Assembly (NCBI RefSeq): GCF_023015625.1
Contig: NZ_JALKAH010000002.1
Location: forward strand, 310,001 to 374,000
Origin: Yoonia sp. F2084L
GTDB taxonomy: Bacteria > Pseudomonadota > Alphaproteobacteria > Rhodobacterales > Rhodobacteraceae
Reading direction: 5' to 3'
Length of the DNA: 64,000 nucleotides
Shown: piece after piece, positions 1 through 64,000 of the stretch
Layout: every line of letters starts with the position of its first letter
Numbering within the stretch: position 1 is the stretch's first letter
Program-made: the position numbers and the translations under genes
Notes under the pieces: model-generated
Told to the model about the DNA's origin: nothing
Database searches by the model: none
The model's input: the letters and a program-made list of their open reading frames with translations, nothing else

Positions 1-1104
1 TTCCGCGAGGTGCCTGCGACGGCGTTCATCAGCCAGGTCAGCTCATTTGCACAACCTGTCGCCTTTCCCGACTGGCGTGCGATCAATGCGCAGGCATTGA
101 TCGTGGGTGCTGTTACCGTGAATGGCGATCAGCTCACTGTGAAATTCCGCCTTTATGATGTGTTTTCGGGCCAAGAGCTGGGGCAGGGTCTGCAATTTGC
201 AGGTACTGTCGCCGGATGGCGGCGGATGGGTCATAAGGTCGCCGATGCTGTTTATAGCCGGATCACCGGCGAGGGTGGTTACTTTGACAGCCGTGTCGTC
301 TTCGTCTCGGAAAGTGGGCCCAAGGACAACCGCCAGAAACGTCTTGCCGTGATGGATTTTGATGGTGCGAACGTGCAGTTCCTGACCGACAGCAGCAACA
401 TCGTGCTTGCCCCGCGCTTTTCGCCCAATGGCGACCGCGTACTTTATACCAGCTTTGAGAGTGGTTTCCCCCGCATCAACGTGCTCAACGTGGCCAACGT
501 AGGTCGTCAGCAGTTGCAGACTGCACCAGGTGAGATGGCGTTCAGCCCGCGCTTTTCGCGTGATGGCCGGCAGGTCATCTACAGCCTGTCGAATGGCGGC
601 AACACAGACATTTACCGCACCGATCTTTCAAGCGGGCAGCATGTCCGCCTGACGTCCGCGCCGTCCATCGAAACAGCGCCCAGCCTGTCACCCGATGGCA
701 CGCAGATCGTCTTTGAAAGTGACCGGTCCGGGAACCAGCAACTGTACATCATGTCCGCTAACGGGGGTGAGGCGCGCCGGATTTCATTCGGACAAGGCCG
801 CTATGGCACGCCTGTGTGGTCGCCGCGCGGTGATTTGGTGGCGTTCACCAAGCAAAACGCAGGCCGTTTCCATATTGGTGTCATGCGGACGGACGGGTCA
901 GAAGAGCGTTTGCTGACCTCATCCTTCCTTGATGAAGGGCCCACATGGTCACCCAATGGACGTGTCATTATGTTCAGCCGCGAGACCCAAGGCGCCGGTG
1001 GTACATCGTCAATGTATTCGGTCGATATCTCTGGCCGGAACCTGAAGGCGGTCCCACTTCAGGGTGGCGCATCCGACCCGTCATGGGGACCGTTGCAACC
1101 GTAA
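1..1104 (+). CDS. tolB: Tol-Pal system protein TolB, 5' end outside window
   Basis: Periplasmic beta-propeller component of the Tol-Pal envelope complex, which binds Pal and helps keep the outer membrane tethered during division. The frame is open from base 1 ([13 protein letters not shown]), so the true start and signal peptide lie upstream; about 367 residues are visible of a family length near 430-440. The N-terminal domain ([19 protein letters not shown]) is followed by repeated propeller blades carrying the motifs [39 protein letters not shown] and [12 protein letters not shown]. It is followed by pal and cpoB on the same strand, the standard order in proteobacteria. The identification is secure; only the 5' boundary is unknown. 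Confidence 0.96.
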
Positions 1105-1183
1105 TGATGTGTGATTCCCTAATCGTAAAAGCCGTGCTAAGGTACAAAGAAAACAGAGCAGTCAATAAACAGGATGAAAACCT

Positions 1184-1708
1184 ATGACACTTACAAAAAA
1201 AGCGGCGGTGATGCTTTTGGTACTGGCCACGGCCGCCTGTACGGACCCTGACCGGTTTGGCGGCGGTGCAGGCGCAGATGGCGCTGGTGCAAATGGCGGC
1301 CTTGGGGCTGGTGTGGCAGGTTCTGCCAGTGATCCGGCAAGCCCACTTTTCTTTAACCAGACCATCGGTGATCGCGTTCTCTTTGCGGTTGATACCTCGA
1401 CCATCACACCCGAGGGTCAGACGATCCTTGATGCTCAGGCCCAGTGGCTGCTGACAAACGCCGATTATCGCGCCGTGATCGAAGGTCACGCGGATGAGCA
1501 GGGCACGCGTGAATACAACCTCGCCCTTGGTCAGCGCCGGGCGAATGCTGTGCGCGAATATCTTGTGTCGCGCGGTGTGCCTGTGGGTCGTCTGCAAGTC
1601 ACCAGCTTTGGAAAAGAGCGCCCGATTGCTATCTGTTCCGAGGAAAGCTGTTATGCGCAGAACCGCCGGGCCGTTACGGTTCTTTCATTCTCAGCGATTA
1701 CAAGCTGA
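1184..1708 (+). CDS. pal: Peptidoglycan-associated lipoprotein Pal
   Basis: Outer-membrane lipoprotein that binds peptidoglycan non-covalently and interacts with TolB. A lipoprotein signal peptide ends in LATAAC, making Cys19 the predicted lipidated residue. A Gly/Ala-rich linker (roughly residues 24-50) leads into a C-terminal OmpA-like peptidoglycan-binding domain (about 60-172) with the signature GHADEQGTREYNLALGQRRA and the downstream segment VTSFGKERP. Its 174 residues fit the family. It starts 79 bases after tolB and is followed after 20 bases by cpoB, so the three are probably co-transcribed. Confidence 0.97.
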   Translation: MTLTKKAAVMLLVLATAACTDPDRFGGGAGADGAGANGGLGAGVAGSASDPASPLFFNQTIGDRVLFAVDTSTITPEGQTILDAQAQWLLTNADYRAVIEGHADEQGTREYNLALGQRRANAVREYLVSRGVPVGRLQVTSFGKERPIAICSEESCYAQNRRAVTVLSFSAITS

Positions 1709-1728
1709 TCAAGAGGTAAGGAACGCCC

Positions 1729-2544
1729 ATGTTGCATCGTATCGCCGTTGTTTGTGCCCTTTTGTTGTCGCCTCTTCCTGCCGTAGCGCAGGAAGAAACC
1801 TTGGCCGACATCCGACAACAATTAACGGTGCTTTTTGTTGATGTGCAGCGGCTGAAACGTGAACTGTCAACGACTGGCGGGCTGAATGCCGGTATTGTCG
1901 GCAACACGCCGTTGGATCGGCTGAACGCGATTGAAGCAGAGTTGCAGCGCCTGACTTCCAAATCCGAAGAACTTGAGTTTCGGGTCAACAGCATCACGGT
2001 TGATGCTGGCAACCGCATCGGTGATCTGAACTTCCGTTTGTGCGAGCTGGAAGAAGGCTGTGACATTGGCACGCTGGATGATACGCCGCTTGGTGGTATT
2101 GCAGCAGGTCCGGTTGCAGGCAACCCTGCGCCGGTCGCTCCGACTGATGGTCCAGCCCTTGCGATTGGCGAACAAACAGACATTGAGCGGGCGCAGGGGG
2201 CGCTCGCTGCCGGTGACTTTCGCAGCGCCGCTGACCAGCTTGCGGCCTTTGTCACGACCTACCCGGGTAGCCCGCTGACGTCTGACGCGAATTACCTCCG
2301 CGGTGAAGCGCTTGAGGCTTTGGGCGAAACGACCGATGCCGCACGCGCGTATCTAGAAGCGTTTTCCGGTGATCCAACTGGTCCAAAGGCACCTGACGCG
2401 TTGTTTAAGTTAGGCTCGTCCCTTGGCAAGATCGGTCAGACCCAAGATGCCTGCCTGACCTTGGCCGAAGTGAATGTGCGTTTCCCCGGCAACCCGACTG
2501 TTCAGGACGCGCAAACCGAAATGCAAGCGTTGGGATGCCAGTAA
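1729..2544 (+). CDS. cpoB: Cell division coordinator CpoB / tol-pal protein YbgF
   Basis: Periplasmic protein coordinating Tol-Pal function with peptidoglycan synthesis at the septum. The 271-residue product has a cleavable signal peptide (MLHRIAVVCALLLSPLPAVA, cleavage before QEE). An N-terminal segment of about residues 24-95 is rich in heptad-like Leu/Glu/Arg and is the expected coiled-coil trimerisation region. A Pro/Ala-rich linker follows, then TPR repeats from about residue 150 to the end (AQGALAAGDFRSAADQLAAF, NYLRGEALEALGETTDAARAYLEAF, LFKLGSSLGKIGQ). An AAGGAA ribosome-binding stretch precedes the ATG. The 3' end overlaps tilS by 10 bases, suggesting translational coupling. Confidence 0.94.
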   Translation: MLHRIAVVCALLLSPLPAVAQEETLADIRQQLTVLFVDVQRLKRELSTTGGLNAGIVGNTPLDRLNAIEAELQRLTSKSEELEFRVNSITVDAGNRIGDLNFRLCELEEGCDIGTLDDTPLGGIAAGPVAGNPAPVAPTDGPALAIGEQTDIERAQGALAAGDFRSAADQLAAFVTTYPGSPLTSDANYLRGEALEALGETTDAARAYLEAFSGDPTGPKAPDALFKLGSSLGKIGQTQDACLTLAEVNVRFPGNPTVQDAQTEMQALGCQ

Positions 2545-3812
2545 AGGGCACCTTGGCCGACGTTACCGCACGGTTCCAAAAAGCCGCAAATGCATCTGGG
2601 GCAGGCCCCGAGGACCTTATCGGCCTTTCTGTGTCGGGGGGCGGGGACTCCATTGCGTTGATGCAATTGGCGGTACGGTTGCGCAGCCCAAAGCACCTGC
2701 GTGTTATCACCATTGATCACGGGCTGCGCCCAGAGGCCAAGGATGAGATTGCATTGGTTGCCGCGCAAGCCGCGAAACTTGGTCTGCATCATACGGTGAC
2801 GCGCTGGGAGTGGGATGGGCAAGGCAACCTGCAGGCCGCCGCGCGCGCTGGACGATGGGGTGCCATTTACGACTGGGCCATGATGTACAACATGCGCGAG
2901 GTCTGGCTGGGCCATACCGAGGACGATCAGGTTGAAACTGTGCTCATGCGTCTGGCCCGCGGCTCTGGCATTGATGGTTTGACTGCGATGTATCCGCTGA
3001 CCAATCGGAATGGTCTGCGCGTGTTGCGCCCTATGCTGGGCATCGCGCGTGCGGATTTACGTGATTGGCTGCGCGCTGAGCAGATCAACTGGTGCGATGA
3101 TCCCAGCAACGAAGACCCGCGCTTTGACCGGGTGCGTGCGCGGCAGATGTTTACCCAGCTTGAAACGCTTGGCCTGACCCGTAAACGACTGCTGCAAACG
3201 ATAGACCACATGCAGGCGGCGCATAAGTCCTTGCAGGCCGCAGCGCATCAGTTTGCCAAAGAACACATCCGGCAAGACGCGGGCGATCTGATTTTTGCGC
3301 CCGCCGCCGTTGATCTGAAAAAGGCGGATGCCCCGCGCCGGGTGATGGCCGCTGCTTTTTCATGGGTGGGGGGCAAGGCCTATCGCCCACGTTTTGAACA
3401 AATGCTTGAGACGGTTGCAAAGGCGCAAAACGGGGCGACCGTGACCTTAGGAGGCTGTCTTCTATCCTCTGATCAGAATAACATGGTGCGCATGACCCGT
3501 GAGGCTGCGGCGACTAATGCGGTCACGCGGCCTGCGGCGCATCGTGTCAATGCCACCGGCGTATTTTGGGATCGTCGTTGGCTTTTGGAAGGCCCGCTTG
3601 CGGATCACCTGACGTACAAAGCCCTTGGCGATGGTATCAAAGCCTGCCCTAACTGGCGCGATAGTGGTATGCCGCGCGTATCGCTTTTGGCATCGCCGTC
3701 TGTTTGGAATGCCGATACACTTCTGGCGGCCCCATTGGCGGGTTTGCCGGGCGGTTGGTCCGCGCGGATTGTCGCGGATTTTCATTCCTCGGCGTTTGCC
3801 ATTGAAGATTAA
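2535..3812 (+). CDS. tilS: tRNA(Ile)-lysidine synthetase TilS
   Basis: Cytoplasmic N-type PP-loop ATPase that converts the wobble cytidine of tRNA-Ile(CAU) to lysidine so that AUA is read as isoleucine. The ATP-binding PP-loop is visible as SVSGGGDS (about residues 32-39), followed by VITIDHGLRPEA, the HTEDDQVETVLMRLARGSG motif and LRPMLGIARADLRDWL, all typical of TilS. The C-terminal part is more divergent; at 425 residues the length is normal. The ATG overlaps the cpoB stop in a different frame (CCAGTAA). Placement between cpoB and ftsH is a conserved alphaproteobacterial arrangement. Confidence 0.95.
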   Translation: MPVKGTLADVTARFQKAANASGAGPEDLIGLSVSGGGDSIALMQLAVRLRSPKHLRVITIDHGLRPEAKDEIALVAAQAAKLGLHHTVTRWEWDGQGNLQAAARAGRWGAIYDWAMMYNMREVWLGHTEDDQVETVLMRLARGSGIDGLTAMYPLTNRNGLRVLRPMLGIARADLRDWLRAEQINWCDDPSNEDPRFDRVRARQMFTQLETLGLTRKRLLQTIDHMQAAHKSLQAAAHQFAKEHIRQDAGDLIFAPAAVDLKKADAPRRVMAAAFSWVGGKAYRPRFEQMLETVAKAQNGATVTLGGCLLSSDQNNMVRMTREAAATNAVTRPAAHRVNATGVFWDRRWLLEGPLADHLTYKALGDGIKACPNWRDSGMPRVSLLASPSVWNADTLLAAPLAGLPGGWSARIVADFHSSAFAIED

Positions 3813-3891
3813 GGTTTAACCTCTATTTTAGCACAAACGCTTGTGATGCGACTCTGTCGCTCCACTTCCCCATTTCAAAGGAGTTTTCCCC

Positions 3892-5811
3892 TTGGGCAAC
3901 GCGCGTAACATGGTCTTTTGGGTCGTCCTGTTCCTTATGGTACTGGCGCTTTTCAACCTATTTAGCAGCCCGCCGGGCACAACAAACAGTGAGGCGCGCA
4001 GCTACTCTGAATTTGTTGAGGCCGTCGAAGGTGGCCGCGTCACCGATGTGGTGATTGATGGTGAGAATGTACGCTTTGCCGAAGGCGGTCGTACCTATTC
4101 AACGATTATGCCACAAGATGCTGAAATCACGCAGCTTTTGATTGATTCAGACGTCCCGGTTGAGGCGCGCAGTCAGGAAACATCGGCGTTCCAGTCGTTC
4201 CTGCTTAGCTTGCTGCCCTTCCTGCTTTTGATCGGTGTCTGGATATACTTCATGAACCGGATGCAAGGTGGTGGCAAAGGTGGTGCGATGGGCTTTGGCA
4301 AATCGCGCGCGAAATTGCTGACTGAAAAGCACGGGCGCGTCACATTTGATGATGTGGCCGGTATTGATGAAGCAAAGGAAGAGCTGGAAGAGATCGTTGA
4401 ATTCCTGCGCAACCCGCAGAAATTCTCGCGACTCGGTGGTAAAATTCCGAAAGGCGCGCTGCTTGTGGGTCCTCCGGGTACTGGTAAAACACTGCTTGCG
4501 CGGGCAATCGCTGGCGAAGCAGGTGTGCCGTTCTTCACGATTTCGGGTTCTGACTTTGTTGAAATGTTCGTTGGTGTGGGTGCATCCCGTGTCCGCGATA
4601 TGTTTGAACAAGCCAAAAAGAACGCGCCATGCATCGTCTTTATTGACGAGATTGACGCTGTTGGGCGGTCCCGTGGTGCCGGTTACGGCGGCGGTAATGA
4701 TGAACGCGAGCAGACGTTGAACCAACTGCTGGTCGAGATGGATGGTTTTGAAGCCAACGAAGGTGTGATTATCGTCGCGGCCACAAACCGTCGTGACGTG
4801 CTTGACCCTGCGCTGCTGCGTCCGGGCCGTTTTGACCGTCAGGTGACTGTGCCGAACCCAGATATCAAAGGCCGCGAAAAGATTTTGGGCGTGCATGCGC
4901 GCAAAATCCCACTGGGTCCCGATGTTGATCTGCGCATCATTGCACGCGGCTCGCCCGGTTTCTCGGGTGCTGATCTGGCGAACCTTGTGAATGAGGCTGC
5001 TTTGATGGCAGCCCGCATTGGCCGTCGCTTTGTCACGATGCTCGACTTTGAAAGCGCCAAGGACAAGGTGATGATGGGGGCCGAGCGTCGGTCAATGGTC
5101 ATGACCGCCGAGCAAAAGGAAATGACCGCCTATCACGAGGCTGGCCACGCGATTGTGGGCATCAGCCTGCCGAAATGCGACCCGGTTTATAAGGCCACGA
5201 TCATTCCACGCGGTGGCGCACTTGGCATGGTGATGAGCCTGCCTGAGATGGACCGCCTGAATATGTTCAAAGACGAATGCCACCAGCGCCTTGCTATGAC
5301 AATGGCGGGTAAAGCGGCTGAGGTCATCAAATACGGTGAAGATCAGGTCAGCAACGGCCCTGCAGGTGATATTCAGCAAGCCAGCCAGTTGGCGCGTGCG
5401 ATGATCCTGCGTTGGGGTATGTCAGACAAAGTCGGCAACATTGACTATTCGGAGGCGCATGAAGGTTATTCCGGTAACACCGCCGGTCTTTCCGTTTCCG
5501 CCAACACCAAAGAGTTGATCGAGGAAGAAGTGCGCAGCTTTATCCAGCAGGGTTATGATCGCGCGCATCAAATCATTACTGAAAAGTATGAAGAGTTCGA
5601 TCGTTTGGCCCAAGGTCTGCTTGAGTATGAAACGCTGACTGGTGACGAAATCAAACGCGTGATGGCGGGTGAGCCGCCGCATGTGGGCGACGACGCCGAT
5701 GACACGCCGCCATCCGGTGGTACGCCTTCGGTCACGGCGATCCCAAAGACGAAGCCGAAAAAACCACGCGCCTCGGATGATGGCGGGATGGAACCGGAAC
5801 CGTCTACGTAA
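3892..5811 (+). CDS. ftsH: ATP-dependent zinc metalloprotease FtsH
   Basis: Membrane-anchored AAA+ protease that degrades misfolded membrane proteins and regulatory substrates. Two N-terminal transmembrane segments (about residues 7-25 and 103-122) flank a small periplasmic domain. The AAA domain has Walker A GPPGTGKT near residue 193, Walker [13 protein letters not shown] and the second region of homology with RPGRFDRQV. The protease domain carries the zinc motif HEAGH with the first His near residue 415. The best start is TTG at 3892, eight bases downstream of AAAGGAG (3877-3883); the first in-frame ATG (3910) lies inside the first membrane segment. The C-terminus is Pro/Lys-rich and presumably disordered. 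Confidence 0.98.
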
Positions 5812-5820
5812 AATGTTTCA

Positions 5821-5849
5821 AAAACGCCGCCTCTTGAGGCGGCGTTTTT
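5821..5849 (+). terminator. Rho-independent terminator after ftsH
   Basis: A perfect inverted repeat (AAAACGCCGCCTC and GAGGCGGCGTTTT; effectively a 10-bp GC-rich stem closed by a CTTG tetraloop) ends in a T-run. It begins ten bases after the ftsH stop codon and isolates the tol-pal/tilS/ftsH unit from the MOSC gene. Confidence 0.9.
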
Positions 5850-5939
5850 CGTTATGGGTTTGCTGGTTGAAACGATAGTTGCATTGCGGCCGTCCGACTG
5901 GCGTTTTAAGCATCCACAAACGCTTTTAGGAGACGCCCC

Positions 5940-6518
5940 ATGCCCGCACTTGTTCCAACCGAAATCACAGGCGAGGTGGTATGGGTCGGCCATGTGCCCG
6001 ACCGCGATGCATCTTTGCGATCTCGCCCGGCGCAAGAGGCGCAGCTGACCTATGCTGGCATGCCGGGTGAGGCGCATGGCGGATTGACCCGGCTCTCTTG
6101 CGCCCGGGTCACCAGTCAGCATGCGCGCAACACGGAAATCCGCAACGTCCGCCAACTCTCTATTGTGTCTTCTGAAGAACTTGCCGAAATCGCGGCGGAT
6201 TGCGGTTTGGATGCACTGGACCCAACCTTGGTCGGTGCCTCACTGGTCATCAAGGGCATACCGGACTTCACGCATCTACCACCTTCGTCCCGGCTGCAAC
6301 TGCCCGATGGGGCGACGCTGGTTGTTGATATGGAAAACCACCCTTGCCACCTGCCTGCAAAGCCAATCAACACAGCGCACCCTGGCGCAGGGGATAAGTT
6401 CAAAGCGGCCGCCAAAGGCAAACGCGGGGTCACAGCCTGGGTTGAGCGCGAAGGCCATATCCATGTGGGTGATGCCATACGACTGCACATTCCTGACCAA
6501 CGCGCATGGCAGCCTTAG
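5940..6518 (+). CDS. MOSC domain-containing protein
   Basis: A 192-residue stand-alone MOSC (molybdenum cofactor sulfurase C-terminal) domain. Members handle sulfur or the molybdenum cofactor as sulfur carriers or N-hydroxylated compound reductase components; the substrate of short bacterial forms is often unknown. Visible family features are the early GGLTRLSC segment, RQLSIVS followed by an acidic helix, LVGASLVIKGIPDFTHLPPSSRLQL, a central Cys in ENHPCHLPA that matches the position of the conserved MOSC cysteine, and the C-terminal GVTAWVEREGHIHVGDAIRL. ATG at 5940 is preceded by AGGAGA at proper distance. It stands alone between a terminator and fhs. The domain call is firm, the function open. 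Confidence 0.85.
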   Translation: MPALVPTEITGEVVWVGHVPDRDASLRSRPAQEAQLTYAGMPGEAHGGLTRLSCARVTSQHARNTEIRNVRQLSIVSSEELAEIAADCGLDALDPTLVGASLVIKGIPDFTHLPPSSRLQLPDGATLVVDMENHPCHLPAKPINTAHPGAGDKFKAAAKGKRGVTAWVEREGHIHVGDAIRLHIPDQRAWQP

Positions 6519-6659
6519 GTTTCCCATCCGAAACAGTCCTGCCGCAGACCGACGATTCCGACGGCGAAAATGTCGCAATCACGGTGCATGCGATGGTATT
6601 CACCCGCTAGAAGCGGTGTTGAACAAGAATGGCAATGCCAACGCTCAGGGAAGTTTTTC

Positions 6660-8336
6660 ATGGAATATAAGTCTGATATCGAGATCGCGCGCGGCGCACA
6701 AAAGCGTCCGATCCAAGAAATCGGCGCAAAGCTGGGCATTGAGAGCGATGATCTGCTGCCCTATGGCCATGACAAGGCCAAGGTCAGCCAGCGCCTGATC
6801 GACAGCGTGCAAGACCGCACAGATGGCAAGCTGATCCTTGTGACCGCCATCAACCCAACGCCTGCGGGCGAAGGCAAAACAACGACGACCGTCGGTTTGG
6901 GCGATGGCCTGAACGCGATTGGCAAAAAGGCTGCGATCTGCATTCGTGAAGCTTCGCTTGGACCATGCTTTGGTATGAAGGGTGGTGCTGCTGGCGGGGG
7001 TTATGCCCAGGTCGTGCCGATGGAAGACATGAACCTGCACTTTACGGGTGATTTTCACGCCATCACATCCGCGCACAACCTGTTGTCTGCGATGATTGAC
7101 AACCATATCTATTGGGGCAACGCGCTTGAGATTGACATCCGCCGCGTCGCGTGGCGCCGCGTGCTGGATATGAACGACCGGGCCTTACGTCAGATCACGG
7201 CATCCCTGGGTGGTGTAGCCAACGGTTTCCCGCGCGAAGCCGGGTTTGATATTACGGTGGCGTCCGAAGTCATGGCGATCCTCTGCCTTGCGCGGAACCT
7301 CGATGACCTGCAAAAGCGCCTTGGCGATATCATCGTGGCCTACCGTCGTGATCGTAGCCCGGTTTATTGCCGTGATATCAAAGCCGACGGTGCAATGACC
7401 GTGCTGCTGAAAGATGCGATGCAGCCAAACCTTGTGCAGACGCTTGAGAACAACCCGGCCTTCGTCCATGGCGGCCCTTTCGCGAACATTGCCCACGGCT
7501 GCAACTCTGTCACCGCAACCACGACTGCGCTGAAACTGGCGGACTATGTTGTGACCGAGGCTGGCTTCGGTGCTGATTTGGGTGCCGAGAAGTTCATGAA
7601 CATCAAATGCCGTAAAGCGGGCCTTGCGCCGTCCTGCGTTGTGGTTGTCGCCACTGTGCGTGCGATGAAAATGAATGGTGGTGTGGCCAAGGCTGATCTA
7701 GGTGCTGAGAATGTGGATGCTGTGAACGCCGGGTGCCCGAACCTTGGTCGTCATATCGAGAACGTCAAATCCTTCGGTGTGCCGGTTGTCGTTGCCATTA
7801 ACCATTTCGTGACAGATACGGATGCCGAAGTGGCGGCTGTGAAGGCCTATGTTGAAACCCAAGGGTCTGAAGCGATCCTGTGCAAGCATTGGGCGCTGGG
7901 CTCGGAAGGCACGAAAGAGCTTGCGACACGCGTGGCGGAGATTGCGGATGCGGGTAAAGCTGATTTCGCACCGATCTATCCTGATGACATGAGCCTTTTC
8001 GATAAGATCAATACGATTGCCAAGAAGATCTACCGCGCCGATGAAGTCATTGCGGATAGCAAGATCCGCGATCAGCTGAAAACCTGGGAAGAGCAGGGTT
8101 ATGGCCATCTGCCGGTCTGTATGGCCAAGACGCAATACAGCTTTACGACTGATCCCACGCTGCGCGGTGCACCAACCGGGTTTTCCGTGCCGGTCCGTGA
8201 GGTCCGCCTGAGCGCGGGTGCTGGTTTTATCGTTGCGATCTGCGGTGAGATCATGACGATGCCCGGTCTGCCGCGTGTGCCATCAGCCGAGCAGATCATG
8301 CTGAATGATGCAGGTGAGATTGAAGGCCTGTTTTAA
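6660..8336 (+). CDS. fhs: Formate--tetrahydrofolate ligase
   Basis: ATP-dependent ligase forming 10-formyl-THF from formate and THF; in marine Rhodobacterales it works with FolD in one-carbon assimilation or oxidation. Motifs include the ATP-binding loop [55 protein letters not shown], and the C-terminal [18 protein letters not shown]. With ATG at 6660 ([18 protein letters not shown]) the product is 558 residues, the family length; AGGGAAG lies 6-12 bases upstream. A longer in-frame extension upstream has no family homology and is not used. folD follows after an 87-93 base gap containing two hairpins. Confidence 0.97.
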
Positions 8337-8342
8337 TGGATC

Positions 8343-8379
8343 GGGCGGGGCGACGCTTGACTGCGTCATCGCCCCGCCC
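8343..8379 (+). terminator. GC-rich hairpin after fhs
   Basis: Arms GGGCGGGGCGA (8343-8353) and TCGCCCCGCCC (8369-8379) pair perfectly, six bases after the fhs stop. No T-run follows directly, so it may act as an mRNA-stabilising or pausing structure rather than a full terminator; the neighbouring downstream element supplies the T-run. Confidence 0.55.
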
Positions 8380-8390
8380 ACCCTCCCGAT

Positions 8391-8411
8391 GCCTCCGGCG
8401 GAGGTATTTTT
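8391..8411 (+). repeat. CCTCCGGCGGAGG-TATTTTT dispersed element
   Basis: A small hairpin (CCTCC, GGC loop, GGAGG) followed by TATTTTT. It is of the same family as the two inverted copies at 59829-59860 and 59998-60029 (shared core CTCCGGCGG, purine-GT, T5, G). From general knowledge this motif is a frequent intergenic element in Rhodobacterales and resembles an intrinsic terminator. Here it sits between fhs and folD, so it may attenuate transcription into folD. Confidence 0.6.
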
Positions 8412-8429
8412 GAACATGAGAAGATGACA

Positions 8430-9323
8430 ATGACAGCGACAGTGATTGATGGAAAAGCCTTTGCCGCACGCGTGCGTGGGCTGGTTGGCGAAGGTGTGGC
8501 CAAGCTGAAAGAAGAGCAGGGGATCACCCCCGGTCTGGCTGTCGTCTTGGTGGGTGAAGACCCCGCCAGTCAGGTCTATGTCCGCTCCAAAGGCAAGATG
8601 ACGGTTGAAGTTGGCATGGCCTCTTTCGAGCATAAGCTGGATGTTGACACCTCCGAGGCTGATTTGCTGGCTGTGATTGCGCAGTTGAACAATGACCCTG
8701 CAGTGCATGGCATTCTGGTGCAACTGCCGTTGCCGGACCATCTTGATAGCGATCTGGTCATCAACAGCATTGATCCCGCGAAAGATGTGGATGGCTTCCA
8801 TATCTCCAATGTCGGGCTTTTGGGGACTGGGCAGAAAAGCATGGTCCCTTGCACTCCTTTAGGCAGCCTGATGATGCTGCGTGATCATCACGGGTCTTTG
8901 TCAGGCATGAATGCGGTTGTTATTGGCCGCTCCAATATCGTTGGCAAACCGATGGCCCAGCTTTTGCTGGGTGATAGCTGCACGGTCACAATCGCCCATA
9001 GCCGCACCAAGGATTTGCCCGATGTTGTGCGCCAGGCCGATATCGTTGTGGCGGCAGTTGGCCGTGCGCAGATGGTGACGGGTGATTGGATCAAGCCCGG
9101 TGCGACGGTGATTGATGTGGGCATCAATCGGATCGAAAAGCCCGAAGGTGGCACGCGGTTGGTTGGCGATTGCGACTATGACAGTTGCGCGGCTGTCGCC
9201 GGTGCGATCACGCCTGTCCCAGGTGGTGTGGGGCCCATGACCATTGCGTGTTTGCTGGCCAACACCCTGACGGCCTGCTGCCGCGCGAATGGTTTGGCTG
9301 AGCCCGAGGGTTTGACCGCCTAG
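8430..9323 (+). CDS. folD: Bifunctional methylene-THF dehydrogenase / methenyl-THF cyclohydrolase FolD
   Basis: NADP-dependent enzyme interconverting 5,10-methylene-, 5,10-methenyl- and 10-formyl-THF. Family motifs are YVRSKGKM with the catalytic Lys, [25 protein letters not shown], the Rossmann segment [18 protein letters not shown] and [18 protein letters not shown]. The product is 297 residues from ATG 8430 (GAGAAG six bases upstream); ATG 8424, two codons earlier, is an alternative with a poorer ribosome-binding site. The fhs-folD pair gives a complete formate-to-methylene-THF route. Confidence 0.97.
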
Positions 9324-9964
9324 GACACCGGTACTGGGATCGCCTTGTGCCCGGTCAGGATAGCCATGATTGGCCCATTGAACAGCCTGCGGATGTCCTT
9401 GGAATGACTGGCAAGGCCCCCGGTATAGGCGCCATAAGCGGGCATAATCATGCGTTCATGGTCCAATAGGAAAGCAGGTTGGCTGCGCCCCGTCACCCGG
9501 TGCTTGGGGTGATAGTGGCCTGACACCTCGGCGGTGGCTGCACTGGCGATGTGCCGCAACGTCAGGGTGCCGATGGTGATCTCGCCCAGATGCGTGCCAC
9601 CCATGTCAATCGGGCCGGGGTCGTGGTTGCCCTCAATCCAAACCCAGCTTTTGCCTGCTTGCAATCGCGCCAACCAAAGCCGCATATCGTCATCAAGGCT
9701 TGCTGCGGCATCAAGATCATCAAAGCTGTCCCCAAGGCAGATGATCTGGCTGGGCTTGGTCGCCGCAATATCGGTTTCCAGTTTTTGCAGTGTGTCCTGC
9801 ACTTCGTAAGGCGGCAGCATCACGCCGCTGCGCCGTGCGATCCGTTCGGATTTGCCCAAATGCAGGTCTGAGACGCATAAGACATCATGTGCGGGCAAAT
9901 GCAGTGCACCTGACGGCAATGCGATGCATTGGGTTTTGCATAATGAGAATGTGTAGGCGTTCAT
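9320..9964 (-). CDS. pdeM: Ligase-associated DNA damage response endonuclease PdeM-like metallophosphoesterase
   Basis: Calcineurin-like metallophosphoesterase of the PdeM group. The metal-binding motifs are visible in order: [19 protein letters not shown], and near the C-terminus [11 protein letters not shown] at 9964 ([12 protein letters not shown]) fits the family N-terminus; a TTG at 10006 that overlaps the helicase stop would add 14 residues and is less likely. The gene follows the Lhr-like helicase, the typical partner in a four-gene set (exonuclease, ATP-dependent ligase, helicase, PdeM). The 3' end overlaps the folD 3' end by 4 bases in convergent orientation. Confidence 0.85.
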
Positions 9965-10002
9965 GCTCTGTTCTTGGGCTAAGCAGTTGCGCAGATCAAG
10001 CC

Positions 10003-12408
10003 TCAAAGTGCGCTGACACCGGCCTCTTGCATCAGGCGCGCTGCTTCTTCCTCCAAGATGCGGTCCTGTCCTGCGCCCGCCACGGCAATCCGGCCTTGTT
10101 CAAGAAACATCGGCAGCGAAAGCGGGGTAACACGATCAAGGATCACATGGTCGATGCGGCCTGCCGTGCGCGCCAGCATTTCTTCGATCCGCCCAAAGTC
10201 GACCAGCCCACGCATCGCCTCTTCGCGGGTGATCCGCAGCATCAGGTGATCGGGGTCGTATTTGGACAACGTGTCGTACAGGATGTCCGACGAAAACGTG
10301 GCTTGTCGCCCGCTTTTGCGGGCTTGCGGCAGGTTCCGCTCGATCAGGCCTGCAATGGTCGCGGCACCGCGGAACGTTTTCTTCATCACCGCATTGCCTG
10401 ACAGCCAAGTTTCAAAATCAGCGCGCATGTTGTCAGGCTCCAACAATGGGGCAGGGTCGTGGACCGGGTCCAACCCCCAGACAAGCGTTGCATAGTCGGT
10501 CGCGACAAAGCCAAGCGGATGCAATCCGAGTTCTTCCATCCGCTGTGTCAGCAACATGCCCAGCGTCTGCATCGCGTTGCGCCCGGCAAAGCCGTAGACG
10601 CAGATGTGGTGGCGTCCTTCGTGGGGGAAGCTTTCAACAAGGATGCGGTCGGCCTCGGGCAGTTTTGAAAATTGCCGCTGGAGCCTCAGCCATTCGGCGG
10701 TATGCGCGGGCAGGTTTGGCCAGTCGGGTTGGTCGAACATGCGCAATATGCGTTGTGAAAGCTGCGTTGAGTTGGCGAACTTTGTGCCCATGAAGGTCGC
10801 GATTTTTGGCTTTTTATCGGCGCGGCGTGATACTTGAACCGTCATTTCCTTCAGGTTTTCATAGCGCACAACCTGCCCACCGATCAGAAAGGTATCGCCG
10901 GGAGTGAGTGTCGCGGCAAAGGCCTCTTCGACTTCGCCTAGCGGCTTGAAATTGCCTTTCAGGCGCACCTTCAGCGTGTCGGTGTCTTGGATCGTGCCGA
11001 TGTTCATACGGATGCGCTGCGCCGCACGCGGGTCGCGTAACTGCCACATGCCATCGGCCGTTTGCAGCAGCCGTTTCCATTTGTCATAGGCGCGCAGGGC
11101 ATAGCCGCCGGTGGCGCAGAAGTCGAGACAGTCATCGAAAGCGGCGCGCGACAGGGTGCGGTAGGCGCCGACCGCTTTGATTTCGCGGTAGAGCTGATCG
11201 GCATCAAATGGCCCCGCACAGGCGGTGATCAGGATATGCTGACACAGAACATCGCGGGGTCCGGGGCCTTTGGGGTCGCCATCCAGATCATGTTCTTTTA
11301 CCGCTTCCAGCGCGGCGACACATTCGACAACCTCAAAGCGGTTCGCCGGAACAAGCAAGGCCTTGGAGGGCGCGTTGTAGCGATGGTTCGCCCGCCCGAT
11401 CCGCTGGACCAAGCGCTTGACGTTTTTGGGCGCACCGACTTGCACGACCAGATCAACGTCCCCCCAGTCGATGCCCAGATCAAGCGAGCCTGTGCAGACG
11501 ATGGCGCGCAGATCACCGGCGACCATCGCTGCCTCGACCTTTTCGCGCTGTTCGCGGGCGAGGCTGCCGTGGTGGATGCCAATGGGCAGGTCATCGGTGT
11601 TTGCGAGCCAAAGGTTGTGAAAGAAAATCTCGGCCTGCGCGCGGGTGTTGTGAAAGATCAGCGTGGTGTTGTGTTTCTTGACCTCGTCCAGCACAGCAGG
11701 GATCGCATAATTTGCACCGCCGCCTGTCCAGGGCGGCTTTTCCTGTGTGATCAGCATGGAAATGTCCGGGTCCGGCCCGGGGTCTGCGTTGATGATTGCG
11801 CAAGGGTCGGGGTGACGGGCAAGTTCTGCTGCGATGGCATCGGGGTCTTCGACCGTGGCCGACAGTCCGACCCGTCGCAGATCGGGGGCGAGCGTTTGCA
11901 ATCGGCTGACGGCCAGCATCAATTGATCCCCGCGTTTACTTTCGGCGAGCGCGTGGATTTCATCGACGATGATGCGTTGCAGCCCTTTGAAGATGCGCGG
12001 CGCGTCTTCATAGCTGGTCAGCAGCGCGAGCGATTCAGGGGTTGTCAGCAAGATATGAGGCGGATCAGCACGTTGACGGCGCTTTTGCGTGTAAGAGGTG
12101 TCGCCGGTGCGATCTTCGATGCGGATCGGCAGGTCCATTTCATCAACCGGGGTACGCAGGTTGCGTTTGATGTCAGCGGCAAGCGCCTTGAGAGGTGAGA
12201 CATAGAGGGTGTGGAGGCCTTTGTGCTGCCCGTCTGCGAGTTCCAGCAGTGAAGGCAGGAAACCCGCCAAGGTTTTACCACCGCCCGTGGGCGCAATCAG
12301 CAGCAATGCAGGCGCTGACGTTTGGTCCAGCATCGCCTGCTGATGGGGATGAATCGACCAGCCGCGTTTGGAAAACCAGCTTTCAAAAGTTGGGGGCAGG
12401 GGCGTCAT
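10003..12408 (-). CDS. Ligase-associated Lhr-like DEXH-box DNA helicase
   Basis: Superfamily 2 helicase of 801 residues, the length of the Lhr-core type found beside PdeM and an ATP-dependent DNA ligase. Motifs in order: Walker A APTGGGKT (about residues 39-46), TTPESLALL, DEIH Walker B, GLSATVEDPD (motif III), helicase C-terminal motifs with CTGSLDLGIDWGDVDLVVQ and QRIGRANHR, then the Lhr-type winged-helix and C-terminal domains. It is inferred to act in DNA repair or recombination. The upstream neighbour is an unrelated dehydrogenase, so the ligase and exonuclease that often complete the set are not here. Confidence 0.88.
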   Translation of the reverse strand: MTPLPPTFESWFSKRGWSIHPHQQAMLDQTSAPALLLIAPTGGGKTLAGFLPSLLELADGQHKGLHTLYVSPLKALAADIKRNLRTPVDEMDLPIRIEDRTGDTSYTQKRRQRADPPHILLTTPESLALLTSYEDAPRIFKGLQRIIVDEIHALAESKRGDQLMLAVSRLQTLAPDLRRVGLSATVEDPDAIAAELARHPDPCAIINADPGPDPDISMLITQEKPPWTGGGANYAIPAVLDEVKKHNTTLIFHNTRAQAEIFFHNLWLANTDDLPIGIHHGSLAREQREKVEAAMVAGDLRAIVCTGSLDLGIDWGDVDLVVQVGAPKNVKRLVQRIGRANHRYNAPSKALLVPANRFEVVECVAALEAVKEHDLDGDPKGPGPRDVLCQHILITACAGPFDADQLYREIKAVGAYRTLSRAAFDDCLDFCATGGYALRAYDKWKRLLQTADGMWQLRDPRAAQRIRMNIGTIQDTDTLKVRLKGNFKPLGEVEEAFAATLTPGDTFLIGGQVVRYENLKEMTVQVSRRADKKPKIATFMGTKFANSTQLSQRILRMFDQPDWPNLPAHTAEWLRLQRQFSKLPEADRILVESFPHEGRHHICVYGFAGRNAMQTLGMLLTQRMEELGLHPLGFVATDYATLVWGLDPVHDPAPLLEPDNMRADFETWLSGNAVMKKTFRGAATIAGLIERNLPQARKSGRQATFSSDILYDTLSKYDPDHLMLRITREEAMRGLVDFGRIEEMLARTAGRIDHVILDRVTPLSLPMFLEQGRIAVAGAGQDRILEEEAARLMQEAGVSAL

Positions 12409-12438
12409 TGGGTTAATGTGACCCGTGTGCGAAGGGCG

Positions 12439-13236
12439 TCAAGACGCAGCTTCTGGTTTGCGCCGTGGTTTAAGGTTTCGGATCGCATCCTGCACGGCAA
12501 TGGGCAACGCGGTCTGATCACCTGGCGCGATATCAAGGGCTGAGGCCACGTCCTTGAACAATATCCCGATCGTGTTGTCCGCCGTGTAGCCATCACGCGC
12601 GAACTCAATCTCATCGAACCCTGAGGCAAGCCAGTTTTGCCCCGATGCCGTGTTGATCAATGCCAGCAGCTTGGCCTCATCCACACCTTCGGCATCGGCC
12701 CAGTCCAGCACGAGCCGCGTCATCGCGGTGTTTGAGGCTGCCAGTAGATTGTTCAGCACCTTCGCCGTCATTCCGGCCCCATAGTCACCCATGTGATGCA
12801 CCGTGTTGCCCATTGCTTGCAGCAAAGGTGTCACCTGATCTGCCGGGCCGCCGGTCATAAAGGTCAACGTACCTGCATCCGCTTTGACTTGCGCACCGGA
12901 CATAGGCGCATCAATAAGCGCAATATGGTCAGGGATGCGGGCCCGTAAGGCTTTGACATATTTGGGAGAAAGCGTGGAACTGATGATAATACGGCTGAGC
13001 GTTCCGGCCTGCGTCACAACCGCTTGGTCATCAAAAAGGAGCGCGTCGGTTTCAGCGGTATCGCGGACAACGGTGATCAGCGTCGTTAGACCATCGACAA
13101 ACGCATCCACATCCGTACCGACACCATTCATAGGGCGCACATCAAAACCGCGCACATTGAACCTTGCATTTTGAAGGTTTCGCAACATGCCCATGCCCAT
13201 CCGGCCACAGCCTGCGACGCCGATAATATCTGTCAT
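12439..13236 (-). CDS. NAD(P)-dependent 3-hydroxyisobutyrate dehydrogenase-family oxidoreductase
   Basis: A 265-residue beta-hydroxyacid dehydrogenase. The N-terminal Rossmann fold starts GVAGCGRMGMGMLRNL; the substrate-site region has IDAPMSGAQVKADAGTLTFMTGG and the catalytic Lys segment GAGMTAKVLNNLL. It could oxidise 3-hydroxyisobutyrate, tartronate semialdehyde or a related acid; sequence alone does not decide. ATG at 13236 is preceded by TTTGGAGCGG, while the longer reading upstream runs through the terminator hairpin of the preceding gene and is rejected. No pathway partner is adjacent. Confidence 0.85.
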   Translation of the reverse strand: MTDIIGVAGCGRMGMGMLRNLQNARFNVRGFDVRPMNGVGTDVDAFVDGLTTLITVVRDTAETDALLFDDQAVVTQAGTLSRIIISSTLSPKYVKALRARIPDHIALIDAPMSGAQVKADAGTLTFMTGGPADQVTPLLQAMGNTVHHMGDYGAGMTAKVLNNLLAASNTAMTRLVLDWADAEGVDEAKLLALINTASGQNWLASGFDEIEFARDGYTADNTIGILFKDVASALDIAPGDQTALPIAVQDAIRNLKPRRKPEAAS

Positions 13237-13251
13237 CCATCCGCTCCAAAG

Positions 13252-13282
13252 AAAAAGGCTTCCCTCAGGGTAGAGGGAAGCC
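13252..13282 (-). terminator. Rho-independent terminator of the AAA ATPase gene
   Basis: Read on the minus strand: stem GGCTTCCCTC, 6-base loop, GAGGGAAGCC, then TTTTTC. A 10-bp perfect stem plus a T-run placed 26 bases after the stop of the gene at 13308-14618. Confidence 0.92.
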
Positions 13283-13307
13283 AAGTTCTTGGGAATGTCG
13301 AATGATG

Positions 13308-14618
13308 TTAGTGAATGATTTCCTCTTCTTTCACGAACATGTTGGCCCACGCACGATCCAGCAATTCAGGTGACATCTGGTAGGGAATACCTTCGAATTC
13401 GCAGATCGAAATCATCTGGTCGATCAAGAAGATCGGCTGATAGTTGGCATAAACGTTGTCAATCTCAGGATAGCGCACGTTCAGCAGGTGAACCAGCGTG
13501 TCTTCGTCCAGCGGCATTTTGCGCTTGCGGGCGACCATGGCGAAAATCTTGAGGAAGTCCTCTTGGTTCGGACCATCAATCTTGATCTTGTAGAAAATAC
13601 GACGCAAGGCCGCTTTGTCGAAGATCGCGTTGGGGTGGAAGTTGGTTGAGAAGACGACTAGCGTATCAAAAGGCACTTCGAATTTCTCACCCGATTGCAG
13701 GGCAAGAATATCTTTGTTTTCTTCCAGCGGAACAATCCAGCGGTTCACAAGCGTCTGTGGCGGTTCAGCCTGACGGCCAAGGTCGTCCACGATGAAGATG
13801 CCGCCTGTGGATTTCAGCTGCAAAGGCGCCTGATAGGTCCGGGCCGTCGGGTTATACACAAGGTCCAGCATTGACAGCGACAATTCACCACCGGTGATCA
13901 CTGTGGGGCGTTCGCAGCGCACGTAGCGCGTGTCGAAACGGCCTGAGGTGCGGCGCAGGCTGTTAGGATCGTCTATGTCATCCTCGGCGGCACTGTGCAC
14001 GATCGGATCATAGACTGTGATAACCTGACCAGAGTATTCAATCGCGCGAGGCACATAGATTTTGTCACCCAAAGCATCGCGAATACCGTTCGAGATGGAT
14101 GATTTACCGTTGCCCGGAGGGCCATACATCAGGATCGAACGGCCGGCACTGATAGCGGGGCCCAGGTTGGACAGCATATCGTCGGGCAGAACAAGGTGAC
14201 CCATTGCAGTCTGCAACTGGTCACGTGTGATCTGGATGTTGCGGATCGACTGACGTTGGATTTGCTGGCGGTAGATATCCAGCGGGACGGGCATCGCGCC
14301 GTAATACTCAGACTGCGATGCGGCATCGAGCGCACGGGCGCGGCCCGCGTCGGTGAGCTGATAGCCCATCTCATTGCCGCTATTGGCGTTCAGGGTACCT
14401 GTCGCTTCAAGCAGCAACTGGCCACGGGCCATATCGACGAGCTCTTGTGTCACCGGGATCGGCAAGCAAATCGCTCTGCTAATCTGCGATACCAGATCAA
14501 GGTTCATGCGGAACATTGTCTTGATCAGAATATCCCGCATCATCGCCATAGGCAGCTGCATGGCCTCTAAGCTGCGCGGTGCCGGTGGCGCCATTACACT
14601 GGATGCTTGCACGTTCAT
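13308..14618 (-). CDS. AAA family ATPase adjacent to Tad locus
   Basis: A 436-residue protein with a single P-loop ATPase domain: Walker A GPPGNGKSS (residues 166-174), Walker B IFIVDD (about 274-279, with Asp where many AAA proteins have Glu) and a sensor-1-like FSTN segment. The first 150 residues form a separate conserved-looking domain (RGQLLLEATGTLNANSGNEM, YQLTDAGRARALDAA) and the C-terminus is helical. No membrane segment or signal peptide. It shares strand with the Tad genes but is separated from the prepilin peptidase by 128 bases and has its own terminator. I know homologues only as uncharacterised ATPases in alphaproteobacteria; a role in pilus or envelope biology is inference from position. 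Confidence 0.8.
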   Translation of the reverse strand: MNVQASSVMAPPAPRSLEAMQLPMAMMRDILIKTMFRMNLDLVSQISRAICLPIPVTQELVDMARGQLLLEATGTLNANSGNEMGYQLTDAGRARALDAASQSEYYGAMPVPLDIYRQQIQRQSIRNIQITRDQLQTAMGHLVLPDDMLSNLGPAISAGRSILMYGPPGNGKSSISNGIRDALGDKIYVPRAIEYSGQVITVYDPIVHSAAEDDIDDPNSLRRTSGRFDTRYVRCERPTVITGGELSLSMLDLVYNPTARTYQAPLQLKSTGGIFIVDDLGRQAEPPQTLVNRWIVPLEENKDILALQSGEKFEVPFDTLVVFSTNFHPNAIFDKAALRRIFYKIKIDGPNQEDFLKIFAMVARKRKMPLDEDTLVHLLNVRYPEIDNVYANYQPIFLIDQMISICEFEGIPYQMSPELLDRAWANMFVKEEEIIH

Positions 14619-14746
14619 ATCGGGTCCCGCCCATCACAATAGAAAAACAATTCTCACCGACCATGCGGCGCTTAATACCTAGTTTACAGCGCTTTGTGGC
14701 GAAATAGTGAACAAAGATGACATAGTCCGAGGCATTACAGAATTTC

Positions 14747-15274
14747 TTAGCGATAAATCGCCACCACCAGCAGGTAGAACAGGAGCGTCATGCTGAGCGG
14801 GAAACCTTTGGGAAATGCCAGATCAATGCCCAAAAAGCCTCCGCGCAGGTCGCCGCGGGTCGCATGCCAGCTTTCCCAATCAGGGGCGAGCTTCTTGAGC
14901 GGGGTAAACCGAAAGATGCTGTGGATCACCAAGGCGCCCAAAAGACACGCGGCGAACAGTCTAAGGATCAGTTGTAGGTCCGCGGTCATGAAAAACGGGG
15001 CCATCGCCGCGATCATCTTGGCGTCGCCCGCACCCATCACGCGCAAGGCCCATAGCGCCATGCAGATGATCAAGACGATGGGAAAGTGGAGCCATTGCCA
15101 TAGGTAAAGCGGAAAACCAAAAGCGAATGGGCCAAGCAGGGCGAAAGCCAACAGCAGGGCTGCGTTAGACCCGTTTTTGATCTTCATGGTCCGCATATCG
15201 GTCCATGAAATGTAGAAAGCTATGGGAATGACAACTGGCAAGAACCAGTAGGCTGCCTGTGCTGTCATTCCCAT
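14747..15274 (-). CDS. cpaA: Flp prepilin peptidase CpaA/TadV (A24 family)
   Basis: Integral membrane aspartyl protease of 175 residues that removes the leader peptide of Flp prepilins. Multiple hydrophobic helices span the protein. The two catalytic aspartates of the A24 family are visible: the first in SWTDMRTMKIKN, the second in the GxGD-type motif MGAGDAKMIAAM. Starts are possible at ATG 15274 or 15268. It lies five bases after the upstream TPR gene and is the last clear Tad gene in the transcription direction. Its substrates are presumably the two Flp pilins at 25.4-26.0 kb. Confidence 0.9.
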   Translation of the reverse strand: MGMTAQAAYWFLPVVIPIAFYISWTDMRTMKIKNGSNAALLLAFALLGPFAFGFPLYLWQWLHFPIVLIICMALWALRVMGAGDAKMIAAMAPFFMTADLQLILRLFAACLLGALVIHSIFRFTPLKKLAPDWESWHATRGDLRGGFLGIDLAFPKGFPLSMTLLFYLLVVAIYR

Positions 15275-15279
15275 TGGTG

Positions 15280-16137
15280 TTAGTTTACCACGTTGTTTTC
15301 AAGGGCATCCAGCGCGCGGGCGGCTTCCTCAAAATACTGTGGGTGCGTCGCAATCGCGTCGTTCAACAGCGATTTCCCGATGGTGACGTCGTTCTGCTTG
15401 ATCGCGGCCAATGCCATTGTGTGCATCAGGCGCGCACGCTCTGTTTGGGTCATAGGCACGACGGGGATCGCATAGTTGCGCTGGGCGCCACGTGCCAGAA
15501 CAAGGTTATTCTTGGCGGTAAACATGTCCGGGTTGAACCGCAGGGCATCGACAAACAGACGCTCTGCGTCGCCGTAATCGCCACGCGTCAGTTTAGAGTA
15601 GCCCCAGTTGTTGTAGACTGTTGCGGGGCGGGTCGTCAGGCCGACGGCGGTTTCATAAAAGCTGTCTGCTTTGTCCCATTGCTGTCGGCTGTCCGCGACC
15701 ATCGCCTCTAGCCTGTAACGTTTGAACGTCTCATAGGTTGGGGGCACGGTATTGAGCGTCGCCGCCGCCTCGTCCCATTGGTTGCCACGCACATGTGCGT
15801 CTGCCAGATCAACCCGGTCGGAATTGGTGGCCTCTTCATGTGCAACAACGTTTTGCCATGCGGCGACCGCTTCGGTGCTGCGGTTCGCGCGGACCAGCGA
15901 TTTTGCCAGACCGCGTTGTAGATCAATACGGCCCGGATCGTTCGCGTTTGCGCCTGCGAAATAGCGCACGGCCTCATCCGGATCGCCGACCGTCAGCATG
16001 ACATCGTTGAGGTTACTTTCATCGACAACGTTCAGGTCTTGCAGGGCGCGTTCGACCTCGGCTTCGCCGTCTTGTTGTCCACACGCAGACAGGCCGATGG
16101 CCGCCGCGCAAAGCGTCAGAATAATGGGGTGGCGCAT
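15280..16137 (-). CDS. TPR lipoprotein of Tad locus
   Basis: A 285-residue protein with a lipoprotein signal peptide (LTLCAAAIGLSAC; Cys19) and tetratricopeptide-like helical repeats over most of its length, for example DPGRIDLQRGLAKSLVRANR, AATLNTVPP and VYNNWGYSKLTRGDYGDAER. Such TPR lipoproteins are inferred to assist assembly of the secretin or pilus scaffold. It follows the shorter TPR lipoprotein by 27 bases and precedes cpaA by 5 bases. It could be a TadD-like paralogue; the exact equivalence is uncertain. Confidence 0.8.
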   Translation of the reverse strand: MRHPIILTLCAAAIGLSACGQQDGEAEVERALQDLNVVDESNLNDVMLTVGDPDEAVRYFAGANANDPGRIDLQRGLAKSLVRANRSTEAVAAWQNVVAHEEATNSDRVDLADAHVRGNQWDEAAATLNTVPPTYETFKRYRLEAMVADSRQQWDKADSFYETAVGLTTRPATVYNNWGYSKLTRGDYGDAERLFVDALRFNPDMFTAKNNLVLARGAQRNYAIPVVPMTQTERARLMHTMALAAIKQNDVTIGKSLLNDAIATHPQYFEEAARALDALENNVVN

Positions 16138-16164
16138 GTTTCTGCGTCCTTTTGCTGCTCTTGC

Positions 16165-16728
16165 CTATAGTGGTTCCGTCATGAGTGCAAAATCGCCTGC
16201 ACCCCGCCGGATCAGATTAAAGTTCTGATTTTGTTGTAGCGCATTATTGCCCGGATTTTCCAAATTTGCGAGCGCTAAGCGCAAATTGTCACGAATTTCG
16301 TCGGAATTTCCGTTGTCTGCGGCAAAAGCACGACGAAAAACCTCGCTTGCTTCGGCGATATCGCCCTTTTCCATCAGGATAACGCCTAGATTGTTCCACG
16401 CAGGCGGGAAGGTGGGGTCTTCCTCAACGGCGCGGCGCAGCCAGCGTTCGGCCTGACCAAGGCGGCCCAGATTGAGGTTCGCGGACCCGATCGCCGACAT
16501 TGTATCGACGTTCAGACCTTGTTGCGCTGCGGCACGGTTGTAGGCACGCAAAGCCAGTTCATGTTCGCCTGCCGCCATCAGCCGGTGCCCGACGACCAGC
16601 CCGTCCACGGTGCTGCGCCCGGCAACACCCGGCGCAAAGACACCATCGGACGAACGATTAAGGCCGCCTGAGGAACAGGCGGCCAAGGTGACTATGAAGA
16701 GGCCAAGGTATAGTGGCCTGCGTGTCAT
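16165..16728 (-). CDS. tadD: TadD-like TPR lipoprotein
   Basis: A 187-residue lipoprotein: signal peptide ending LAAC (Cys18), followed by a low-complexity spacer and TPR motifs (HRLMAAGEHELALRAYNRAA, SANLNLGRLGQAERWLRRAV, WNNLGVILMEKGDIAEASEV). This matches TadD, an outer-membrane-associated TPR protein of Tad pilus machines. It begins 5 bases after tadC, in the standard tadA-B-C-D order. The symbol follows position and architecture. Confidence 0.83.
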   Translation of the reverse strand: MTRRPLYLGLFIVTLAACSSGGLNRSSDGVFAPGVAGRSTVDGLVVGHRLMAAGEHELALRAYNRAAAQQGLNVDTMSAIGSANLNLGRLGQAERWLRRAVEEDPTFPPAWNNLGVILMEKGDIAEASEVFRRAFAADNGNSDEIRDNLRLALANLENPGNNALQQNQNFNLIRRGAGDFALMTEPL

Positions 16729-16733
16729 TAAGA

Positions 16734-17702
16734 TCAGCCTCCGCCGAGGTTTACGGCAATCGCGTAAAGAGATGGTCCGATCAGCATTGCCATCAATGGT
16801 GGCACCGTCAACATCATTGTTGCCAATGTCATTTTGGTTGGCAGCTTGTTTGCAGCTTCTTCAGCGCGCATCACGCGCTTGTCGCGCATTTCAGATGCAT
16901 AGACCCGCAAGGCGTCAGCGATAGACGTACCAAATTGCGCTGACTGTACCAGAACTGTGACGAAGCTAGAGATATCCGCTACGCCACACCGATCCGACAT
17001 GTCTTTCAATACGGTGTTTTTGTCCTTGCCGGCCTTGACCTCTTGGCTAACAATTTCAAATTCATCGGCCAGATCAGGAAAGCCAGCTTTCAGTTCCCGT
17101 GATACGCGAATGATGGATTGGTCAAGCGATTGACCCGCCTCGACGCAGACCAACATCATATCCAGGCTGTCAGGAAAGCCGTTGGTAATCGCCTCCTGGC
17201 GCATCTGCTGGCGTCGCGTGACCCAGTATTTGGGCAGATAGTAACCAACGAGCGCTGGTCCCATGATCCAAATTGCCAGATCTTGCGATGATACCTCAAC
17301 GGATGCCATCTGGATAATGGCGTAAATGCCACCGCAGATCAGGCCGAAGATCCCCAAGGCGAACTGCGCAAAGTGGAAGATCCGAACAGAGTTCTGGCTG
17401 CGGTATCCAGCTTGCATCAGCTTCAGCTTAGCGGCGGAATACTCTTCTGCGTTTTGTGGTTCCAAAAAGTTTGAGTACTTCTCAAGCTTGTCTTTGCTGC
17501 TCGCACTGCGCAGCTTTTCGCCTTTAGCGCCCTTTTTCCCTTCGGGCTTTCCCGCGGCCTTGAGTTTATCAAGCGGATCAACCTCCTTCTTTAGCAAGAC
17601 AGGCAGGGTGATCAGGATCAGGAAGGTCCCTAAAAGTCCAACGACCATCAAGGGGCCGTAGGGGCCAAGTAGGTCGGTGATCATGGCTTGGATTTGTTCC
17701 AT
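16734..17702 (-). CDS. tadC: Tad pilus inner-membrane platform protein TadC
   Basis: Type II secretion F-domain protein of 322 residues that pairs with TadB to form the inner-membrane platform moved by the CpaF ATPase. An N-terminal membrane helix (LMVVGLLGTFLILITLPVLL) is followed by a Lys-rich cytoplasmic segment, then further helices around residues 118-170 and a C-terminal membrane segment. The T2SSF core shows DSLDMMLVCVEAGQSLDQSI and FVTVLVQSAQFGTSIADAL. It lies 11 bases after tadB. Confidence 0.93.
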   Translation of the reverse strand: MEQIQAMITDLLGPYGPLMVVGLLGTFLILITLPVLLKKEVDPLDKLKAAGKPEGKKGAKGEKLRSASSKDKLEKYSNFLEPQNAEEYSAAKLKLMQAGYRSQNSVRIFHFAQFALGIFGLICGGIYAIIQMASVEVSSQDLAIWIMGPALVGYYLPKYWVTRRQQMRQEAITNGFPDSLDMMLVCVEAGQSLDQSIIRVSRELKAGFPDLADEFEIVSQEVKAGKDKNTVLKDMSDRCGVADISSFVTVLVQSAQFGTSIADALRVYASEMRDKRVMRAEEAANKLPTKMTLATMMLTVPPLMAMLIGPSLYAIAVNLGGG

Positions 17703-17713
17703 GGTGACGTTCC

Positions 17714-18679
17714 TTAAACCTTAATGTTAACCAAAGAGCGCATCACGATGAGGTTCAGCACAAGAAAACCTGCCACGACAAGACAAGCGGGAATGAAGAG
17801 AGGGCTTTCCATCACTTCATCATAGTAGTCAGGCTTGACAAGGTTAATACCAAGCAAGGCAATGATTGGGAAAGCGGATAGCAGGTTACCTGACCACTTT
17901 GCCTCAGCTGTAATTGCCGTGACACGGCGGAAAAGCCGGAAACGTGCACGGATCACTTTTGCCAGGCCATCGAGAATCTCTGCCAAGTTACCACCTGAGG
18001 TTTGTTGGATCGTCACAGCGACCGCAAGAAAGCGCATGTCTTGGTTATCAAGGCGTTCTGCCATCGCTTTAAGCGTTTCGCCCATGTCACGACCATAGGC
18101 GGCCTCGTCCGAAATCATGCCCATTTCGGTGCCCAACGGATCAGGCACCTCACGGGCCACAATGCTAACAGCCGAGGAAAACGGGTGGCCGACACGCAAG
18201 GAGCGCACCATCAATTCCACTGCTTCAGGCAGTTGTTCACCCAGCATTGCCATACGTTTGTTGGCTTTACCGTTCACCCAAACGTAGACACCGCCAACAC
18301 CCATCAGGGCTGCAACAAGAATGCGAATGGCCGGGCTCACATCTGTCAGGACGGTAAGCATCGCAAACGATGCGACGCCAAGCACGATCATCATCAAGAT
18401 CAATTGTATAGGCGTGAACGCGATGTTTGCGCGTTGCGCCCTGTCAGCCAGCAAAGAGTAAATCGGAATACTCTGCGACTTCATATGCTGGGTCATTTCC
18501 TTGCGGAGTTGATCAAGCACTTGTTCGCGGTTGCCGCCCTTATCCAGCATGTCAAGACGGCGGTTTACCTTGCCATCCATGCTGATCGATTTGCCAAAGA
18601 TGACAAGATATGCGCCCTGAACCAACGCCAAAACGGCGAGGAAGATCAGCACATAAATGACTGGTTCTGCTGAGATCAT
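17714..18679 (-). CDS. tadB: Tad pilus inner-membrane platform protein TadB
   Basis: Type II secretion F-domain protein of 321 residues. It has an N-terminal membrane helix (VIYVLIFLAVLALVQGAYLV), a cytoplasmic region, a pair of central helices (ILMMIVLGVASFAMLTVL) and the F-domain with LPEAVELMVRSLRVGHPFSS and QTSGGNLAEILDGLAKVIR, ending in hydrophobic segments. Placed between cpaF (5 bases upstream) and tadC, the canonical order. Confidence 0.93.
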   Translation of the reverse strand: MISAEPVIYVLIFLAVLALVQGAYLVIFGKSISMDGKVNRRLDMLDKGGNREQVLDQLRKEMTQHMKSQSIPIYSLLADRAQRANIAFTPIQLILMMIVLGVASFAMLTVLTDVSPAIRILVAALMGVGGVYVWVNGKANKRMAMLGEQLPEAVELMVRSLRVGHPFSSAVSIVAREVPDPLGTEMGMISDEAAYGRDMGETLKAMAERLDNQDMRFLAVAVTIQQTSGGNLAEILDGLAKVIRARFRLFRRVTAITAEAKWSGNLLSAFPIIALLGINLVKPDYYDEVMESPLFIPACLVVAGFLVLNLIVMRSLVNIKV

Positions 18680-18684
18680 GTCGT

Positions 18685-20148
18685 TTACTCCGCGACCATG
18701 GGTTCAAAGATTGCCGGTGGTAGGTCATAACCCCACAGCTTAAAGCGCTCTGAGAAGTGACTGCGCACCCCGGTCGCTGTGAAGTGACCGATGATTTTGT
18801 TGTCCGGCGTCAGACCGACGCGCTGATAACGGAAAATTTCCTGCATGGAAATCACATCACCTTCCATACCCGTGATCTCGGTGATTGAAACCATCCGGCG
18901 CGAACCATCCTGCAAGCGCGAGGCTTGCACGATCAAGTTCACAGCTGATGAAATCTGGCTCCGCATCGCTTTGATGGGCATTTCAATACCAGCCATCGCG
19001 ATCATGTTTTCCAGACGTGACACACCATCGCGCGCCGAGTTGGCGTGGATTGTGGTCATGGACCCATCGTGGCCAGTGTTCATGGCTTGAAGCATGTCGA
19101 TAACTTCTTCGCCACGGGTCTCACCCACGATGATGCGGTCAGGACGCATACGCAGGGCGTTTTTCAGACAATCGCGCTGCGATACACCGCCCTTGCCTTC
19201 GACATTTGGTGGACGGCTTTCCATCCGGCCAACGTGTGTCTGTTGCAGTTGAAGTTCCGCTGTATCCTCAATCGTCAGGATACGTTCGGCGTCGTCGATA
19301 AAGCCTGACAGGGCGTTCAGCGTCGTCGTTTTACCCGAGCCGGTACCACCTGACACGATCACGTTCAGGCGGGTCGATACAGCGGCTTGCAGATATGCAG
19401 CCATTTCCTCGGTGAACGCACCGAACTTGACCAGTTCCTCGACGCCAAGCTTGTCCTTTTTAAACTTACGAATGGAAACCAGCGAACCATCCACCGCAAT
19501 CGGTGGCACCATCGCATTGAAACGCGAACCATCGGCCAAACGGGCGTCAACATAAGGGTTGGATTCATCAACGCGGCGACCCACAGCGGATACGATCTTG
19601 TCGATGATCCGCAGCAGGTGTTTTTCGTCTTTAAACGTAATGTCAGTCAGTTGCAGTTTACCGTCGCGTTCCACAAAGATCTGTTGTGGGCCATTGACGA
19701 GAATATCGTTGACGCTTTCGTCCTTCAGCAATGTCTCAAGCGGGCCAAGGCCGGTGACTTCAAAGAACAAATCCTGGCTGAGCGTTTGACGTTCGTCACG
19801 GTTGAGAACGATGCCCATATCTTCGAGGGTTTCATTGGCAATCGCGTTGATTTCGGTGCGAAGTTCTTGCTCGGACGCGGTATCAAGCGCGGCGAGGTTC
19901 AGGTTATCGAGCAACGCCTTGTGCAATTCGAGTTTGATTTCACCCAAACGTTCCTTGCGGCGCTTGTCCTTGTCCATCGGTGCGACTTCGCCAGCACGTT
20001 TGCCCGGCTTTGGCTTCATGAGTGACTGGCGCGCGTCGTCGGGTTTCGCCGCAGCAATCGCGGCAACGTTGACCTTGGAACCGGCGGCGGCACCGTCGGC
20101 ATTCGCTACACCTTTCGGAGTATCTGGCTTTTTATACTTTGAAAACAT
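18685..20148 (-). CDS. cpaF: Tad pilus assembly ATPase CpaF/TadA
   Basis: Secretion-type hexameric ATPase powering Flp pilus assembly, 487 residues from ATG 20148 ([13 protein letters not shown]), which has AGAGGTAA upstream; a longer reading from 20163 adds five residues and overlaps the preceding stop. A Lys/Ala-rich disordered N-terminus precedes the N-terminal domain. The ATPase core has Walker [12 protein letters not shown], an Asp box, [15 protein letters not shown], Walker [13 protein letters not shown] and the His-box [13 protein letters not shown]. Upstream cpaE ends 11 bases before the start. Confidence 0.96.
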
Positions 20149-20159
20149 GTCGTTACCTC

Positions 20160-21404
20160 TCAAGCTCTCGCTTCTGCGGCGGTATCCTGATTGACATCAT
20201 GGACGGATTTCGCAAGTTTTAGGATTTCTTTTCTCAGCGGGTTCTTAGCATTGGACTCAGCCATAGGTGAGCCGTGGTCCGCACTTTGCATCACGGGCTT
20301 ACCGCCATCAGGCAGCAAGACTTCGATTGAAATGCCAAGACTGTCTGACAGACGTTTCACGCGGCTTTTGCCGTTTAGATCGGTAAAGCCGGGCGCACGG
20401 TTCAAGACAAAGCGGATCTTCTCAAACGGCAGATCCTCCGACTGCAATGCGCGCTTTAGGCGCAGTGTGTTCTGCGCACTGCGCATATCAAGCTCAATCA
20501 TCGCGAAATAGACATGGGCCATTTCCAGAACGGTCTGGGACCATTCGACCATGGTCGAGGGCATGTCGATGACGACATAATCAAAATTCTTGCTGGCCAT
20601 TTCAATCACACGCGACACGTCCTGAGGTGTAATCATGTCCAACGGGATCATATCGGTGGGTGCTGTGAGAACGTGCAGCTTGTCACCATAAGTCAGCAAC
20701 GCCTGCATAAACGCTTCGCTATCCATCGCGTCGGTATCAGTCAGCATTTCAAGCACTGCTTCGCGGCGCGGCAAGTCCAGATAGGTCGAGGCCGAGCCAA
20801 ACTGGAAATCCAGATCAAGCAGACAGACCTTTGGTGGGTCTTCCTTTTCGATGTTTGCCAGTTCCCAAGCCATGTTGACCGCAAACATAGTCGCGCCAGT
20901 ACCGCCGGCCACGCCGTGAATAGGCATGATGACGCCAGACTTATCGCCAGTTGCCTTGAACGTTTTGCCGCCGTCATCTGGCACGGCCACTTCCTGAACG
21001 GTCAAAACGCGCTCGATCGCGCGGGCCAGTTCATTTTCGGGAAGCGGGTAGGGGACAAATTCATCGCCACCTTCACGCAACAATTGGTGCAATGCGCCGG
21101 GGCTGACGTCTTCTGCGATCAAGATCACTTTGATTCTTGCAGCTTTGGCGGCCTTAATGACCTCAGATATGGTCGCCAGATTGTCTTCATCTTCTGCGTC
21201 CATTGCTATGGTCACGAATTGCAAACCACTGGCATCGGATTGCCCCAGAAAAGCGGGGGCGTCTTCAAAGCTCAGGTCACCCCACGCATCGCCGAGAGCG
21301 GACTCCATATCTTCGATCAAAAGATCAAAGTTCTGGACGTCACGACTGATAGTGCAGGCCACAATTGGTGGCGGGTCGCTCTGGACGACCGGGTTCGTAC
21401 TCAT
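20160..21404 (-). CDS. cpaE: Tad pilus localisation protein CpaE/TadZ
   Basis: A MinD/ParA-family protein that places the Tad machine at the cell pole or site of assembly; 414 residues. The N-terminal part (about residues 1-135) resembles a receiver-like domain. The ATPase-like domain begins around residue 155. Its P-loop reads GVAGGTGATMFAVNMAWEL and lacks the usual Lys before Thr, an atypical Walker A as reported for some TadZ proteins; the LLDLDFQFGSAS segment corresponds to the following Asp motif. The start ATG has GGGGACATTGG upstream. A 248-base gap separates it from the OmpA-like gene. Confidence 0.9.
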   Translation of the reverse strand: MSTNPVVQSDPPPIVACTISRDVQNFDLLIEDMESALGDAWGDLSFEDAPAFLGQSDASGLQFVTIAMDAEDEDNLATISEVIKAAKAARIKVILIAEDVSPGALHQLLREGGDEFVPYPLPENELARAIERVLTVQEVAVPDDGGKTFKATGDKSGVIMPIHGVAGGTGATMFAVNMAWELANIEKEDPPKVCLLDLDFQFGSASTYLDLPRREAVLEMLTDTDAMDSEAFMQALLTYGDKLHVLTAPTDMIPLDMITPQDVSRVIEMASKNFDYVVIDMPSTMVEWSQTVLEMAHVYFAMIELDMRSAQNTLRLKRALQSEDLPFEKIRFVLNRAPGFTDLNGKSRVKRLSDSLGISIEVLLPDGGKPVMQSADHGSPMAESNAKNPLRKEILKLAKSVHDVNQDTAAEARA

Positions 21405-21609
21405 ATTGCCAATGTCCCCATCAAGTGATCAACACGTTACCAAGCACCTCACACTGCGCACAACCTACCACAACGGATAGTGTTGCCCACTGCCCAACGG
21501 CACCGCACGCCAACTTACACAACTATTCGTGGGAATCTTGTCGAGATTTGGACCAAAAGATCGTAATTGTGCGAATTTTTGCGACGATCAGTGGAAATCT
21601 GTAGAAGTG

Positions 21610-21638
21610 TTGACGCCGGATGCATGATCCGGCGTCAA
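21610..21638 (-). terminator. Strong hairpin after OmpA-like gene
   Basis: Perfect 12-bp stem TTGACGCCGGAT / ATCCGGCGTCAA with a 5-base loop, 15 bases beyond the stop of the gene at 21653. It lacks a T-run on the minus strand, so it may be a processing or partial termination structure within the Tad transcript. Confidence 0.6.
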
Positions 21639-21652
21639 TAACTCGGCGGAAG

Positions 21653-22309
21653 TTAGCCGCCTTCACCAGTAGAGATCGCGGCTTCTGAGGCCGATGTCGC
21701 AGGTGTCGCGCTGCGGACATACTCGCGGAAGATAACCTGCGCATACTTACCGTTCAGCAAGAGCGGGTGACTTTCCACAAAGCCGGATACTTCAGTCACT
21801 GTGCGACGGTTACGACGCTCGCGACCTTCAGTGACAACCAGTGGCTGCGTTTCACCGAAAGAGGATACAGCCTGCAAGCGGCTGCGGTCGATTCCCTGCG
21901 ATGCAAAGAAAGAAACGACAGCCTGTGCACGGCGCAAGCCCAAGCTACGGTTATAACTTTGGCTACCAACCAGGTCGGTGTGGCCATAAACCGTAAAGCG
22001 TACTTCCGGGAATTGACGGATCCAATTGGCCTGCTTCATCAAGGTGCTGCGCGCATCTGCGTCCAGCGCCGTTGAGTTGAAGGCAAAGTTGACCGTCGAA
22101 TTCACATCAGATGCGAAACGCCGCGCAAGGTTGACTGTATAGTCCTGCTGCCCCGACTGGAGCAACCGGTTGTTCATTGTCGCTTCACCAAAATCGCCCG
22201 AGTCAATCTGTGATCCTGCTTCGGAATAGAAAGACGAATACGTCGGGTCGTTTGGCGAACACGCTGCGAGTGTGGCTGCAGCAATAGCCGTTGTTATCAT
22301 ATATTTCAT
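21653..22309 (-). CDS. OmpA-family lipoprotein of Tad locus
   Basis: A 218-residue lipoprotein (signal peptide ends LAAC, Cys17) with a C-terminal OmpA-like peptidoglycan-binding domain: FNSTALDADARSTLMKQANW, YGHTDLVGSQSYNRSLGLRR and FGETQPLV. A short C-terminal tail follows. ATG 22309 is chosen because TTGGAG precedes it; a TTG at 22324 overlaps that ribosome-binding site. It probably anchors the secretin channel to peptidoglycan; this role is inferred from its place 15 bases after cpaC. Confidence 0.85.
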   Translation of the reverse strand: MKYMITTAIAAATLAACSPNDPTYSSFYSEAGSQIDSGDFGEATMNNRLLQSGQQDYTVNLARRFASDVNSTVNFAFNSTALDADARSTLMKQANWIRQFPEVRFTVYGHTDLVGSQSYNRSLGLRRAQAVVSFFASQGIDRSRLQAVSSFGETQPLVVTEGRERRNRRTVTEVSGFVESHPLLLNGKYAQVIFREYVRSATPATSASEAAISTGEGG

Positions 22310-22324
22310 CGACTTATGCTCCAA

Positions 22325-23755
22325 TCATTCGTCCAGGACATAGCCATAGGACCCGCTAAAGTCCTGGCGTGCCACTTCGCCTGCGCCACCGCTTGATGGT
22401 GCACCGGTCCGGGCCACGCGGCCAAACAAGAACAGGTCCTGTTCGGTCGGTGGGCGTACTCGGTCTGTAGGCAATGCAAGTGCTTCACCACGTGTCGGCG
22501 ATACCAGATGCGGTGTGACAATGATCACAAGCTCTGTCTGGCGGCGCGCATATTCAGCGCTGCGGAACAGGGCACCCAAAACCGGGATGTCACCAACCCA
22601 AGGCACCTGACCACTCAAGTCTGTAAAGTCATCCGACAACAGCCCCGCGATTGCAAAGCTTTCACCATCGCGCATCTCGACAGTTGTCGAGGTTTCGCGG
22701 CGGCTGAAGGCATCAATCGAGAAACCATTCGCTTGGAAACTGTTGGATGGGTCAATTGCGGATACTGCAGCAACCAATTCCAGGTTGATGATGTCACCGT
22801 CAATAACCCGTGGGATGAAGTTCAGTTCAACACCGAAGGGCTTGTATTCAACAGTGATTCCTCCGTCTTCGTTGCTGATAGGCACCGGATACTCGCCACC
22901 GGCAAGGAACGTTGCTTCCTGACCACTGAGTGCTGTCAGATTTGGTTCCGCCAATGAACGTACAACACCGCGTGATTCCAGCGCTTCCAGAAGAATACCA
23001 ACTTCCAAACCGCCGACACCAAACCCGAACAGGGCCGCGCCGTTGTTTTCGTTAACGCCTGGAACAATGCCCCCAAGTGCGCCATTGATGCCGCCTTGAC
23101 CAACTGTTGTGTTGGTCCCGGCTGTGGTCCGCAGATCACCATCAAGACCTAGCCCGGACAGGGCCAATGAACTTGAAAGCGCCTTGCTGACCGAACGCTG
23201 CATTTCTGCAAAGCGAACTTTCAACATAACCTGCTGAGTGCCACCGACAGTCATCAAGTTCGATACGCGATCTGGTGCATAGCGTTGTGCCAGATCAAGT
23301 GCACGATCAAGACGCGCGATTGAGCTGACTGTGCCTGACAATACAATACCGTCATTCGCAGTGCGTACTTCGATATTTTCACCGGGCAAAATCTGCGTCA
23401 GACGCTCTTTGAATTCTGCCATGTCAGGAGAAACATGTACTTCCACGTTCGTAATCAGACGACCGTCAGCACCCAAAAGGGTGAGTGTGGTGCGTCCGGG
23501 CTCCTTACCAAGAACGTAGATTGTCCGGTCTGACAGCGACGAAATGTCTGCGATCCCGGGGTTTGCAATAGATAGTTCTGTGAAGGGTACGTCGCTCTCC
23601 ACAACAACGGCCCGGTTCATCGGAACGTTGAGCGCACTGGACGCCGCGCCGCGCAGAACGCGCAACGTTTCGGCCGGTGCAATACTGGGTGCTGCCGCTG
23701 TTAGCGACAACGTCAAGCCAGCAATAGCTGCCTTTAAGAATCTGTCATACTTCAT
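22325..23755 (-). CDS. cpaC: Tad pilus outer-membrane secretin CpaC/RcpA
   Basis: Secretin that forms the outer-membrane channel for the Flp pilus; 476 residues from ATG 23755, which has GGAGAGGCAGG upstream. It has a cleavable signal peptide (MKYDRFLKAAIAGLTLSLTA then APSIAPAE), an N-terminal pilus-secretin domain (NVPMNRAVVVESDVPFTELS, IYVLGKEPGRTTLTLLGADG), a BON-like segment and the C-terminal secretin domain (EPNLTALSGQEATFLAGGEY, FGVELNFIPRVI, PWVGDIPVLGALFRS, ELVIIVTPHLV). It is separated from cpaB by a 221-base gap holding a strong hairpin. Confidence 0.95.
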   Translation of the reverse strand: MKYDRFLKAAIAGLTLSLTAAAPSIAPAETLRVLRGAASSALNVPMNRAVVVESDVPFTELSIANPGIADISSLSDRTIYVLGKEPGRTTLTLLGADGRLITNVEVHVSPDMAEFKERLTQILPGENIEVRTANDGIVLSGTVSSIARLDRALDLAQRYAPDRVSNLMTVGGTQQVMLKVRFAEMQRSVSKALSSSLALSGLGLDGDLRTTAGTNTTVGQGGINGALGGIVPGVNENNGAALFGFGVGGLEVGILLEALESRGVVRSLAEPNLTALSGQEATFLAGGEYPVPISNEDGGITVEYKPFGVELNFIPRVIDGDIINLELVAAVSAIDPSNSFQANGFSIDAFSRRETSTTVEMRDGESFAIAGLLSDDFTDLSGQVPWVGDIPVLGALFRSAEYARRQTELVIIVTPHLVSPTRGEALALPTDRVRPPTEQDLFLFGRVARTGAPSSGGAGEVARQDFSGSYGYVLDE

Positions 23756-23912
23756 AAGTGACCTGCCTCTCCGATCACGCCTCATTTAATGGGTCTTTAC
23801 GCCCGTTGGATTTTTTGACCATGCGGCAGAACCACATTTATTGCAAGAATCAAGGGATTGGAGTGCAAAGCGTATGTGGATAACTGGCAACACTTTGGGT
23901 GACTACGCAAAA

Positions 23913-23942
23913 CGCGCGCATCTTATCATTAAGATGCGCGCG
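23913..23942 (-). terminator. Hairpin between cpaB and cpaC
   Basis: A perfect 13-bp stem (CGCGCGCATCTTA / TAAGATGCGCGCG) with a 4-base loop, followed on the minus strand by TTTTGCG. It lies 35 bases after the cpaB stop, so transcripts from the pilin/cpaB side probably end or thin out here and cpaC may have its own promoter in 23756-23912. Confidence 0.78.
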
Positions 23943-23976
23943 CTTATTTTACTGATTTATGCGGGCAATTCTTGCG

Positions 23977-24807
23977 TCAGTCAGCGCAGTCAACTTCTAC
24001 CTCAATGCGTTCAGTGCCGTTGCGTTGTGTGACAAAGCAGCGCTCCGGTGCAACTTCTTCAGGCGCTTCTTCAACAACTTCTTCGACGATGCCAAGCACG
24101 TCTCTGATGTTCGTTTCAATGCTCGTGTCGCCGCCATCGGCATCATCACGGGCAACCGGCGTGAGAGATAGATTACCAGCCGCTGATAATACCTGAATGT
24201 CAGCGAAGTCTGCCTGGGATACCTGCACAACGACGCCGCGTCCGCCGCGTTCAGCATCTTCGATCGCGATAATCTCAAGACCGCTTTTCACCAATCTTGA
24301 AATGCTGGCGCCAAGGCCAATCTGGCCGACCCAATACAAATCAATGCGGTCAGATACCTGAAGGTCACCCGCAAACGCTCGGGTTAGATTACTCGGAAGA
24401 GGAAATGCACGCATGCCGGGATCTAGCAACGCAGTAAGTCCGCGCGGAGCACCTGGCTCAGTCACTTTGGCTGCAAGAATCGGTTCGTTGATCTGCATTG
24501 GAATGCGAACCACCCGGGGTGTATCCAAACCTTGTGGAAAAAGCTCTTCTTCTGTAGTGAATACGCCTTCCGGCAAGTTCTCTTGTACGTAAGTAACAAG
24601 CTGCACATCCTCAGGCAGCAGAAAATCACCGTATGTTATATCGCGGACCGGTACATATATTTCCACGGTTCTAACAACTTGGCGCGCACGTTCGCGCTCA
24701 CGCTCCAATGCGGTCGCTTGGGTATTGAGCTGTTGGTCAACCATATACACAGCAAAGCCTGCCAGACCCATACCGATCAATAGGACTAGTCCGAAAATTC
24801 CGCGCAT
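23977..24807 (-). CDS. cpaB: Flp pilus assembly protein CpaB/RcpC
   Basis: Periplasmic, membrane-anchored pilus assembly protein of 276 residues. One N-terminal membrane helix (GIFGLVLLIGMGLAGFAVYM) is followed by a charged coiled-coil stretch (ATALERERERARQVVRTVEI), an SAF-like domain (VPVRDITYGDFLLPEDVQLV) and the RcpC core (ALLDPGMRAFPLPSNLTRAFAG, VSDRIDLYWVG). An acidic region rich in Glu and Val precedes the C-terminal tail with two Cys. ATG is preceded by AGAGGTGAATGA. Confidence 0.9.
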   Translation of the reverse strand: MRGIFGLVLLIGMGLAGFAVYMVDQQLNTQATALERERERARQVVRTVEIYVPVRDITYGDFLLPEDVQLVTYVQENLPEGVFTTEEELFPQGLDTPRVVRIPMQINEPILAAKVTEPGAPRGLTALLDPGMRAFPLPSNLTRAFAGDLQVSDRIDLYWVGQIGLGASISRLVKSGLEIIAIEDAERGGRGVVVQVSQADFADIQVLSAAGNLSLTPVARDDADGGDTSIETNIRDVLGIVEEVVEEAPEEVAPERCFVTQRNGTERIEVEVDCAD

Positions 24808-25371
24808 TCATTCACCTCTAGTTCTCTGGCCATTCTTCAAACGGCTCACTCGGTTGGTCTTTGTTGCCACAACTTCAGCATCAGTGCGACTCTTGTAAAG
24901 TACGGTACCAAAGGGGCTCAAGACCACAAGTCAACCAAATCTGCCTTTACTTTGCGTTAAATTAAGGTGCAATGCGTCATTTCGGTTGAGGTGATTGAAA
25001 CAACTAAATGATGTAGAGAAAGCATATAATGAAGCATGTTCGGTGACGCTGTGGCTGCAGAGCAGGCCTGGCAGTCATTCTTTTTGCGCGTCGCTGCAAA
25101 TCAGTTGAGCCAGGCTGCGTCTCTGAGTGCCGATCGGGGCTAAATGGCTGATTTGGTCCACCCTATTTCGGACGGTTGAGGTTAGCAGGGTGCCGGATTT
25201 TGATTACTAACACAGCTGCAAGAATGCTTGGGTCTATAGGGTTCAGTTGGTTTTGACCAACCGACCGATCAAGCCCGACATATGCCGCTAGTAACGCCAA
25301 TCATACCGTTAGGAAAAACGCATTGGGCTGTTGAAGAGCTGTTCACAAGATCGCAGCAAGAACTTGCACGC
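24808..25371. other. 564-base intergenic region without recognised gene
   Basis: No convincing coding frame on either strand. Base composition looks more AT-rich than the flanking Tad genes at its cpaB end (for example GCGTTAAATTAAGG near 24955). A small hairpin GTTGGT/ACCAAC lies near 25245-25260. The part next to 24807 presumably holds the cpaB promoter; the middle may be a decayed insertion, but no terminal repeats or transposase remnants could be recognised. Confidence 0.5.
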
Positions 25372-25563
25372 CTAGTCGCACGACCCGCCTGAGCACACGC
25401 TCAAAATATCTTGTTCAATGTCGCCAGCGAGCGCCTCGGTGCCGTCGCCGATAGCAACCATAACCAATGCGCCAAGCAAACAGATTGCTGCCGTTAGTCC
25501 AACAAAATCAACGGTTACGGCACCGTCGTCATCCGCAAGAAAAGCTGAGAGAAAAAACTTCAT
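25372..25563 (-). CDS. Second Flp-type pilin
   Basis: A 63-residue pilin paralogue of the one at 25765. ATG 25563 has AGGAG six bases upstream; a longer upstream reading has no pilin features. The short positively charged leader ends in DDDG, the predicted prepilin peptidase site being G|A before AVTVDFVGLTAA; residue +5 of the mature form is Asp instead of the usual Glu. One hydrophobic helix follows, then AGDIEQDILSVC and a CSGGSC tail. It has its own gap and a terminator upstream, so it may be expressed separately and at a different level from the first pilin. Confidence 0.85.
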   Translation of the reverse strand: MKFFLSAFLADDDGAVTVDFVGLTAAICLLGALVMVAIGDGTEALAGDIEQDILSVCSGGSCD

Positions 25564-25693
25564 GATCACTCCTATCCGTACTTCGAAGCTGCCGTAACAT
25601 GGCTGAACGTTCACTCTGTTCGGTTGCAGACCCAGTTGATCAGCGAACACACCAAAACCGATGTAAGCGTCTGATTACCGTGGGTCTGTCACC

Positions 25694-25726
25694 AAAAAAG
25701 CAGCGCTACACTAATGAAGCGCTGCT
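25694..25726 (-). terminator. Rho-independent terminator of first Flp pilin gene
   Basis: Minus strand: AGCAGCGCT, 10-base loop, AGCGCTGCT, then a T-run (TTTTTTGG). It lies 39 bases beyond the pilin stop, consistent with a short abundant monocistronic pilin mRNA. Confidence 0.9.
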
Positions 25727-25764
25727 AATTCGATCATACTAAGAAGTCGTTAGAATTCATTAGA

Positions 25765-25956
25765 TTAGTCGCAAGTACCGTCGGAACACTGGTTCAGAAC
25801 GTCCTGTTCGATGTCGTTTGCAAGTGTGCTTGCACCGTTGCTGACGGCTGTACCAACAGCCAGGCCCAGAACAACGATTGCAGCTGTCAGAACAACGAAG
25901 TCTACAGTTACAGCGCCGTCTTCTTCGTTGCGGAAGTTTTTGATAAAGTTAAGCAT
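25765..25956 (-). CDS. flp: Flp family type IVb pilin (major pilin candidate)
   Basis: A 63-residue structural pilin: MLNFIKNFRNEEDG leader, then AVTVDFVVLTAAIVVLGLAV. Cleavage is predicted at G|A with Asp at mature position +5. The C-terminus NDIEQDVLNQCSDGTCD has two Cys four residues apart, a pattern shared with the second pilin. A strong ribosome-binding site (GGAGGGAACAAA) and a dedicated terminator suggest high expression, making this the likely major pilin of the Tad machine encoded at 14.7-24.8 kb. Confidence 0.92.
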   Translation of the reverse strand: MLNFIKNFRNEEDGAVTVDFVVLTAAIVVLGLAVGTAVSNGASTLANDIEQDVLNQCSDGTCD

Positions 25957-26307
25957 TTTGTTCCCTCCTCAGGGTATTAGCAGAGTATGTTTCGTTCCTC
26001 GCCGGTGTCTTGGGCTAGGTCTCTAGCGCAATCCCCGTCTTGGATGAACATATATAGCCCCTTGAATGGGGCGGGAGTTTGGCAGCAAACGCGTTTTTTT
26101 GGACCGCTCCGCGTTTTTGCGCGAAATCAGCGTAACATGTTGTTTTTAAACAAAACAAAAATTCATATTGTATTCATCTTGAGCGTAATGCGTTGCGAAA
26201 AAGCCTGCAATCGCGGGTAAATTGGCCCGATTGTTCGCTGAATCTTGGTATGTCGGCGGCTTTCTGCCATGTTTTTATTAACAATAAACGGCGAGCGGGA
26301 CCGGAAA
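25957..26307. promoter_or_regulatory. Divergent control region of pilin and lytic transglycosylase
   Basis: A 351-base AT-rich gap between divergent starts. It contains a minus-strand TATATA stretch near 26050-26056, a small hairpin GCCCC/GGGGC (26057-26072), A/T runs around 26130-26170, and a TTTATT-AAC-AATAAA palindrome at 26274-26288 just upstream of the transglycosylase ATG. No promoter can be assigned with certainty, and no gene is seen. Confidence 0.5.
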
Positions 26308-27144
26308 ATGAATCGGAAATTCATCGGCATAGCAGCTTTTGCTGCAATCATGGGGGCTGCCCCTGTGGCGGCAGAGGTTGAAAGGCTTCAACCGGACTTC
26401 ACTTTCAAACGGGTTCCGTTGCCATCCGCGGCATCGACCAGCCGTATTACGGTACAGATTGATCCCAACGCCCCTCGGCTGGGTCCCGTCTATGCCGATC
26501 CAGAGCCCGAAGCTGTTGAAACGCCCGTAGCCGTCGCAATCCCGCCGGCGTCAGGATTGGAGTGGTTCTGGGCTGGTGTTTCGGGCACTTTGGCTGACCG
26601 TAGCCCCGCGCGGCTCGAACTGGCAATCAATCAGATCAACAATCCACCTGCGGGTAAGGCTGTTCCCGCTCCACGTCTACAAGCCCTACAGGATATCGCA
26701 TCGACGCACGGGCTGAACATCTTAAGAGAGACAGTCGGCACGACCGTTTCACCCGCTTTGGTGCTTGCCGTGATTTCTGTTGAAAGTGCGGGGCGTGTTG
26801 ACGCGGTCAGCTCTGCCGGTGCCCAAGGCCTGATGCAATTGATGCCCGATACCGCCAGCCGGTTTGGTGTGACGAACAGTATGGACCCAGCCCAGAACAT
26901 CTCGGGCGGTGTCGCCTATCTGGAATGGTTGCTGGGGCATTTTGACAATGATCCTGTCCTTGCGCTTGCAGGGTATAATGCAGGCGAAGGCAATGTGCGC
27001 CGCCACGAAGGTGTACCGCCTTTTGCTGAGACGCGGGCCTACGTGCCCAAAGTACTGGCCGCGTGGCAAGTGGCCAAAGGGCTTTGCCAAACCCCGCCAG
27101 AGCTGATCACAGATGCCTGCGTGTTCAATGTGAACGGAATCTAA
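26308..27144 (+). CDS. Lytic transglycosylase domain-containing protein
   Basis: Periplasmic peptidoglycan-cleaving enzyme of the SLT/Slt70 catalytic type, 278 residues from ATG 26308. The signal peptide (MNRKFIGIAAFAAIMGAAPV, cleavage near AAAE) is followed by a low-complexity spacer. The catalytic domain has SVESAGRVDAVSSAGAQGLM with Glu as the catalytic residue, QLMPDTASRFGV and AGYNAGEGNVRRH. It is divergent from the Flp pilin; homologues next to secretion or pilus loci open the cell wall for assembly, which is a plausible inference. The stop overlaps the convergent acetyltransferase gene by four bases. Confidence 0.92.
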   Translation: MNRKFIGIAAFAAIMGAAPVAAEVERLQPDFTFKRVPLPSAASTSRITVQIDPNAPRLGPVYADPEPEAVETPVAVAIPPASGLEWFWAGVSGTLADRSPARLELAINQINNPPAGKAVPAPRLQALQDIASTHGLNILRETVGTTVSPALVLAVISVESAGRVDAVSSAGAQGLMQLMPDTASRFGVTNSMDPAQNISGGVAYLEWLLGHFDNDPVLALAGYNAGEGNVRRHEGVPPFAETRAYVPKVLAAWQVAKGLCQTPPELITDACVFNVNGI

Positions 27145-27413
27145 ACCGAGAACGCATCCGCCCATTCAGGATGTTTGCGCCGCTGCGCATTCACGAAGGG
27201 GCAAAGCGGGACGATCTGAAATCCCTTGCTGCGCGCATCTGCAATGAATTCGCGCAGCATCACCAGACCGACACCTTCACCTTCATGTCCCGGAGCAACC
27301 TGCGTGTGGTCCGCGATTCGTATCTTTGCCGACATCACCGAATAGGTCAGCTCACTCTCGCCGGAAGCGTGCACTATATAATAGCGACCTTTTGTGCCGC
27401 TTTCTTCGTGCAT
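27141..27413 (-). CDS. Small YjdJ-type GNAT N-acetyltransferase
   Basis: A 90-residue single-domain acetyltransferase of the COG2388/YjdJ type. Recognisable are the opening HEESGTKGRYYI, the acetyl-CoA loop region PGHEGEGVGLVMLREFIADA, and the ending VPLCPFVNAQRRKHPEWADA, which matches the CPxxxxxxxxHPE ending of the family. ATG 27413 is the only ATG in frame, 10 bases after the scoB stop, so it is probably the last gene of the scoA-scoB unit. Substrate unknown. Confidence 0.83.
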   Translation of the reverse strand: MHEESGTKGRYYIVHASGESELTYSVMSAKIRIADHTQVAPGHEGEGVGLVMLREFIADARSKGFQIVPLCPFVNAQRRKHPEWADAFSV

Positions 27414-27423
27414 CACAGAAAGA

Positions 27424-28047
27424 TCAGACAATCGCGGCCTCTGTCGCTGCGCGCAACTCATCCTCGGTCACACCATCGGCGGTCTCAACGATTTTCAACC
27501 CACCTTCGACCACATCCAGTACCCCAAGGTTTGTGATGATCCGATCAACCACACCTTTTCCCGTCAGTGGCAGGGTGCATTCCTTCAGCACTTTACTGAC
27601 GCCATGCTTGTTAGTGTGATCCATCACAACAACGACACGGCCAACGCCCGCCACCAAGTCCATCGCACCCCCCATGCCTTTGACAAGCTTGCCGGGGATC
27701 ATCCAATTGGCCAGGTCACCATTTTCGGCCACTTCCATCGCACCAAGGATCGCCATTGCAATCTTGCCGCCGCGGATCATCCCAAAGGACTGGGCGCTGT
27801 CAAAATACGCTGTCTGGGGCAGTTCTGTAATTGTCTGCTTGCCAGCATTGATCAGGTCAGCATCTTCTTCGCCCTCAATCGGGAAGGGGCCCATGCCCAA
27901 CATGCCGTTCTCGGACTGAAGGGTCACTTCAATACCGTCGGGGATATAGTTTGACACCAAGGTCGGAATACCGATGCCAAGGTTCACATACCAGCCGTCC
28001 TGCAGTTCTTGCGCGGCGCGTGCGGCCATTTGATTGCGGTCCCACAT
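27424..28047 (-). CDS. scoB: 3-oxoacid CoA-transferase subunit B
   Basis: Beta subunit of a succinyl-CoA:3-ketoacid CoA-transferase that activates acetoacetate or similar 3-oxoacids. The active-site Glu motif [10 protein letters not shown] is present, as are [17 protein letters not shown] and the C-terminal segment containing [19 protein letters not shown]. Its 207 residues match the usual subunit length. It starts one base after the scoA stop, ensuring co-translation. Confidence 0.93.
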
Positions 28048-28048
28048 C

Positions 28049-28744
28049 TTATGCGCTCCTCACTGTGCGTTGCTCGATCCGCTTTTCATGTTCGCCTTGG
28101 ATCAAACGATGCACGTAAATGCCCGGCAGATGAATGCTGTCAGGATCAAGCGACCCTGTCGGCACGATTTCTTCGACTTCGGCCACGCAAGTCTTGCCAC
28201 ACATCGCAGCAGGCGGGTTAAAGTTGCGGGCGGTCTTGCGGAACACTAGGTTCCCGGTCGCATCCGCTTTCCAGGCTTTCACGATGGCAAGGTCGGCAAA
28301 AATGCCTTCTTCCATAATGTAGGTTTCGCCGTTGAAGTCTTTATGCTCCTTGCCGTCAGCAATCACGGTGCCAACGCCGGTTTTTGTATAAAAACCGGGG
28401 ATGCCGCAGCCGCCTGCGCGCATCCGCTCGGCAAGCGTGCCTTGAGGGTTAAACTCAAGCTCCAGCTCACCTGATAGATACTGGCGCATGAACTCCGCGT
28501 TTTCGCCCACGTAAGAACTGATCATCTTTTTGACCTGACGGGTCTGCAGCAGGATGCCTATGCCGAAGTCATCCACCCCAGCATTGTTCGACGCAAAGGT
28601 CAGATCCTTTGTGCCTGCGTCCTTGATGGCACTCAACAACAGTTCAGGGATGCCGCACAGGCCAAAGCCACCAGCGGCGATAAACATGCCGTCATGCAAC
28701 AGCCCATCTAAGGCTGCGGCCGCATTTGGGTAAATCTTCTTCAT
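28049..28744 (-). CDS. scoA: 3-oxoacid CoA-transferase subunit A
   Basis: Alpha subunit of the same CoA-transferase, 231 residues. Typical motifs are [68 protein letters not shown] and [13 protein letters not shown]. First gene of a three-gene unit (scoA, scoB, small acetyltransferase) used in ketone-body or polyhydroxybutyrate carbon recovery. The 169-base upstream gap shows no clear promoter. Confidence 0.94.
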
Positions 28745-28913
28745 TTTGGGTTCCCCGATAATCTGGCGCGGAAGGTGGCAATCTGATGGGGCGTTGTCAA
28801 TTCAATTGCTGCGATGCGGCAGATCACATACCTGCAATGGGCCAAGCCTATCTGTTGGCTTTCATTGGCCGCAACGCTTTCGCAGGTGTCGACATCACTT
28901 GCTGTAAGTCTAG

Positions 28914-29606
28914 CTAGATAGCCTCAGCAATCACGACATAATTCTTGGGATACCCCTTGTCTTCGTACTTCAAGGCAACATCAAGTCGCGCCATAGGTCC
29001 GGTCAGCAGTCGCGCAGCACTGCGCGCAAAATACAAGATACAGGCATGACGCAGACGCATGAAAAAGCCGGCGTCAGAGGCAGGCCAGACTGGTAGGTTC
29101 CGAGCGATCCCCTTTAACTGGTAAGACACCGTCCCAAAATACCCTTCAAGCCAATCAATGCTTTTGACCTCAAAACCGGACTTGGCGAACATCATCTGAT
29201 GGGCAAACTGCGTGTAGCGAAAGAAGTCGTAGGGCTGTTCGTGTTCTTCGTAATACAGCGGGCAGGTGCAGATAATGCGCCCGCCCGGTTTGAGGACACG
29301 GCGCAACTCAGTCAAAATGACAATCGGGTCAGGGACATGTTCAAGCACTTGATTAAGCACGACATGGTCAAACCTGCCGTCATCAACTGGTATCTGAGCG
29401 AGGTCACAGACATAGGTTTGCGGGGCATAGGTTTTCGACTCAACCTTGGTGAAATCCGCGCTCTCATAGACGGCATGGTCAAAAAGATCGGCATAGGGTT
29501 GTTCACCCGCGCCAGCGTCAAGGACATAATCGCCCTTTGACACCCCCGCTGCGAAGGCTGCATTGACCTTGCGCAAGTAGATCCGCGAAGAGTTGACTGC
29601 GGGCAT
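28914..29606 (-). CDS. Class I SAM-dependent methyltransferase
   Basis: A 230-residue methyltransferase of the Methyltransf_11 kind. Motif I is YVLDAGAGEQPYADLF, with the acidic residue after strand 2 near YESADFTKV; motif IV/post region is FDHVVLNQVLEHVPDPIVIL and motif VI RVLKPGGRIICTCPLYYEEH. The C-terminal region is typical of enzymes acting on small molecules or cell-surface sugars, but the substrate cannot be inferred. It begins six bases after topA and may be co-transcribed with it. Confidence 0.85.
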   Translation of the reverse strand: MPAVNSSRIYLRKVNAAFAAGVSKGDYVLDAGAGEQPYADLFDHAVYESADFTKVESKTYAPQTYVCDLAQIPVDDGRFDHVVLNQVLEHVPDPIVILTELRRVLKPGGRIICTCPLYYEEHEQPYDFFRYTQFAHQMMFAKSGFEVKSIDWLEGYFGTVSYQLKGIARNLPVWPASDAGFFMRLRHACILYFARSAARLLTGPMARLDVALKYEDKGYPKNYVVIAEAI

Positions 29607-29612
29607 CGGATA

Positions 29613-32210
29613 CTAGCCTGACTTTGCGGCGGCTTTTTTCGCCACAGTTTTTTTCTTCTTCGCAGGCGCTTTCTTGCGGGCGGGTTTCTTCTTGCCCGCC
29701 TTCTCAGCGCGTTCATCAATCAGATGTACGGCCTGCGCCATGGTCAGCTCGGACGGTTCAATCGTGTCCGGGATCGTCGCGTTTATCTTTTCCCATTTCA
29801 CATAAGGCCCATACTTGCCGTCAAAGATATTGACCGGACCGCCCGCTTCTGGATGTTCACCCAGCTCGCGGACAGGCAATGCCGCTTTGCCGCGCTGGCC
29901 ACGGGACGCGACCTTTTCGGCCAACAATTGCACTGCGCGGTTCATCCCGACAGTCCAAACCTCATCAATGCTGTCAAGGTTGGCGTTTGTACCGCCACGG
30001 TGCGAGGTGCTTTCCGCGTGTTTGAGGTAAGGACCATAGCGCCCAAGATTGGCCCAAACGGCAACGCCATCCTCGGGGTGCGGACCCAATTCGCGGGGCA
30101 GAGATAGCAGCATCAGCGCCTGATCAAGCGTGACTTCCTCAGGCTCCCAACCTTCGGGTACGCCTTGACGGGGTGGCTTTTTGTTCTCTTCCGTCACTTC
30201 GCCGCGCTGGGCATAGGGGCCGAAGCGGCCTTTGAAGATGCGAATTTCATCGCCGTTATCAGTACCCAGCAACTTACCCTCAGGTGGAATCGCCGAGAGT
30301 TCTGCCTCTGGATTAGGCGGACCGAAGGCGCGGGTATAGCGACACTCAGGATAGTTGGAGCAACCAATGAACGCACCACCAGAGCGGGCAGTGCGCATTG
30401 ACAAGCGGCCCGCGCCGCAGTTGGGACATAGGCGCGGATCGCTGCCATCTTCGGTGGGTGGGAACAGATGCGGCTCCAACACCTCATTGATTTTTTCAAG
30501 CACCTCGGTGATGCGCAGATCGGCAGTTTCGGCAATGGCGGCAGAAAAATCATGCCAGAACCGGCTTAGAACCTTTTTGTAGTCAGCATCGCCTGCACTG
30601 ACTTCATCCAGCTGGTTTTCGAGATCAGCGGTGAAGTCATAGCCAATATAACGACGGAAATAATTCGTCAGAAAGGCCGTGACCAAACGCCCCTTATCCT
30701 GCGGGATCAGGCGGTTCTTGTCTTTTTCAACATAACCGCGATCCTGAATGGTGGTCACGATCGAGGCATAAGTGGAAGGGCGGCCAATGCCGAGCTCTTC
30801 CATCCGCTTGACCAAAGTCGCTTCGGTGTAGCGGGGGGGCGGTTGGGTAAAATGCTGTTCGGGATTGACCGATTTCTTCTCGGCTTTTTCGCCCTCGGCC
30901 AGTTGCGGCAAGCGCTTGTCGTCATCATCGACGACGCTGTCATCTTTGCCTTCCTCGTAAATCGCGATGAAGCCATCAAACACCATGACCTGCCCATTGG
31001 CACGCAACACGACCTGATCGTCGGCGCTCGTGATGTCGACCACGGTCCGTTCCAGCTTGGCGGCGGCCATCTGGCTGGCCATCGTGCGTTTATAAATCAG
31101 GTCATAAAGCTTGCGCTGATCTGCATCGACAATCTTGGCGTCTTCGGTGCTGACGTTCATTTCCGTGGGGCGAATGCACTCGTGTGCTTCTTGTGCATTC
31201 TTGGCTTTGTTTTTGTACATGCGCGGCTGATCAGGCAGGTATTTTTCGCCAAATCTCGCCTTGATTGCGTCACGCGCGCCGGTCACAGCCTCGGGTGCCA
31301 TATCAATGCCGTCTGTCCGCATATATGTAATCAGGCCCGCCTCATACAAGCGCTGGGCGACGCCCATGGTTTGCTTGGCGCCCATGCCAAACTTGCGGCT
31401 CGCCTCTTGTTGCAGAGTAGACGTCATAAAGGGTGGTGAAGGGTTGCGGGTCGCGGGTTTCGCCTCAACCGATTTGATCACCAGATCACGCGAGTTTATC
31501 GCCTGCACCGCCAATTCGGCCTGCGTTGCGTTGCCCAGATCAAATTTATCAAGCTTCTTGCCCGCCAGCGTCGTCAGGCGCGCCTCAAAGGTTTGGCCCC
31601 GCGCCGATTGTAGCAGCGCTTTGACAGTCCAGTATTCCTGATTGCGGAACGCTTCGATTTCCATCTCACGCTCGACGATGATGCGCAGGCACACCGACTG
31701 CACGCGACCTGCGGATTTGGCACCCGGCAACTTGCGCCACAATACCGGCGATAGGTTAAAGCCCACCAGATAATCCAGCGCGCGACGCGCAAGATAGGCA
31801 TCAACCAGCGGTGCATCGACCTGACGGGGGTTCTTCATTGCCTCTGTCACGGCGGCCTTGGTGATCGCGTTAAATACGACGCGGCTGACGGGCGTGTCTT
31901 TCTTGATCGCTTTCTTGGCGGTCAAAGCCTCAGTCAGGTGCCATGAAATCGCCTCGCCCTCGCGGTCGGGGTCAGTGGCAAGGATCAGTTCATTGTCTTC
32001 TTTCAGCGCGTCAACGATGGCTTTGATATGCTTTTTGCTGTCAGACGCGATTTCCCATTTCATGTCGAAATCTTCGTCAGGCAGGACAGATCCGTCTTTG
32101 GGTGGCAGGTCGCGGACGTGCCCATAAGACGCGAGAACCGTGTAATCGCTGCCAAGATACCCGTTTATTTTCTTGGCCTTAGCAGGGGATTCGACAACAA
32201 CAACGGGCAT
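29613..32210 (-). CDS. topA: DNA topoisomerase I
   Basis: Type IA topoisomerase relaxing negative supercoils, 865 residues. The N-terminal Toprim domain begins PVVVVESPAKAKKINGYLG and contains ATDPDREGEAISWHL. The catalytic Tyr is in GLITYMRTDGI at about residue 296. One C4 zinc ribbon (CPNCGAGRLSMRT, GCSNYPECRYT) and repeated topo-C domains (RFGPYAQRGE, RYGPYLKHAE, KYGPYVKWE) follow. The last 27 or so residues form a Lys/Ala/Pro-rich tail resembling histone H1 tails, common in this enzyme in several phyla. dprA lies 106 bases upstream on the same strand. Confidence 0.97.
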   Translation of the reverse strand: MPVVVVESPAKAKKINGYLGSDYTVLASYGHVRDLPPKDGSVLPDEDFDMKWEIASDSKKHIKAIVDALKEDNELILATDPDREGEAISWHLTEALTAKKAIKKDTPVSRVVFNAITKAAVTEAMKNPRQVDAPLVDAYLARRALDYLVGFNLSPVLWRKLPGAKSAGRVQSVCLRIIVEREMEIEAFRNQEYWTVKALLQSARGQTFEARLTTLAGKKLDKFDLGNATQAELAVQAINSRDLVIKSVEAKPATRNPSPPFMTSTLQQEASRKFGMGAKQTMGVAQRLYEAGLITYMRTDGIDMAPEAVTGARDAIKARFGEKYLPDQPRMYKNKAKNAQEAHECIRPTEMNVSTEDAKIVDADQRKLYDLIYKRTMASQMAAAKLERTVVDITSADDQVVLRANGQVMVFDGFIAIYEEGKDDSVVDDDDKRLPQLAEGEKAEKKSVNPEQHFTQPPPRYTEATLVKRMEELGIGRPSTYASIVTTIQDRGYVEKDKNRLIPQDKGRLVTAFLTNYFRRYIGYDFTADLENQLDEVSAGDADYKKVLSRFWHDFSAAIAETADLRITEVLEKINEVLEPHLFPPTEDGSDPRLCPNCGAGRLSMRTARSGGAFIGCSNYPECRYTRAFGPPNPEAELSAIPPEGKLLGTDNGDEIRIFKGRFGPYAQRGEVTEENKKPPRQGVPEGWEPEEVTLDQALMLLSLPRELGPHPEDGVAVWANLGRYGPYLKHAESTSHRGGTNANLDSIDEVWTVGMNRAVQLLAEKVASRGQRGKAALPVRELGEHPEAGGPVNIFDGKYGPYVKWEKINATIPDTIEPSELTMAQAVHLIDERAEKAGKKKPARKKAPAKKKKTVAKKAAAKSG

Positions 32211-32316
32211 GAGAATCCTTTACAGCAAATGCAGTTCCTTAAGTCGGGCAAGATGTGGCGTCTGTTCGCCGAATGTCAATGAGGGGAAAAGTCTTTGCCG
32301 AAAATCGGCGACTATT

Positions 32317-33450
32317 TTACACGACGCGGGCCAGTAACCCACCCGACTGCCGGGTGATTTTGCCATCAAGTTCAAGATCGACCAGCACAGGCGCCACGTC
32401 GGTTGCGGCGGCTTTGATGTCGCGCAACAGCTGATCTTCAGCGATGGGTGCAGGTCCCAGACGCGACAGAATTTCAGAGTGGAGTGCGGCCACATCGCGT
32501 AAGCTGCGCTTTGTTGCGGCGGGCAATGGCAGATCAAGTTCTGCCGTGCGTTCCGCAACAGGGGCTACCGCATCAATCACATCCTGCGCATTGCGCACCA
32601 AACTTGCCCCATCGCGTATCAGCATATTGCAGCCCCAGGCGCGTGCATCAAATGGGTGGCCCGGTACCGCCAGCACGTCGCGGCCTTGGTCCAGCGCGTT
32701 GCGCGCCGTAATCAAGCTGCCGGATTTACCAGCGGCCTCGACCACGACAACCGCTTTTGCCAATCCGGAAATGATTCTGTTGCGGACTGGGAAATGCCGC
32801 GCTTGCGGTTGCAGACCCATCGGCATTTCTGACAGGCGCAGACCTGTCTTTGCAATGTCATGGGCCAACTGCGTATTTTCTGCAGGATAGATGATGTCCG
32901 CACCACCGGCCATCACCGCAACTGTGCCACTGGCCAACGCACCATGATGGGCCGCTGCATCAATGCCGCGCGCAAGCCCCGACACAACAGTGAAACCAGC
33001 TTTGCTCAGGTCCTCGCCCAGTCGTTTTGCCATGCGCGTGCCAAGGGACGACGCATTGCGCGCGCCCACCAAGGCAATCATCGGGCGCTGTAAAAGAGAA
33101 ATGTCGCCAATTGCCCACAGAAGTGGTGGCGCATCCGCAAGGTCCAGCAAAGACGCAGGGTAACCCGGTGCATCCTTGTGCAGAAGACGGGCGCCTGCCG
33201 CTTTGCCTGCTTTCAATTCGGACCGAACAACGCCTTCGGGACATATTGCGTAGTTGGCAACACCAGCGGCCTTTGCCACTTCCGGCAAGACGCGCAAGGC
33301 TTCAGCCGCACTGCCGTGTTCTGCCAGCAGCCGGTGATATGTTGCAACGCCAACCCGACGCGAACGCAATAGGCGGAGCCGGTTGACCGTATCGTCTTCC
33401 GTGGTGGGGTGGAGTGGGGGGTGAGTGGAAGAAAGTTGTGGTCCGGTCAT
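32317..33450 (-). CDS. dprA: DNA-processing protein DprA
   Basis: Rossmann-fold protein that binds incoming single-stranded DNA and loads RecA during natural transformation; 377 residues from ATG 33450, with GGAG seven to eleven bases upstream. A SAM-like N-terminal region (LRLLRSRRVGVATYHRLL) is followed by the core: ALVGARNASSLGTRMAKRLG, VVSGLARGIDAAAHHGAL, PAENTQLAHDIAKTGL, GSLITARNALDQGRDVLAVP, GCNMLIRDGASLV; a C-terminal winged-helix-like domain ends the protein. A small hairpin GCCGA/TCGGC lies at 32297-32309 after its stop. Confidence 0.95.
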   Translation of the reverse strand: MTGPQLSSTHPPLHPTTEDDTVNRLRLLRSRRVGVATYHRLLAEHGSAAEALRVLPEVAKAAGVANYAICPEGVVRSELKAGKAAGARLLHKDAPGYPASLLDLADAPPLLWAIGDISLLQRPMIALVGARNASSLGTRMAKRLGEDLSKAGFTVVSGLARGIDAAAHHGALASGTVAVMAGGADIIYPAENTQLAHDIAKTGLRLSEMPMGLQPQARHFPVRNRIISGLAKAVVVVEAAGKSGSLITARNALDQGRDVLAVPGHPFDARAWGCNMLIRDGASLVRNAQDVIDAVAPVAERTAELDLPLPAATKRSLRDVAALHSEILSRLGPAPIAEDQLLRDIKAAATDVAPVLVDLELDGKITRQSGGLLARVV

Positions 33451-33630
33451 CCCGTTAGCTCCGCCATATTGCCCTTTGATCATAAGGCGCACGAAGTTAA
33501 CGAGTTCTGAATCAATCAAAGATGTTTTCGCGCAAAATGCGGCCTTTTGTAGTTAATCTTCTGCCGAAGGAATGAATTATCCTCAATTTGGTCAGTCTAA
33601 GCAGACCAAGAGGGAATCACAGCGATCGAC

Positions 33631-35052
<1,422 letters not shown>

Positions 35053-35235
35053 GAAGTTTTCCCTCTACCAGACAAGAATTGTCACGAAAGCGTCTGTTTG
35101 ACGCAATAGCAGTTCTTGAGTTGTTCATCAGGATATGGGACACGGTCGGTCGAATACAATGGGATTCCGTCCGCAGCCCGAACGGAAATTGCCAGGGATC
35201 GCATCCCACGGGGTGCAACGAAGATAGGGTACGAT
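35053..35235. promoter_or_regulatory. Divergent promoter region tldD / ctaC
   Basis: A 183-base gap between divergent starts that must contain promoters for both genes. The ctaC side is an open frame without a plausible earlier start, and ATG 35236 fits the signal peptide, so most of this is untranslated leader or promoter. No unambiguous -35/-10 pair could be chosen by eye. Confidence 0.5.
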
Positions 35236-36060
35236 ATGCGTTTGAACACCTTTGCGACGTCGCTTTGGACAACAGCTGGTCTGGTGATGGCAGGATCTGC
35301 GGCAACAGCACAGCAGATCAATCAAGAGCTTGAAATTGTAGGTCGCCCGGTCGACCGCGGCATGGGCTTTCAGCCTTCCGCCACTGAATTGGCGCGCGAT
35401 GTTGTCTGGCTCGACAATTTGTTGCTGATCATCATTACGGCGATCACGCTGTTTGTGACGGCACTGCTGGCATGGGTTGCAATCCGCTATAACCGCACCA
35501 GAAATCCCGAGCCTGCGACCTTCACCCACAACTCACCGCTTGAGGTGGCATGGACCGTCGTGCCTGTTGTGATCCTGGTGTTTATTGGCGCGTTCTCATT
35601 GCCTGTGCTGTTTAAACAGCAGGAAATTCCTGAGGCGGATATCACGATCAAGGTGACAGGCTACCAATGGTACTGGGGCTATGAATATGTGGACCACGGG
35701 GTTGAATTCGACAGCTACATGCTGGCCCGTGACGAGTTGGAAGAGAACGGGTACAGCCAAGAAGAGTATCTGTTGGCAACCGACACAGCCGTCATTGTGC
35801 CAATTGGTGCCACGGTGGTGATGCAGGTGACGGCCGCGGACGTGATCCACTCTTGGACCATCCCGGCGTTTGGCGTGAAGCAAGATGCGGTGCCGGGTCG
35901 TCTGGCCGAGCTTTGGTTCGCGGCAGAGCGTGAAGGCATCTACTTTGGTCAGTGTTCCGAACTCTGTGGCAAGGACCATGCCTATATGCCGATCACGGTC
36001 AAAGTGGTCAGTCAGGATACGTACGACGCATGGCTCGCCGAGGCGACTGGCACGTCCTAA
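35236..36060 (+). CDS. ctaC: Cytochrome c oxidase subunit II
   Basis: Copper-A subunit of aa3-type cytochrome c oxidase, 274 residues from ATG 35236. The signal peptide ends SAATAQQ; two transmembrane helices follow ([20 protein letters not shown] and [19 protein letters not shown]). The periplasmic cupredoxin domain carries [27 protein letters not shown] and the CuA motif [17 protein letters not shown] with both Cys, His and Met ligands. Starts after GATAGGG. ctaD (subunit I) is not in this window and must lie elsewhere. Confidence 0.97.
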
Positions 36061-36063
36061 GGG

Positions 36064-36087
36064 TAAGGTGGGTCAAGACCCACCTTA
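36064..36087. repeat. REP-like palindrome, copy 1
   Basis: Perfect 11-bp arms TAAGGTGGGTC / GACCCACCTTA around AA, directly after the ctaC stop. In inverted orientation it matches the family of copies 2 and 3 at 36103-36130 and 38730-38757. Confidence 0.8.
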
Positions 36088-36102
36088 CATCAACCACCGT
36101 TC

Positions 36103-36130
36103 GATCATGTAAGGTGGGTTTCAACCCACC
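36103..36130 (+). repeat. REP-like palindrome, copy 2
   Basis: GATCATGTAAGGTGG, identical over 15 bases to copy 3, followed by a hairpin with arms GGTGGGTT (36113-36120) and AACCCACC (36123-36130). It sits 18 bases before the ctaB ATG and together with copy 1 fills most of the ctaC-ctaB gap. Confidence 0.8.
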
Positions 36131-36148
36131 CACTTTTGAAGGTCAGTT

Positions 36149-37081
36149 ATGAGCGACATCAGCGCATCAGATCAAAGCTATGAGGCGAACATGGGCGATT
36201 ACTTTGCCCTGTTGAAGCCGCGTGTGATGTCGCTGGTCGTGTTCACGGCGTTGGTGGGGCTTTTAGTATCGCCAGTGCCAGTGCACCCGTTCATCGGCTT
36301 TGTAGCCATCCTTTGCATTGCCGTTGGAGCCGGTGCATCTGGTGCGTTGAACATGTGGTGGGACGCTGACATTGACGCGCGCATGAAGCGTACCGCCGGG
36401 CGTCCTATCCCGTCAGGCCGTGTTGAACCGGGTGAAGCGCTGGGCATCGGTCTTGCGCTCTCTGGCTTTGCTATTGTGTTGCTGGCGCTTGCGACTAACT
36501 TCCTTGCGGCCTTCCTGCTGGCCTTCACCATTTTCTTTTATGCTGTGGTCTATTCAATGTGGCTCAAGCGTGCCACGCCGCAAAATATCGTCATTGGCGG
36601 GGCCGCTGGTGCGTTTCCTCCGATGATCGGCTGGGCCGTGGCGACTGGGGGTGTCAGCATTGAGAGCGTGCTGATGTTCGCATTGATCTTCATGTGGACG
36701 CCGCCGCATTTCTGGGCGCTGGCCCTGTTCGTCAAATCTGACTACGGCAACGCAGGCGTGCCTATGCTGACTGAAACACACGGTCGCGACGCAACCCGCA
36801 AGCATGTGATCATCTACACGCTGCTACTGGTCCCGGTTGCAATCGGGCTTGGGTTTACCTCGATTGGTGGGCCTTTGTATCTGGCGGTTGCCGTGGTGAT
36901 GAACGCCTGGTTCCTCAAGGGGGCCTATGACATCTGGCGTCGGACGGATGCAGATTGTGAGGCCGATAAGCATCGGGTTGAAATCAAGGTGTTCAAGGTA
37001 TCGCTTTACTACCTTTTCGCACATTTCATAGCGCTTATGCTGGAAGCAGCACTACGCCTCTACGATCTGGGAGGCTGGTGA
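36149..37081 (+). CDS. ctaB: Protoheme IX farnesyltransferase (heme O synthase)
   Basis: UbiA-family membrane prenyltransferase that converts heme B to heme O for cytochrome oxidase; 310 residues with about nine hydrophobic helices. The polyprenyl-diphosphate binding motif NMWWDADIDARMKRTAGRPI is present, along with YSMWLKRATPQNIVIGGAAG and the second Asp-rich loop VKSDYGNAGVPMLTETHGRD. ATG 36149 follows GAAGGTCAG. The stop overlaps the next ATG by one base (TGATG). Confidence 0.96.
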   Translation: MSDISASDQSYEANMGDYFALLKPRVMSLVVFTALVGLLVSPVPVHPFIGFVAILCIAVGAGASGALNMWWDADIDARMKRTAGRPIPSGRVEPGEALGIGLALSGFAIVLLALATNFLAAFLLAFTIFFYAVVYSMWLKRATPQNIVIGGAAGAFPPMIGWAVATGGVSIESVLMFALIFMWTPPHFWALALFVKSDYGNAGVPMLTETHGRDATRKHVIIYTLLLVPVAIGLGFTSIGGPLYLAVAVVMNAWFLKGAYDIWRRTDADCEADKHRVEIKVFKVSLYYLFAHFIALMLEAALRLYDLGGW

Positions 37082-37284
37082 TGCCAATGCAGGTTGAACA
37101 TGAGCTTCATGAACGGCGCAAAGGGCGTAACTATGGGCTTGGACTCATCCTTGCCGGGTTCATTGCGGTCATTTTCGGACTGACAGTCGTGAAGGTTCTG
37201 CAACTGGGTGATACCGCCCAATTTGAAAGATTTGACCATGTGGCGCGGCCACAAATTATCCCGGAAGAGGGGGTGGGTGAATGA
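37081..37284 (+). CDS. Small membrane protein of cytochrome oxidase operon (CoxF-like)
   Basis: A 67-residue protein with a charged N-terminus (VEHELHERRKGRNYGLGLIL), one membrane helix (GLILAGFIAVIFGLTVVKVL) and a short C-terminal tail. It is locked between ctaB and ctaG by overlaps at both ends (TGATG and ATGA), the position of the small CoxF protein reported in oxidase operons of alphaproteobacteria. A role in oxidase assembly is likely from location only. Confidence 0.78.
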   Translation: MPMQVEHELHERRKGRNYGLGLILAGFIAVIFGLTVVKVLQLGDTAQFERFDHVARPQIIPEEGVGE

Positions 37285-37892
37285 TGCTTTTTCCAAACCT
37301 TCAAGGACCGCAGCGGACAGTTGTTCAAACTGTCTCGGTCGTGATCCTCATGGGTGGGCTCGCTTGGGCGTCTGTACCGTTTTATGACTGGTTCTGCCGG
37401 GTCACTGGGTTTGGCGGGGCAACAAATGTGGCGGAAACCGGCAGCGATGTGATCCTTGATGAAACCATCAAAGTGCGCTTTGATGCCTCGCTTGAGCGGG
37501 ACATGCCTTGGACTTTCAAACCCGAAGTGCGCGAAATGGAAATCCGGATCGGTGAGACAGGTCTTGCGTTCTACGAAGCACATAACCCGCTTGACGTGCC
37601 GATTGCAGGGCAGGCGGCTTACAATGTTACGCCTTACGAGGCGGGCGCGTTTTTCGATAAGATCGAATGTTTCTGCTTTGTCGAACAGGTGCTGATGCCG
37701 GGCGAAACCGTCATGATGCCCGTCAGTTTCTTTGTGGACCCAGCCATCGTCGACGATCGCGAAGGGCAATATGTGCACACGATCACGCTGAGCTACACCT
37801 TCTACGAAATTGATTTGCCCGAGGATGAAATCCAAGCCTCGCTCGCACCGCAAGCTTTGACACCGGCGCCACAAGACGCCATACAAAATTAA
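37281..37892 (+). CDS. ctaG: Cytochrome c oxidase assembly protein CtaG/Cox11
   Basis: Copper chaperone delivering Cu to the CuB site of subunit I. The 203-residue protein has one N-terminal membrane helix (VVQTVSVVILMGGLAWASVP), FYDWFCRVTGFGG, and the copper-binding CFCF motif in KIECFCFVEQVLMPGETV, with the VSFFVDP segment afterwards. Translation starts at ATG 37281 (overlapping the previous stop) or the adjacent ATG 37284. Confidence 0.95.
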   Translation: MMLFPNLQGPQRTVVQTVSVVILMGGLAWASVPFYDWFCRVTGFGGATNVAETGSDVILDETIKVRFDASLERDMPWTFKPEVREMEIRIGETGLAFYEAHNPLDVPIAGQAAYNVTPYEAGAFFDKIECFCFVEQVLMPGETVMMPVSFFVDPAIVDDREGQYVHTITLSYTFYEIDLPEDEIQASLAPQALTPAPQDAIQN

Positions 37893-37920
37893 GACGACGA
37901 ACCGATAGGGAACGCACCAC

Positions 37921-38724
37921 ATGGCGCACGCGAAAAACCACGATTATCACATTCTGCCACCTTCGATCTGGCCGCTCATGGGCGGTCTTGGTGCGTTTAT
38001 CATGCTATTTGGTGCTGTGATCTGGATGCATGGCTCCGGCCCTTACATGTTCCTGATCGGTCTGGCCGCAGTTCTTTACGTCATGTTCGCATGGTGGGCC
38101 GAGGTCGTAGCAGAAAGCAATGTAGGCGATCACACGCCCGTCGTGCGGATCGGCCTGCGCTATGGCTTTATCATGTTCATCATGTCCGAAGTCATGTTCT
38201 TTGCGGCATGGTTCTGGTCGTTCTTCAAACACACGATCTATCCGATGAGCGAATATGCAGGCACTTCTTATGTAGAGCCAAGTTTCTATCAAGTTGACGC
38301 TTTCCACCTGCCGTTGATCAACACGCTTGTATTGCTCTGCTCGGGTATGGCGGTCACATGGGCACACCACGCGCTGGTGCATGAAAACAATCGCAAAGAC
38401 CTTGAGCACGGGCTTTTGCTCGCGGTTGTCCTCGGTATCCTTTTCACAGGTCTTCAGGCCTATGAATACTGGTATCTACTGGTACAGCAGGACTGGACGT
38501 TCGGTGGCGACAAGTTCTTCTCAAACTTCTTTATGGCCACTGGTTTCCATGGCTTCCATGTGATCATCGGGACGATCTTCCTGTTCGTTTGCTACATGCG
38601 GGCGCGGGCAGGGCATTTTACTCCCGAAAAGCATGTGGGCTTCGAGGCAGCAGCTTGGTACTGGCACTTTGTGGACGTTGTTTGGCTTTTCCTGTTCTTC
38701 GCCGTCTACATCTGGGGCATATGA
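37921..38724 (+). CDS. ctaE: Cytochrome c oxidase subunit III
   Basis: Seven-helix membrane subunit of aa3 oxidase, 267 residues. The N-terminal [74 protein letters not shown] and the terminal [20 protein letters not shown] are classical subunit III signatures. It lies 28 bases after ctaG and is followed by a REP-like palindrome and a terminator. Confidence 0.97.
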
Positions 38725-38729
38725 GCGCT

Positions 38730-38757
38730 GATCATGTAAGGTGGATCTTGATCCACC
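38730..38757 (+). repeat. REP-like palindrome, copy 3
   Basis: GATCATGTAAGGTGG as in copy 2, then arms GGTGGATC (38740-38747) and GATCCACC (38750-38757). Compared with copy 2, both arms changed together so pairing is kept. Confidence 0.8.
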
Positions 38758-38767
38758 ATTCAAATGC

Positions 38768-38796
38768 AAACGCGCGAGGGCAGTCTCGCGCGTTTT
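38768..38796 (+). terminator. Rho-independent terminator between ctaE and surf1
   Basis: Arms AAACGCGCGAG (38768-38778) and CTCGCGCGTTT (38785-38795) pair perfectly around a 6-base loop and run into TTTT. It probably limits read-through from the oxidase genes into surf1-thrC. Confidence 0.85.
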
Positions 38797-38814
38797 CACC
38801 ATCAAGGGCGCAAA

Positions 38815-39498
38815 ATGCTGCGTAAGATTCTCTTTCCATTGATTCTCGGTCTGGCTGGTTGCGGCGTGCTGATCAGCCTTGGACTTTGGCAGGTTGAGCG
38901 GCTCGCATGGAAAGCAGCCATTCTTGAAGACATTGACACCCGGCTTGCCGCGGACCCTGTTCCATTGTCGCTTGACGTGACCGAAGACACCCACGAATAC
39001 ACACGCGTCAGCTTGGTGGGAATCCCGACAGGTGATGAACTGCATGTTCTGGTATCCGGCACCCAAGCAGGTACCGGCTACCGCGTGATCTCAAAGGTGC
39101 AAACCGCACTTGGGCCGATCCTGGTCGATCAGGGGTTGCTGGCGCTGGACAACAAGGATGCGCGGCCTTTGGTGGCTCCGATGGATATGACGGGCACTTT
39201 GCTTTGGCCGGATGATCAGAACAGCAGCACTCCTGACCCTGACTTGGATGCAAACATCTGGTTCGCACGCAATATCGCAACCATGTCCGCCGCGCTCGAC
39301 GCCCAGCCTTTGATGGTTGTCACAACCCAAACGTCGCCTGCGGACCCGCGTCTGACGCCTTTGCCGGTGAACACGGCGACCATCAAAAACGACCATTTCG
39401 AGTATGCGGTGACATGGTTCTTGCTGGCCTTCGTCTGGGCGACTATGAGCCTTTACCTGATACGCCGTACCCTGCGCCCGAAGGACGCCCAAGACTGA
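38815..39498 (+). CDS. SURF1 family oxidase assembly protein
   Basis: Membrane protein assisting heme a insertion into cytochrome oxidase; 227 residues from ATG 38815. An N-terminal membrane helix (ILFPLILGLAGCGVLISLGL, then WQVERLAWK) and a C-terminal helix (FEYAVTWFLLAFVWATMSLY) bracket a periplasmic domain with GTQAGTGYRVISKVQT and ILVDQGLL, the typical SURF1 plan. An upstream extension would run through the terminator hairpin and is rejected. The stop overlaps the thrC ATG by one base. Confidence 0.92.
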   Translation: MLRKILFPLILGLAGCGVLISLGLWQVERLAWKAAILEDIDTRLAADPVPLSLDVTEDTHEYTRVSLVGIPTGDELHVLVSGTQAGTGYRVISKVQTALGPILVDQGLLALDNKDARPLVAPMDMTGTLLWPDDQNSSTPDPDLDANIWFARNIATMSAALDAQPLMVVTTQTSPADPRLTPLPVNTATIKNDHFEYAVTWFLLAFVWATMSLYLIRRTLRPKDAQD

Positions 39499-40883
39499 TG
39501 CGCTATATCTCGACTCGTGGTGCAGCACCCACGTTGAGTTTCGAAGAAGCGATGCTGACGGGTCTGGCCCGGGACGGCGGTCTTTATGTCCCGGAAGAGG
39601 TGCCATCGCTGACCCATGCCCAAATCGCGGCGATGGCGGGGAAATCCTACGAAGAAGTCGCCTATGATGTGATGCGCCCATTCATCGGTGACACTTTCAC
39701 AGACGATGAATTCCGCGGCCTGATCAAACAAGCCTACGCCGGTTTCGGCCACGCCGCGCGCGCGCCGTTGGTGCAACTCGACAGCAATCACTACCTGCTG
39801 GAACTGTTTCACGGCCCGACGCTGGCGTTCAAAGACTTTGCCATGCAGTTGATTGGACAGATGTTCCAAGCTGCCCTCACACGTTCTGGCGACCGTGTCA
39901 CCATTGTGGGGGCTACCTCAGGCGACACAGGCTCTGCGGCGATCGAAGCGTTCCGGGGGCTCAAGGCTGTCGACGTGTTCATCATGTATCCACATGGCCG
40001 TGTGTCCGAAGTGCAGCGCCGCCAGATGACCACGCCCACGGAAAGCAACGTGCATGCGCTGGCCGTCGATGGTGATTTCGACGACTGCCAAGCGGCAGTC
40101 AAAGACATGTTCAACGACTTCGCGTTCCGTGAAGAGGTGAAACTGGCCGGCGTGAACTCTATCAACTGGGGCCGCGTGCTGGCGCAGGTGGTTTATTACT
40201 TCACCGCCGCTGTTTCACTGGGCGCGCCGCACCGGGAGGTCAGCTTCACAGTGCCGACGGGCAACTTCGGCGATATCTTCGCAGGCTACATCGCCAAGAA
40301 GATGGGCCTGCCGATTGCCAATCTTGTGGTCGCCACCAACCGCAACGACATTCTGCACCGGACGCTCAAGACTGGCGCCTACACCAAAGAAGGCGTGGAG
40401 CCGACGATCAGCCCCTCTATGGATATCCAGGTCAGCTCCAACTTCGAACGCGCTCTTTTTGACGCCTACAACCGCGACGGGGCGACAGTTGCGGCACAAA
40501 TGGAAGACCTCAAGCAGGGTGGTTTCCAGATCAGCCAAGGCGCATACCAGATGCTGAAAGACACCTTCAAATCCGGCCGCGCGTCCGAGGATGAAACGCA
40601 CGCCGCAATCAAAACCTACCTCGCGAAACACGGCGAACTCCTTTGTCCGCACACCGCGGTCGGCGTCCATGTGGCCGAGGCGCATTTGGGCACAACACCG
40701 ATGGTCACGCTGGCAACAGCGCACCCGGCAAAGTTCCCCGACGCCGTGAAAGCGGCCTCAGGTGTCGCGGCACCTCTTCCCCCACGCATGGCTGACCTGT
40801 ATGACCGACCGGAGCGCGTCACACGCGTAAAGAATGACTTGTCGGCATTACAAGCCGTCATCAAGGAACGGATACGTAATTGA
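39498..40883 (+). CDS. thrC: Threonine synthase
   Basis: PLP enzyme making threonine from O-phosphohomoserine, 461 residues from ATG 39498 (MRYISTRGAAPTLSFEEAM). The PLP Lys lies in GPTLAFKDFAMQLIGQ; VGATSGDTGSAAIEAFRG binds the phosphate. Further signatures are HGRVSEVQRRQMTT and TVPTGNFGDIFAGYIAK. The longer reading that begins inside surf1 lacks family homology. The stop overlaps the M16 peptidase start, continuing a tight surf1-thrC-M16-acetyltransferase series. Confidence 0.96.
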   Translation: MRYISTRGAAPTLSFEEAMLTGLARDGGLYVPEEVPSLTHAQIAAMAGKSYEEVAYDVMRPFIGDTFTDDEFRGLIKQAYAGFGHAARAPLVQLDSNHYLLELFHGPTLAFKDFAMQLIGQMFQAALTRSGDRVTIVGATSGDTGSAAIEAFRGLKAVDVFIMYPHGRVSEVQRRQMTTPTESNVHALAVDGDFDDCQAAVKDMFNDFAFREEVKLAGVNSINWGRVLAQVVYYFTAAVSLGAPHREVSFTVPTGNFGDIFAGYIAKKMGLPIANLVVATNRNDILHRTLKTGAYTKEGVEPTISPSMDIQVSSNFERALFDAYNRDGATVAAQMEDLKQGGFQISQGAYQMLKDTFKSGRASEDETHAAIKTYLAKHGELLCPHTAVGVHVAEAHLGTTPMVTLATAHPAKFPDAVKAASGVAAPLPPRMADLYDRPERVTRVKNDLSALQAVIKERIRN

Positions 40884-42148
40884 CCATCCAACTGCACACG
40901 CTGTCCAACGGCTTTCGTATCGTCACCGAGGATATGCCAGGGCTGAAATCTTCCAGTATCGGTATCTGGGTTCAGGCGGGCGGACGCCACGAACGGATTG
41001 AACAGAACGGGATCGCGCACTTCCTTGAACATATGGCGTTCAAGGGAACCAAGACGCGGAGCGCCCTGCAAATTGCCGAAAGCATCGAAGATGTGGGTGG
41101 CTACATCAATGCTTATACCAGCCGCGAGATGACAGCCTATTACGCGCGTGTGCTGGAAGATGACGTGGCGCTCGGCCTTGATGTGATCTCAGACATTCTG
41201 CTGAACCCTGTCTTCGACCCCGCCGAGATCGAGGTTGAGCGTGGTGTGATCTTACAAGAAATCGGGCAAGCACTCGACACGCCTGACGACATCATCTTCG
41301 ACTGGCTGCAAGAGGTGGCCTATCCTGATCAGGCATTGGGTCGCACGATCCTGGGGCCGACGGAACGGGTCAGCAGCTTTAGCCGCGATGATCTGCAAGG
41401 GTTTGTCGGCGAGCACTATGGCCCCAATCAGATGATCTTGTCTGCGGCAGGGGCCATTGACCATGACGCAATTGTCGCCCAGGCCGAAGCGTTGTTCGGA
41501 CATCTGCCCGCAGTCGCACGTGCCCCAGAACTGATGCAGCCAGCCGCCTTTGGCGGTGGTGAGCGGCGCGAAAACAAGGACCTTGAACAGGTCCATTTTG
41601 CGCTAGCCCTCGAAGGGCCGACTTACCTCGACCCTGCGATCTACACCGCACAAATCTACGCCAACGTCATGGGCGGTGGCATGTCCTCGCGTCTGTTCCA
41701 GGAAGTGCGCGAGCATCGCGGGCTGTGCTACACGATCTTTGCGCAGGCAGGTGCCTACGAGGACACAGGCCTCACGACAATCTACGCAGGGACCAGTGCC
41801 GAACAGATTGCAGAACTTGCCAACATCACGATTGATGAGATGAAGCGCGCTGCTGACGACATGAGTGCGGCAGAGGTCGCGCGGGCGCGGAGCCAGATGA
41901 AAGCAGGCCTGTTGATGGGATTGGAAAGCCCGTCCAATCGGGCCGAACGGCTTGCACGGCTTTTGTCAATCTGGGGGCGTATCCCCAGCATTGATGAAAC
42001 CATCGAGCGGATTGATGATGTGACGACAGGTGACGTCAAAGGTTTTGCTGGGGAAATGGCGGGGCAGGCAGGTACAGCGCTGGCACTCTATGGTCCGGCG
42101 GATGCGGCACCGTCGCTTGACGCTTTGAAAGCACGGTTGGCGGCCTAA
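40880..42148 (+). CDS. M16 family metallopeptidase (processing-peptidase-like)
   Basis: Zinc protease of the pitrilysin/mitochondrial processing peptidase family, 422 residues. The inverted zinc motif HFLEHMAFKG (HxxEH) with the distal Glu in EIEVERGVILQEI is visible; the C-terminal half has GGGMSSRLFQEVREHRGLCYT. The start is a TTG (40880-40882) overlapping the thrC stop, with AAGGA upstream; no ATG fits the N-terminus TIQLHTLSNGFRI. The thrC-M16 neighbour pair is conserved in alphaproteobacteria. Native substrate unknown. Confidence 0.93.
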   Translation: MTIQLHTLSNGFRIVTEDMPGLKSSSIGIWVQAGGRHERIEQNGIAHFLEHMAFKGTKTRSALQIAESIEDVGGYINAYTSREMTAYYARVLEDDVALGLDVISDILLNPVFDPAEIEVERGVILQEIGQALDTPDDIIFDWLQEVAYPDQALGRTILGPTERVSSFSRDDLQGFVGEHYGPNQMILSAAGAIDHDAIVAQAEALFGHLPAVARAPELMQPAAFGGGERRENKDLEQVHFALALEGPTYLDPAIYTAQIYANVMGGGMSSRLFQEVREHRGLCYTIFAQAGAYEDTGLTTIYAGTSAEQIAELANITIDEMKRAADDMSAAEVARARSQMKAGLLMGLESPSNRAERLARLLSIWGRIPSIDETIERIDDVTTGDVKGFAGEMAGQAGTALALYGPADAAPSLDALKARLAA

Positions 42149-42732
42149 TGCTCGGGGCCAAAAAGAAGGTCCGTATCGAAACCGAGCGGCTGACATTGCG
42201 CCCGCCCGTGCACAGCGATTTCAGGGCGTGGTCCGGGTTGCGGCGCGATAGTGAAGCCTTCCTCAAACCGTGGGAGCCCACATGGGCCTCTGATCATTTG
42301 TCCCGTAAGGCCTTTACCAACCGGGTCTATTGGGCGCAGCGGTCGATTGCCAATGGCACCGCCATGCCGTTATTTTTGGTGCGGCGCGAGGACAATGGCC
42401 TCTTGGGGGCGATCACGCTCGACCACATCAAGCGGGGACCGGCACAATCAGGGATCACGGGGTACTGGATTGGTGAACCCTTCGCGCGGCAAGGCTATAT
42501 GCGCGAGGCTATTCAAGCCGTCGTTCACCATGCGTTTACAGCGCTGGACCTGAGCCGGATTGAGGCGGGATGCCTGCCCGAAAACAACGCATCACGGCGT
42601 TTGCTGGAACAATGCGGCTACAAATACGAGGGTGTGGCCCAAAGCTATCTGCAAATTAATGGGCGCTGGCGCAACCATGTGCTTTACGCCAACTTGCGGG
42701 GTGACCGACGCGGCAAGACCGAAGTAGGCTAG
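42148..42732 (+). CDS. RimJ-like GNAT acetyltransferase
   Basis: A 194-residue GNAT enzyme related to ribosomal-protein N-acetyltransferase RimJ. Visible: ETERLTLRPPVHSDFRAW opening, FLKPWEPTW, the acetyl-CoA loop region GEPFARQGYMREAIQAVVHH and LSRIEAGCLPENNASRRLLE, and a C-terminal YANL. ATG 42148 overlaps the M16 stop by one base. Its stop overlaps the stop of the convergent Hint gene by four bases. Confidence 0.88.
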   Translation: MLGAKKKVRIETERLTLRPPVHSDFRAWSGLRRDSEAFLKPWEPTWASDHLSRKAFTNRVYWAQRSIANGTAMPLFLVRREDNGLLGAITLDHIKRGPAQSGITGYWIGEPFARQGYMREAIQAVVHHAFTALDLSRIEAGCLPENNASRRLLEQCGYKYEGVAQSYLQINGRWRNHVLYANLRGDRRGKTEVG

Positions 42733-43787
42733 CCTGCCGGGGCTAAGAGGGCCGCTTCGTGGCGCCGCAAGGTACGGGTTGCGACCGGTCCATAGCTGTC
42801 TAAACCTTGGGTCTGCAACTCTGGAAACAGCGTCATAATCTCGTCCTGCGCTGCACGGGCCATGCCGCGCAATGTCATGTCACCGGGGTACAAGCTTTCG
42901 CTGGGCACGCCGTTTGAGACGAGGATTTCGTGCTTGTCGAAAAGCAAGTGGAAATAGGTGATGCTGGCCAGATCAGTGACCTGTTCAACACCGTCCTGTC
43001 CAATCAGAAACTTTGCAGCGACCAGCACGTCCGGCTGCCCAAAATGGAGCTCATTTTCCGGTGATGAGATCAGCATCCGGTGGTTCGGCGAAACGGTTAG
43101 ATCGCAGGTTGGCAGTCCAGCGCTAAGGGCCCCCGTGCTGATGCGCACGGGCCAAAGTCCATGATCCGTCGCAAAAGAGGGCAGGATCACGCGTCGCCCA
43201 ATCCAGCGGATTATTTGTGTTTCACCCGACGCGGTCGTGACGTGGTCACCAACGTTGAGGTCATCAACCGCACGCTCGCCATCCGGCGTCATGATCATCG
43301 TGCCGGCGAAAAAGCAAGGCACGTCGACGATCGCGGTCGGATCGGTTGTATCTGGCGCGTTGAAGGGCGTGACGTTTGTTATCGAAAAAGTATAGGTGAC
43401 ACCGGGGTCCAGCGGTTCGGACACGATGTGGCCGACAAATACACCCTCAACTTCAACACGATACATCGTAATTGTCGCGCCGCCGGGGGCTGTCAGCAAG
43501 TACGACTCTTCAAGGTACATGTCGCCGCTGGCAAAGGTGGTGGTTCCATCGAGGTTGGTGGCAACGCCAGTTTGGGTCGCATCATCGCCATCTTCATCAT
43601 CTAGACGGTCACCATCGAAAATAACACCGGCGTCGGTACGGCCGCCCAACACGGTACCACCCGCACCATCATTGACGTCGAAAACGCGCCGGTTGACGTT
43701 GGCATCGTAAGTGCCAGATAGCGACACGTTACCGCCGCTGAAAACAACCGCGGTGGTATCATATCCGATATAGGAATACTGCGCCAT
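42729..43787 (-). CDS. Hint domain-containing protein
   Basis: A 352-residue acidic protein with no classical signal peptide. Residues 1-155 are Gly/Asp/Thr-rich beta-type sequence (GGNVSLSGTYDAN, DDEDGDDATQTG). A Hint (hedgehog/intein) domain begins at Cys158 in DVPCFFAGTMIMTPDGERAV, followed by VGDHVTTASGETQIIRWIGR, VSPNHRMLI and YFHLLFDKHEILVSNG, then a helical tail. Such proteins are frequent in Rhodobacterales and may be exported by type I secretion and processed at the Hint Cys; both are inferences. No type I secretion genes are nearby. It stands alone with its 3' end overlapping the acetyltransferase. Confidence 0.85.
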   Translation of the reverse strand: MAQYSYIGYDTTAVVFSGGNVSLSGTYDANVNRRVFDVNDGAGGTVLGGRTDAGVIFDGDRLDDEDGDDATQTGVATNLDGTTTFASGDMYLEESYLLTAPGGATITMYRVEVEGVFVGHIVSEPLDPGVTYTFSITNVTPFNAPDTTDPTAIVDVPCFFAGTMIMTPDGERAVDDLNVGDHVTTASGETQIIRWIGRRVILPSFATDHGLWPVRISTGALSAGLPTCDLTVSPNHRMLISSPENELHFGQPDVLVAAKFLIGQDGVEQVTDLASITYFHLLFDKHEILVSNGVPSESLYPGDMTLRGMARAAQDEIMTLFPELQTQGLDSYGPVATRTLRRHEAALLAPAG

Positions 43788-43934
43788 TTACTCGTACCTT
43801 ACTACGTTACCGTCGCCTTTGCGCCGCAACGGTAATTTAAAACAGAACACTATGAACATCTACCTACCAAAAATGGCACTTTTGAGGAAAACGTAGGGCG
43901 GGAAACCTTACAGAATCAGGTTCCTATCGCAGCC

Positions 43935-44924
43935 TTAAAGGTCCCGCATACGTCCCAAAATATCCGCGCCCTGCATGGCAAGAAAGTGCAAAATATCAAT
44001 GAATATCCAGTTTTCGGCCAGCTTATCGCCGTCGCGTCGATACAGATCCACGACCCGCATTTCGGATCGTGCCCCGGCGGGCATACCAAGATAGCCGCCG
44101 CCATTTGTTACGCTCAGGTTGGCCCAGCCAAAGAAACCGCCGAAATTCCCCTCGGCTGTGCGGCAGATGTGCCCGTTATAGACCCGATCCTTGATTTGCG
44201 TGCGAAACGGGCGTTGATGCTGCTCAATATAGCGGTCAATGGTGTAGGTCGCCCCAATCCCGTCAGGCCCCCACCAGACGAAATCGTCATGCCAGCTTTG
44301 AGCAAGCTCTTCTTGCGGGGTGCTGTATTTTTGATGAGTGTTGATATCGCCGATCATCTGGTTGATGAGCGTGAGCGTTTTCTCACCTTCGCCGGGTGCG
44401 GCATCATTAAACAACAAACCATCGTGGGTTGCAGGTCCCGGCTGCACCAGATGCATGCCCGTTTGCGGGGGCAGAGGGTATTGGCCCGCTTGGCTCATCA
44501 GGTGGATCAGATCGCAGAACATTGCCGTTTCAACGATCTTGCCGTCCACGACCTTATGGAACTCAGCATAGCGCAGCATCGCGATCCGGCGATTGGGTTT
44601 GATGCCAAGGAAAGGTGCATCAAACAGCCCCATCAGGTGACCCATAGAGATCACCCAGACCGACTGGAAATCATCAATCTCATTGCGACCGGCGATAAAG
44701 ATGTCCTGCCGGCGCTGGACCTTGGTCATAGCCCTCAGAAACGGCGCCCAAAAACTCTCGGCGACGGCCTGCGCCCCGTCTTGTTCATAAAACGGATGCA
44801 TCCCACGCCAGTGCCAATCTGCACTGGTGTGCACGGCCAGCGCATCTGCCACAGTTTCAGGTGTTGCTTTGGCCAGCGCATCATAATGGGCGCGCACCAG
44901 CGCTTTTTCAGATTGGAAACTCAT
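43935..44924 (-). CDS. NTF2/SnoaL-like protein, apparent tandem fusion (minus arm)
   Basis: A 329-residue protein that appears to contain two NTF2/SnoaL-like domains, about residues 10-140 (HTSADWHWRGMHPFYEQDGA) and 185-320 (DDFVWWGPDGIGATYTIDRY). It has no signal peptide. The linker GPATHDGLLFNDAAPGEG and the ending ENWIFIDILHFLAMQGADIL closely resemble the protein at 49951-50961, so the two are paralogues on opposite arms. It is the last gene of the binding-protein/permease operon, five bases after the permease. SnoaL-like folds cover isomerases, cyclases and hydrolases; which activity applies is unknown. Confidence 0.8.
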   Translation of the reverse strand: MSFQSEKALVRAHYDALAKATPETVADALAVHTSADWHWRGMHPFYEQDGAQAVAESFWAPFLRAMTKVQRRQDIFIAGRNEIDDFQSVWVISMGHLMGLFDAPFLGIKPNRRIAMLRYAEFHKVVDGKIVETAMFCDLIHLMSQAGQYPLPPQTGMHLVQPGPATHDGLLFNDAAPGEGEKTLTLINQMIGDINTHQKYSTPQEELAQSWHDDFVWWGPDGIGATYTIDRYIEQHQRPFRTQIKDRVYNGHICRTAEGNFGGFFGWANLSVTNGGGYLGMPAGARSEMRVVDLYRRDGDKLAENWIFIDILHFLAMQGADILGRMRDL

Positions 44925-44929
44925 TGCAA

Positions 44930-45808
44930 TTAGCCTTTCACAGCGCCTGCGGTCAGACCTGATACGATCTGTTTTTGGAAGAAAATGATCATGATGAACA
45001 GCGGTGCCGTGATTGACACAACAGCAGCCACCGCAAACATCACATTACCCTTGGTTTGGGTCGTACCAAGGAAGCTGACCAGCTTGGGCACCATCGTCTG
45101 GTTCTCTTTGCTCAGCAGCATCGTTGTGACAGCAAAGTCGTTATAGGCCAGCAGGAAGCTGAACAAACCTGTGGTAATCACACCGGGCCACATGACCGGG
45201 ATGATCACATGGCGAAAGGCCTGAAAACGGGTGCAGCCGTCAACCATTGCGCTTTCGTCAAGATCCGTAGGGATGTTTTTAAAGAAGGCATGCAGCATCC
45301 ACAGGGTGAAAGGCTGGTTAATCGCCACAAGCACGATGATCGTCGTGCTCAGATGGCCCCAGAGGTTCCACTCAAAGAACGGCAACAGATAGCCCGATAC
45401 CAGTGTCAGCGGCGGCATGGCGCGGAACATCAGCGCAAACAGCAAAAACCAGAACGCGTAGCGGTATGTGGATCGCGACAGGGCGTAGCCGCCCAAAGTG
45501 CCGCAGGTCAGTGAGATTGTGACAACGCAAACGCAAACGATGAATGTATTCAGTGCGGCGCGCCAGAACTCTTCTTGTATCCACGCGCCATAGTATCCGT
45601 CACCAGTAAAGCTGCCGCCGGTTTCGGCAATCGTCAGTGTACCAAACAGCGAGTTTGCCCAATCGGCCTTGGAAAAGAAGTCACCCTCAACCTTGAACGA
45701 TCCCCAGAGGGTCCAGATGAACGGGAAGGCGGCCATGACCAGCCAGAGACCTAAGAAGCCGTAGGCCATGATCTTGGTTGTGGGGGAAAGTCGGGTGGCT
45801 TTTGACAT
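44930..45808 (-). CDS. Carbohydrate-type ABC transporter permease (MalG-like)
   Basis: Second inner-membrane permease of a type I importer, 292 residues from ATG 45808 with AAGGTAG upstream. About six hydrophobic helices; the EAA loop that contacts the ATPase reads DLDESAMVDGCTRFQAFRHV followed by IIPVMWPGV. The C-terminus is FQKQIVSGLTAGAVKG, typical of MalG/UgpE-type permeases. It starts four bases after the first permease stop. Confidence 0.93.
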   Translation of the reverse strand: MSKATRLSPTTKIMAYGFLGLWLVMAAFPFIWTLWGSFKVEGDFFSKADWANSLFGTLTIAETGGSFTGDGYYGAWIQEEFWRAALNTFIVCVCVVTISLTCGTLGGYALSRSTYRYAFWFLLFALMFRAMPPLTLVSGYLLPFFEWNLWGHLSTTIIVLVAINQPFTLWMLHAFFKNIPTDLDESAMVDGCTRFQAFRHVIIPVMWPGVITTGLFSFLLAYNDFAVTTMLLSKENQTMVPKLVSFLGTTQTKGNVMFAVAAVVSITAPLFIMIIFFQKQIVSGLTAGAVKG

Positions 45809-45812
45809 CGGG

Positions 45813-46838
45813 CTACCTTGCCTTTCCGAAATCGCGCCACGTCCGCACAAGGACAGGCGACAACAGGATCGCGACACCAATGATTGTCAGCACCGATGTG
45901 GCGGCAGCAGAGGAGAGCAAACGCGTCTCGCCACCCAAATCGTTGAAGATGGCGAATGACAGCGACCTTGCATGGGCCTGTGCGCTGAAACTCACGATGG
46001 GTTCAAAGACGCGGAAGTTATCCATCAGCTGAATCAAGGCGATGAACGTGGTCAGCGGCACCAGATGAGGAATGACAACATAGCGAATGCGCTGCCAGCG
46101 GGTAGCCCCGTCAATCATCGCGGCCTCAAGCGTGTCTGTATTCACAGTTTGCAGACCAGCGTAATAGACGATGAAGGCAAAAGGGGCGGACGACCAGATG
46201 CCGTAGACCATCAGCATAATCCACGTCAGCGGGGTCGAGGCTTTGACCGAGAGGTTCGGGTCGTCGGCCAGCCACTGCAAGCCAGCACCCAGAACGCCCC
46301 GCGCATCCACCATCCAGAACAGGACCAGCGCGCCGACGATTGGGGTGACGATCATCGGCAAAAGCGATAAAAAGATCGTGGGCCCGCGCATCGTCCTTGC
46401 GACGGCGTTGACGCCAATGGCAATCAGAAAACCAAAGATGATCGTCAGGGGTGTGACCACGGCGGTATATGTCAATGTGAACGCAATCGCGTCATAGAAC
46501 GGCAGGTTCATCAAAGACCCTGCGAAATCACGCATGCTGACTGAACTGGCCCAAGCCTCGCCGACTTCTGCAAAGGCAAGGTGGTTGCGATCTTTGTAGA
46601 TATCCAGACCGGCCCACTGGCCCAATGGCTGTGCCGCGCGCAGGGCTTCGGTGGCTTGGGTGTCAACGGTCGTTGATTGCGTGCAACCGAAGGGGCCGCA
46701 GTTTTCAACCTCAATCAGAACCTGCTCATGCTCTTGATAAAGCGATTGTGTGACCACCGACACAATCGGGAAGGCGATGAAGGTCAGCATCAGCAGGGCT
46801 GATGGGAGGACAAACCAAAAAAAGGAGGAATGCTTCAT
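45813..46838 (-). CDS. Carbohydrate-type ABC transporter permease (MalF-like)
   Basis: First permease of the importer, 341 residues. After the first membrane helix (about residues 8-30) an unusually long periplasmic loop of some 80 residues contains two close Cys (C47 and C52 in VENCGPFGCTQ) before the second helix. The remaining helices and the EAA loop (DTLEAAMIDGATRWQRIRYV then VIPHLVPL) are standard. It lies 57 bases after the binding-protein gene with a hairpin between them. Confidence 0.92.
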   Translation of the reverse strand: MKHSSFFWFVLPSALLMLTFIAFPIVSVVTQSLYQEHEQVLIEVENCGPFGCTQSTTVDTQATEALRAAQPLGQWAGLDIYKDRNHLAFAEVGEAWASSVSMRDFAGSLMNLPFYDAIAFTLTYTAVVTPLTIIFGFLIAIGVNAVARTMRGPTIFLSLLPMIVTPIVGALVLFWMVDARGVLGAGLQWLADDPNLSVKASTPLTWIMLMVYGIWSSAPFAFIVYYAGLQTVNTDTLEAAMIDGATRWQRIRYVVIPHLVPLTTFIALIQLMDNFRVFEPIVSFSAQAHARSLSFAIFNDLGGETRLLSSAAATSVLTIIGVAILLSPVLVRTWRDFGKAR

Positions 46839-46861
46839 ATGATTTGCCCCAGATCGTGAAA

Positions 46862-46886
46862 CGGGAAGGCGGCACGCGCCTTCCCG
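46862..46886 (-). other. Intra-operon hairpin after binding-protein gene
   Basis: Perfect 10-bp stem CGGGAAGGCG / CGCCTTCCCG with a 5-base loop in the gap between the binding-protein gene and the first permease gene. No T-run follows. Such structures commonly stabilise the upstream mRNA so that binding protein exceeds permease. Confidence 0.7.
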
Positions 46887-46895
46887 ATTGCGTCC

Positions 46896-48125
46896 TTACT
46901 GCAGGAAGCCTTTTTCAGTCGCCGCAGCCGTGTAGGCCGCTTCGATATCTGCCAATGTCTGTTCGGCGCTTTCGTTGCCTTGCAGGAAATCCGCGATGTT
47001 GTCACCCAGTGCTGTGTGCAAAAGGCCCTGGAATGGACGCATTGGGTAGGGGGTGGAACCGGCTGCAACAGAAGCCAAAACGCCTTCGTTGACGGCTTCA
47101 GGTTGGTAGCCTTCCATCAGCCAAACCGCTTGGCTCATCGTCGTGTCATCCAAAATCGCAGGAGATACACCGGCGGCCATCGCTTGGAATGTCGCCGCCG
47201 CATCTTCATCGCTGATGTTCTTGGCGACGGTCCAACCGTCCCACCAGAGTGTCGTGGCAGGTGTGCCGCTGTCGCCAACGGTCAACGGGCCGGACACGGC
47301 CGTGTTTTCATAGACTTCCGGTGCTGCCCCTTCGTCGTCCATCAGAACACCGGTACGGCTGCCCCACATATTCATCAAGGCCACATTGCCTGCTTCCCAC
47401 TCGGCAGAGGTCGCGTTGCTGTCGTGCGTGAGATAGTCAGGGTTCATATAGGCAGTCAGCGCCTTCATCATCTCAAGCGCCTCAACGCCCTGCGCATTGT
47501 TGATGCTGATTTCGGCAGTGCCGGGTTTGAAGAACGCGCCGCCTGTCCCAATGTACATATTGGTGAATTCCTGTGCGAGGTTCCAACCGGCGGCATATGC
47601 ACCACCCACCGGGTGTTCCATGATGCCAGCGGCGCGGATCGCCTCGGCCGCAGCAAGCACTTCTTCGTAGGATGTGGGCACTTCAAGGCCAACCTGCTCA
47701 AGCACGTCAGCGCGGTACACAAGGTGCTGGGCGTTCGCCATGAAAGCAACGGCCATGATCTTACCGTCAACGGTGATCAACTGCGAAGGCGCGATGTCCT
47801 GGCCATATTCAGCAACCAAATCGTCAAGCGGGCGGATCACATCTTCGTTGATCAGGGCGACGATGGAAGAGTTCGCAACGATCGCCGTTGTGTACTCAGC
47901 CGGGTTGCCTGTCATACCGGCAACATTGAGTGTTTGGTGATCAGCCGTCAGGTTCGACGAAAATGTGATGCCTTCACATGCACCAGCTGCGGCAGCGACA
48001 GTTTGGATCGCAGGAAATTCGTTGCCGATGATGCTGACACGACCATCCGCTTCGCAGGCGAAGGTGCCCGTCGCGGTAAGTGCAGCAACGGCGGTGCCCA
48101 GCATAGCAGTTTTCCAGATTTTCAT
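46896..48125 (-). CDS. ABC transporter extracellular solute-binding protein (family 1)
   Basis: Periplasmic binding protein of 409 residues. Signal peptide MKIWKTAMLGTAVAALTATG with cleavage near TFACE. The mature part has the family 1 plan: LINEDVIRPLDDLVAEYGQD, GKIMAVAFMANAQHLVYRAD, VPTSYEEVLAAAEAIRAAG, EWEAGNVALMNMWGSRTGVL and TLWWDGWTVAKN. Aromatic residues near the cleft fit a sugar-like ligand, but specificity cannot be read. A strong GGGAGG precedes the ATG. It heads the minus-arm operon, starting 80 bases from the nearer LacI-type operator. Confidence 0.92.
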   Translation of the reverse strand: MKIWKTAMLGTAVAALTATGTFACEADGRVSIIGNEFPAIQTVAAAAGACEGITFSSNLTADHQTLNVAGMTGNPAEYTTAIVANSSIVALINEDVIRPLDDLVAEYGQDIAPSQLITVDGKIMAVAFMANAQHLVYRADVLEQVGLEVPTSYEEVLAAAEAIRAAGIMEHPVGGAYAAGWNLAQEFTNMYIGTGGAFFKPGTAEISINNAQGVEALEMMKALTAYMNPDYLTHDSNATSAEWEAGNVALMNMWGSRTGVLMDDEGAAPEVYENTAVSGPLTVGDSGTPATTLWWDGWTVAKNISDEDAAATFQAMAAGVSPAILDDTTMSQAVWLMEGYQPEAVNEGVLASVAAGSTPYPMRPFQGLLHTALGDNIADFLQGNESAEQTLADIEAAYTAAATEKGFLQ

Positions 48126-48204
48126 TTTTTAAGAACCTCCCAGTTGTTCTTTTGGTACCGGTGTGTCCCGGCTGGATATCGGCCATCCGCGAATCGCGAT
48201 GGCT

Positions 48205-48220
48205 TTGCATACGTTTGCAA
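48205..48220 (-). promoter_or_regulatory. LacI-type operator O1 (minus-arm side)
   Basis: TTGCATACGTTTGCAA, the exact reverse complement of the copy at 48330-48345. Arms TTGCA/TGCAA around a CG centre match the general LacI/GalR-family operator pattern. It lies 80 bases upstream of the binding-protein start. The regulator is probably the LacI protein at 53780-54784. Confidence 0.78.
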
Positions 48221-48329
48221 GTTAACCTTCAATGGTCCGCATCACGCAAGCATTTTGAGTGTGAAAAGCAAAGAAATTTAAGTGCTGACGATTTATACTT
48301 GCCAGATTTTCGGAATCGCGGCAGTCTTT

Positions 48330-48345
48330 TTGCAAACGTATGCAA
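48330..48345 (+). promoter_or_regulatory. LacI-type operator O2 (plus-arm side)
   Basis: TTGCAAACGTATGCAA, 10 bases before the ATPase start codon and 31 bases downstream of a TATACT hexamer (48294-48299) that may be a -10 element. Its centre is 125 bases from that of O1, near twelve helical turns, allowing looping. Confidence 0.78.
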
Positions 48346-48355
48346 GGGGCGCATC

Positions 48356-49402
48356 ATGGCCGAAATTCAGCTACGCAATGTATCCAAACGGTGGGGGTCT
48401 TTTGTTGGCGTTCAGAGTTTTGATCTGACAATCGCTGATCAAGAGTTCCTTGTGCTGCTTGGTCCATCTGGATGCGGCAAGACTACGACGATGCGCATGA
48501 TTGCGGGGCTAGAAGACGCCACTGACGGTGACATCATGGTTGACGGCAAGCGGATCAACGATCTTGAACCCAAGGACCGCGACGTGGCGATGGTGTTCCA
48601 AAGCTATGCGCTTTATCCCAACCTGAACGTCTATGAAAACATCCGCTTTCCGCTGAAAGTACGCGGTGTGCCGCAGGTCGAACACGACGAGCGCGTGATG
48701 CGCGCTTCGGCCATGGTCGAACTGGATGACTTCCTGCACCGCAAACCCGCAGAACTGTCAGGCGGCCAACGCCAGCGTGTTGCCTTGGCGCGCGCCATCG
48801 TGCGTGAACCCAATGTGTTCTTGATGGACGAACCCCTGTCAAACCTTGATGCGAAACTGCGGGTCTCCACGCGCGCACAGATCAAGAACCTCAGCCATGA
48901 ACTCAAGGTCACTACGATCTACGTGACCCACGACCAGATCGAAGCCATGACACTGGCGGACCGCGTTGTGGTGATGAGCAAAGGTGTGGTTCAGCAAGTC
49001 GGAACGCCCACGGAAATCTACGACAACCCCGCCAACACCTTCGTTGCGGGTTTCATCGGATCGCCGGCCATGAACCTTGTCGATGGCGAGATTTCTGATG
49101 GGACGTTCACGGCGAAAAATATGACTATCAGCGGTTTGCCGACCGGGCAGAGTGGCCCTGTCACACTGGGCTTCCGCGCAGAAGATGCGAGCGTCGCCGA
49201 AGGCAGTGCCGAGGTTAACTCCGCCGTCTATTCGCTCGAACTTTTGGGCGAGGCGACGATGGTGACGATGCGTGTGGGCAACACGATTGTGTCCGTGAAA
49301 TCGGGCAAGGAATATCGGGTCGAGATTGACGAACCGGTCCACGCCAACATCCCTGCCGACATCTGCCACCTGTTCGATCAAAAAACAGGCGAGCGCATCT
49401 AG
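48356..49402 (+). CDS. UgpC/MalK-type ABC transporter ATP-binding protein
   Basis: ATPase of the importer, 348 residues from ATG 48356 (MAEIQLRNVSKRWGSFVGVQ). Walker A GPSGCGKTTTMRMIAG, Q-loop MVFQSYALYPNLNVYENIRF, signature LSGGQRQRVALARAIV, Walker B FLMDEPLSNLDAKLR and the switch His in TTIYVTHDQIEAM are intact. A C-terminal TOBE-like domain is present. It heads the plus-arm operon immediately after operator O2; AAGGGGCGCATC serves as ribosome-binding region. An upstream in-frame extension crosses both operators and is rejected. Confidence 0.95.
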   Translation: MAEIQLRNVSKRWGSFVGVQSFDLTIADQEFLVLLGPSGCGKTTTMRMIAGLEDATDGDIMVDGKRINDLEPKDRDVAMVFQSYALYPNLNVYENIRFPLKVRGVPQVEHDERVMRASAMVELDDFLHRKPAELSGGQRQRVALARAIVREPNVFLMDEPLSNLDAKLRVSTRAQIKNLSHELKVTTIYVTHDQIEAMTLADRVVVMSKGVVQQVGTPTEIYDNPANTFVAGFIGSPAMNLVDGEISDGTFTAKNMTISGLPTGQSGPVTLGFRAEDASVAEGSAEVNSAVYSLELLGEATMVTMRVGNTIVSVKSGKEYRVEIDEPVHANIPADICHLFDQKTGERI

Positions 49403-49459
49403 CGGGCAGATGCCGCAGCCGATCACGCCTGAAAGATACAACACAGCAAAGGACGCCGC

Positions 49460-49951
49460 ATGACCCGCGACGCAAAATCACAAGCCTCACTCGATGCCGT
49501 CAAAGCGATGGAACAGGGTCTTGCGAACAACGAAATGGATATGCTGAAGTACTTTACCGAAGATTTCACATGGCGCGGCAATCAAGGGTGCGGCACCAAG
49601 AATGGCGTCAAGGCATTCCAGCGTAACTGGCAATGGCCGCTACGCGCGGCATTCACCGACCGCGACTATAAGACGGATCAGTTCCTAGCTGACGGCGAAT
49701 GGGCCGCCTGTTTCGGCCATATCGAAGGCACACATACCGGCACATTCATGGGCATCCCTGCCACCGGCAAACGAGTCAAAATCCCATATATGGATTTCTG
49801 GCGGGTTGAGGACGGGCGCATCGCCGACAACCCGGTCTCGGTCGATTTCGTCTCCGTGATGATGCAACTCGGTGTCGATGTCTTTGGCGGCGAAGGCTGG
49901 GAGAAATACGACAAAGGCGACGCAGAGCCGCCTAAACCGGAAGGGTACTGA
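49460..49951 (+). CDS. NTF2/SnoaL-like protein, single domain
   Basis: A 163-residue one-domain NTF2/SnoaL-like protein. Features: N-terminal helix (SLDAVKAMEQGLANNEMDML), YFTEDFTWRGNQGCGTKNGV, GTHTGTFMGIPATGKRVKIP and the closing segment DNPVSVDFVSVMMQLGVDVF, which echoes the C-termini of the two-domain proteins in this cluster. SnoaL-like polyketide cyclases and ester cyclases share the GxPATGKRV-type strand. AAAGGA precedes the ATG; the stop overlaps the next start (TGATG). Substrate unknown. Confidence 0.83.
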   Translation: MTRDAKSQASLDAVKAMEQGLANNEMDMLKYFTEDFTWRGNQGCGTKNGVKAFQRNWQWPLRAAFTDRDYKTDQFLADGEWAACFGHIEGTHTGTFMGIPATGKRVKIPYMDFWRVEDGRIADNPVSVDFVSVMMQLGVDVFGGEGWEKYDKGDAEPPKPEGY

Positions 49952-50961
49952 TGACCCATCTAGCCAACAAACAGATCGCCAAAACCTACCTTGATGCCTT
50001 CGCACACCCCGGCGGGCATGACGCAGCCGTGCGTGGGTTTTTTGCGCGCGATGCCGTGATCCATCACAGCCATCCGTTCAACGATCTGGCTGGACCAGAC
50101 GCCTATATCGACCGCTTTCTTGCCCCGCTGCAATCGGCGTTCCAAGGGCTTTTTCGCCGCGACTACATCCTCACAGGCGGCAGTTACGACAATGCTGATT
50201 GGGTCACCTGTACGGGGTATTATGTTGGCCACTTCGCGCAAGACTGGTTAGGGATCAAAGCCACTGGCACATTGTCCTACCTGCGCGTAGGTGAATTTCA
50301 CCGGATGGAGAACGGGCAGGCGGTCGAAAGCTGGATCTACCTCGACATCCCCGAACTGATGATCGCCGCAGGCGCATGGCCCATCAAAGACAGCCCCGGA
50401 CGTGATCGTGGCTACACCGGCCCACACCGCGGCCCTGCCACGCAAGACGGGTTGCAACTGCACGACAACGACCCGGGACGCAGTGCAAGCTCAGCCGAGA
50501 TGGTCACCCAAATGCTCAAAAACCTCGCTACCGAGGACGAAGCATGGCGCCCCTACTGGCACGAAAACATGGTCTGGTACGGGCCTGCGGCCTTCGGCTC
50601 TTTCGTCGGGATCGAAAACTTTGCAGGCTTCCAGGTTCCCTTTGAAAACGCATTTTCGGATTGGTCGGGGGGTGCCGCAGGCAATGGCGTCACCAGCCAC
50701 CTGACCCGCGCCGCCGATGGCGATTATATCTGGAGCGCTGGCTGGCCTTCGCTGATGTGCGTGCGCAAAGGCCCGTTCCTCGACCAACCTCCCTCGACCG
50801 ACACGCTGCTGATGCGGGTCTGTGACTGGTGGCGTCGCGAAGGCGACTTGCTGGTCGAGAACTGGGTTTTCGTCGATATTCCCGATGTCCTTCTGCAAAT
50901 GGGCGTCGATCTATTCCCCGGGTTGCATAACGTCCCACCCGGCCCCCGAATGACATCTTAA
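49951..50961 (+). CDS. NTF2/SnoaL-like protein, apparent tandem fusion (plus arm)
   Basis: A 336-residue protein with two apparent NTF2-like halves: residues about 5-135 (FARDAVIHHSHPFNDLAGPD, GTLSYLRVGEFHRMENGQAV) and 180-325 (HENMVWYGPAAFGSFVGIEN, GDLLVENWVFVDIPDVLLQM). The linker HRGPATQDGLQLHDNDPG matches the linker of the protein at 43935-44924, marking them as paralogues. His pairs in the first half could be catalytic. Translationally coupled to the single-domain NTF2 gene before it. Confidence 0.82.
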   Translation: MTHLANKQIAKTYLDAFAHPGGHDAAVRGFFARDAVIHHSHPFNDLAGPDAYIDRFLAPLQSAFQGLFRRDYILTGGSYDNADWVTCTGYYVGHFAQDWLGIKATGTLSYLRVGEFHRMENGQAVESWIYLDIPELMIAAGAWPIKDSPGRDRGYTGPHRGPATQDGLQLHDNDPGRSASSAEMVTQMLKNLATEDEAWRPYWHENMVWYGPAAFGSFVGIENFAGFQVPFENAFSDWSGGAAGNGVTSHLTRAADGDYIWSAGWPSLMCVRKGPFLDQPPSTDTLLMRVCDWWRREGDLLVENWVFVDIPDVLLQMGVDLFPGLHNVPPGPRMTS

Positions 50962-50973
50962 GAGGTCTGCATC

Positions 50974-52284
50974 ATGGCAATCACATATCTCAAATCAGGC
51001 AAGCCCGAAGCGGAGCGTGCCGAAGATGACGCCAAAGTGCGAGGTATTGTCGAAACAACGCTCAGCGATATCGAAAAGCGTGGCGATGCGGCAGTGCGCG
51101 CGCTGTCCGAGAAGTTCGATAAGTACTCGCCGGCCAACTTCCGCCTCAGCCAGTCCGAGATTGACGCGGCCATGTCCAAAGTTTCGCCCCGCGACATGGA
51201 GGACATCAAATTCGCCCAAGACCAGATCCGCAGTTTCGCCCAGGCACAACGGGCCTCAATGACCGATATCGAGGTCGAAACGATCCCTGGTGTGATCCTT
51301 GGTCACAAAAACATCCCCGTGCAATCCGTGGGCTGCTACGTCCCCGGCGGCAAATTCCCCATGGTCGCCTCTGCGCATATGTCGGTCCTGACCGCCTCGG
51401 TCGCGCAAGTTCCCCGCATCGTTGCGTCGGCTCCGCCACAAAACGGCGAACCGCACCCGGCCATCGTCGCCGCGATGCACATGGGTGGCGCACATGAAAT
51501 CTACGTTCTGGGCGGGATGCAGGCGGTCGGTGCAATGGCACTGGGCACCGAAACCGTCGATCCCGTGCATATGATTGTCGGCCCTGGCAACGCCTTCGTG
51601 GCCGAGGCCAAGCGGCAACTCTTTGGGCGCGTCGGCATCGACCTTTTCGCCGGACCCACCGAAACAATGGTCATCGCAGATGACACCGTCGATGCCGAAC
51701 TTTGCGCGACTGACCTTTTGGGGCAGGCGGAGCATGGCTACAACTCACCCGCGGTTCTGCTCACCAACTCCGCGAAGCTTGCCAAGGACACTCTGGCCGA
51801 GATCGACCGCATCCTCGATATTCTGCCCACCGCTGAAACGGCACGGACCTCATGGGAGGATTATGGCGAAGTCATCCTCTGCGACACCTACGACGAAATG
51901 CTGGCCGTCGCCGATGATATTGCATCTGAGCATGTCCAAGTCATGACAGACCGCGACGATTGGTTCCTTGAAAACATGACCTGCTACGGTGCGCTGTTCC
52001 TCGGGCCGCGCACCAATGTCGCCAACGGCGATAAGGTTATCGGCACCAACCACACGCTGCCGACCAAAAAGGCCGGGCGCTATACGGGTGGTCTGTGGGT
52101 TGGTAAGTTCCTAAAAACGCATAGCTATCAAAAGGTGCTGACGGATGAGGCGGCCACACTGGTCGGCGAATACGGTTCGCGCCTTTGCATGCTTGAAGGC
52201 TTTGTCGGTCACGCTGAACAATGCAACATCCGCGTGCGCCGCTATGGCGGCAAAAACGTGGCTTACGGGACAGCAGCGGAATAG
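50974..52284 (+). CDS. Histidinol dehydrogenase-family Zn/NAD alcohol dehydrogenase
   Basis: A 436-residue member of the HisD family, which oxidises an alcohol through the aldehyde to the carboxylate. Zinc ligands equivalent to E. coli HisD are conserved by manual alignment: Gln251 and His254 (GQAEHGYNS), Asp353 ([14 protein letters not shown]) and His413 (GFVGHAEQ); the catalytic pair is Glu319-His320 (ASEHVQVM). [16 protein letters not shown] binds NAD. No histidine biosynthesis genes are near. HisD-family proteins also include HpsN, which oxidises dihydroxypropanesulfonate, so a non-histidinol substrate is likely. AGAGG precedes the ATG. Confidence 0.88.
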
Positions 52285-52287
52285 GTC

Positions 52288-53019
52288 ATGGCAACGGGGA
52301 AGAAACGCAAACCAAAAAGCTACAGCGCGCTCGATGACCTCGGGCGCGTGCGGCTATCGCGGCATTTCTTCATGCGTGATTTTCTTTACACCGAAATCGG
52401 CAACTTCTTTGGCATCCCGAATATCCCCGATGATCCTAATCTTGCGATCACAGCAGGCATGCAGCTTTGCCAGAACCTGCTCGACCCGATGGTCGATACA
52501 TTCGGGCCGATTGCTGTGCGCTCTGCCTATCGGTCGCCGACGTTGAACCATTTTGGGGCGACCGAGGCCAAACCACAGCGCTGCGCACGCAATACATCAA
52601 ATTACGCAGGCCACATCTGGGATATGCGCGATGCCAAGGGCCGGATGGGGGCCTGCGCCAGTATCGTGGTGCCGTGGTTTGCAGATCAATACGATCATGG
52701 TCGCGACTGGCGCGATCTGGCCTATTGGGTGCACGATCATCTGCCCTATCACGAGATGTGCTTCTTTCCAAAACTTGCAGCCTTCAATCTGACATGGCGC
52801 GAAGAGCCTGCGCGCATGATCTACAGCTACGTGCGCCCGCTGGGCAAGCTGGTCCATGCCGGTCACCCTCCGCCTGAAGATCACGGCGAACGCATGGCGC
52901 GGTACGCTGATTTTCCGCCGTTCGAGGGCATCAAATATCCAACGCCGCCCGCTGATCGTCTTGCTCGAAAAACTCCCGCCAGAGGCTCTGGCACCATCGA
53001 CAAGGGGCTATCGCAATGA
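52288..53019 (+). CDS. Protein of unknown function, weak M15-peptidase-like pattern
   Basis: A 243-residue soluble protein not recognised with confidence. The opening LSRHFFMRDFLYTEIGNFFG, the central VDTFGPIAVRSAYRSPTLNH and NYAGHIWDMRD recall D-Ala-D-Ala carboxypeptidase-like (Peptidase M15) folds, with a later YHEM possibly supplying another His. Spacing differs slightly from the usual HxxxxxxD, there is no signal peptide, and the C-terminus is Pro/Arg-rich. It sits between the dehydrogenase (3-base gap) and the SDR (4-base overlap), so it belongs to the operon; its metabolic part is unclear. Confidence 0.7.
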   Translation: MATGKKRKPKSYSALDDLGRVRLSRHFFMRDFLYTEIGNFFGIPNIPDDPNLAITAGMQLCQNLLDPMVDTFGPIAVRSAYRSPTLNHFGATEAKPQRCARNTSNYAGHIWDMRDAKGRMGACASIVVPWFADQYDHGRDWRDLAYWVHDHLPYHEMCFFPKLAAFNLTWREEPARMIYSYVRPLGKLVHAGHPPPEDHGERMARYADFPPFEGIKYPTPPADRLARKTPARGSGTIDKGLSQ

Positions 53020-53780
53020 CATTACCGACCACCCCTTCCTTCCGGCTTGATGGCAAACGCGCACTGGTGGCCGGCGGGTCCTCGGGCATTGGCTTGGCCT
53101 GCGCGGTGGCCTTGGCAGAGGCTGGGGCCGATGTCACAGTCTCGGCACGCAACGCAGAGAAGCTGGGCGCTGTTGTCCAACAAATGCGTAACGCAGGGTT
53201 TCAGGCACAGGCCATCGCGATGGATGTGTCAGACGTTGCGGCGACCGAAGCGACCGTCGCCGAACAGGGCCCCTTCGACATTCTGGTCAACTCGGCTGGC
53301 CTCGCCATCCACTCGCCCGCCATTGAAACGACAGAGCAAGATTTCGACGCCGTCTCTGACATCAACTTCAAAGGCGCTTATTTCCTCACCCGCGCAGTCG
53401 CTAAGGGTCTGCTCAACGCTGGCAAACCCGGCAGCCTGATCAACATCACCAGCCAGATGGCGCATGTTGGCGGGATCGAGAGGGCGGTTTATTGCAGTAC
53501 GAAATTCGCGGTCGAAGGCTTTACCAAGGCCATGGCCATCGAATGGGGCAAACAGGGCATCCGGGTCAACACGATCTGCCCGACTTTCATCCGCACGCCA
53601 TTGACCGAACAGACCTTCAGCAACCCTGACCGGGTCGCGTGGATCATGGACAAGATCAAGCTGGGGCGCGTGGGCGAAGTCACCGACATGATGGGACCTG
53701 TTGTCTACCTCGCCTCGGACGCTTCCGCGCTGATGACCGGCACGCATATGTTGATCGACGGAGGTTGGACAGCAGACTGA
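53016..53780 (+). CDS. SDR family NAD(P)-dependent oxidoreductase
   Basis: Classical short-chain dehydrogenase of 254 residues. The cofactor loop is VAGGSSGIGLACAVALAEAG, followed by NSAG, the catalytic Ser in NITSQMAHVG and YCSTK with the Tyr/Lys pair. The C-terminus MTGTHMLIDGGWTAD is typical. An Arg after the second strand (SARNAEKLG) hints at NADP preference. It overlaps the genes on both sides. Likely oxidises or reduces a hydroxyl/keto group in the pathway served by this operon. Confidence 0.93.
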   Translation: MTLPTTPSFRLDGKRALVAGGSSGIGLACAVALAEAGADVTVSARNAEKLGAVVQQMRNAGFQAQAIAMDVSDVAATEATVAEQGPFDILVNSAGLAIHSPAIETTEQDFDAVSDINFKGAYFLTRAVAKGLLNAGKPGSLINITSQMAHVGGIERAVYCSTKFAVEGFTKAMAIEWGKQGIRVNTICPTFIRTPLTEQTFSNPDRVAWIMDKIKLGRVGEVTDMMGPVVYLASDASALMTGTHMLIDGGWTAD

Positions 53781-54784
53781 TGGTTAAGATCACATCTCTC
53801 CAAGTCGCTGAACGCGCAGGCGTCAGCCAATCGGCGGTCAGTCGGGTGTTTACACCCGGTGCATCCGCGAGTGCCAAGACGGTGGAGAAGGTCCGCAAGG
53901 CAGCCGAAGAGCTTGGCTACCGCCCAAACATGATGGCGCGCGCGATGATCACCGGTAAAAGCCGGATCATCGGGTTGGTTGTGGCGTATCTGGATAACCA
54001 GTTCTATCCGCTGGCCCTGCAGCTGCTGTCCAATGCGTTGCAGGAAAAAGGCTATCACATCCTTGTCTTCACCGCGTCCAACAGCCAAGGGGCCGCCGAA
54101 GAGGTCATGCAAGAACTACTCGACTACCAGGTCGACGGGATCATCACGGCTTCAGTCGGCATGACAAACGATTTAACGCAACGCTGCGCGGCGGCAGGTA
54201 TTCCGGTCGTCATGTTCAACCGTGGGCAAGAAGGCGAAGCGATCTCCTCGGTCACATCGGCCAACGTCAAAGGTGGACGTGCGGTCGCAGAATTTCTGCT
54301 GTCCTGCGGGCACAAGACCATCGGTCATATCAGCGGCTGGGCTGGGTCATCTACCGGACGCGACCGGCAGGCGGGGTTCTGCGAGGTGCTGGCCGAACAT
54401 GGTATCACACCCCAGATCATCGACGGCATGTACGACCGCGAAACTGCCGCCGCCGCCGCGCAATCCATGATGGACAGCAGCATACCACCCAACGCCATTT
54501 TCGTGGGCAACGACCACATGGCATTTGCTGTGCTGGACACGCTGCGCCACGAAATGGGGCTACGCGTGCCGGACGATGTGGCGATTGTCGGTTACGACGA
54601 CGTACCCTTGGCGGCATGGCCTGCCTACAACCTGACGACGATGCGCCAGCCCCTGAACCGCATGGTCGAGGCCACGGTCGAGGCGCTGATCAGCCGCATC
54701 GACGACCCGACACTGCCCGCACAGCTGATAGAAATAGACAGCCCGCTTATCCAGCGCGGCACCACCAAAGGACCAAAGACATGA
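53780..54784 (+). CDS. LacI family transcriptional regulator
   Basis: A 334-residue LacI/GalR regulator starting at ATG 53780 inside the SDR stop. The helix-turn-helix reads LQVAERAGVSQSAVSRVFTP followed by the hinge LGYRPNMMARAMITGKSRII. The periplasmic-binding-protein-like core has GLVVAYLDNQFYPLALQLLS, DGIITASVGM, GHISGWAGSSTGRDRQAGF and DDVAIVGYDDVPLAAWPAYN. It is the best candidate to bind the two operators at 48205-48220 and 48330-48345. Location within the operon it likely represses gives autoregulation. Confidence 0.94.
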   Translation: MVKITSLQVAERAGVSQSAVSRVFTPGASASAKTVEKVRKAAEELGYRPNMMARAMITGKSRIIGLVVAYLDNQFYPLALQLLSNALQEKGYHILVFTASNSQGAAEEVMQELLDYQVDGIITASVGMTNDLTQRCAAAGIPVVMFNRGQEGEAISSVTSANVKGGRAVAEFLLSCGHKTIGHISGWAGSSTGRDRQAGFCEVLAEHGITPQIIDGMYDRETAAAAAQSMMDSSIPPNAIFVGNDHMAFAVLDTLRHEMGLRVPDDVAIVGYDDVPLAAWPAYNLTTMRQPLNRMVEATVEALISRIDDPTLPAQLIEIDSPLIQRGTTKGPKT

Positions 54785-55764
54785 AGGGCTTTTCCAACCG
54801 CTGGAAAGATTTCCCCGACTACATCATCGGGATCACCAAAGAGATTTGGGAAGATCGGGGCGTTGGCACGCTGAACCATTATTATGCGCCTGATATTCCT
54901 GTACGCTCGCCCATGGGGATTAGCATGGGCAATCAAGACGTGATCGCCGCAACCATGGCCACAATCAACGAATTCCCGGATCGTGAACTCTTGGGCGAAG
55001 ACGTGATCTGGTCAGGTGATGAAAACACGGGCTATCTGTCATCTCACCGCTTGCTGACCAAAGCAACACACACACGCGACGGACAATTCGGCCCGGCAAC
55101 AGGCAAACACTGGCAGGTCTATGTCATCGCTGATTGCGCGGCAAAAGAAGACACGATCTACGACGAATGGCTGGTCCGCGACTACGGTGGGATCGTGCGG
55201 CAGTTGGGGATGGACCCGCGCGATTATGCCGCCGAACTGATCGCCCGCGAAGGTGGCCCCGACAAAGCCAACAAACCCTTTACGCCTGCGATGGACGTTG
55301 ACGGAGGCTATCACGGCACCGGGAATGACAACGCATGGGGGCAACGCTATGCGGACACACTCACCCGGATCATGAACCACGACTTTACACATATCCGCGA
55401 CAGCTATGACCGAGCCTGCATTGGCGAATATGCGGGCGCGAGACGAGCGGTCGGTTGGGAAGGTATCCTCGAATTCTGGGTTGGCCTGCGATCGTCCTTC
55501 CCGCATGCAGAGTTCAAAATCCACCACCAGATCGGCATGGATGCCGACATGCTGTCGCCTCGCGCCGCGATCCGCTGGTCACTCGACGGCAAGCACGAAG
55601 GCTGGGGCAGCTTCGGCGAACCCACCGGTGCGGACGTGCACGTAATGGGGATGTGCCACGCCGAGTTCGGACCTTACGGTCCTGACGGTGTTGGCCTGCG
55701 TCGCGAATTCGCGCTTTATGATGAAATTGCGATCTGGAAGCAGATTTTGATGGCGCAGGGTTAA
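54781..55764 (+). CDS. NTF2/SnoaL-like polyketide-cyclase-type protein, two domains
   Basis: A 327-residue protein from ATG 54781, which overlaps the lacI stop (ATGA). First half, about residues 5-145: IIGITKEIWEDRGVGTLNHY, YAPDIPVRSPMGISMGNQDV; second half, about 185-320: FTHIRDSYDRACIGEYAGAR, GWEGILEFWVGLRSSFPHAE. Both halves have the SnoaL plan of a starting helix, a conical beta-sheet and a conserved Asp/His region. It is more distant from the other NTF2-like proteins of the cluster. A longer reading upstream inside lacI is spurious. Confidence 0.8.
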   Translation: MKGFSNRWKDFPDYIIGITKEIWEDRGVGTLNHYYAPDIPVRSPMGISMGNQDVIAATMATINEFPDRELLGEDVIWSGDENTGYLSSHRLLTKATHTRDGQFGPATGKHWQVYVIADCAAKEDTIYDEWLVRDYGGIVRQLGMDPRDYAAELIAREGGPDKANKPFTPAMDVDGGYHGTGNDNAWGQRYADTLTRIMNHDFTHIRDSYDRACIGEYAGARRAVGWEGILEFWVGLRSSFPHAEFKIHHQIGMDADMLSPRAAIRWSLDGKHEGWGSFGEPTGADVHVMGMCHAEFGPYGPDGVGLRREFALYDEIAIWKQILMAQG

Positions 55765-55767
55765 CCC

Positions 55768-56163
55768 ATGACAGATCGCAGCATCATACCACCCGGCATG
55801 GAAGGCTACGTTGACGATTGGAAGATGTCACCTGCGCTCTTTTCAGGTGATTTTCTGTTTCTAACCGGCATGACCGGGGCAGGGCCCGGCGGCACAGTCG
55901 ACCCCGACCCCGAGGCGCAAATCAAGCTGGCTTTCGCGCGTGTCAACAGCGTGCTGGAACATGCCGGCCTCAGCTTTGCCGACGTCGTCGAAATGACCAG
56001 CTACCACGTTGGTATTCGTGATCACATTGCCGCGTTCCGCCAAATCCGGGACCAGTATGTGACCGACCCCTATCCCGCATGGACTGCAATTGAAGTGGCA
56101 GGGTTCGTGACCCCCGGCACCATCTGCGAACTTCGCATTATCGCGAAACGAGGAACGACATGA
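55768..56163 (+). CDS. RidA family protein
   Basis: A 131-residue Rid-family protein; members hydrolyse reactive imines or enamines released by PLP enzymes or amine oxidations. Visible features are ALFSGDFLFLTGMTG, AQIKLAFARVNSVLEHAGLS, the VVEMTSYHVGIRDH strand, YPAWTAIEVAGFVTPGTICE and the Arg in ELRIIAKRG, which corresponds to the catalytic Arg of RidA. Three bases after the previous stop and overlapping the cupin gene, so co-translated. Suggests a nitrogen-containing or enol-type intermediate in the pathway. Confidence 0.9.
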   Translation: MTDRSIIPPGMEGYVDDWKMSPALFSGDFLFLTGMTGAGPGGTVDPDPEAQIKLAFARVNSVLEHAGLSFADVVEMTSYHVGIRDHIAAFRQIRDQYVTDPYPAWTAIEVAGFVTPGTICELRIIAKRGTT

Positions 56164-57128
56164 TGACCCCCGCTGAAATGGAAAGCCGCATCGTCCGCTA
56201 TGGCGAGCTGCAACCCTGCAAAACTGCCTTCATCGACGCCCACACGCCCGGCTCTGATCAAAAAGAGAATTTTACGATCATCGGTGGCGGCGTGTCCGAG
56301 AGCCCCGACCAACACGTCCACATCAACATCCCGCATCGGTTCAACATCGGTGCCGCCGGGCAGCCGCCGCGCGTGCGCAATTCCTTGCATGATCACCACA
56401 CGGCAGAGGTGTTCTTTGTCCTGAAAGGCAAATGGCGGTTCTTTTGGGGACGTTGGGGTGACGCGGGTGAGGTCGTGCTGGAAGAGGGCGACATCTTCAA
56501 CATCCCCACCGGCATCTTCCGTGGGTTTGAGAATATCGGGACCGACTACGGGATGATCATGGCCGTCCTTGGCGGCGACGACGCAGGCGGCGGTGTCATG
56601 TGGGCGCCGCAGGTGATTGAAGACGCGGCAGATCACGGGCTGATCTTGGGCGAGAACGGCAAACTCTACGACACCAAGCGCGGGCAGAAACTGCCGGAAG
56701 GGACTGGCCCCATGCCCCTGATGTCGGACGAAGAACTCGCCAAGCGGCCAGAGCCGACAACGGCAGAAGTGCTGCCCAACCACGTTGCCCGCTACTGGGA
56801 CCTCTATGCGCTGGCCGACAAGAAACCCGCCAAGGTCATCGGCGAACATGGCATCCTGCGTGACAAACCGGGGTTCGAGATTGATTTCATCACGCGCGGT
56901 TCCGCGAGTGAGGCGAAACACAGCCACCCATACCCATCCGTTCTGATGCCCATGCGCGGGCATTGGCGGGTCACATGGGACGGCGGCATAGCGACGCTGG
57001 CACCGGGTGACACGATGTCCGTGCCGGAAAACTTGCCGCATAGCGCGGTGCCTTCGATGACGGGAGAGGCCAGCCTCTACCACATCGTCGCGACGGGCGA
57101 TTCGGCGGGGGCCACGTGGAAAGGTTAA
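56160..57128 (+). CDS. Bicupin domain protein
   Basis: A 322-residue protein with two cupin barrels. Cupin 1 (about residues 70-145) has HDHHTAEVFFVLKGKWRFFW and GDIFNIPTGIFRGFENIG, giving several His and a Glu for metal. Cupin 2 (about 235-310) has KHSHPYPSVLMPMRGHWRVT and APGDTMSVPENLPHSAV. Bicupins include gentisate-type dioxygenases, isomerases and decarboxylases; the residues fit a metal enzyme but no reaction can be assigned. Start is the ATG at 56160 or 56163, overlapping the ridA stop. It ends the tightly coupled plus-arm gene run. Confidence 0.87.
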   Translation: MMTPAEMESRIVRYGELQPCKTAFIDAHTPGSDQKENFTIIGGGVSESPDQHVHINIPHRFNIGAAGQPPRVRNSLHDHHTAEVFFVLKGKWRFFWGRWGDAGEVVLEEGDIFNIPTGIFRGFENIGTDYGMIMAVLGGDDAGGGVMWAPQVIEDAADHGLILGENGKLYDTKRGQKLPEGTGPMPLMSDEELAKRPEPTTAEVLPNHVARYWDLYALADKKPAKVIGEHGILRDKPGFEIDFITRGSASEAKHSHPYPSVLMPMRGHWRVTWDGGIATLAPGDTMSVPENLPHSAVPSMTGEASLYHIVATGDSAGATWKG

Positions 57129-57146
57129 CGGCCTGCGCGATGACAG

Positions 57147-57179
57147 CTGTACGTACAGCGTGTGTACAGGTTCTGTACG
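57147..57179 (+). promoter_or_regulatory. TGTAC-rich palindromic site upstream of MetE-like gene
   Basis: A 14-bp perfect palindrome GCTGTACGTACAGC (57147-57160), followed by two more TGTAC boxes at 57164-57168 and 57175-57179. It lies in the 77-base gap before the MetE-like gene, 27-59 bases from its start, and looks like an operator for an unknown regulator. Confidence 0.55.
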
Positions 57180-57205
57180 CGAAACATACTTAAGAGGATG
57201 ATGAA

Positions 57206-58330
57206 ATGTCGAAAGTCTTAACCACCCACGTGGGCTCTTTGCCCCGCACCCAGGAAGTCGTCGATTTCATCTTCGCGCGCGAGCATGGCAATGAATACGA
57301 TGCGGATGCTTTTGATGCGGCCATGACATCGGCAGTCTCAGAAACCGTGCGAAAACAGGTGGATGCAGGCATTGATATCGTCAGCGATGGCGAGACGTCC
57401 AAGATCAGCTATGCCACCTACGTCAAAGACCGCTACACCGGTTTCGATGGCGACAGCCCGCGCAACGCGCCTGCCGACCTCAAGCAATTCCCCAGCTTTC
57501 TCAAACGCTTAGCCGACGACGGCGGCACCCCGCAGTACGCAAGGCCCATGTGCGTGGGCGAGGTGAAATCAAAAGGGCAGGGTGAATTGGAAAAGGACAT
57601 CGCGAACCTTAAGGCGGCGATGGCGGAACATGGGGCAGAGCGCGGCTTTATGAACGCCGCATCCCCTGGTGTTATCTCATTGTTTTTGCAGAATGATTAC
57701 TACAAATCACGCGAGGCTTATCTGGCTGCACTGGCTGATGCGATGAAGAAAGAATACGAAACCATCGTGGCCTCTGGCCTCGACCTACAACTCGATTGCC
57801 CCGACCTCGCGTTGTCGCGTCATATGTTGTTTAACGATTTATCGGATGATGAATTTCTCAAGATCGCGGCAAGCCATGTCGAAGCGCTGAACCACGCGCT
57901 GTCCGATATGCCTGCCGAAAAGGTACGGGTGCATATCTGCTGGGGCAACTACGAAGGGCCGCATGTCTGCGACATTCCGATGTCAAAGATGTTCGACACG
58001 CTGATGTCGACGAAATCGCAGTACGTGCTGTTTGAAACCTCCAATCCGCGTCATGGCCATGAATGGTCCGTCTTCCGTGATCGCGCAAAGGATATCCCTG
58101 ATAACAAAGTGTTAGTGCCGGGTGTCGTTGATACGACAACCAACTTCGTGGAACATCCCGAGCTTGTCGCCGAACGCGTCAGTCGTTTCGTGAACATCGT
58201 TGGTGCAGACCGCGTGATCGCTGGATCAGATTGCGGATTTGGGACATTCGCAGGCTTTGGCGCTGTCGATCCCGAAATCGCCTATGCAAAGCTGGGCGCG
58301 CTGTCCGAAGGGGCAGCTCTGGCCAGCTAA
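57206..58330 (+). CDS. Cobalamin-independent methionine synthase II family methyltransferase
   Basis: A 374-residue protein resembling only the C-terminal catalytic half of MetE. It opens with LTTHVGSLPRTQEVVDFIF; the zinc site of the family is intact as His243 and Cys245 (VHICWGNYEG), Glu277 (LFETSNPRHGHEW) and Cys343 (GSDCGFGTF). Short MetE-like proteins transfer methyl groups from donors other than folylpolyglutamate or act on other thiols. It lies after the TGTAC palindrome and 60 bases before the flavoprotein gene. AAGAGGATGATGAA holds the ribosome-binding site. Substrate not known. Confidence 0.9.
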   Translation: MSKVLTTHVGSLPRTQEVVDFIFAREHGNEYDADAFDAAMTSAVSETVRKQVDAGIDIVSDGETSKISYATYVKDRYTGFDGDSPRNAPADLKQFPSFLKRLADDGGTPQYARPMCVGEVKSKGQGELEKDIANLKAAMAEHGAERGFMNAASPGVISLFLQNDYYKSREAYLAALADAMKKEYETIVASGLDLQLDCPDLALSRHMLFNDLSDDEFLKIAASHVEALNHALSDMPAEKVRVHICWGNYEGPHVCDIPMSKMFDTLMSTKSQYVLFETSNPRHGHEWSVFRDRAKDIPDNKVLVPGVVDTTTNFVEHPELVAERVSRFVNIVGADRVIAGSDCGFGTFAGFGAVDPEIAYAKLGALSEGAALAS

Positions 58331-58390
58331 ACGGGTTGGACGCGCGGCGTTTTTGGACCATGTAGCGTGTTAACCTGAAGGGGAATTCAC

Positions 58391-59806
58391 ATGCTTAACC
58401 CGGTCACGCCCGAATTTGAAAGTAAGCTGCGTGGCTTGCTACCTGCTGCGGCCTTTAAAGAGGACAGTGCGCCCTATCTGTCGGAACCACGCGGGCGCTG
58501 GGCAGGACAAGGCTTTGTGGTCGCACCGGGGTCAACGGATGAGGTCGCATCTGTGGTTCGCACCTGCGCCGATGCGCAAGTGCCGATTGTGCCTTACAGC
58601 GGCGGAACCGGTCTCGTTGGTGGGCAATTAGCCGGCGACGGGCCGATCCCGGTTGTACTTTCTCTGGAGCGTATGAACCGCATCCGCGATATCTATCCGT
58701 CTGAGAATGTGCTGGTTTGTGACGCGGGCGTGATCCTCGCCGATGTACACAAAGCGGCCGAAGATGCGGGGCGCTTGTTCCCGCTTTCGCTGGCTTCCGA
58801 AGGGTCAGCGCGTATCGGTGGATTACTGTCAACGAACGCAGGTGGCGTGAATGTGCTGCGCTATGGCAATGCGCGCGCGCAATGTCTGGGGCTAGAGGTG
58901 GTGCGCCCGGATGGCACGATCTGGCATGGGCTGACGCGGCTGCGCAAAGACAACACCGGGTATGACCTGCGCAACCTGATGATCGGTGCCGAAGGAACGC
59001 TGGGCATTATCACGGCTGCTGCTTTGAAACTCGCCCCAAGGCCTGTTGGCGTTGGTGCTGCGATGATGGCGGTGGCCTCGCCTGCGGCAGCGCTGGACCT
59101 GCTTGCCATGGCTGGTGACCAGATCGGCGAAGGGGTATCAGCTTTTGAAATCATGCATCGTGCAGGCTTTGATTTTCTGGATGAGGTCGGGCCAGACTAC
59201 AAACAACCCTTTGATGAGGTCCCCGAATGGACCGTGCTGATTGACGTTGGGCTGCCTGCCGGGTTGCACCCGGAAGAGGCATTGGAAGGGCTTTTTTCCA
59301 GCGCGTTTGAAGCAGGGTTGGTGACTGATGGCGCGGTTGCCCAGAACGTCGCACAGCGCGACGCATTCTGGCATATTCGCGAAAGTATACCGGAGGCGAA
59401 CCGGCGCATTGGGTCGGTCAGTTCGCATGATATCTCGCTCCCGCTCAGCGCCATCCCTGCATTTATTGAACGGGGCAAGCAGGCACTCGCTGAGGTGGGC
59501 GCGTTTCGGATCAATTGCTTTGGGCATCTGGGCGACGGAAACCTGCATTACAATGTTTTCCCGATGCCGGGGAAAAACCGCGCGGCCTATGAGGCGGAGC
59601 GGCCAGAGGTAAAGCGTGTTGTGCATGATCTGGTGCACGCGATGGACGGTTCTGTGAGCGCAGAACACGGGATCGGTCGGTTGAAGATCAAAGACCTTGA
59701 GACCTATGGCGACCCGGCCAAACTGGCGATGCTGCGGGCGATCAAGGATGCGCTTGATCCTTTGGGGATCATGAACCCCGGTGCTGTTTTGCGTGAAACA
59801 GGATAG
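58391..59806 (+). CDS. FAD-binding 2-hydroxyacid dehydrogenase (GlcD/D-lactate dehydrogenase-like)
   Basis: A 471-residue FAD_binding_4 / FAD-oxidase_C flavoprotein. The FAD domain has VPYSGGTGLVGGQLAGDG, LSTNAGGVNVLRYGNAR and GAEGTLGIITAAALKL; the C-terminal domain has FGHLGDGNLHYNVFPMP and AEHGIGRLKIKDLE with metal and substrate His residues. Family members oxidise D-lactate, glycolate or D-2-hydroxyglutarate. AAGGGGAATTCAC precedes the ATG. Possibly the last step of the neighbouring catabolic cluster; it ends before an inverted terminator pair. Confidence 0.92.
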   Translation: MLNPVTPEFESKLRGLLPAAAFKEDSAPYLSEPRGRWAGQGFVVAPGSTDEVASVVRTCADAQVPIVPYSGGTGLVGGQLAGDGPIPVVLSLERMNRIRDIYPSENVLVCDAGVILADVHKAAEDAGRLFPLSLASEGSARIGGLLSTNAGGVNVLRYGNARAQCLGLEVVRPDGTIWHGLTRLRKDNTGYDLRNLMIGAEGTLGIITAAALKLAPRPVGVGAAMMAVASPAAALDLLAMAGDQIGEGVSAFEIMHRAGFDFLDEVGPDYKQPFDEVPEWTVLIDVGLPAGLHPEEALEGLFSSAFEAGLVTDGAVAQNVAQRDAFWHIRESIPEANRRIGSVSSHDISLPLSAIPAFIERGKQALAEVGAFRINCFGHLGDGNLHYNVFPMPGKNRAAYEAERPEVKRVVHDLVHAMDGSVSAEHGIGRLKIKDLETYGDPAKLAMLRAIKDALDPLGIMNPGAVLRETG

Positions 59807-59828
59807 TGGTACATGTGGCGACGTCGGA

Positions 59829-59860
59829 GCCTCCGGCGGAAGTTTTTGGGGAAAAAGAAG
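59829..59860 (+). repeat. CTCCGGCGG dispersed element, plus orientation
   Basis: GCCTCCGGCGG followed by AAGTTTTTGGGG and A5GAAG, 22 bases after the flavoprotein stop. It is followed by a near-identical inverted copy at 59998-60029 (29 of 30 bases the same). Likely acts as transcription terminator for the plus-strand gene. Confidence 0.65.
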
Positions 59861-59997
59861 TTGTTAACTCTCTTGTGTCAAACACACCAAGCACGGTGGA
59901 CTGAAGAGTTATGCCGTGTGGAATGAGAAGTCGCCCGGCCCCGGACCCAAAAGGTCAATCTGTAGCGGATAACGGCGGTCGGGCGCGTTCTTTTCTA

Positions 59998-60029
59998 CTT
60001 CTTTTTCCCCAAAAACTTCCCCCGGAGGG
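59998..60029 (-). repeat. CTCCGGCGG dispersed element, minus orientation
   Basis: Inverted copy of the element at 59829-59860 with one base changed (CTCCGGGGG). It ends two bases before the apt stop codon, so it is positioned as the terminator of the minus-strand mtnP-apt unit. Confidence 0.65.
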
Positions 60030-60030
60030 A

Positions 60031-60561
60031 TCAATCGCCGGCAAAGCTGCACAGCGTATGCACATCCATACCCAAGGTTTCCAGTTTCTTGCGCCCACCA
60101 ATATCCGGCAGGTCGATGACGAAGGCGCAGCCGATCACCTCGGCTCCCATACGTTCGATCAGTTTGATCCCGGCCTCGGCGGTGCCGCCGGTGGCAAGCA
60201 GATCATCCACCAGCAAAACCTTCTCGCCCGGTTGCAGGGCGTCGTCATGCACCTCCATCGTGGCTGTGCCGTATTCCAGCGTGTAGTCCTGCTCAATCGT
60301 CTTGCCGGGTAGTTTGCCCTTTTTGCGGATCGGCACAAAGCCCAGCGAAAGCTGGTGCGCGATGGCTCCGCCAAGGATAAACCCGCGCGCCTCAAGCCCG
60401 ACAACCTTGTCGATGGGTTGCCCTGCATAGGGGTGCAGCAATTGGTCGATGGCAATGCGGAACCCCCGCGGGTCGCCGAAAAGCGTGGTCACATCGCGGA
60501 ACATGATCCCTTCATGCGGGAAATCGGGGATCGTGCGGATGTAGTCTTGGACGGTTTTCAT
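60031..60561 (-). CDS. apt: Adenine phosphoribosyltransferase
   Basis: Salvages adenine to AMP with PRPP; 176 residues. The PRPP loop [37 protein letters not shown] and [20 protein letters not shown] are diagnostic. It begins 13 bases after mtnP, whose reaction releases adenine, so the two form a salvage operon. Confidence 0.96.
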
Positions 60562-60574
60562 GGATCAAGCTTTC

Positions 60575-61441
60575 TTAAAGGACACGGCCAGCGATGGCGT
60601 CGAGTTTGGCAACCAATGCAGGGTCGCGTTTGTCGGGGGCGGTCATCACAGCGTATTCCAGCGCGCGGTCACAGCCATGCGGGCAGGGCGCGCGGTCCGG
60701 GCCCAGTAAGGCGGGCAGGCGGCTGATAAGATCTTGTGCCTTGGTGCCATTGCCTTGCAGCGTTTTGATCACGTCGCTGACGTCAACCGCCCCGTGGTCG
60801 GGATGCCAGCTGTCATAATCCGTGACCATCGCCACGGAGGCATAGCAAATCTCGGCTTCGCGGGCGAGTTTGGCCTCGGGCATGTTTGTCATCCCGATCA
60901 CATCGCAACCCCAGTCGCGGTAGAGTTTGCTTTCGGCCATGGAAGAGAATTGCGGACCTTCCATCGCGAGGTAAGTTCCGCCGTGATGAATGTTGATCCC
61001 AGCGTCGCGACCTGCGGTTTCGCAGGCGTCAGACAGGCGTGCGCAGGTCGGGTGCGCAACGCTGACATGCGCGACACAGCCGGTGCCGAAGAAGGACTTT
61101 TCACGCGCGAAGGTGCGGTCAATGAATTGATCGACAATGACAAAATCACCGGGCGCCATCTCTTCGCGGAATGATCCGCAGGCGCTGACGCTGATGATAT
61201 CGGTGACACCCAACCGTTTCAGCGCGTCGATATTCGCACGGTAGGGGACGGTCGTGGGTGAATGCACATGCCCACGCCCATGGCGTGGCAAAAAGGCCAT
61301 ATCAACGCCGTCCAGCCGCCCGGTTAAAATGGCGTCTGACGGTGTACCCCAAGGGCTCTTGGCCGCAATCCAAGCGGCATCCTCCAGCCCGTCCATGTTG
61401 TAGATGCCAGAGCCGCCAATAATCCCGATTTTCGTCTGCAT
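60575..61441 (-). CDS. mtnP: S-methyl-5'-thioadenosine phosphorylase
   Basis: Cleaves methylthioadenosine to adenine and methylthioribose-1-phosphate; 288 residues from ATG 61441 (MQTKIGIIGGSGIYNMDGLE). Further signatures: FLPRHGRGHVHSPTTVPYRA, VSACGSFREEMAPGDFVIVD, GTYLAMEGPQFSSMAESKLY and MTNMPEAKLAREAEICYASV then TDYDSWH. A longer upstream reading has no homology. It leads the mtnP-apt unit and is divergent from the SulP gene across a 172-base gap with no evident operator. Confidence 0.95.
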   Translation of the reverse strand: MQTKIGIIGGSGIYNMDGLEDAAWIAAKSPWGTPSDAILTGRLDGVDMAFLPRHGRGHVHSPTTVPYRANIDALKRLGVTDIISVSACGSFREEMAPGDFVIVDQFIDRTFAREKSFFGTGCVAHVSVAHPTCARLSDACETAGRDAGINIHHGGTYLAMEGPQFSSMAESKLYRDWGCDVIGMTNMPEAKLAREAEICYASVAMVTDYDSWHPDHGAVDVSDVIKTLQGNGTKAQDLISRLPALLGPDRAPCPHGCDRALEYAVMTAPDKRDPALVAKLDAIAGRVL

Positions 61442-61613
61442 GATCCGCCTTGTCGTAATCCCCGCCCGCACATTGAAACGGAATGCCATAGAATGGAACC
61501 CTTGCATGCAGTGCCAAAGACGCAACATCGCAAATTCACGCGGCGTCGAGGGGTGACAAGGCAAGCTTGCTCCTTTAGGGGGCAATGAAATTCCCCTTTC
61601 GACAGGATCTTTT

Positions 61614-63236
61614 ATGGCCCGCGCCCTTTTAGCGAGTTTCGCTGACAGCCTTTCGCTTCGCGACCCCGATGCCCCGCTGACCCCAGGCCAGTTCCGGGTT
61701 GAGATTTTATCAGGTCTGACCGTGGCCCTGGCTTTGGTTCCTGAGGCGGTGGCCTTCGCTTTCGTGGCTGGCGTGGAACCTCTGGTTGGGCTCTATGCGG
61801 CCTTTATCGTCGGTCTGATCACGGCTGTCTTTGGTGGCCGTCCGGGGATGATTTCGGGGGCCACTGGCGCTTTGGCCGTTGTGATGGTCAGCCTTGTTGC
61901 AGTGCATGGGGTGGAATATCTGTTCGCGACCGTGGTTCTGATGGGTCTCATCCAGATTTTCGTGGGCATCATGCGCTGGGGTAAGTTCATTCGCCTTGTG
62001 CCGCACCCGGTGATGCTTGGCTTTGTGAACGGTCTGGCGATTGTGATCTTCCTTGCCCAATTGGGCCAGTTTCAGGTGCCGGGTTCTGCTGAAAGTGCAG
62101 GTCACGGCATGGCGAATGGTGAATGGCTGTCAGGTGCGCCCATGTATTTAATGCTGGGCCTTGTGGCGCTGACCATGGCGATCATCTGGGTCATGCCCAA
62201 GATCACCAACGCTATTCCCGCACCTTTGGCTGGCATCGGCATTGTGGCCGCACTTGTCATTGGGTTTGGCCTTGATGTGCCACTTGTTGGCGATCTGGCC
62301 AGCATCGAAGGCGGGTTGCCACCGTTCCATGTTCCGATGGTCCCGCTGAATTGGGAAACATTTGAGATCATCTTGCCCTATGCGCTGATCCTTGCCGCAA
62401 TTGGCCTGATCGAAAGCTTGCTGACATTGAACCTTGTGGGTGAAATGACAGGCAAGCGTGGTGGCGCGAGCCAGGAATGTCTGGCTCAGGGGGCCGCCAA
62501 TACTGTGACCGGGTTCTTTGGTGGTATGGGCGGATGCGCGATGATTGGTCAGTCCATGATCAACGTGAAATCAGGTGGCCGGACACGGGTGGCGGGGATC
62601 GCTGCGGCGCTGTTCCTGCTGGCTTTCATCCTTTTTGCAAGCGGCCTGATTGAGCAGATTCCGCTGGCCGCACTGGTCGGTGTGATGTTCATGGTCGTGA
62701 TAGGGACGTTTGCTTGGAACTCCTTGCGTATCCTGCGCAAGGTGCCGCGCACGGATGCGTTTGTGACGATCCTTGTGACCATCGTGACCGTGGCGACCGA
62801 TCTGGCGACTGCAGTAGTTGTTGGCGTGATCGTCTCGGCTCTGGCTTATGCCTGGAGCAATGCCACACGCATTCACGCCATCAAACGCGAAAGCCGGACC
62901 GAAGCGGGCGCGCAGGTTTATGAAATCCAGGGTCCACTGTTCTTTGGCTCCGCTGATGGTTTCATGGAAATCTTTGATATCGCCTCTGACCCGGATGTCG
63001 TGATCGTCGACTTTGCCAACAGCCGTGTTGCTGACCAGTCCGCGTTGCAGGCGATTGAGGCACTGGCACAGAGATACATTGATGCGGGCAAGCAGATACA
63101 GCTGCGCCACCTCAGCCGGGACTGTCATCAGTTGCTGTCAAAAGCGGGTCATTTGATGGTCGATAGCGATGACGACCCTGACTATGCATTGGCGGTGGAT
63201 TACAGCGTCAAGACGGGCATCATCGGCGGGCACTGA
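61614..63236 (+). CDS. SulP family inorganic anion transporter
   Basis: Membrane transporter of 540 residues with ten or more hydrophobic segments and a C-terminal STAS domain (about residues 435-525: VYEIQGPLFFGSADGFMEIF, VVIVDFANSRVADQSALQAI). The core has LTVALALVPEAVAFAFVAGV, GMISGATGALAVVMVSL and GFFGGMGGCAMIGQSMINVK. SulP proteins move sulfate, bicarbonate or dicarboxylates; specificity is not decided. CAGGATC precedes the ATG. Confidence 0.93.
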   Translation: MARALLASFADSLSLRDPDAPLTPGQFRVEILSGLTVALALVPEAVAFAFVAGVEPLVGLYAAFIVGLITAVFGGRPGMISGATGALAVVMVSLVAVHGVEYLFATVVLMGLIQIFVGIMRWGKFIRLVPHPVMLGFVNGLAIVIFLAQLGQFQVPGSAESAGHGMANGEWLSGAPMYLMLGLVALTMAIIWVMPKITNAIPAPLAGIGIVAALVIGFGLDVPLVGDLASIEGGLPPFHVPMVPLNWETFEIILPYALILAAIGLIESLLTLNLVGEMTGKRGGASQECLAQGAANTVTGFFGGMGGCAMIGQSMINVKSGGRTRVAGIAAALFLLAFILFASGLIEQIPLAALVGVMFMVVIGTFAWNSLRILRKVPRTDAFVTILVTIVTVATDLATAVVVGVIVSALAYAWSNATRIHAIKRESRTEAGAQVYEIQGPLFFGSADGFMEIFDIASDPDVVIVDFANSRVADQSALQAIEALAQRYIDAGKQIQLRHLSRDCHQLLSKAGHLMVDSDDDPDYALAVDYSVKTGIIGGH

Positions 63237-63332
63237 TTTGTTCTGAGATGGGCTTGAAACTGGCCGCGCGCGCGATCATTTGCCTGCAAACGGGTAGGGG
63301 TTACTTGCCCGTGTCGGCATAGGAGTCCGCGC

Positions 63333-64000
63333 ATGCCTTTCGATATCGGTCTTGTTCTTGGGGGCCTTGTCGCCCTGCTGGTCGGGGGCGAAGCCCTTGT
63401 GCGCGGCGCGGTCATCATTGCGCGCTGGATAGGATTGTCCCCGCTTGTGATCGGGCTGACGCTGGTAGGTTTTGGTACTTCCACGCCGGAACTGATGACA
63501 AGTCTAATTGCCGCCTTTGACGGATTGCCCGGTATTGCGCTGGGCAACGTGATCGGAAGCAACATTGCGAATATCCTGCTGATCCTTGGCCTGTCGGCGG
63601 TGATTGCACCGGTTGCCGCAGGCGCGTTCTTTGGCCGCGATGGCTGGGTGATGTTGGCCGCCACGGGTCTTTGCGTGGTATTGATGCTCTCGGGAGTGAT
63701 CGGGCTGGTTGGTGGATTGATCTGTGTGGTCGGTCTTGCGGTCTATTTGCTGGTGACACTGCGCGCAGGCGCCGCTGATCCGCTTGACCTTTCCCCCGCA
63801 GTAGCCCCGGCCTGGCAGGGCGCCTTGTTCTTTGTCGCCGGGCTAGTCGGGATTGTGTTGGGTGCAGGATGGCTGGTTGATGGGGCCAGCGCCATCGCGC
63901 GCAGCTTTGCTGTCTCTGACGCGGTGATCGGGCTGACGATCGTCGCAGTGGGAACGTCTTTGCCAGAGCTGGCGACGTCAGTTATTGCGGCGCGCCGTGG
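63333..64000 (+). CDS. CaCA family calcium/sodium-type antiporter, 3' end outside window
   Basis: The frame opens at ATG 63333 with AGGAG (63321-63325) upstream and stays open to the window end (222 codons). The first alpha repeat reads GLTLVGFGTSTPELMTSLIA followed by GNVIGSNIANILLILGL; the second begins at the very end as GLTIVAVGTSLPELATSVIA. These are the hallmark repeats of YrbG-type Ca2+/H+ or Na+/Ca2+ exchangers. Roughly 100 residues are missing. Confidence 0.92.
   Translation, partial: MPFDIGLVLGGLVALLVGGEALVRGAVIIARWIGLSPLVIGLTLVGFGTSTPELMTSLIAAFDGLPGIALGNVIGSNIANILLILGLSAVIAPVAAGAFFGRDGWVMLAATGLCVVLMLSGVIGLVGGLICVVGLAVYLLVTLRAGAADPLDLSPAVAPAWQGALFFVAGLVGIVLGAGWLVDGASAIARSFAVSDAVIGLTIVAVGTSLPELATSVIAARR

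What the first reader, a model, noticed from the sequence alone, without database searches (positions are those of the whole stretch)
43935..59806. Unassigned LacI-controlled catabolic cluster with split ABC importer and many NTF2-like proteins
Two divergent operons share an operator pair. Together they encode a carbohydrate-type importer, four NTF2/SnoaL-like proteins, a HisD-family dehydrogenase, SDR, RidA, bicupin, LacI regulator, and downstream a MetE-like methyltransferase and a 2-hydroxyacid flavoprotein. Tight overlaps show that the genes from 49460 to 57128 act together. I know no described pathway with this set. Inference: import of a sugar- or polyol-like compound, ring or lactone steps by SnoaL-like proteins, alcohol-to-acid oxidation by the HisD-like enzyme, imine removal by RidA.
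Basis: partly seen in the sequence, partly recalled or inferred. Interest (0 to 1): 0.78.

Follow-up and report, generated by a model that had tools for sequence, protein, structure and literature searches.

The report
Unassigned marine polyol-catabolism gene cluster
A switchable set of uptake and breakdown genes, shared by many marine bacteria and found in related forms in soil and plant bacteria, appears to oxidise a small sugar-like compound that nobody has yet named.

Summary
In detail: two divergent gene sets (43935-48125 minus, 48356-59806 plus) face each other across a 230-bp gap holding two copies of one 16-bp LacI-type operator, the genome's only sites with under 2 mismatches. The bicupin occurs in 179 of 390 sampled genomes of the order; the 80 best-matching loci mostly repeat ABC importer, SnoaL/NTF2 proteins, HisD-like dehydrogenase, SDR, LacI, bicupin and MetE-like protein. 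RidA (1 of 80), the 52288 protein (6) and the flavoprotein (10) are lineage extras. Most of these loci also carry an alpha/beta hydrolase and an RraA-type aldolase; the window lacks both, but its genome keeps the pair unlinked, and 142 of 143 genomes with this RraA have the bicupin. The HisD-like protein lacks HpsN's sulfonate-binding His, falls in a third supported clade, and the genome has HisD and an HpsN separately. Best reading: LacI-controlled uptake and oxidative breakdown of a diol-ended, sugar-acid-like compound; substrate unknown. Open full-text searches found no description. New variant of a known kind.

The parts
43935..44924 (-). SnoaL/NTF2-like protein, two domains (lineage-variable)
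   Evidence: Pfam SnoaL_2/SnoaL; an ntfA-type best hit in 12 of 80 related loci, >=50% identity in 4; it lies at or beyond the edge of many fetched loci
44930..45808 (-). ABC importer permease (start taken at the internal ATG)
   Evidence: BPD_transp_1
45813..46838 (-). ABC importer permease, sugar type
   Evidence: BPD_transp_1, weakly UgpA-like
46896..48125 (-). solute-binding protein of the importer
   Evidence: SBP_bac_1; weak matches (E 6e-8 or worse) to sugar-binding proteins in the PDB
48205..48220 (.). operator 1, TTGCATACGTTTGCAA
   Evidence: sites with <=2 mismatches in 21 of 22 divergent SBP-ATPase gaps among L031-L110
48330..48345 (.). operator 2, exact reverse complement of operator 1, 10 bp before the ATPase start
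48356..49402 (+). ABC importer ATPase (MalK type)
   Evidence: ABC_tran + OB_MalK
49460..49951 (+). SnoaL/NTF2-like protein, one domain
   Evidence: SnoaL 8e-22; 47 of 80 loci at >=50% identity
49951..50961 (+). SnoaL/NTF2-like protein, two domains
   Evidence: 10 of 80 loci at >=50% identity, more at 33-45%
50974..52284 (+). HisD-family dehydrogenase of a third clade (apart from HisD and HpsN)
52288..53019 (+). protein of unknown family, accessory insert
   Evidence: no Pfam; weak PHROG endolysin match; in 6 of 80 loci
53016..53780 (+). SDR dehydrogenase, sugar-acid/polyol type
   Evidence: nearest PDB entries 2-deoxy-D-gluconate 3-dehydrogenase and gluconate 5-dehydrogenase
53780..54784 (+). 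LacI-family regulator
   Evidence: LacI + Peripla_BP_3; ATG at 53780
54781..55764 (+). SnoaL/NTF2-like protein, two domains (most conserved of the four)
   Evidence: >=50% identity in 78 of 80 loci
55768..56163 (+). RidA-family protein, lineage-specific insert
   Evidence: 1 of 80 loci
56160..57128 (+). bicupin
   Evidence: Cupin_2 twice; model and Foldseek; 179 of 390 genomes
57206..58330 (+). MetE C-terminal-domain-like protein with HxC...E...C zinc-type residues (H243 C245 E277 C343)
   Evidence: 70 of 80 loci
58391..59806 (+). FAD-dependent D-2-hydroxyacid dehydrogenase-like protein, lineage-specific
   Evidence: 10 of 80 loci

Best explanation
A LacI-controlled uptake and oxidative breakdown pathway for a small polyhydroxylated (sugar-, polyol- or sugar-acid-like) compound whose identity is unknown. 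Shown by sequence: an operator at each of two divergent operons, a sugar-type ABC importer, a conserved enzyme set (HisD-like, SDR, SnoaL-like proteins, bicupin, MetE-like) and, in this genome at another locus, the alpha/beta hydrolase and RraA-type protein that sit in the cluster in most of the relatives read. Inferred working: the importer brings in the compound; the HisD-like enzyme oxidises a terminal -CH2OH next to a zinc-bound hydroxyl to a carboxylate in one four-electron, NAD-dependent step, as HpsN does for DHPS; the SDR oxidises another hydroxyl to a ketone; SnoaL-like proteins and the bicupin rearrange, hydrate or oxidatively open the product; the hydrolase and the RraA enzyme (HpcH in other bacteria) cut it to central metabolites, the usual chemistry of 2-keto-4-hydroxy acids. 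The MetE-like zinc protein probably moves an alkyl or methyl group to a thiol; its place in the order is unknown. Likelihoods: regulated catabolic unit about 0.9; HisD-like step as described about 0.65; exact order of the later steps about 0.3.
For: In 22 plasmid or phylum-wide loci with a HisD-like gene of the G[KR][FY]P[ML] motif (window clade or HisD2 type), SDR lies within 2.5 kb in 18, a LacI gene within 8 kb in 21 and an HpcH or RraA gene within 12 kb in 16; 14 of the 22 were fetched through the bicupin, so those counts are biased; of the 8 fetched through HisD (picked by hand from 274 records) SDR 6, LacI 7, aldolase 3. Sulfitobacter pontiacus and Antarctobacter carry LacI, TAXI-TRAP, HisD, SDR and HpcH and/or RraA with no bicupin or SnoaL gene in the stretch shown. 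RraA profile: 142 of 143 genomes with it have the bicupin, odds ratio 806, against 3.9 for HpsN over the 390 genomes. HisD catalytic and zinc residues are conserved, and the lysine near the sulfonate of HpsN is kept. SDR nearest to sugar-acid dehydrogenases. Operators.
Against: No substrate, activity or expression evidence. The unlinked hydrolase-RraA locus has no operator within 3 mismatches, so it is not shown to be co-regulated. 37 of the 179 bicupin genomes lack the RraA at this threshold. L042 and L060 show no HisD-like gene although 10 kb upstream of the bicupin was read. The MetE-like protein was found in only 1 of the 22 plasmid/phylum loci, so it belongs to a marine variant rather than to the core. 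The two Rhizobium loci with transhydrogenase and acetate-CoA ligase have no adjacent SDR, aldolase or bicupin. The co-occurrence test is not corrected for phylogeny.
Confidence: 0.6

Rival explanations
1. A DHPS (sulfonate) pathway variant: the HisD-like gene is an HpsN and the SDR an HpsO.
For: HpsN is the closest solved relative (368 bits against 256 for the best HisD); the Lys353 equivalent is conserved; HpsO (8wwf) is among the SDR's PDB matches, though below sugar-acid dehydrogenases (130 against 169 bits); the weakest listed match of the binding protein is the sulfoquinovosyl glycerol-binding protein SmoF (E 9e-6).
Against: The HpsN-defining His126 is Met, and none of 94 homologues kept from the fetched loci has His there; an HpsN-type protein with motif GRYSH, beside an SDR, a LacI gene and (by eye) an MDR dehydrogenase, lies elsewhere in the same genome; separate clades, 100/100 and 98/95 support; no sulfo-lyase among the sixteen cluster genes.
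Confidence: 0.04
2. A spare histidine-biosynthesis dehydrogenase inside an unrelated sugar operon.
For: TIGR00069 hisD passes its cut-off (431.6 against 243.8 bits).
Against: The genome has another HisD that scores higher (551.8 bits) and has the HisD motif (L162); HisD rows form a separate 100/100 clade; the gene has an SDR within 2.5 kb in 65 of the 68 loci of L031-L110 that have it.
Confidence: 0.02
3. A biosynthetic cluster in which the SnoaL-like proteins cyclise a polyketide-type product.
For: SnoaL family assignment.
Against: NF033407 (SnoaL methyl ester cyclase) scores 41.4 of the required 200 bits; importer, LacI, aldolase and hydrolase are the usual parts of catabolic operons; no synthase among the cluster genes.
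Confidence: 0.06
4. The core ends at the bicupin (57128) or at the MetE-like gene; the FAD protein serves another function.
For: Gaps of 77 and 60 bp; FAD protein in 10 of 80 loci only.
Against: The MetE-like gene is present in 70 of 80 loci; in the 10 loci that have it the FAD gene follows MetE or RraA.
Confidence: 0.3
5. The compound is specifically a four-carbon sugar acid or its derivative (tetronate type).
For: Related bicupin-HpcH-hydrolase modules sit with otnK and a neighbouring aldolase in Thioclava, Vibrio pelagius and Ensifer, and L095 has both sets.
Against: In the stretches shown those three modules lack a HisD gene; no otn genes in the window cluster.
Confidence: 0.15

Closest known systems
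HpsN/HpsO branch of 2,3-dihydroxypropanesulfonate (DHPS) catabolism
   Same: HisD-fold, zinc- and NAD-type dehydrogenase beside an SDR and a LacI gene; catalytic Glu/His/Asp, zinc ligands and the lysine near the anion conserved
   Different: His126 replaced by Met or Leu; separate clade; bicupin, SnoaL, MetE-like, hydrolase and RraA parts are not named for the DHPS route in the passages read; an HpsN-type gene is present elsewhere in the genome
Histidinol dehydrogenase (HisD)
   Same: family model, catalytic residues
   Different: motif and clade; linked to uptake and catabolic genes
OtnK tetronate modules
   Same: related bicupin, HpcH aldolase and alpha/beta hydrolase occur beside otnK in other bacteria
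   Different: no otn genes in the window cluster; HisD-like and SDR added
LacI-controlled CUT1 sugar importers
   Same: regulator, operator pair, binding protein, two permeases, ATPase
   Different: the passages read of the LacI survey PMC4052901 name no regulon with these enzymes, and its main text holds neither 'hisD' nor 'cupin'; its tables and supplements were not read

Membership tests
DHPS 3-dehydrogenase (HpsN) | His126, last residue of motif 122-126 (PMC11382572, passages read) | tested here: not met
   Met in the window; His in none of 94 homologues kept
DHPS 3-dehydrogenase (HpsN) | Glu318, His319, Asp352 and zinc ligands | tested here: met
   (shared with HisD)
DHPS 3-dehydrogenase (HpsN) | falls in the HpsN clade | tested here: not met
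   own clade 98/95, HpsN-motif clade 100/100; the 14 HpsN rows all come from the window's own genus and none is a characterised enzyme
DHPS 3-dehydrogenase (HpsN) | hpsO and hpsP beside it | tested here: not met
   SDR present, no MDR gene in the cluster; beside the other copy, L163, lie an SDR and an MDR gene (by eye)
Histidinol dehydrogenase of histidine biosynthesis | NCBIfam TIGR00069 cut-off | tested here: met
   431.6 against 243.8 bits; not specific, since the HisD2 type and the pRL8 copy pass it too
Histidinol dehydrogenase of histidine biosynthesis | clade and motif of true HisD | tested here: not met
SnoaL polyketide methyl-ester cyclase | NCBIfam NF033407 cut-off of 200 bits | tested here: not met
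   41.4 bits for 49460-49951; no match for 43935 and 49951; 54781 not scanned
Cobalamin-independent methionine synthase (MetE) | NCBIfam equivalog cut-offs | tested here: not met
   best 94.7 of 406 bits
Cobalamin-independent methionine synthase (MetE) | HxC...E...C zinc-type residues (pattern recalled) | tested here: met
   at least 97% conserved in 70 rows; the spacing to the Glu differs from the recalled MetE spacing, so its role is a guess
Glycolate oxidase GlcD | TIGR00387 cut-off of 567.9 bits | tested here: not met
   231.6 bits
LacI-regulated sugar importer operon | LacI gene, conserved palindromic operator, sugar-type importer | tested here: met
LacI-regulated sugar importer operon | effector and transported sugar | not testable with these tools
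   needs ligand screening

The most novel reading that the evidence does not exclude
An undescribed, widely spread catabolic pathway built round a third clade of HisD-fold dehydrogenases that oxidise a non-sulfonated, diol-ended compound. Its bicupin occurs in nearly half of the Rhodobacterales-type genomes sampled, and related clusters occur in Rhizobiaceae, Enterobacterales, Sphingomonadales, Bacillota and Deinococcota, with exchangeable importers and exchangeable last enzymes (RraA or HpcH), so it targets a common but unrecognised compound of algae and plants.
Probability: 0.55. Interest if true: 0.72.

Novelty: new variant of a known kind. Interest (0 to 1): 0.58.

Why it matters
If right, a common carbon currency between algae or plants and bacteria has gone unnamed although the bicupin of its breakdown cluster is carried by 179 of 390 sampled genomes of the order. 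Genes annotated 'histidinol dehydrogenase', 'ester cyclase', 'cupin' and 'methionine synthase' in these genomes would be misread in metatranscriptomes, and HisD-family genes of this third clade should not be counted as DHPS degraders. The RraA-bicupin link, the motif test and the operator make the question directly testable.

Tried and rejected
Rejected: DHPS degradation (His126 test, tree, separate HpsN-type gene); spare HisD; homarine route (recalled lead; the one search, listed three papers on other compounds); RidA as a core step (1 of 80 loci). Ideas held only from memory and not pursued for lack of evidence: pantothenate, ascorbate, 2-C-methylerythritol and mycosporine breakdown.

Led nowhere: NCBIfam names for the hydrolase, HpcH, RraA and bicupin of related clusters (no cut-off met); PDB searches for the bicupin, MetE-like, one SnoaL-like, solute-binding and RraA proteins (weak); fold model of the 52288 protein (pLDDT 57.8, no match at E<=0.001); bicupin fold (pLDDT 75.7; quercetinase, salicylate dioxygenase and oxalate decarboxylase class, TM about 0.47, too general to name a reaction); the LacI survey and the Ruegeria pomeroyi transporter paper (passages found by term only) name nothing that matches. 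Promoter-like sites 3 found against 7.6 expected; terminator-like sites 23 against 16.8. No tRNA gene in the window.

Literature: all ten searches used, open full text only. Papers seen in passages: PMC11131964, PMC11382572, PMC4052901, PMC10130141. All others as listings, among them PMC6337780, the one paper that holds both 'nuclear transport factor 2' and 'histidinol dehydrogenase' (one occurrence of each, a Xanthomonas signalling study). No supplement was read.

Rows dropped before counts: HisD rows under 380 aa (99 hits, 95 rows with the window kept) or under 370 aa and identical copies; tblastn hits covering under 30% of the query; ORFs under 110 aa and unannotated ORFs under 170 aa (its overlap rule also hides some genes, so SDR counts 56 there against 72). 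Some genomes are held twice (as a named locus and as a G handle), so rows are not all independent. The loci are those listed there, not all that were held. The three order searches each examined 390 genomes with shared handles; I take them to be the same set.
Full report
What is there. The sixteen genes between 43935 and 59806 are open and as described. Pfam gives a complete sugar-type ABC importer, four proteins of the SnoaL/NTF2 class (three with two domains), a Histidinol_dh protein, an SDR, a LacI regulator, a RidA protein, a bicupin, a MetE C-terminal-like protein and a GlcD-like flavoprotein. One further protein, 52288-53019, matches no Pfam family and only weakly an endolysin PHROG. From 49460 to 57128 neighbouring genes overlap by 1-4 bases or lie 3-12 bases apart; the gaps of 77 and 60 bases before the MetE-like and flavoprotein genes are looser.

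Control. The 230-base gap between the divergent operons holds two 16-base palindromes, exact reverse complements of each other, one about 80 bases before the binding-protein gene and one 10 bases before the ATPase gene. With up to 3 mismatches the pattern has 37 places in the 3.88-Mb genome against 22 for the reversed-pattern control; only these two have fewer than 2 mismatches. Of 22 divergent SBP-ATPase gaps among L031-L110 (layouts), 21 hold at least one site with <=2 mismatches and 19 at least two (sites). In 4 of the 7 loci with a second HisD-like gene (HisD2; sites in L051, L087, L091, L110) sites of the same kind lie near that gene. The unlinked hydrolase-RraA locus of the genome has none within 3 mismatches.

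Conservation. The bicupin was found at E <= 1e-40 in 179 of 390 sampled genomes of the order, which the named relatives place in Rhodobacterales, and at E <= 1e-25 in 24 of 398 sampled across the phylum, 16 of these from the window's own family with the window's genome counted. The 80 named loci are the best of 579 that encode a relative, with 79-93% bicupin identity, so they sample close kin. In them >=50% identity was found for the most conserved SnoaL protein in 78, LacI 76, SDR 72, MetE-like 69, HisD-like 68, the one-domain SnoaL protein 47 and importer genes 43 to 53, but RidA in 1, the 52288 protein in 6 and the flavoprotein in 10. Of the 12 loci without a HisD-like gene of the motif, 10 have under 5 kb upstream of the bicupin; L042 and L060 have 10 kb and are real exceptions. 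An ORF-based reading found two further usual members behind the MetE-like gene: an alpha/beta hydrolase in 60 of 80 and an RraA-family protein in 56 of 80 loci (a few of these hits lie off the cluster). A recurring GMC-oxidoreductase-like ORF (named by eye) occurs in 12.

The missing pair. The window lacks both, as do relatives with the flavoprotein directly behind MetE (L031, L032, L036, L067, L107). The genome's only RraA-family gene lies on another contig directly behind a matching hydrolase. Over 390 genomes this RraA subfamily (E <= 1e-50) occurs in 143, 142 of which have the bicupin (odds ratio 806). HpsN, used as a patchy control (E <= 1e-150, 215 genomes), gives an odds ratio of 3.9 against the bicupin (130 of 215). 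In 114 genomes where both places were listed (the bicupin list was cut), 96 pairs lie within 6 kb and 18 do not, among them all nine genomes, the window's included, whose RraA is at least 90% identical to the window genome's. The test ignores phylogeny, and 37 bicupin genomes have no RraA at this cut-off.

The dehydrogenase. Its best solved relatives are HpsN enzymes (368 bits) ahead of HisD (256 bits). Aligned to HpsN, the catalytic Glu, His, Asp and the zinc ligands are kept, and so is the lysine next to the sulfonate, where HisD has tyrosine. [quoted passage not shown] Of 95 rows kept, the window among them, none has His there: 74 at >=75% identity read GKFPM, ten read GKYPL or GRYPM, ten HisD2-type rows read GRYPL or GRFPL, and one is a true HisD. 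The genome carries three family members: a true HisD, an HpsN-type protein (motif GRYSH, 45% identical to the window's) beside an SDR, a LacI gene and, by eye, an MDR dehydrogenase, and the window's. A maximum-likelihood tree of 55 rows gives HisD (8 rows) and HpsN-motif proteins (14 rows) as clades at 100/100 and the window's clade of 28 rows at 98/95, with five HisD2-type rows outside at 92/76. Limits: all 14 HpsN rows come from the window's genus, no characterised HpsN is in the tree, and the program warns of long branches, L119 and L222 above all.

Other contexts. Distant cupin homologues (32 to 39% identity over 61 to 91% of the query) sit with HisD, SDR, LacI, alpha/beta hydrolase and HpcH genes, and with different importers, in Klebsiella michiganensis, Pantoea dispersa, Novosphingobium, Priestia and Deinococcus plasmids. 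SnoaL ('ester cyclase') genes are shown in all of these but Klebsiella; Priestia and Deinococcus have a cupin of about 207 aa; the HisD of Novosphingobium and Priestia is of the HisD2 type. Closer homologues (71-75%) lie with RraA instead of HpcH in Roseibium and Martelella. A second type, bicupin with HpcH, hydrolase, otnK and a neighbouring aldolase, shows no HisD (Thioclava, Vibrio pelagius, Ensifer). The window-clade HisD and an SDR also travel without the bicupin, with LacI, TAXI-TRAP and HpcH and/or RraA in Sulfitobacter pontiacus and Antarctobacter; in Rhizobium johnstonii 3841 pRL8 and Rhizobium sp. CC1099 the HisD lies with transhydrogenase and acetate-CoA ligase and without an adjacent SDR. 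So the logic shared by most is importer, HisD-like, SDR and a carbon-carbon cutting enzyme.

Proposed working. By established HisD and HpsN chemistry the enzyme turns a terminal CH2OH beside a zinc-bound group into a carboxylate. The conserved lysine and the loss of the sulfonate-binding His suggest an anion other than sulfonate, probably carboxylate (inference). The SDR is closest to 2-deoxy-D-gluconate 3-dehydrogenase and gluconate 5-dehydrogenase; HpsO is also in the list at a lower score. That fits oxidation of a second hydroxyl. HpcH and RraA families cleave or decarboxylate 2-keto-4-hydroxy acids and oxaloacetate-like acids (established knowledge), which fits the end of such a chain. The SnoaL-like proteins and the bicupin (fold of the quercetinase and oxalate decarboxylase class; in 36 close rows H77, H79, E83 invariant and H254, H256, H294 nearly so) stand between; their reactions are not shown. 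The MetE-like protein keeps a zinc-type pattern and is common in the marine clusters but was found in only 1 of the 22 others.

Comparison and novelty. It works like the HpsN step of DHPS catabolism but fails three tested membership features of HpsN (His126, clade, hpsP-type neighbour). As an operon type it is a LacI-controlled sugar importer with oxidative enzymes, a known kind; as a pathway nothing matching was found in the searches of open papers named above, which cannot exclude a description in a subscription journal. I call it a new variant of a known kind. The main weakness is that the substrate remains unnamed.

Noticed in passing
window 52288-53019: Protein of no Pfam family inserted between the HisD-like and SDR genes, also in 6 of 80 relatives; weak PHROG endolysin match over its N-terminal part (1.2e-4; 5.4e-7 for the L082 homologue); low-confidence model.
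   Followed up: partly
window 57146-57159: Perfect 14-base palindrome GCTGTACGTACAGC in the gap before the MetE-like gene, with an imperfect one at 57164; could be another regulator's site.
   Followed up: no
L163/L166, own genome C7 about 237700-238900: A separate, apparently genuine DHPS-type locus (HpsN-motif protein with SDR, LacI and, by eye, an MDR dehydrogenase) in the same genome.
   Followed up: partly
L051, L064, L065, L087, L090, L091, L110: A second HisD-like subfamily (HisD2, motif GRYPL), in some loci with an amidase gene, near the same cluster and in four of these loci near operator-like sites.
   Followed up: partly
L095 about 16190-19310: An otnC-otnK-bicupin set of the second type lies beside a full HisD-type cluster.
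   Followed up: no
window 42729-43787: Hint-domain protein (PF13403, E 2.5e-49) directly beside the cluster.
   Followed up: no
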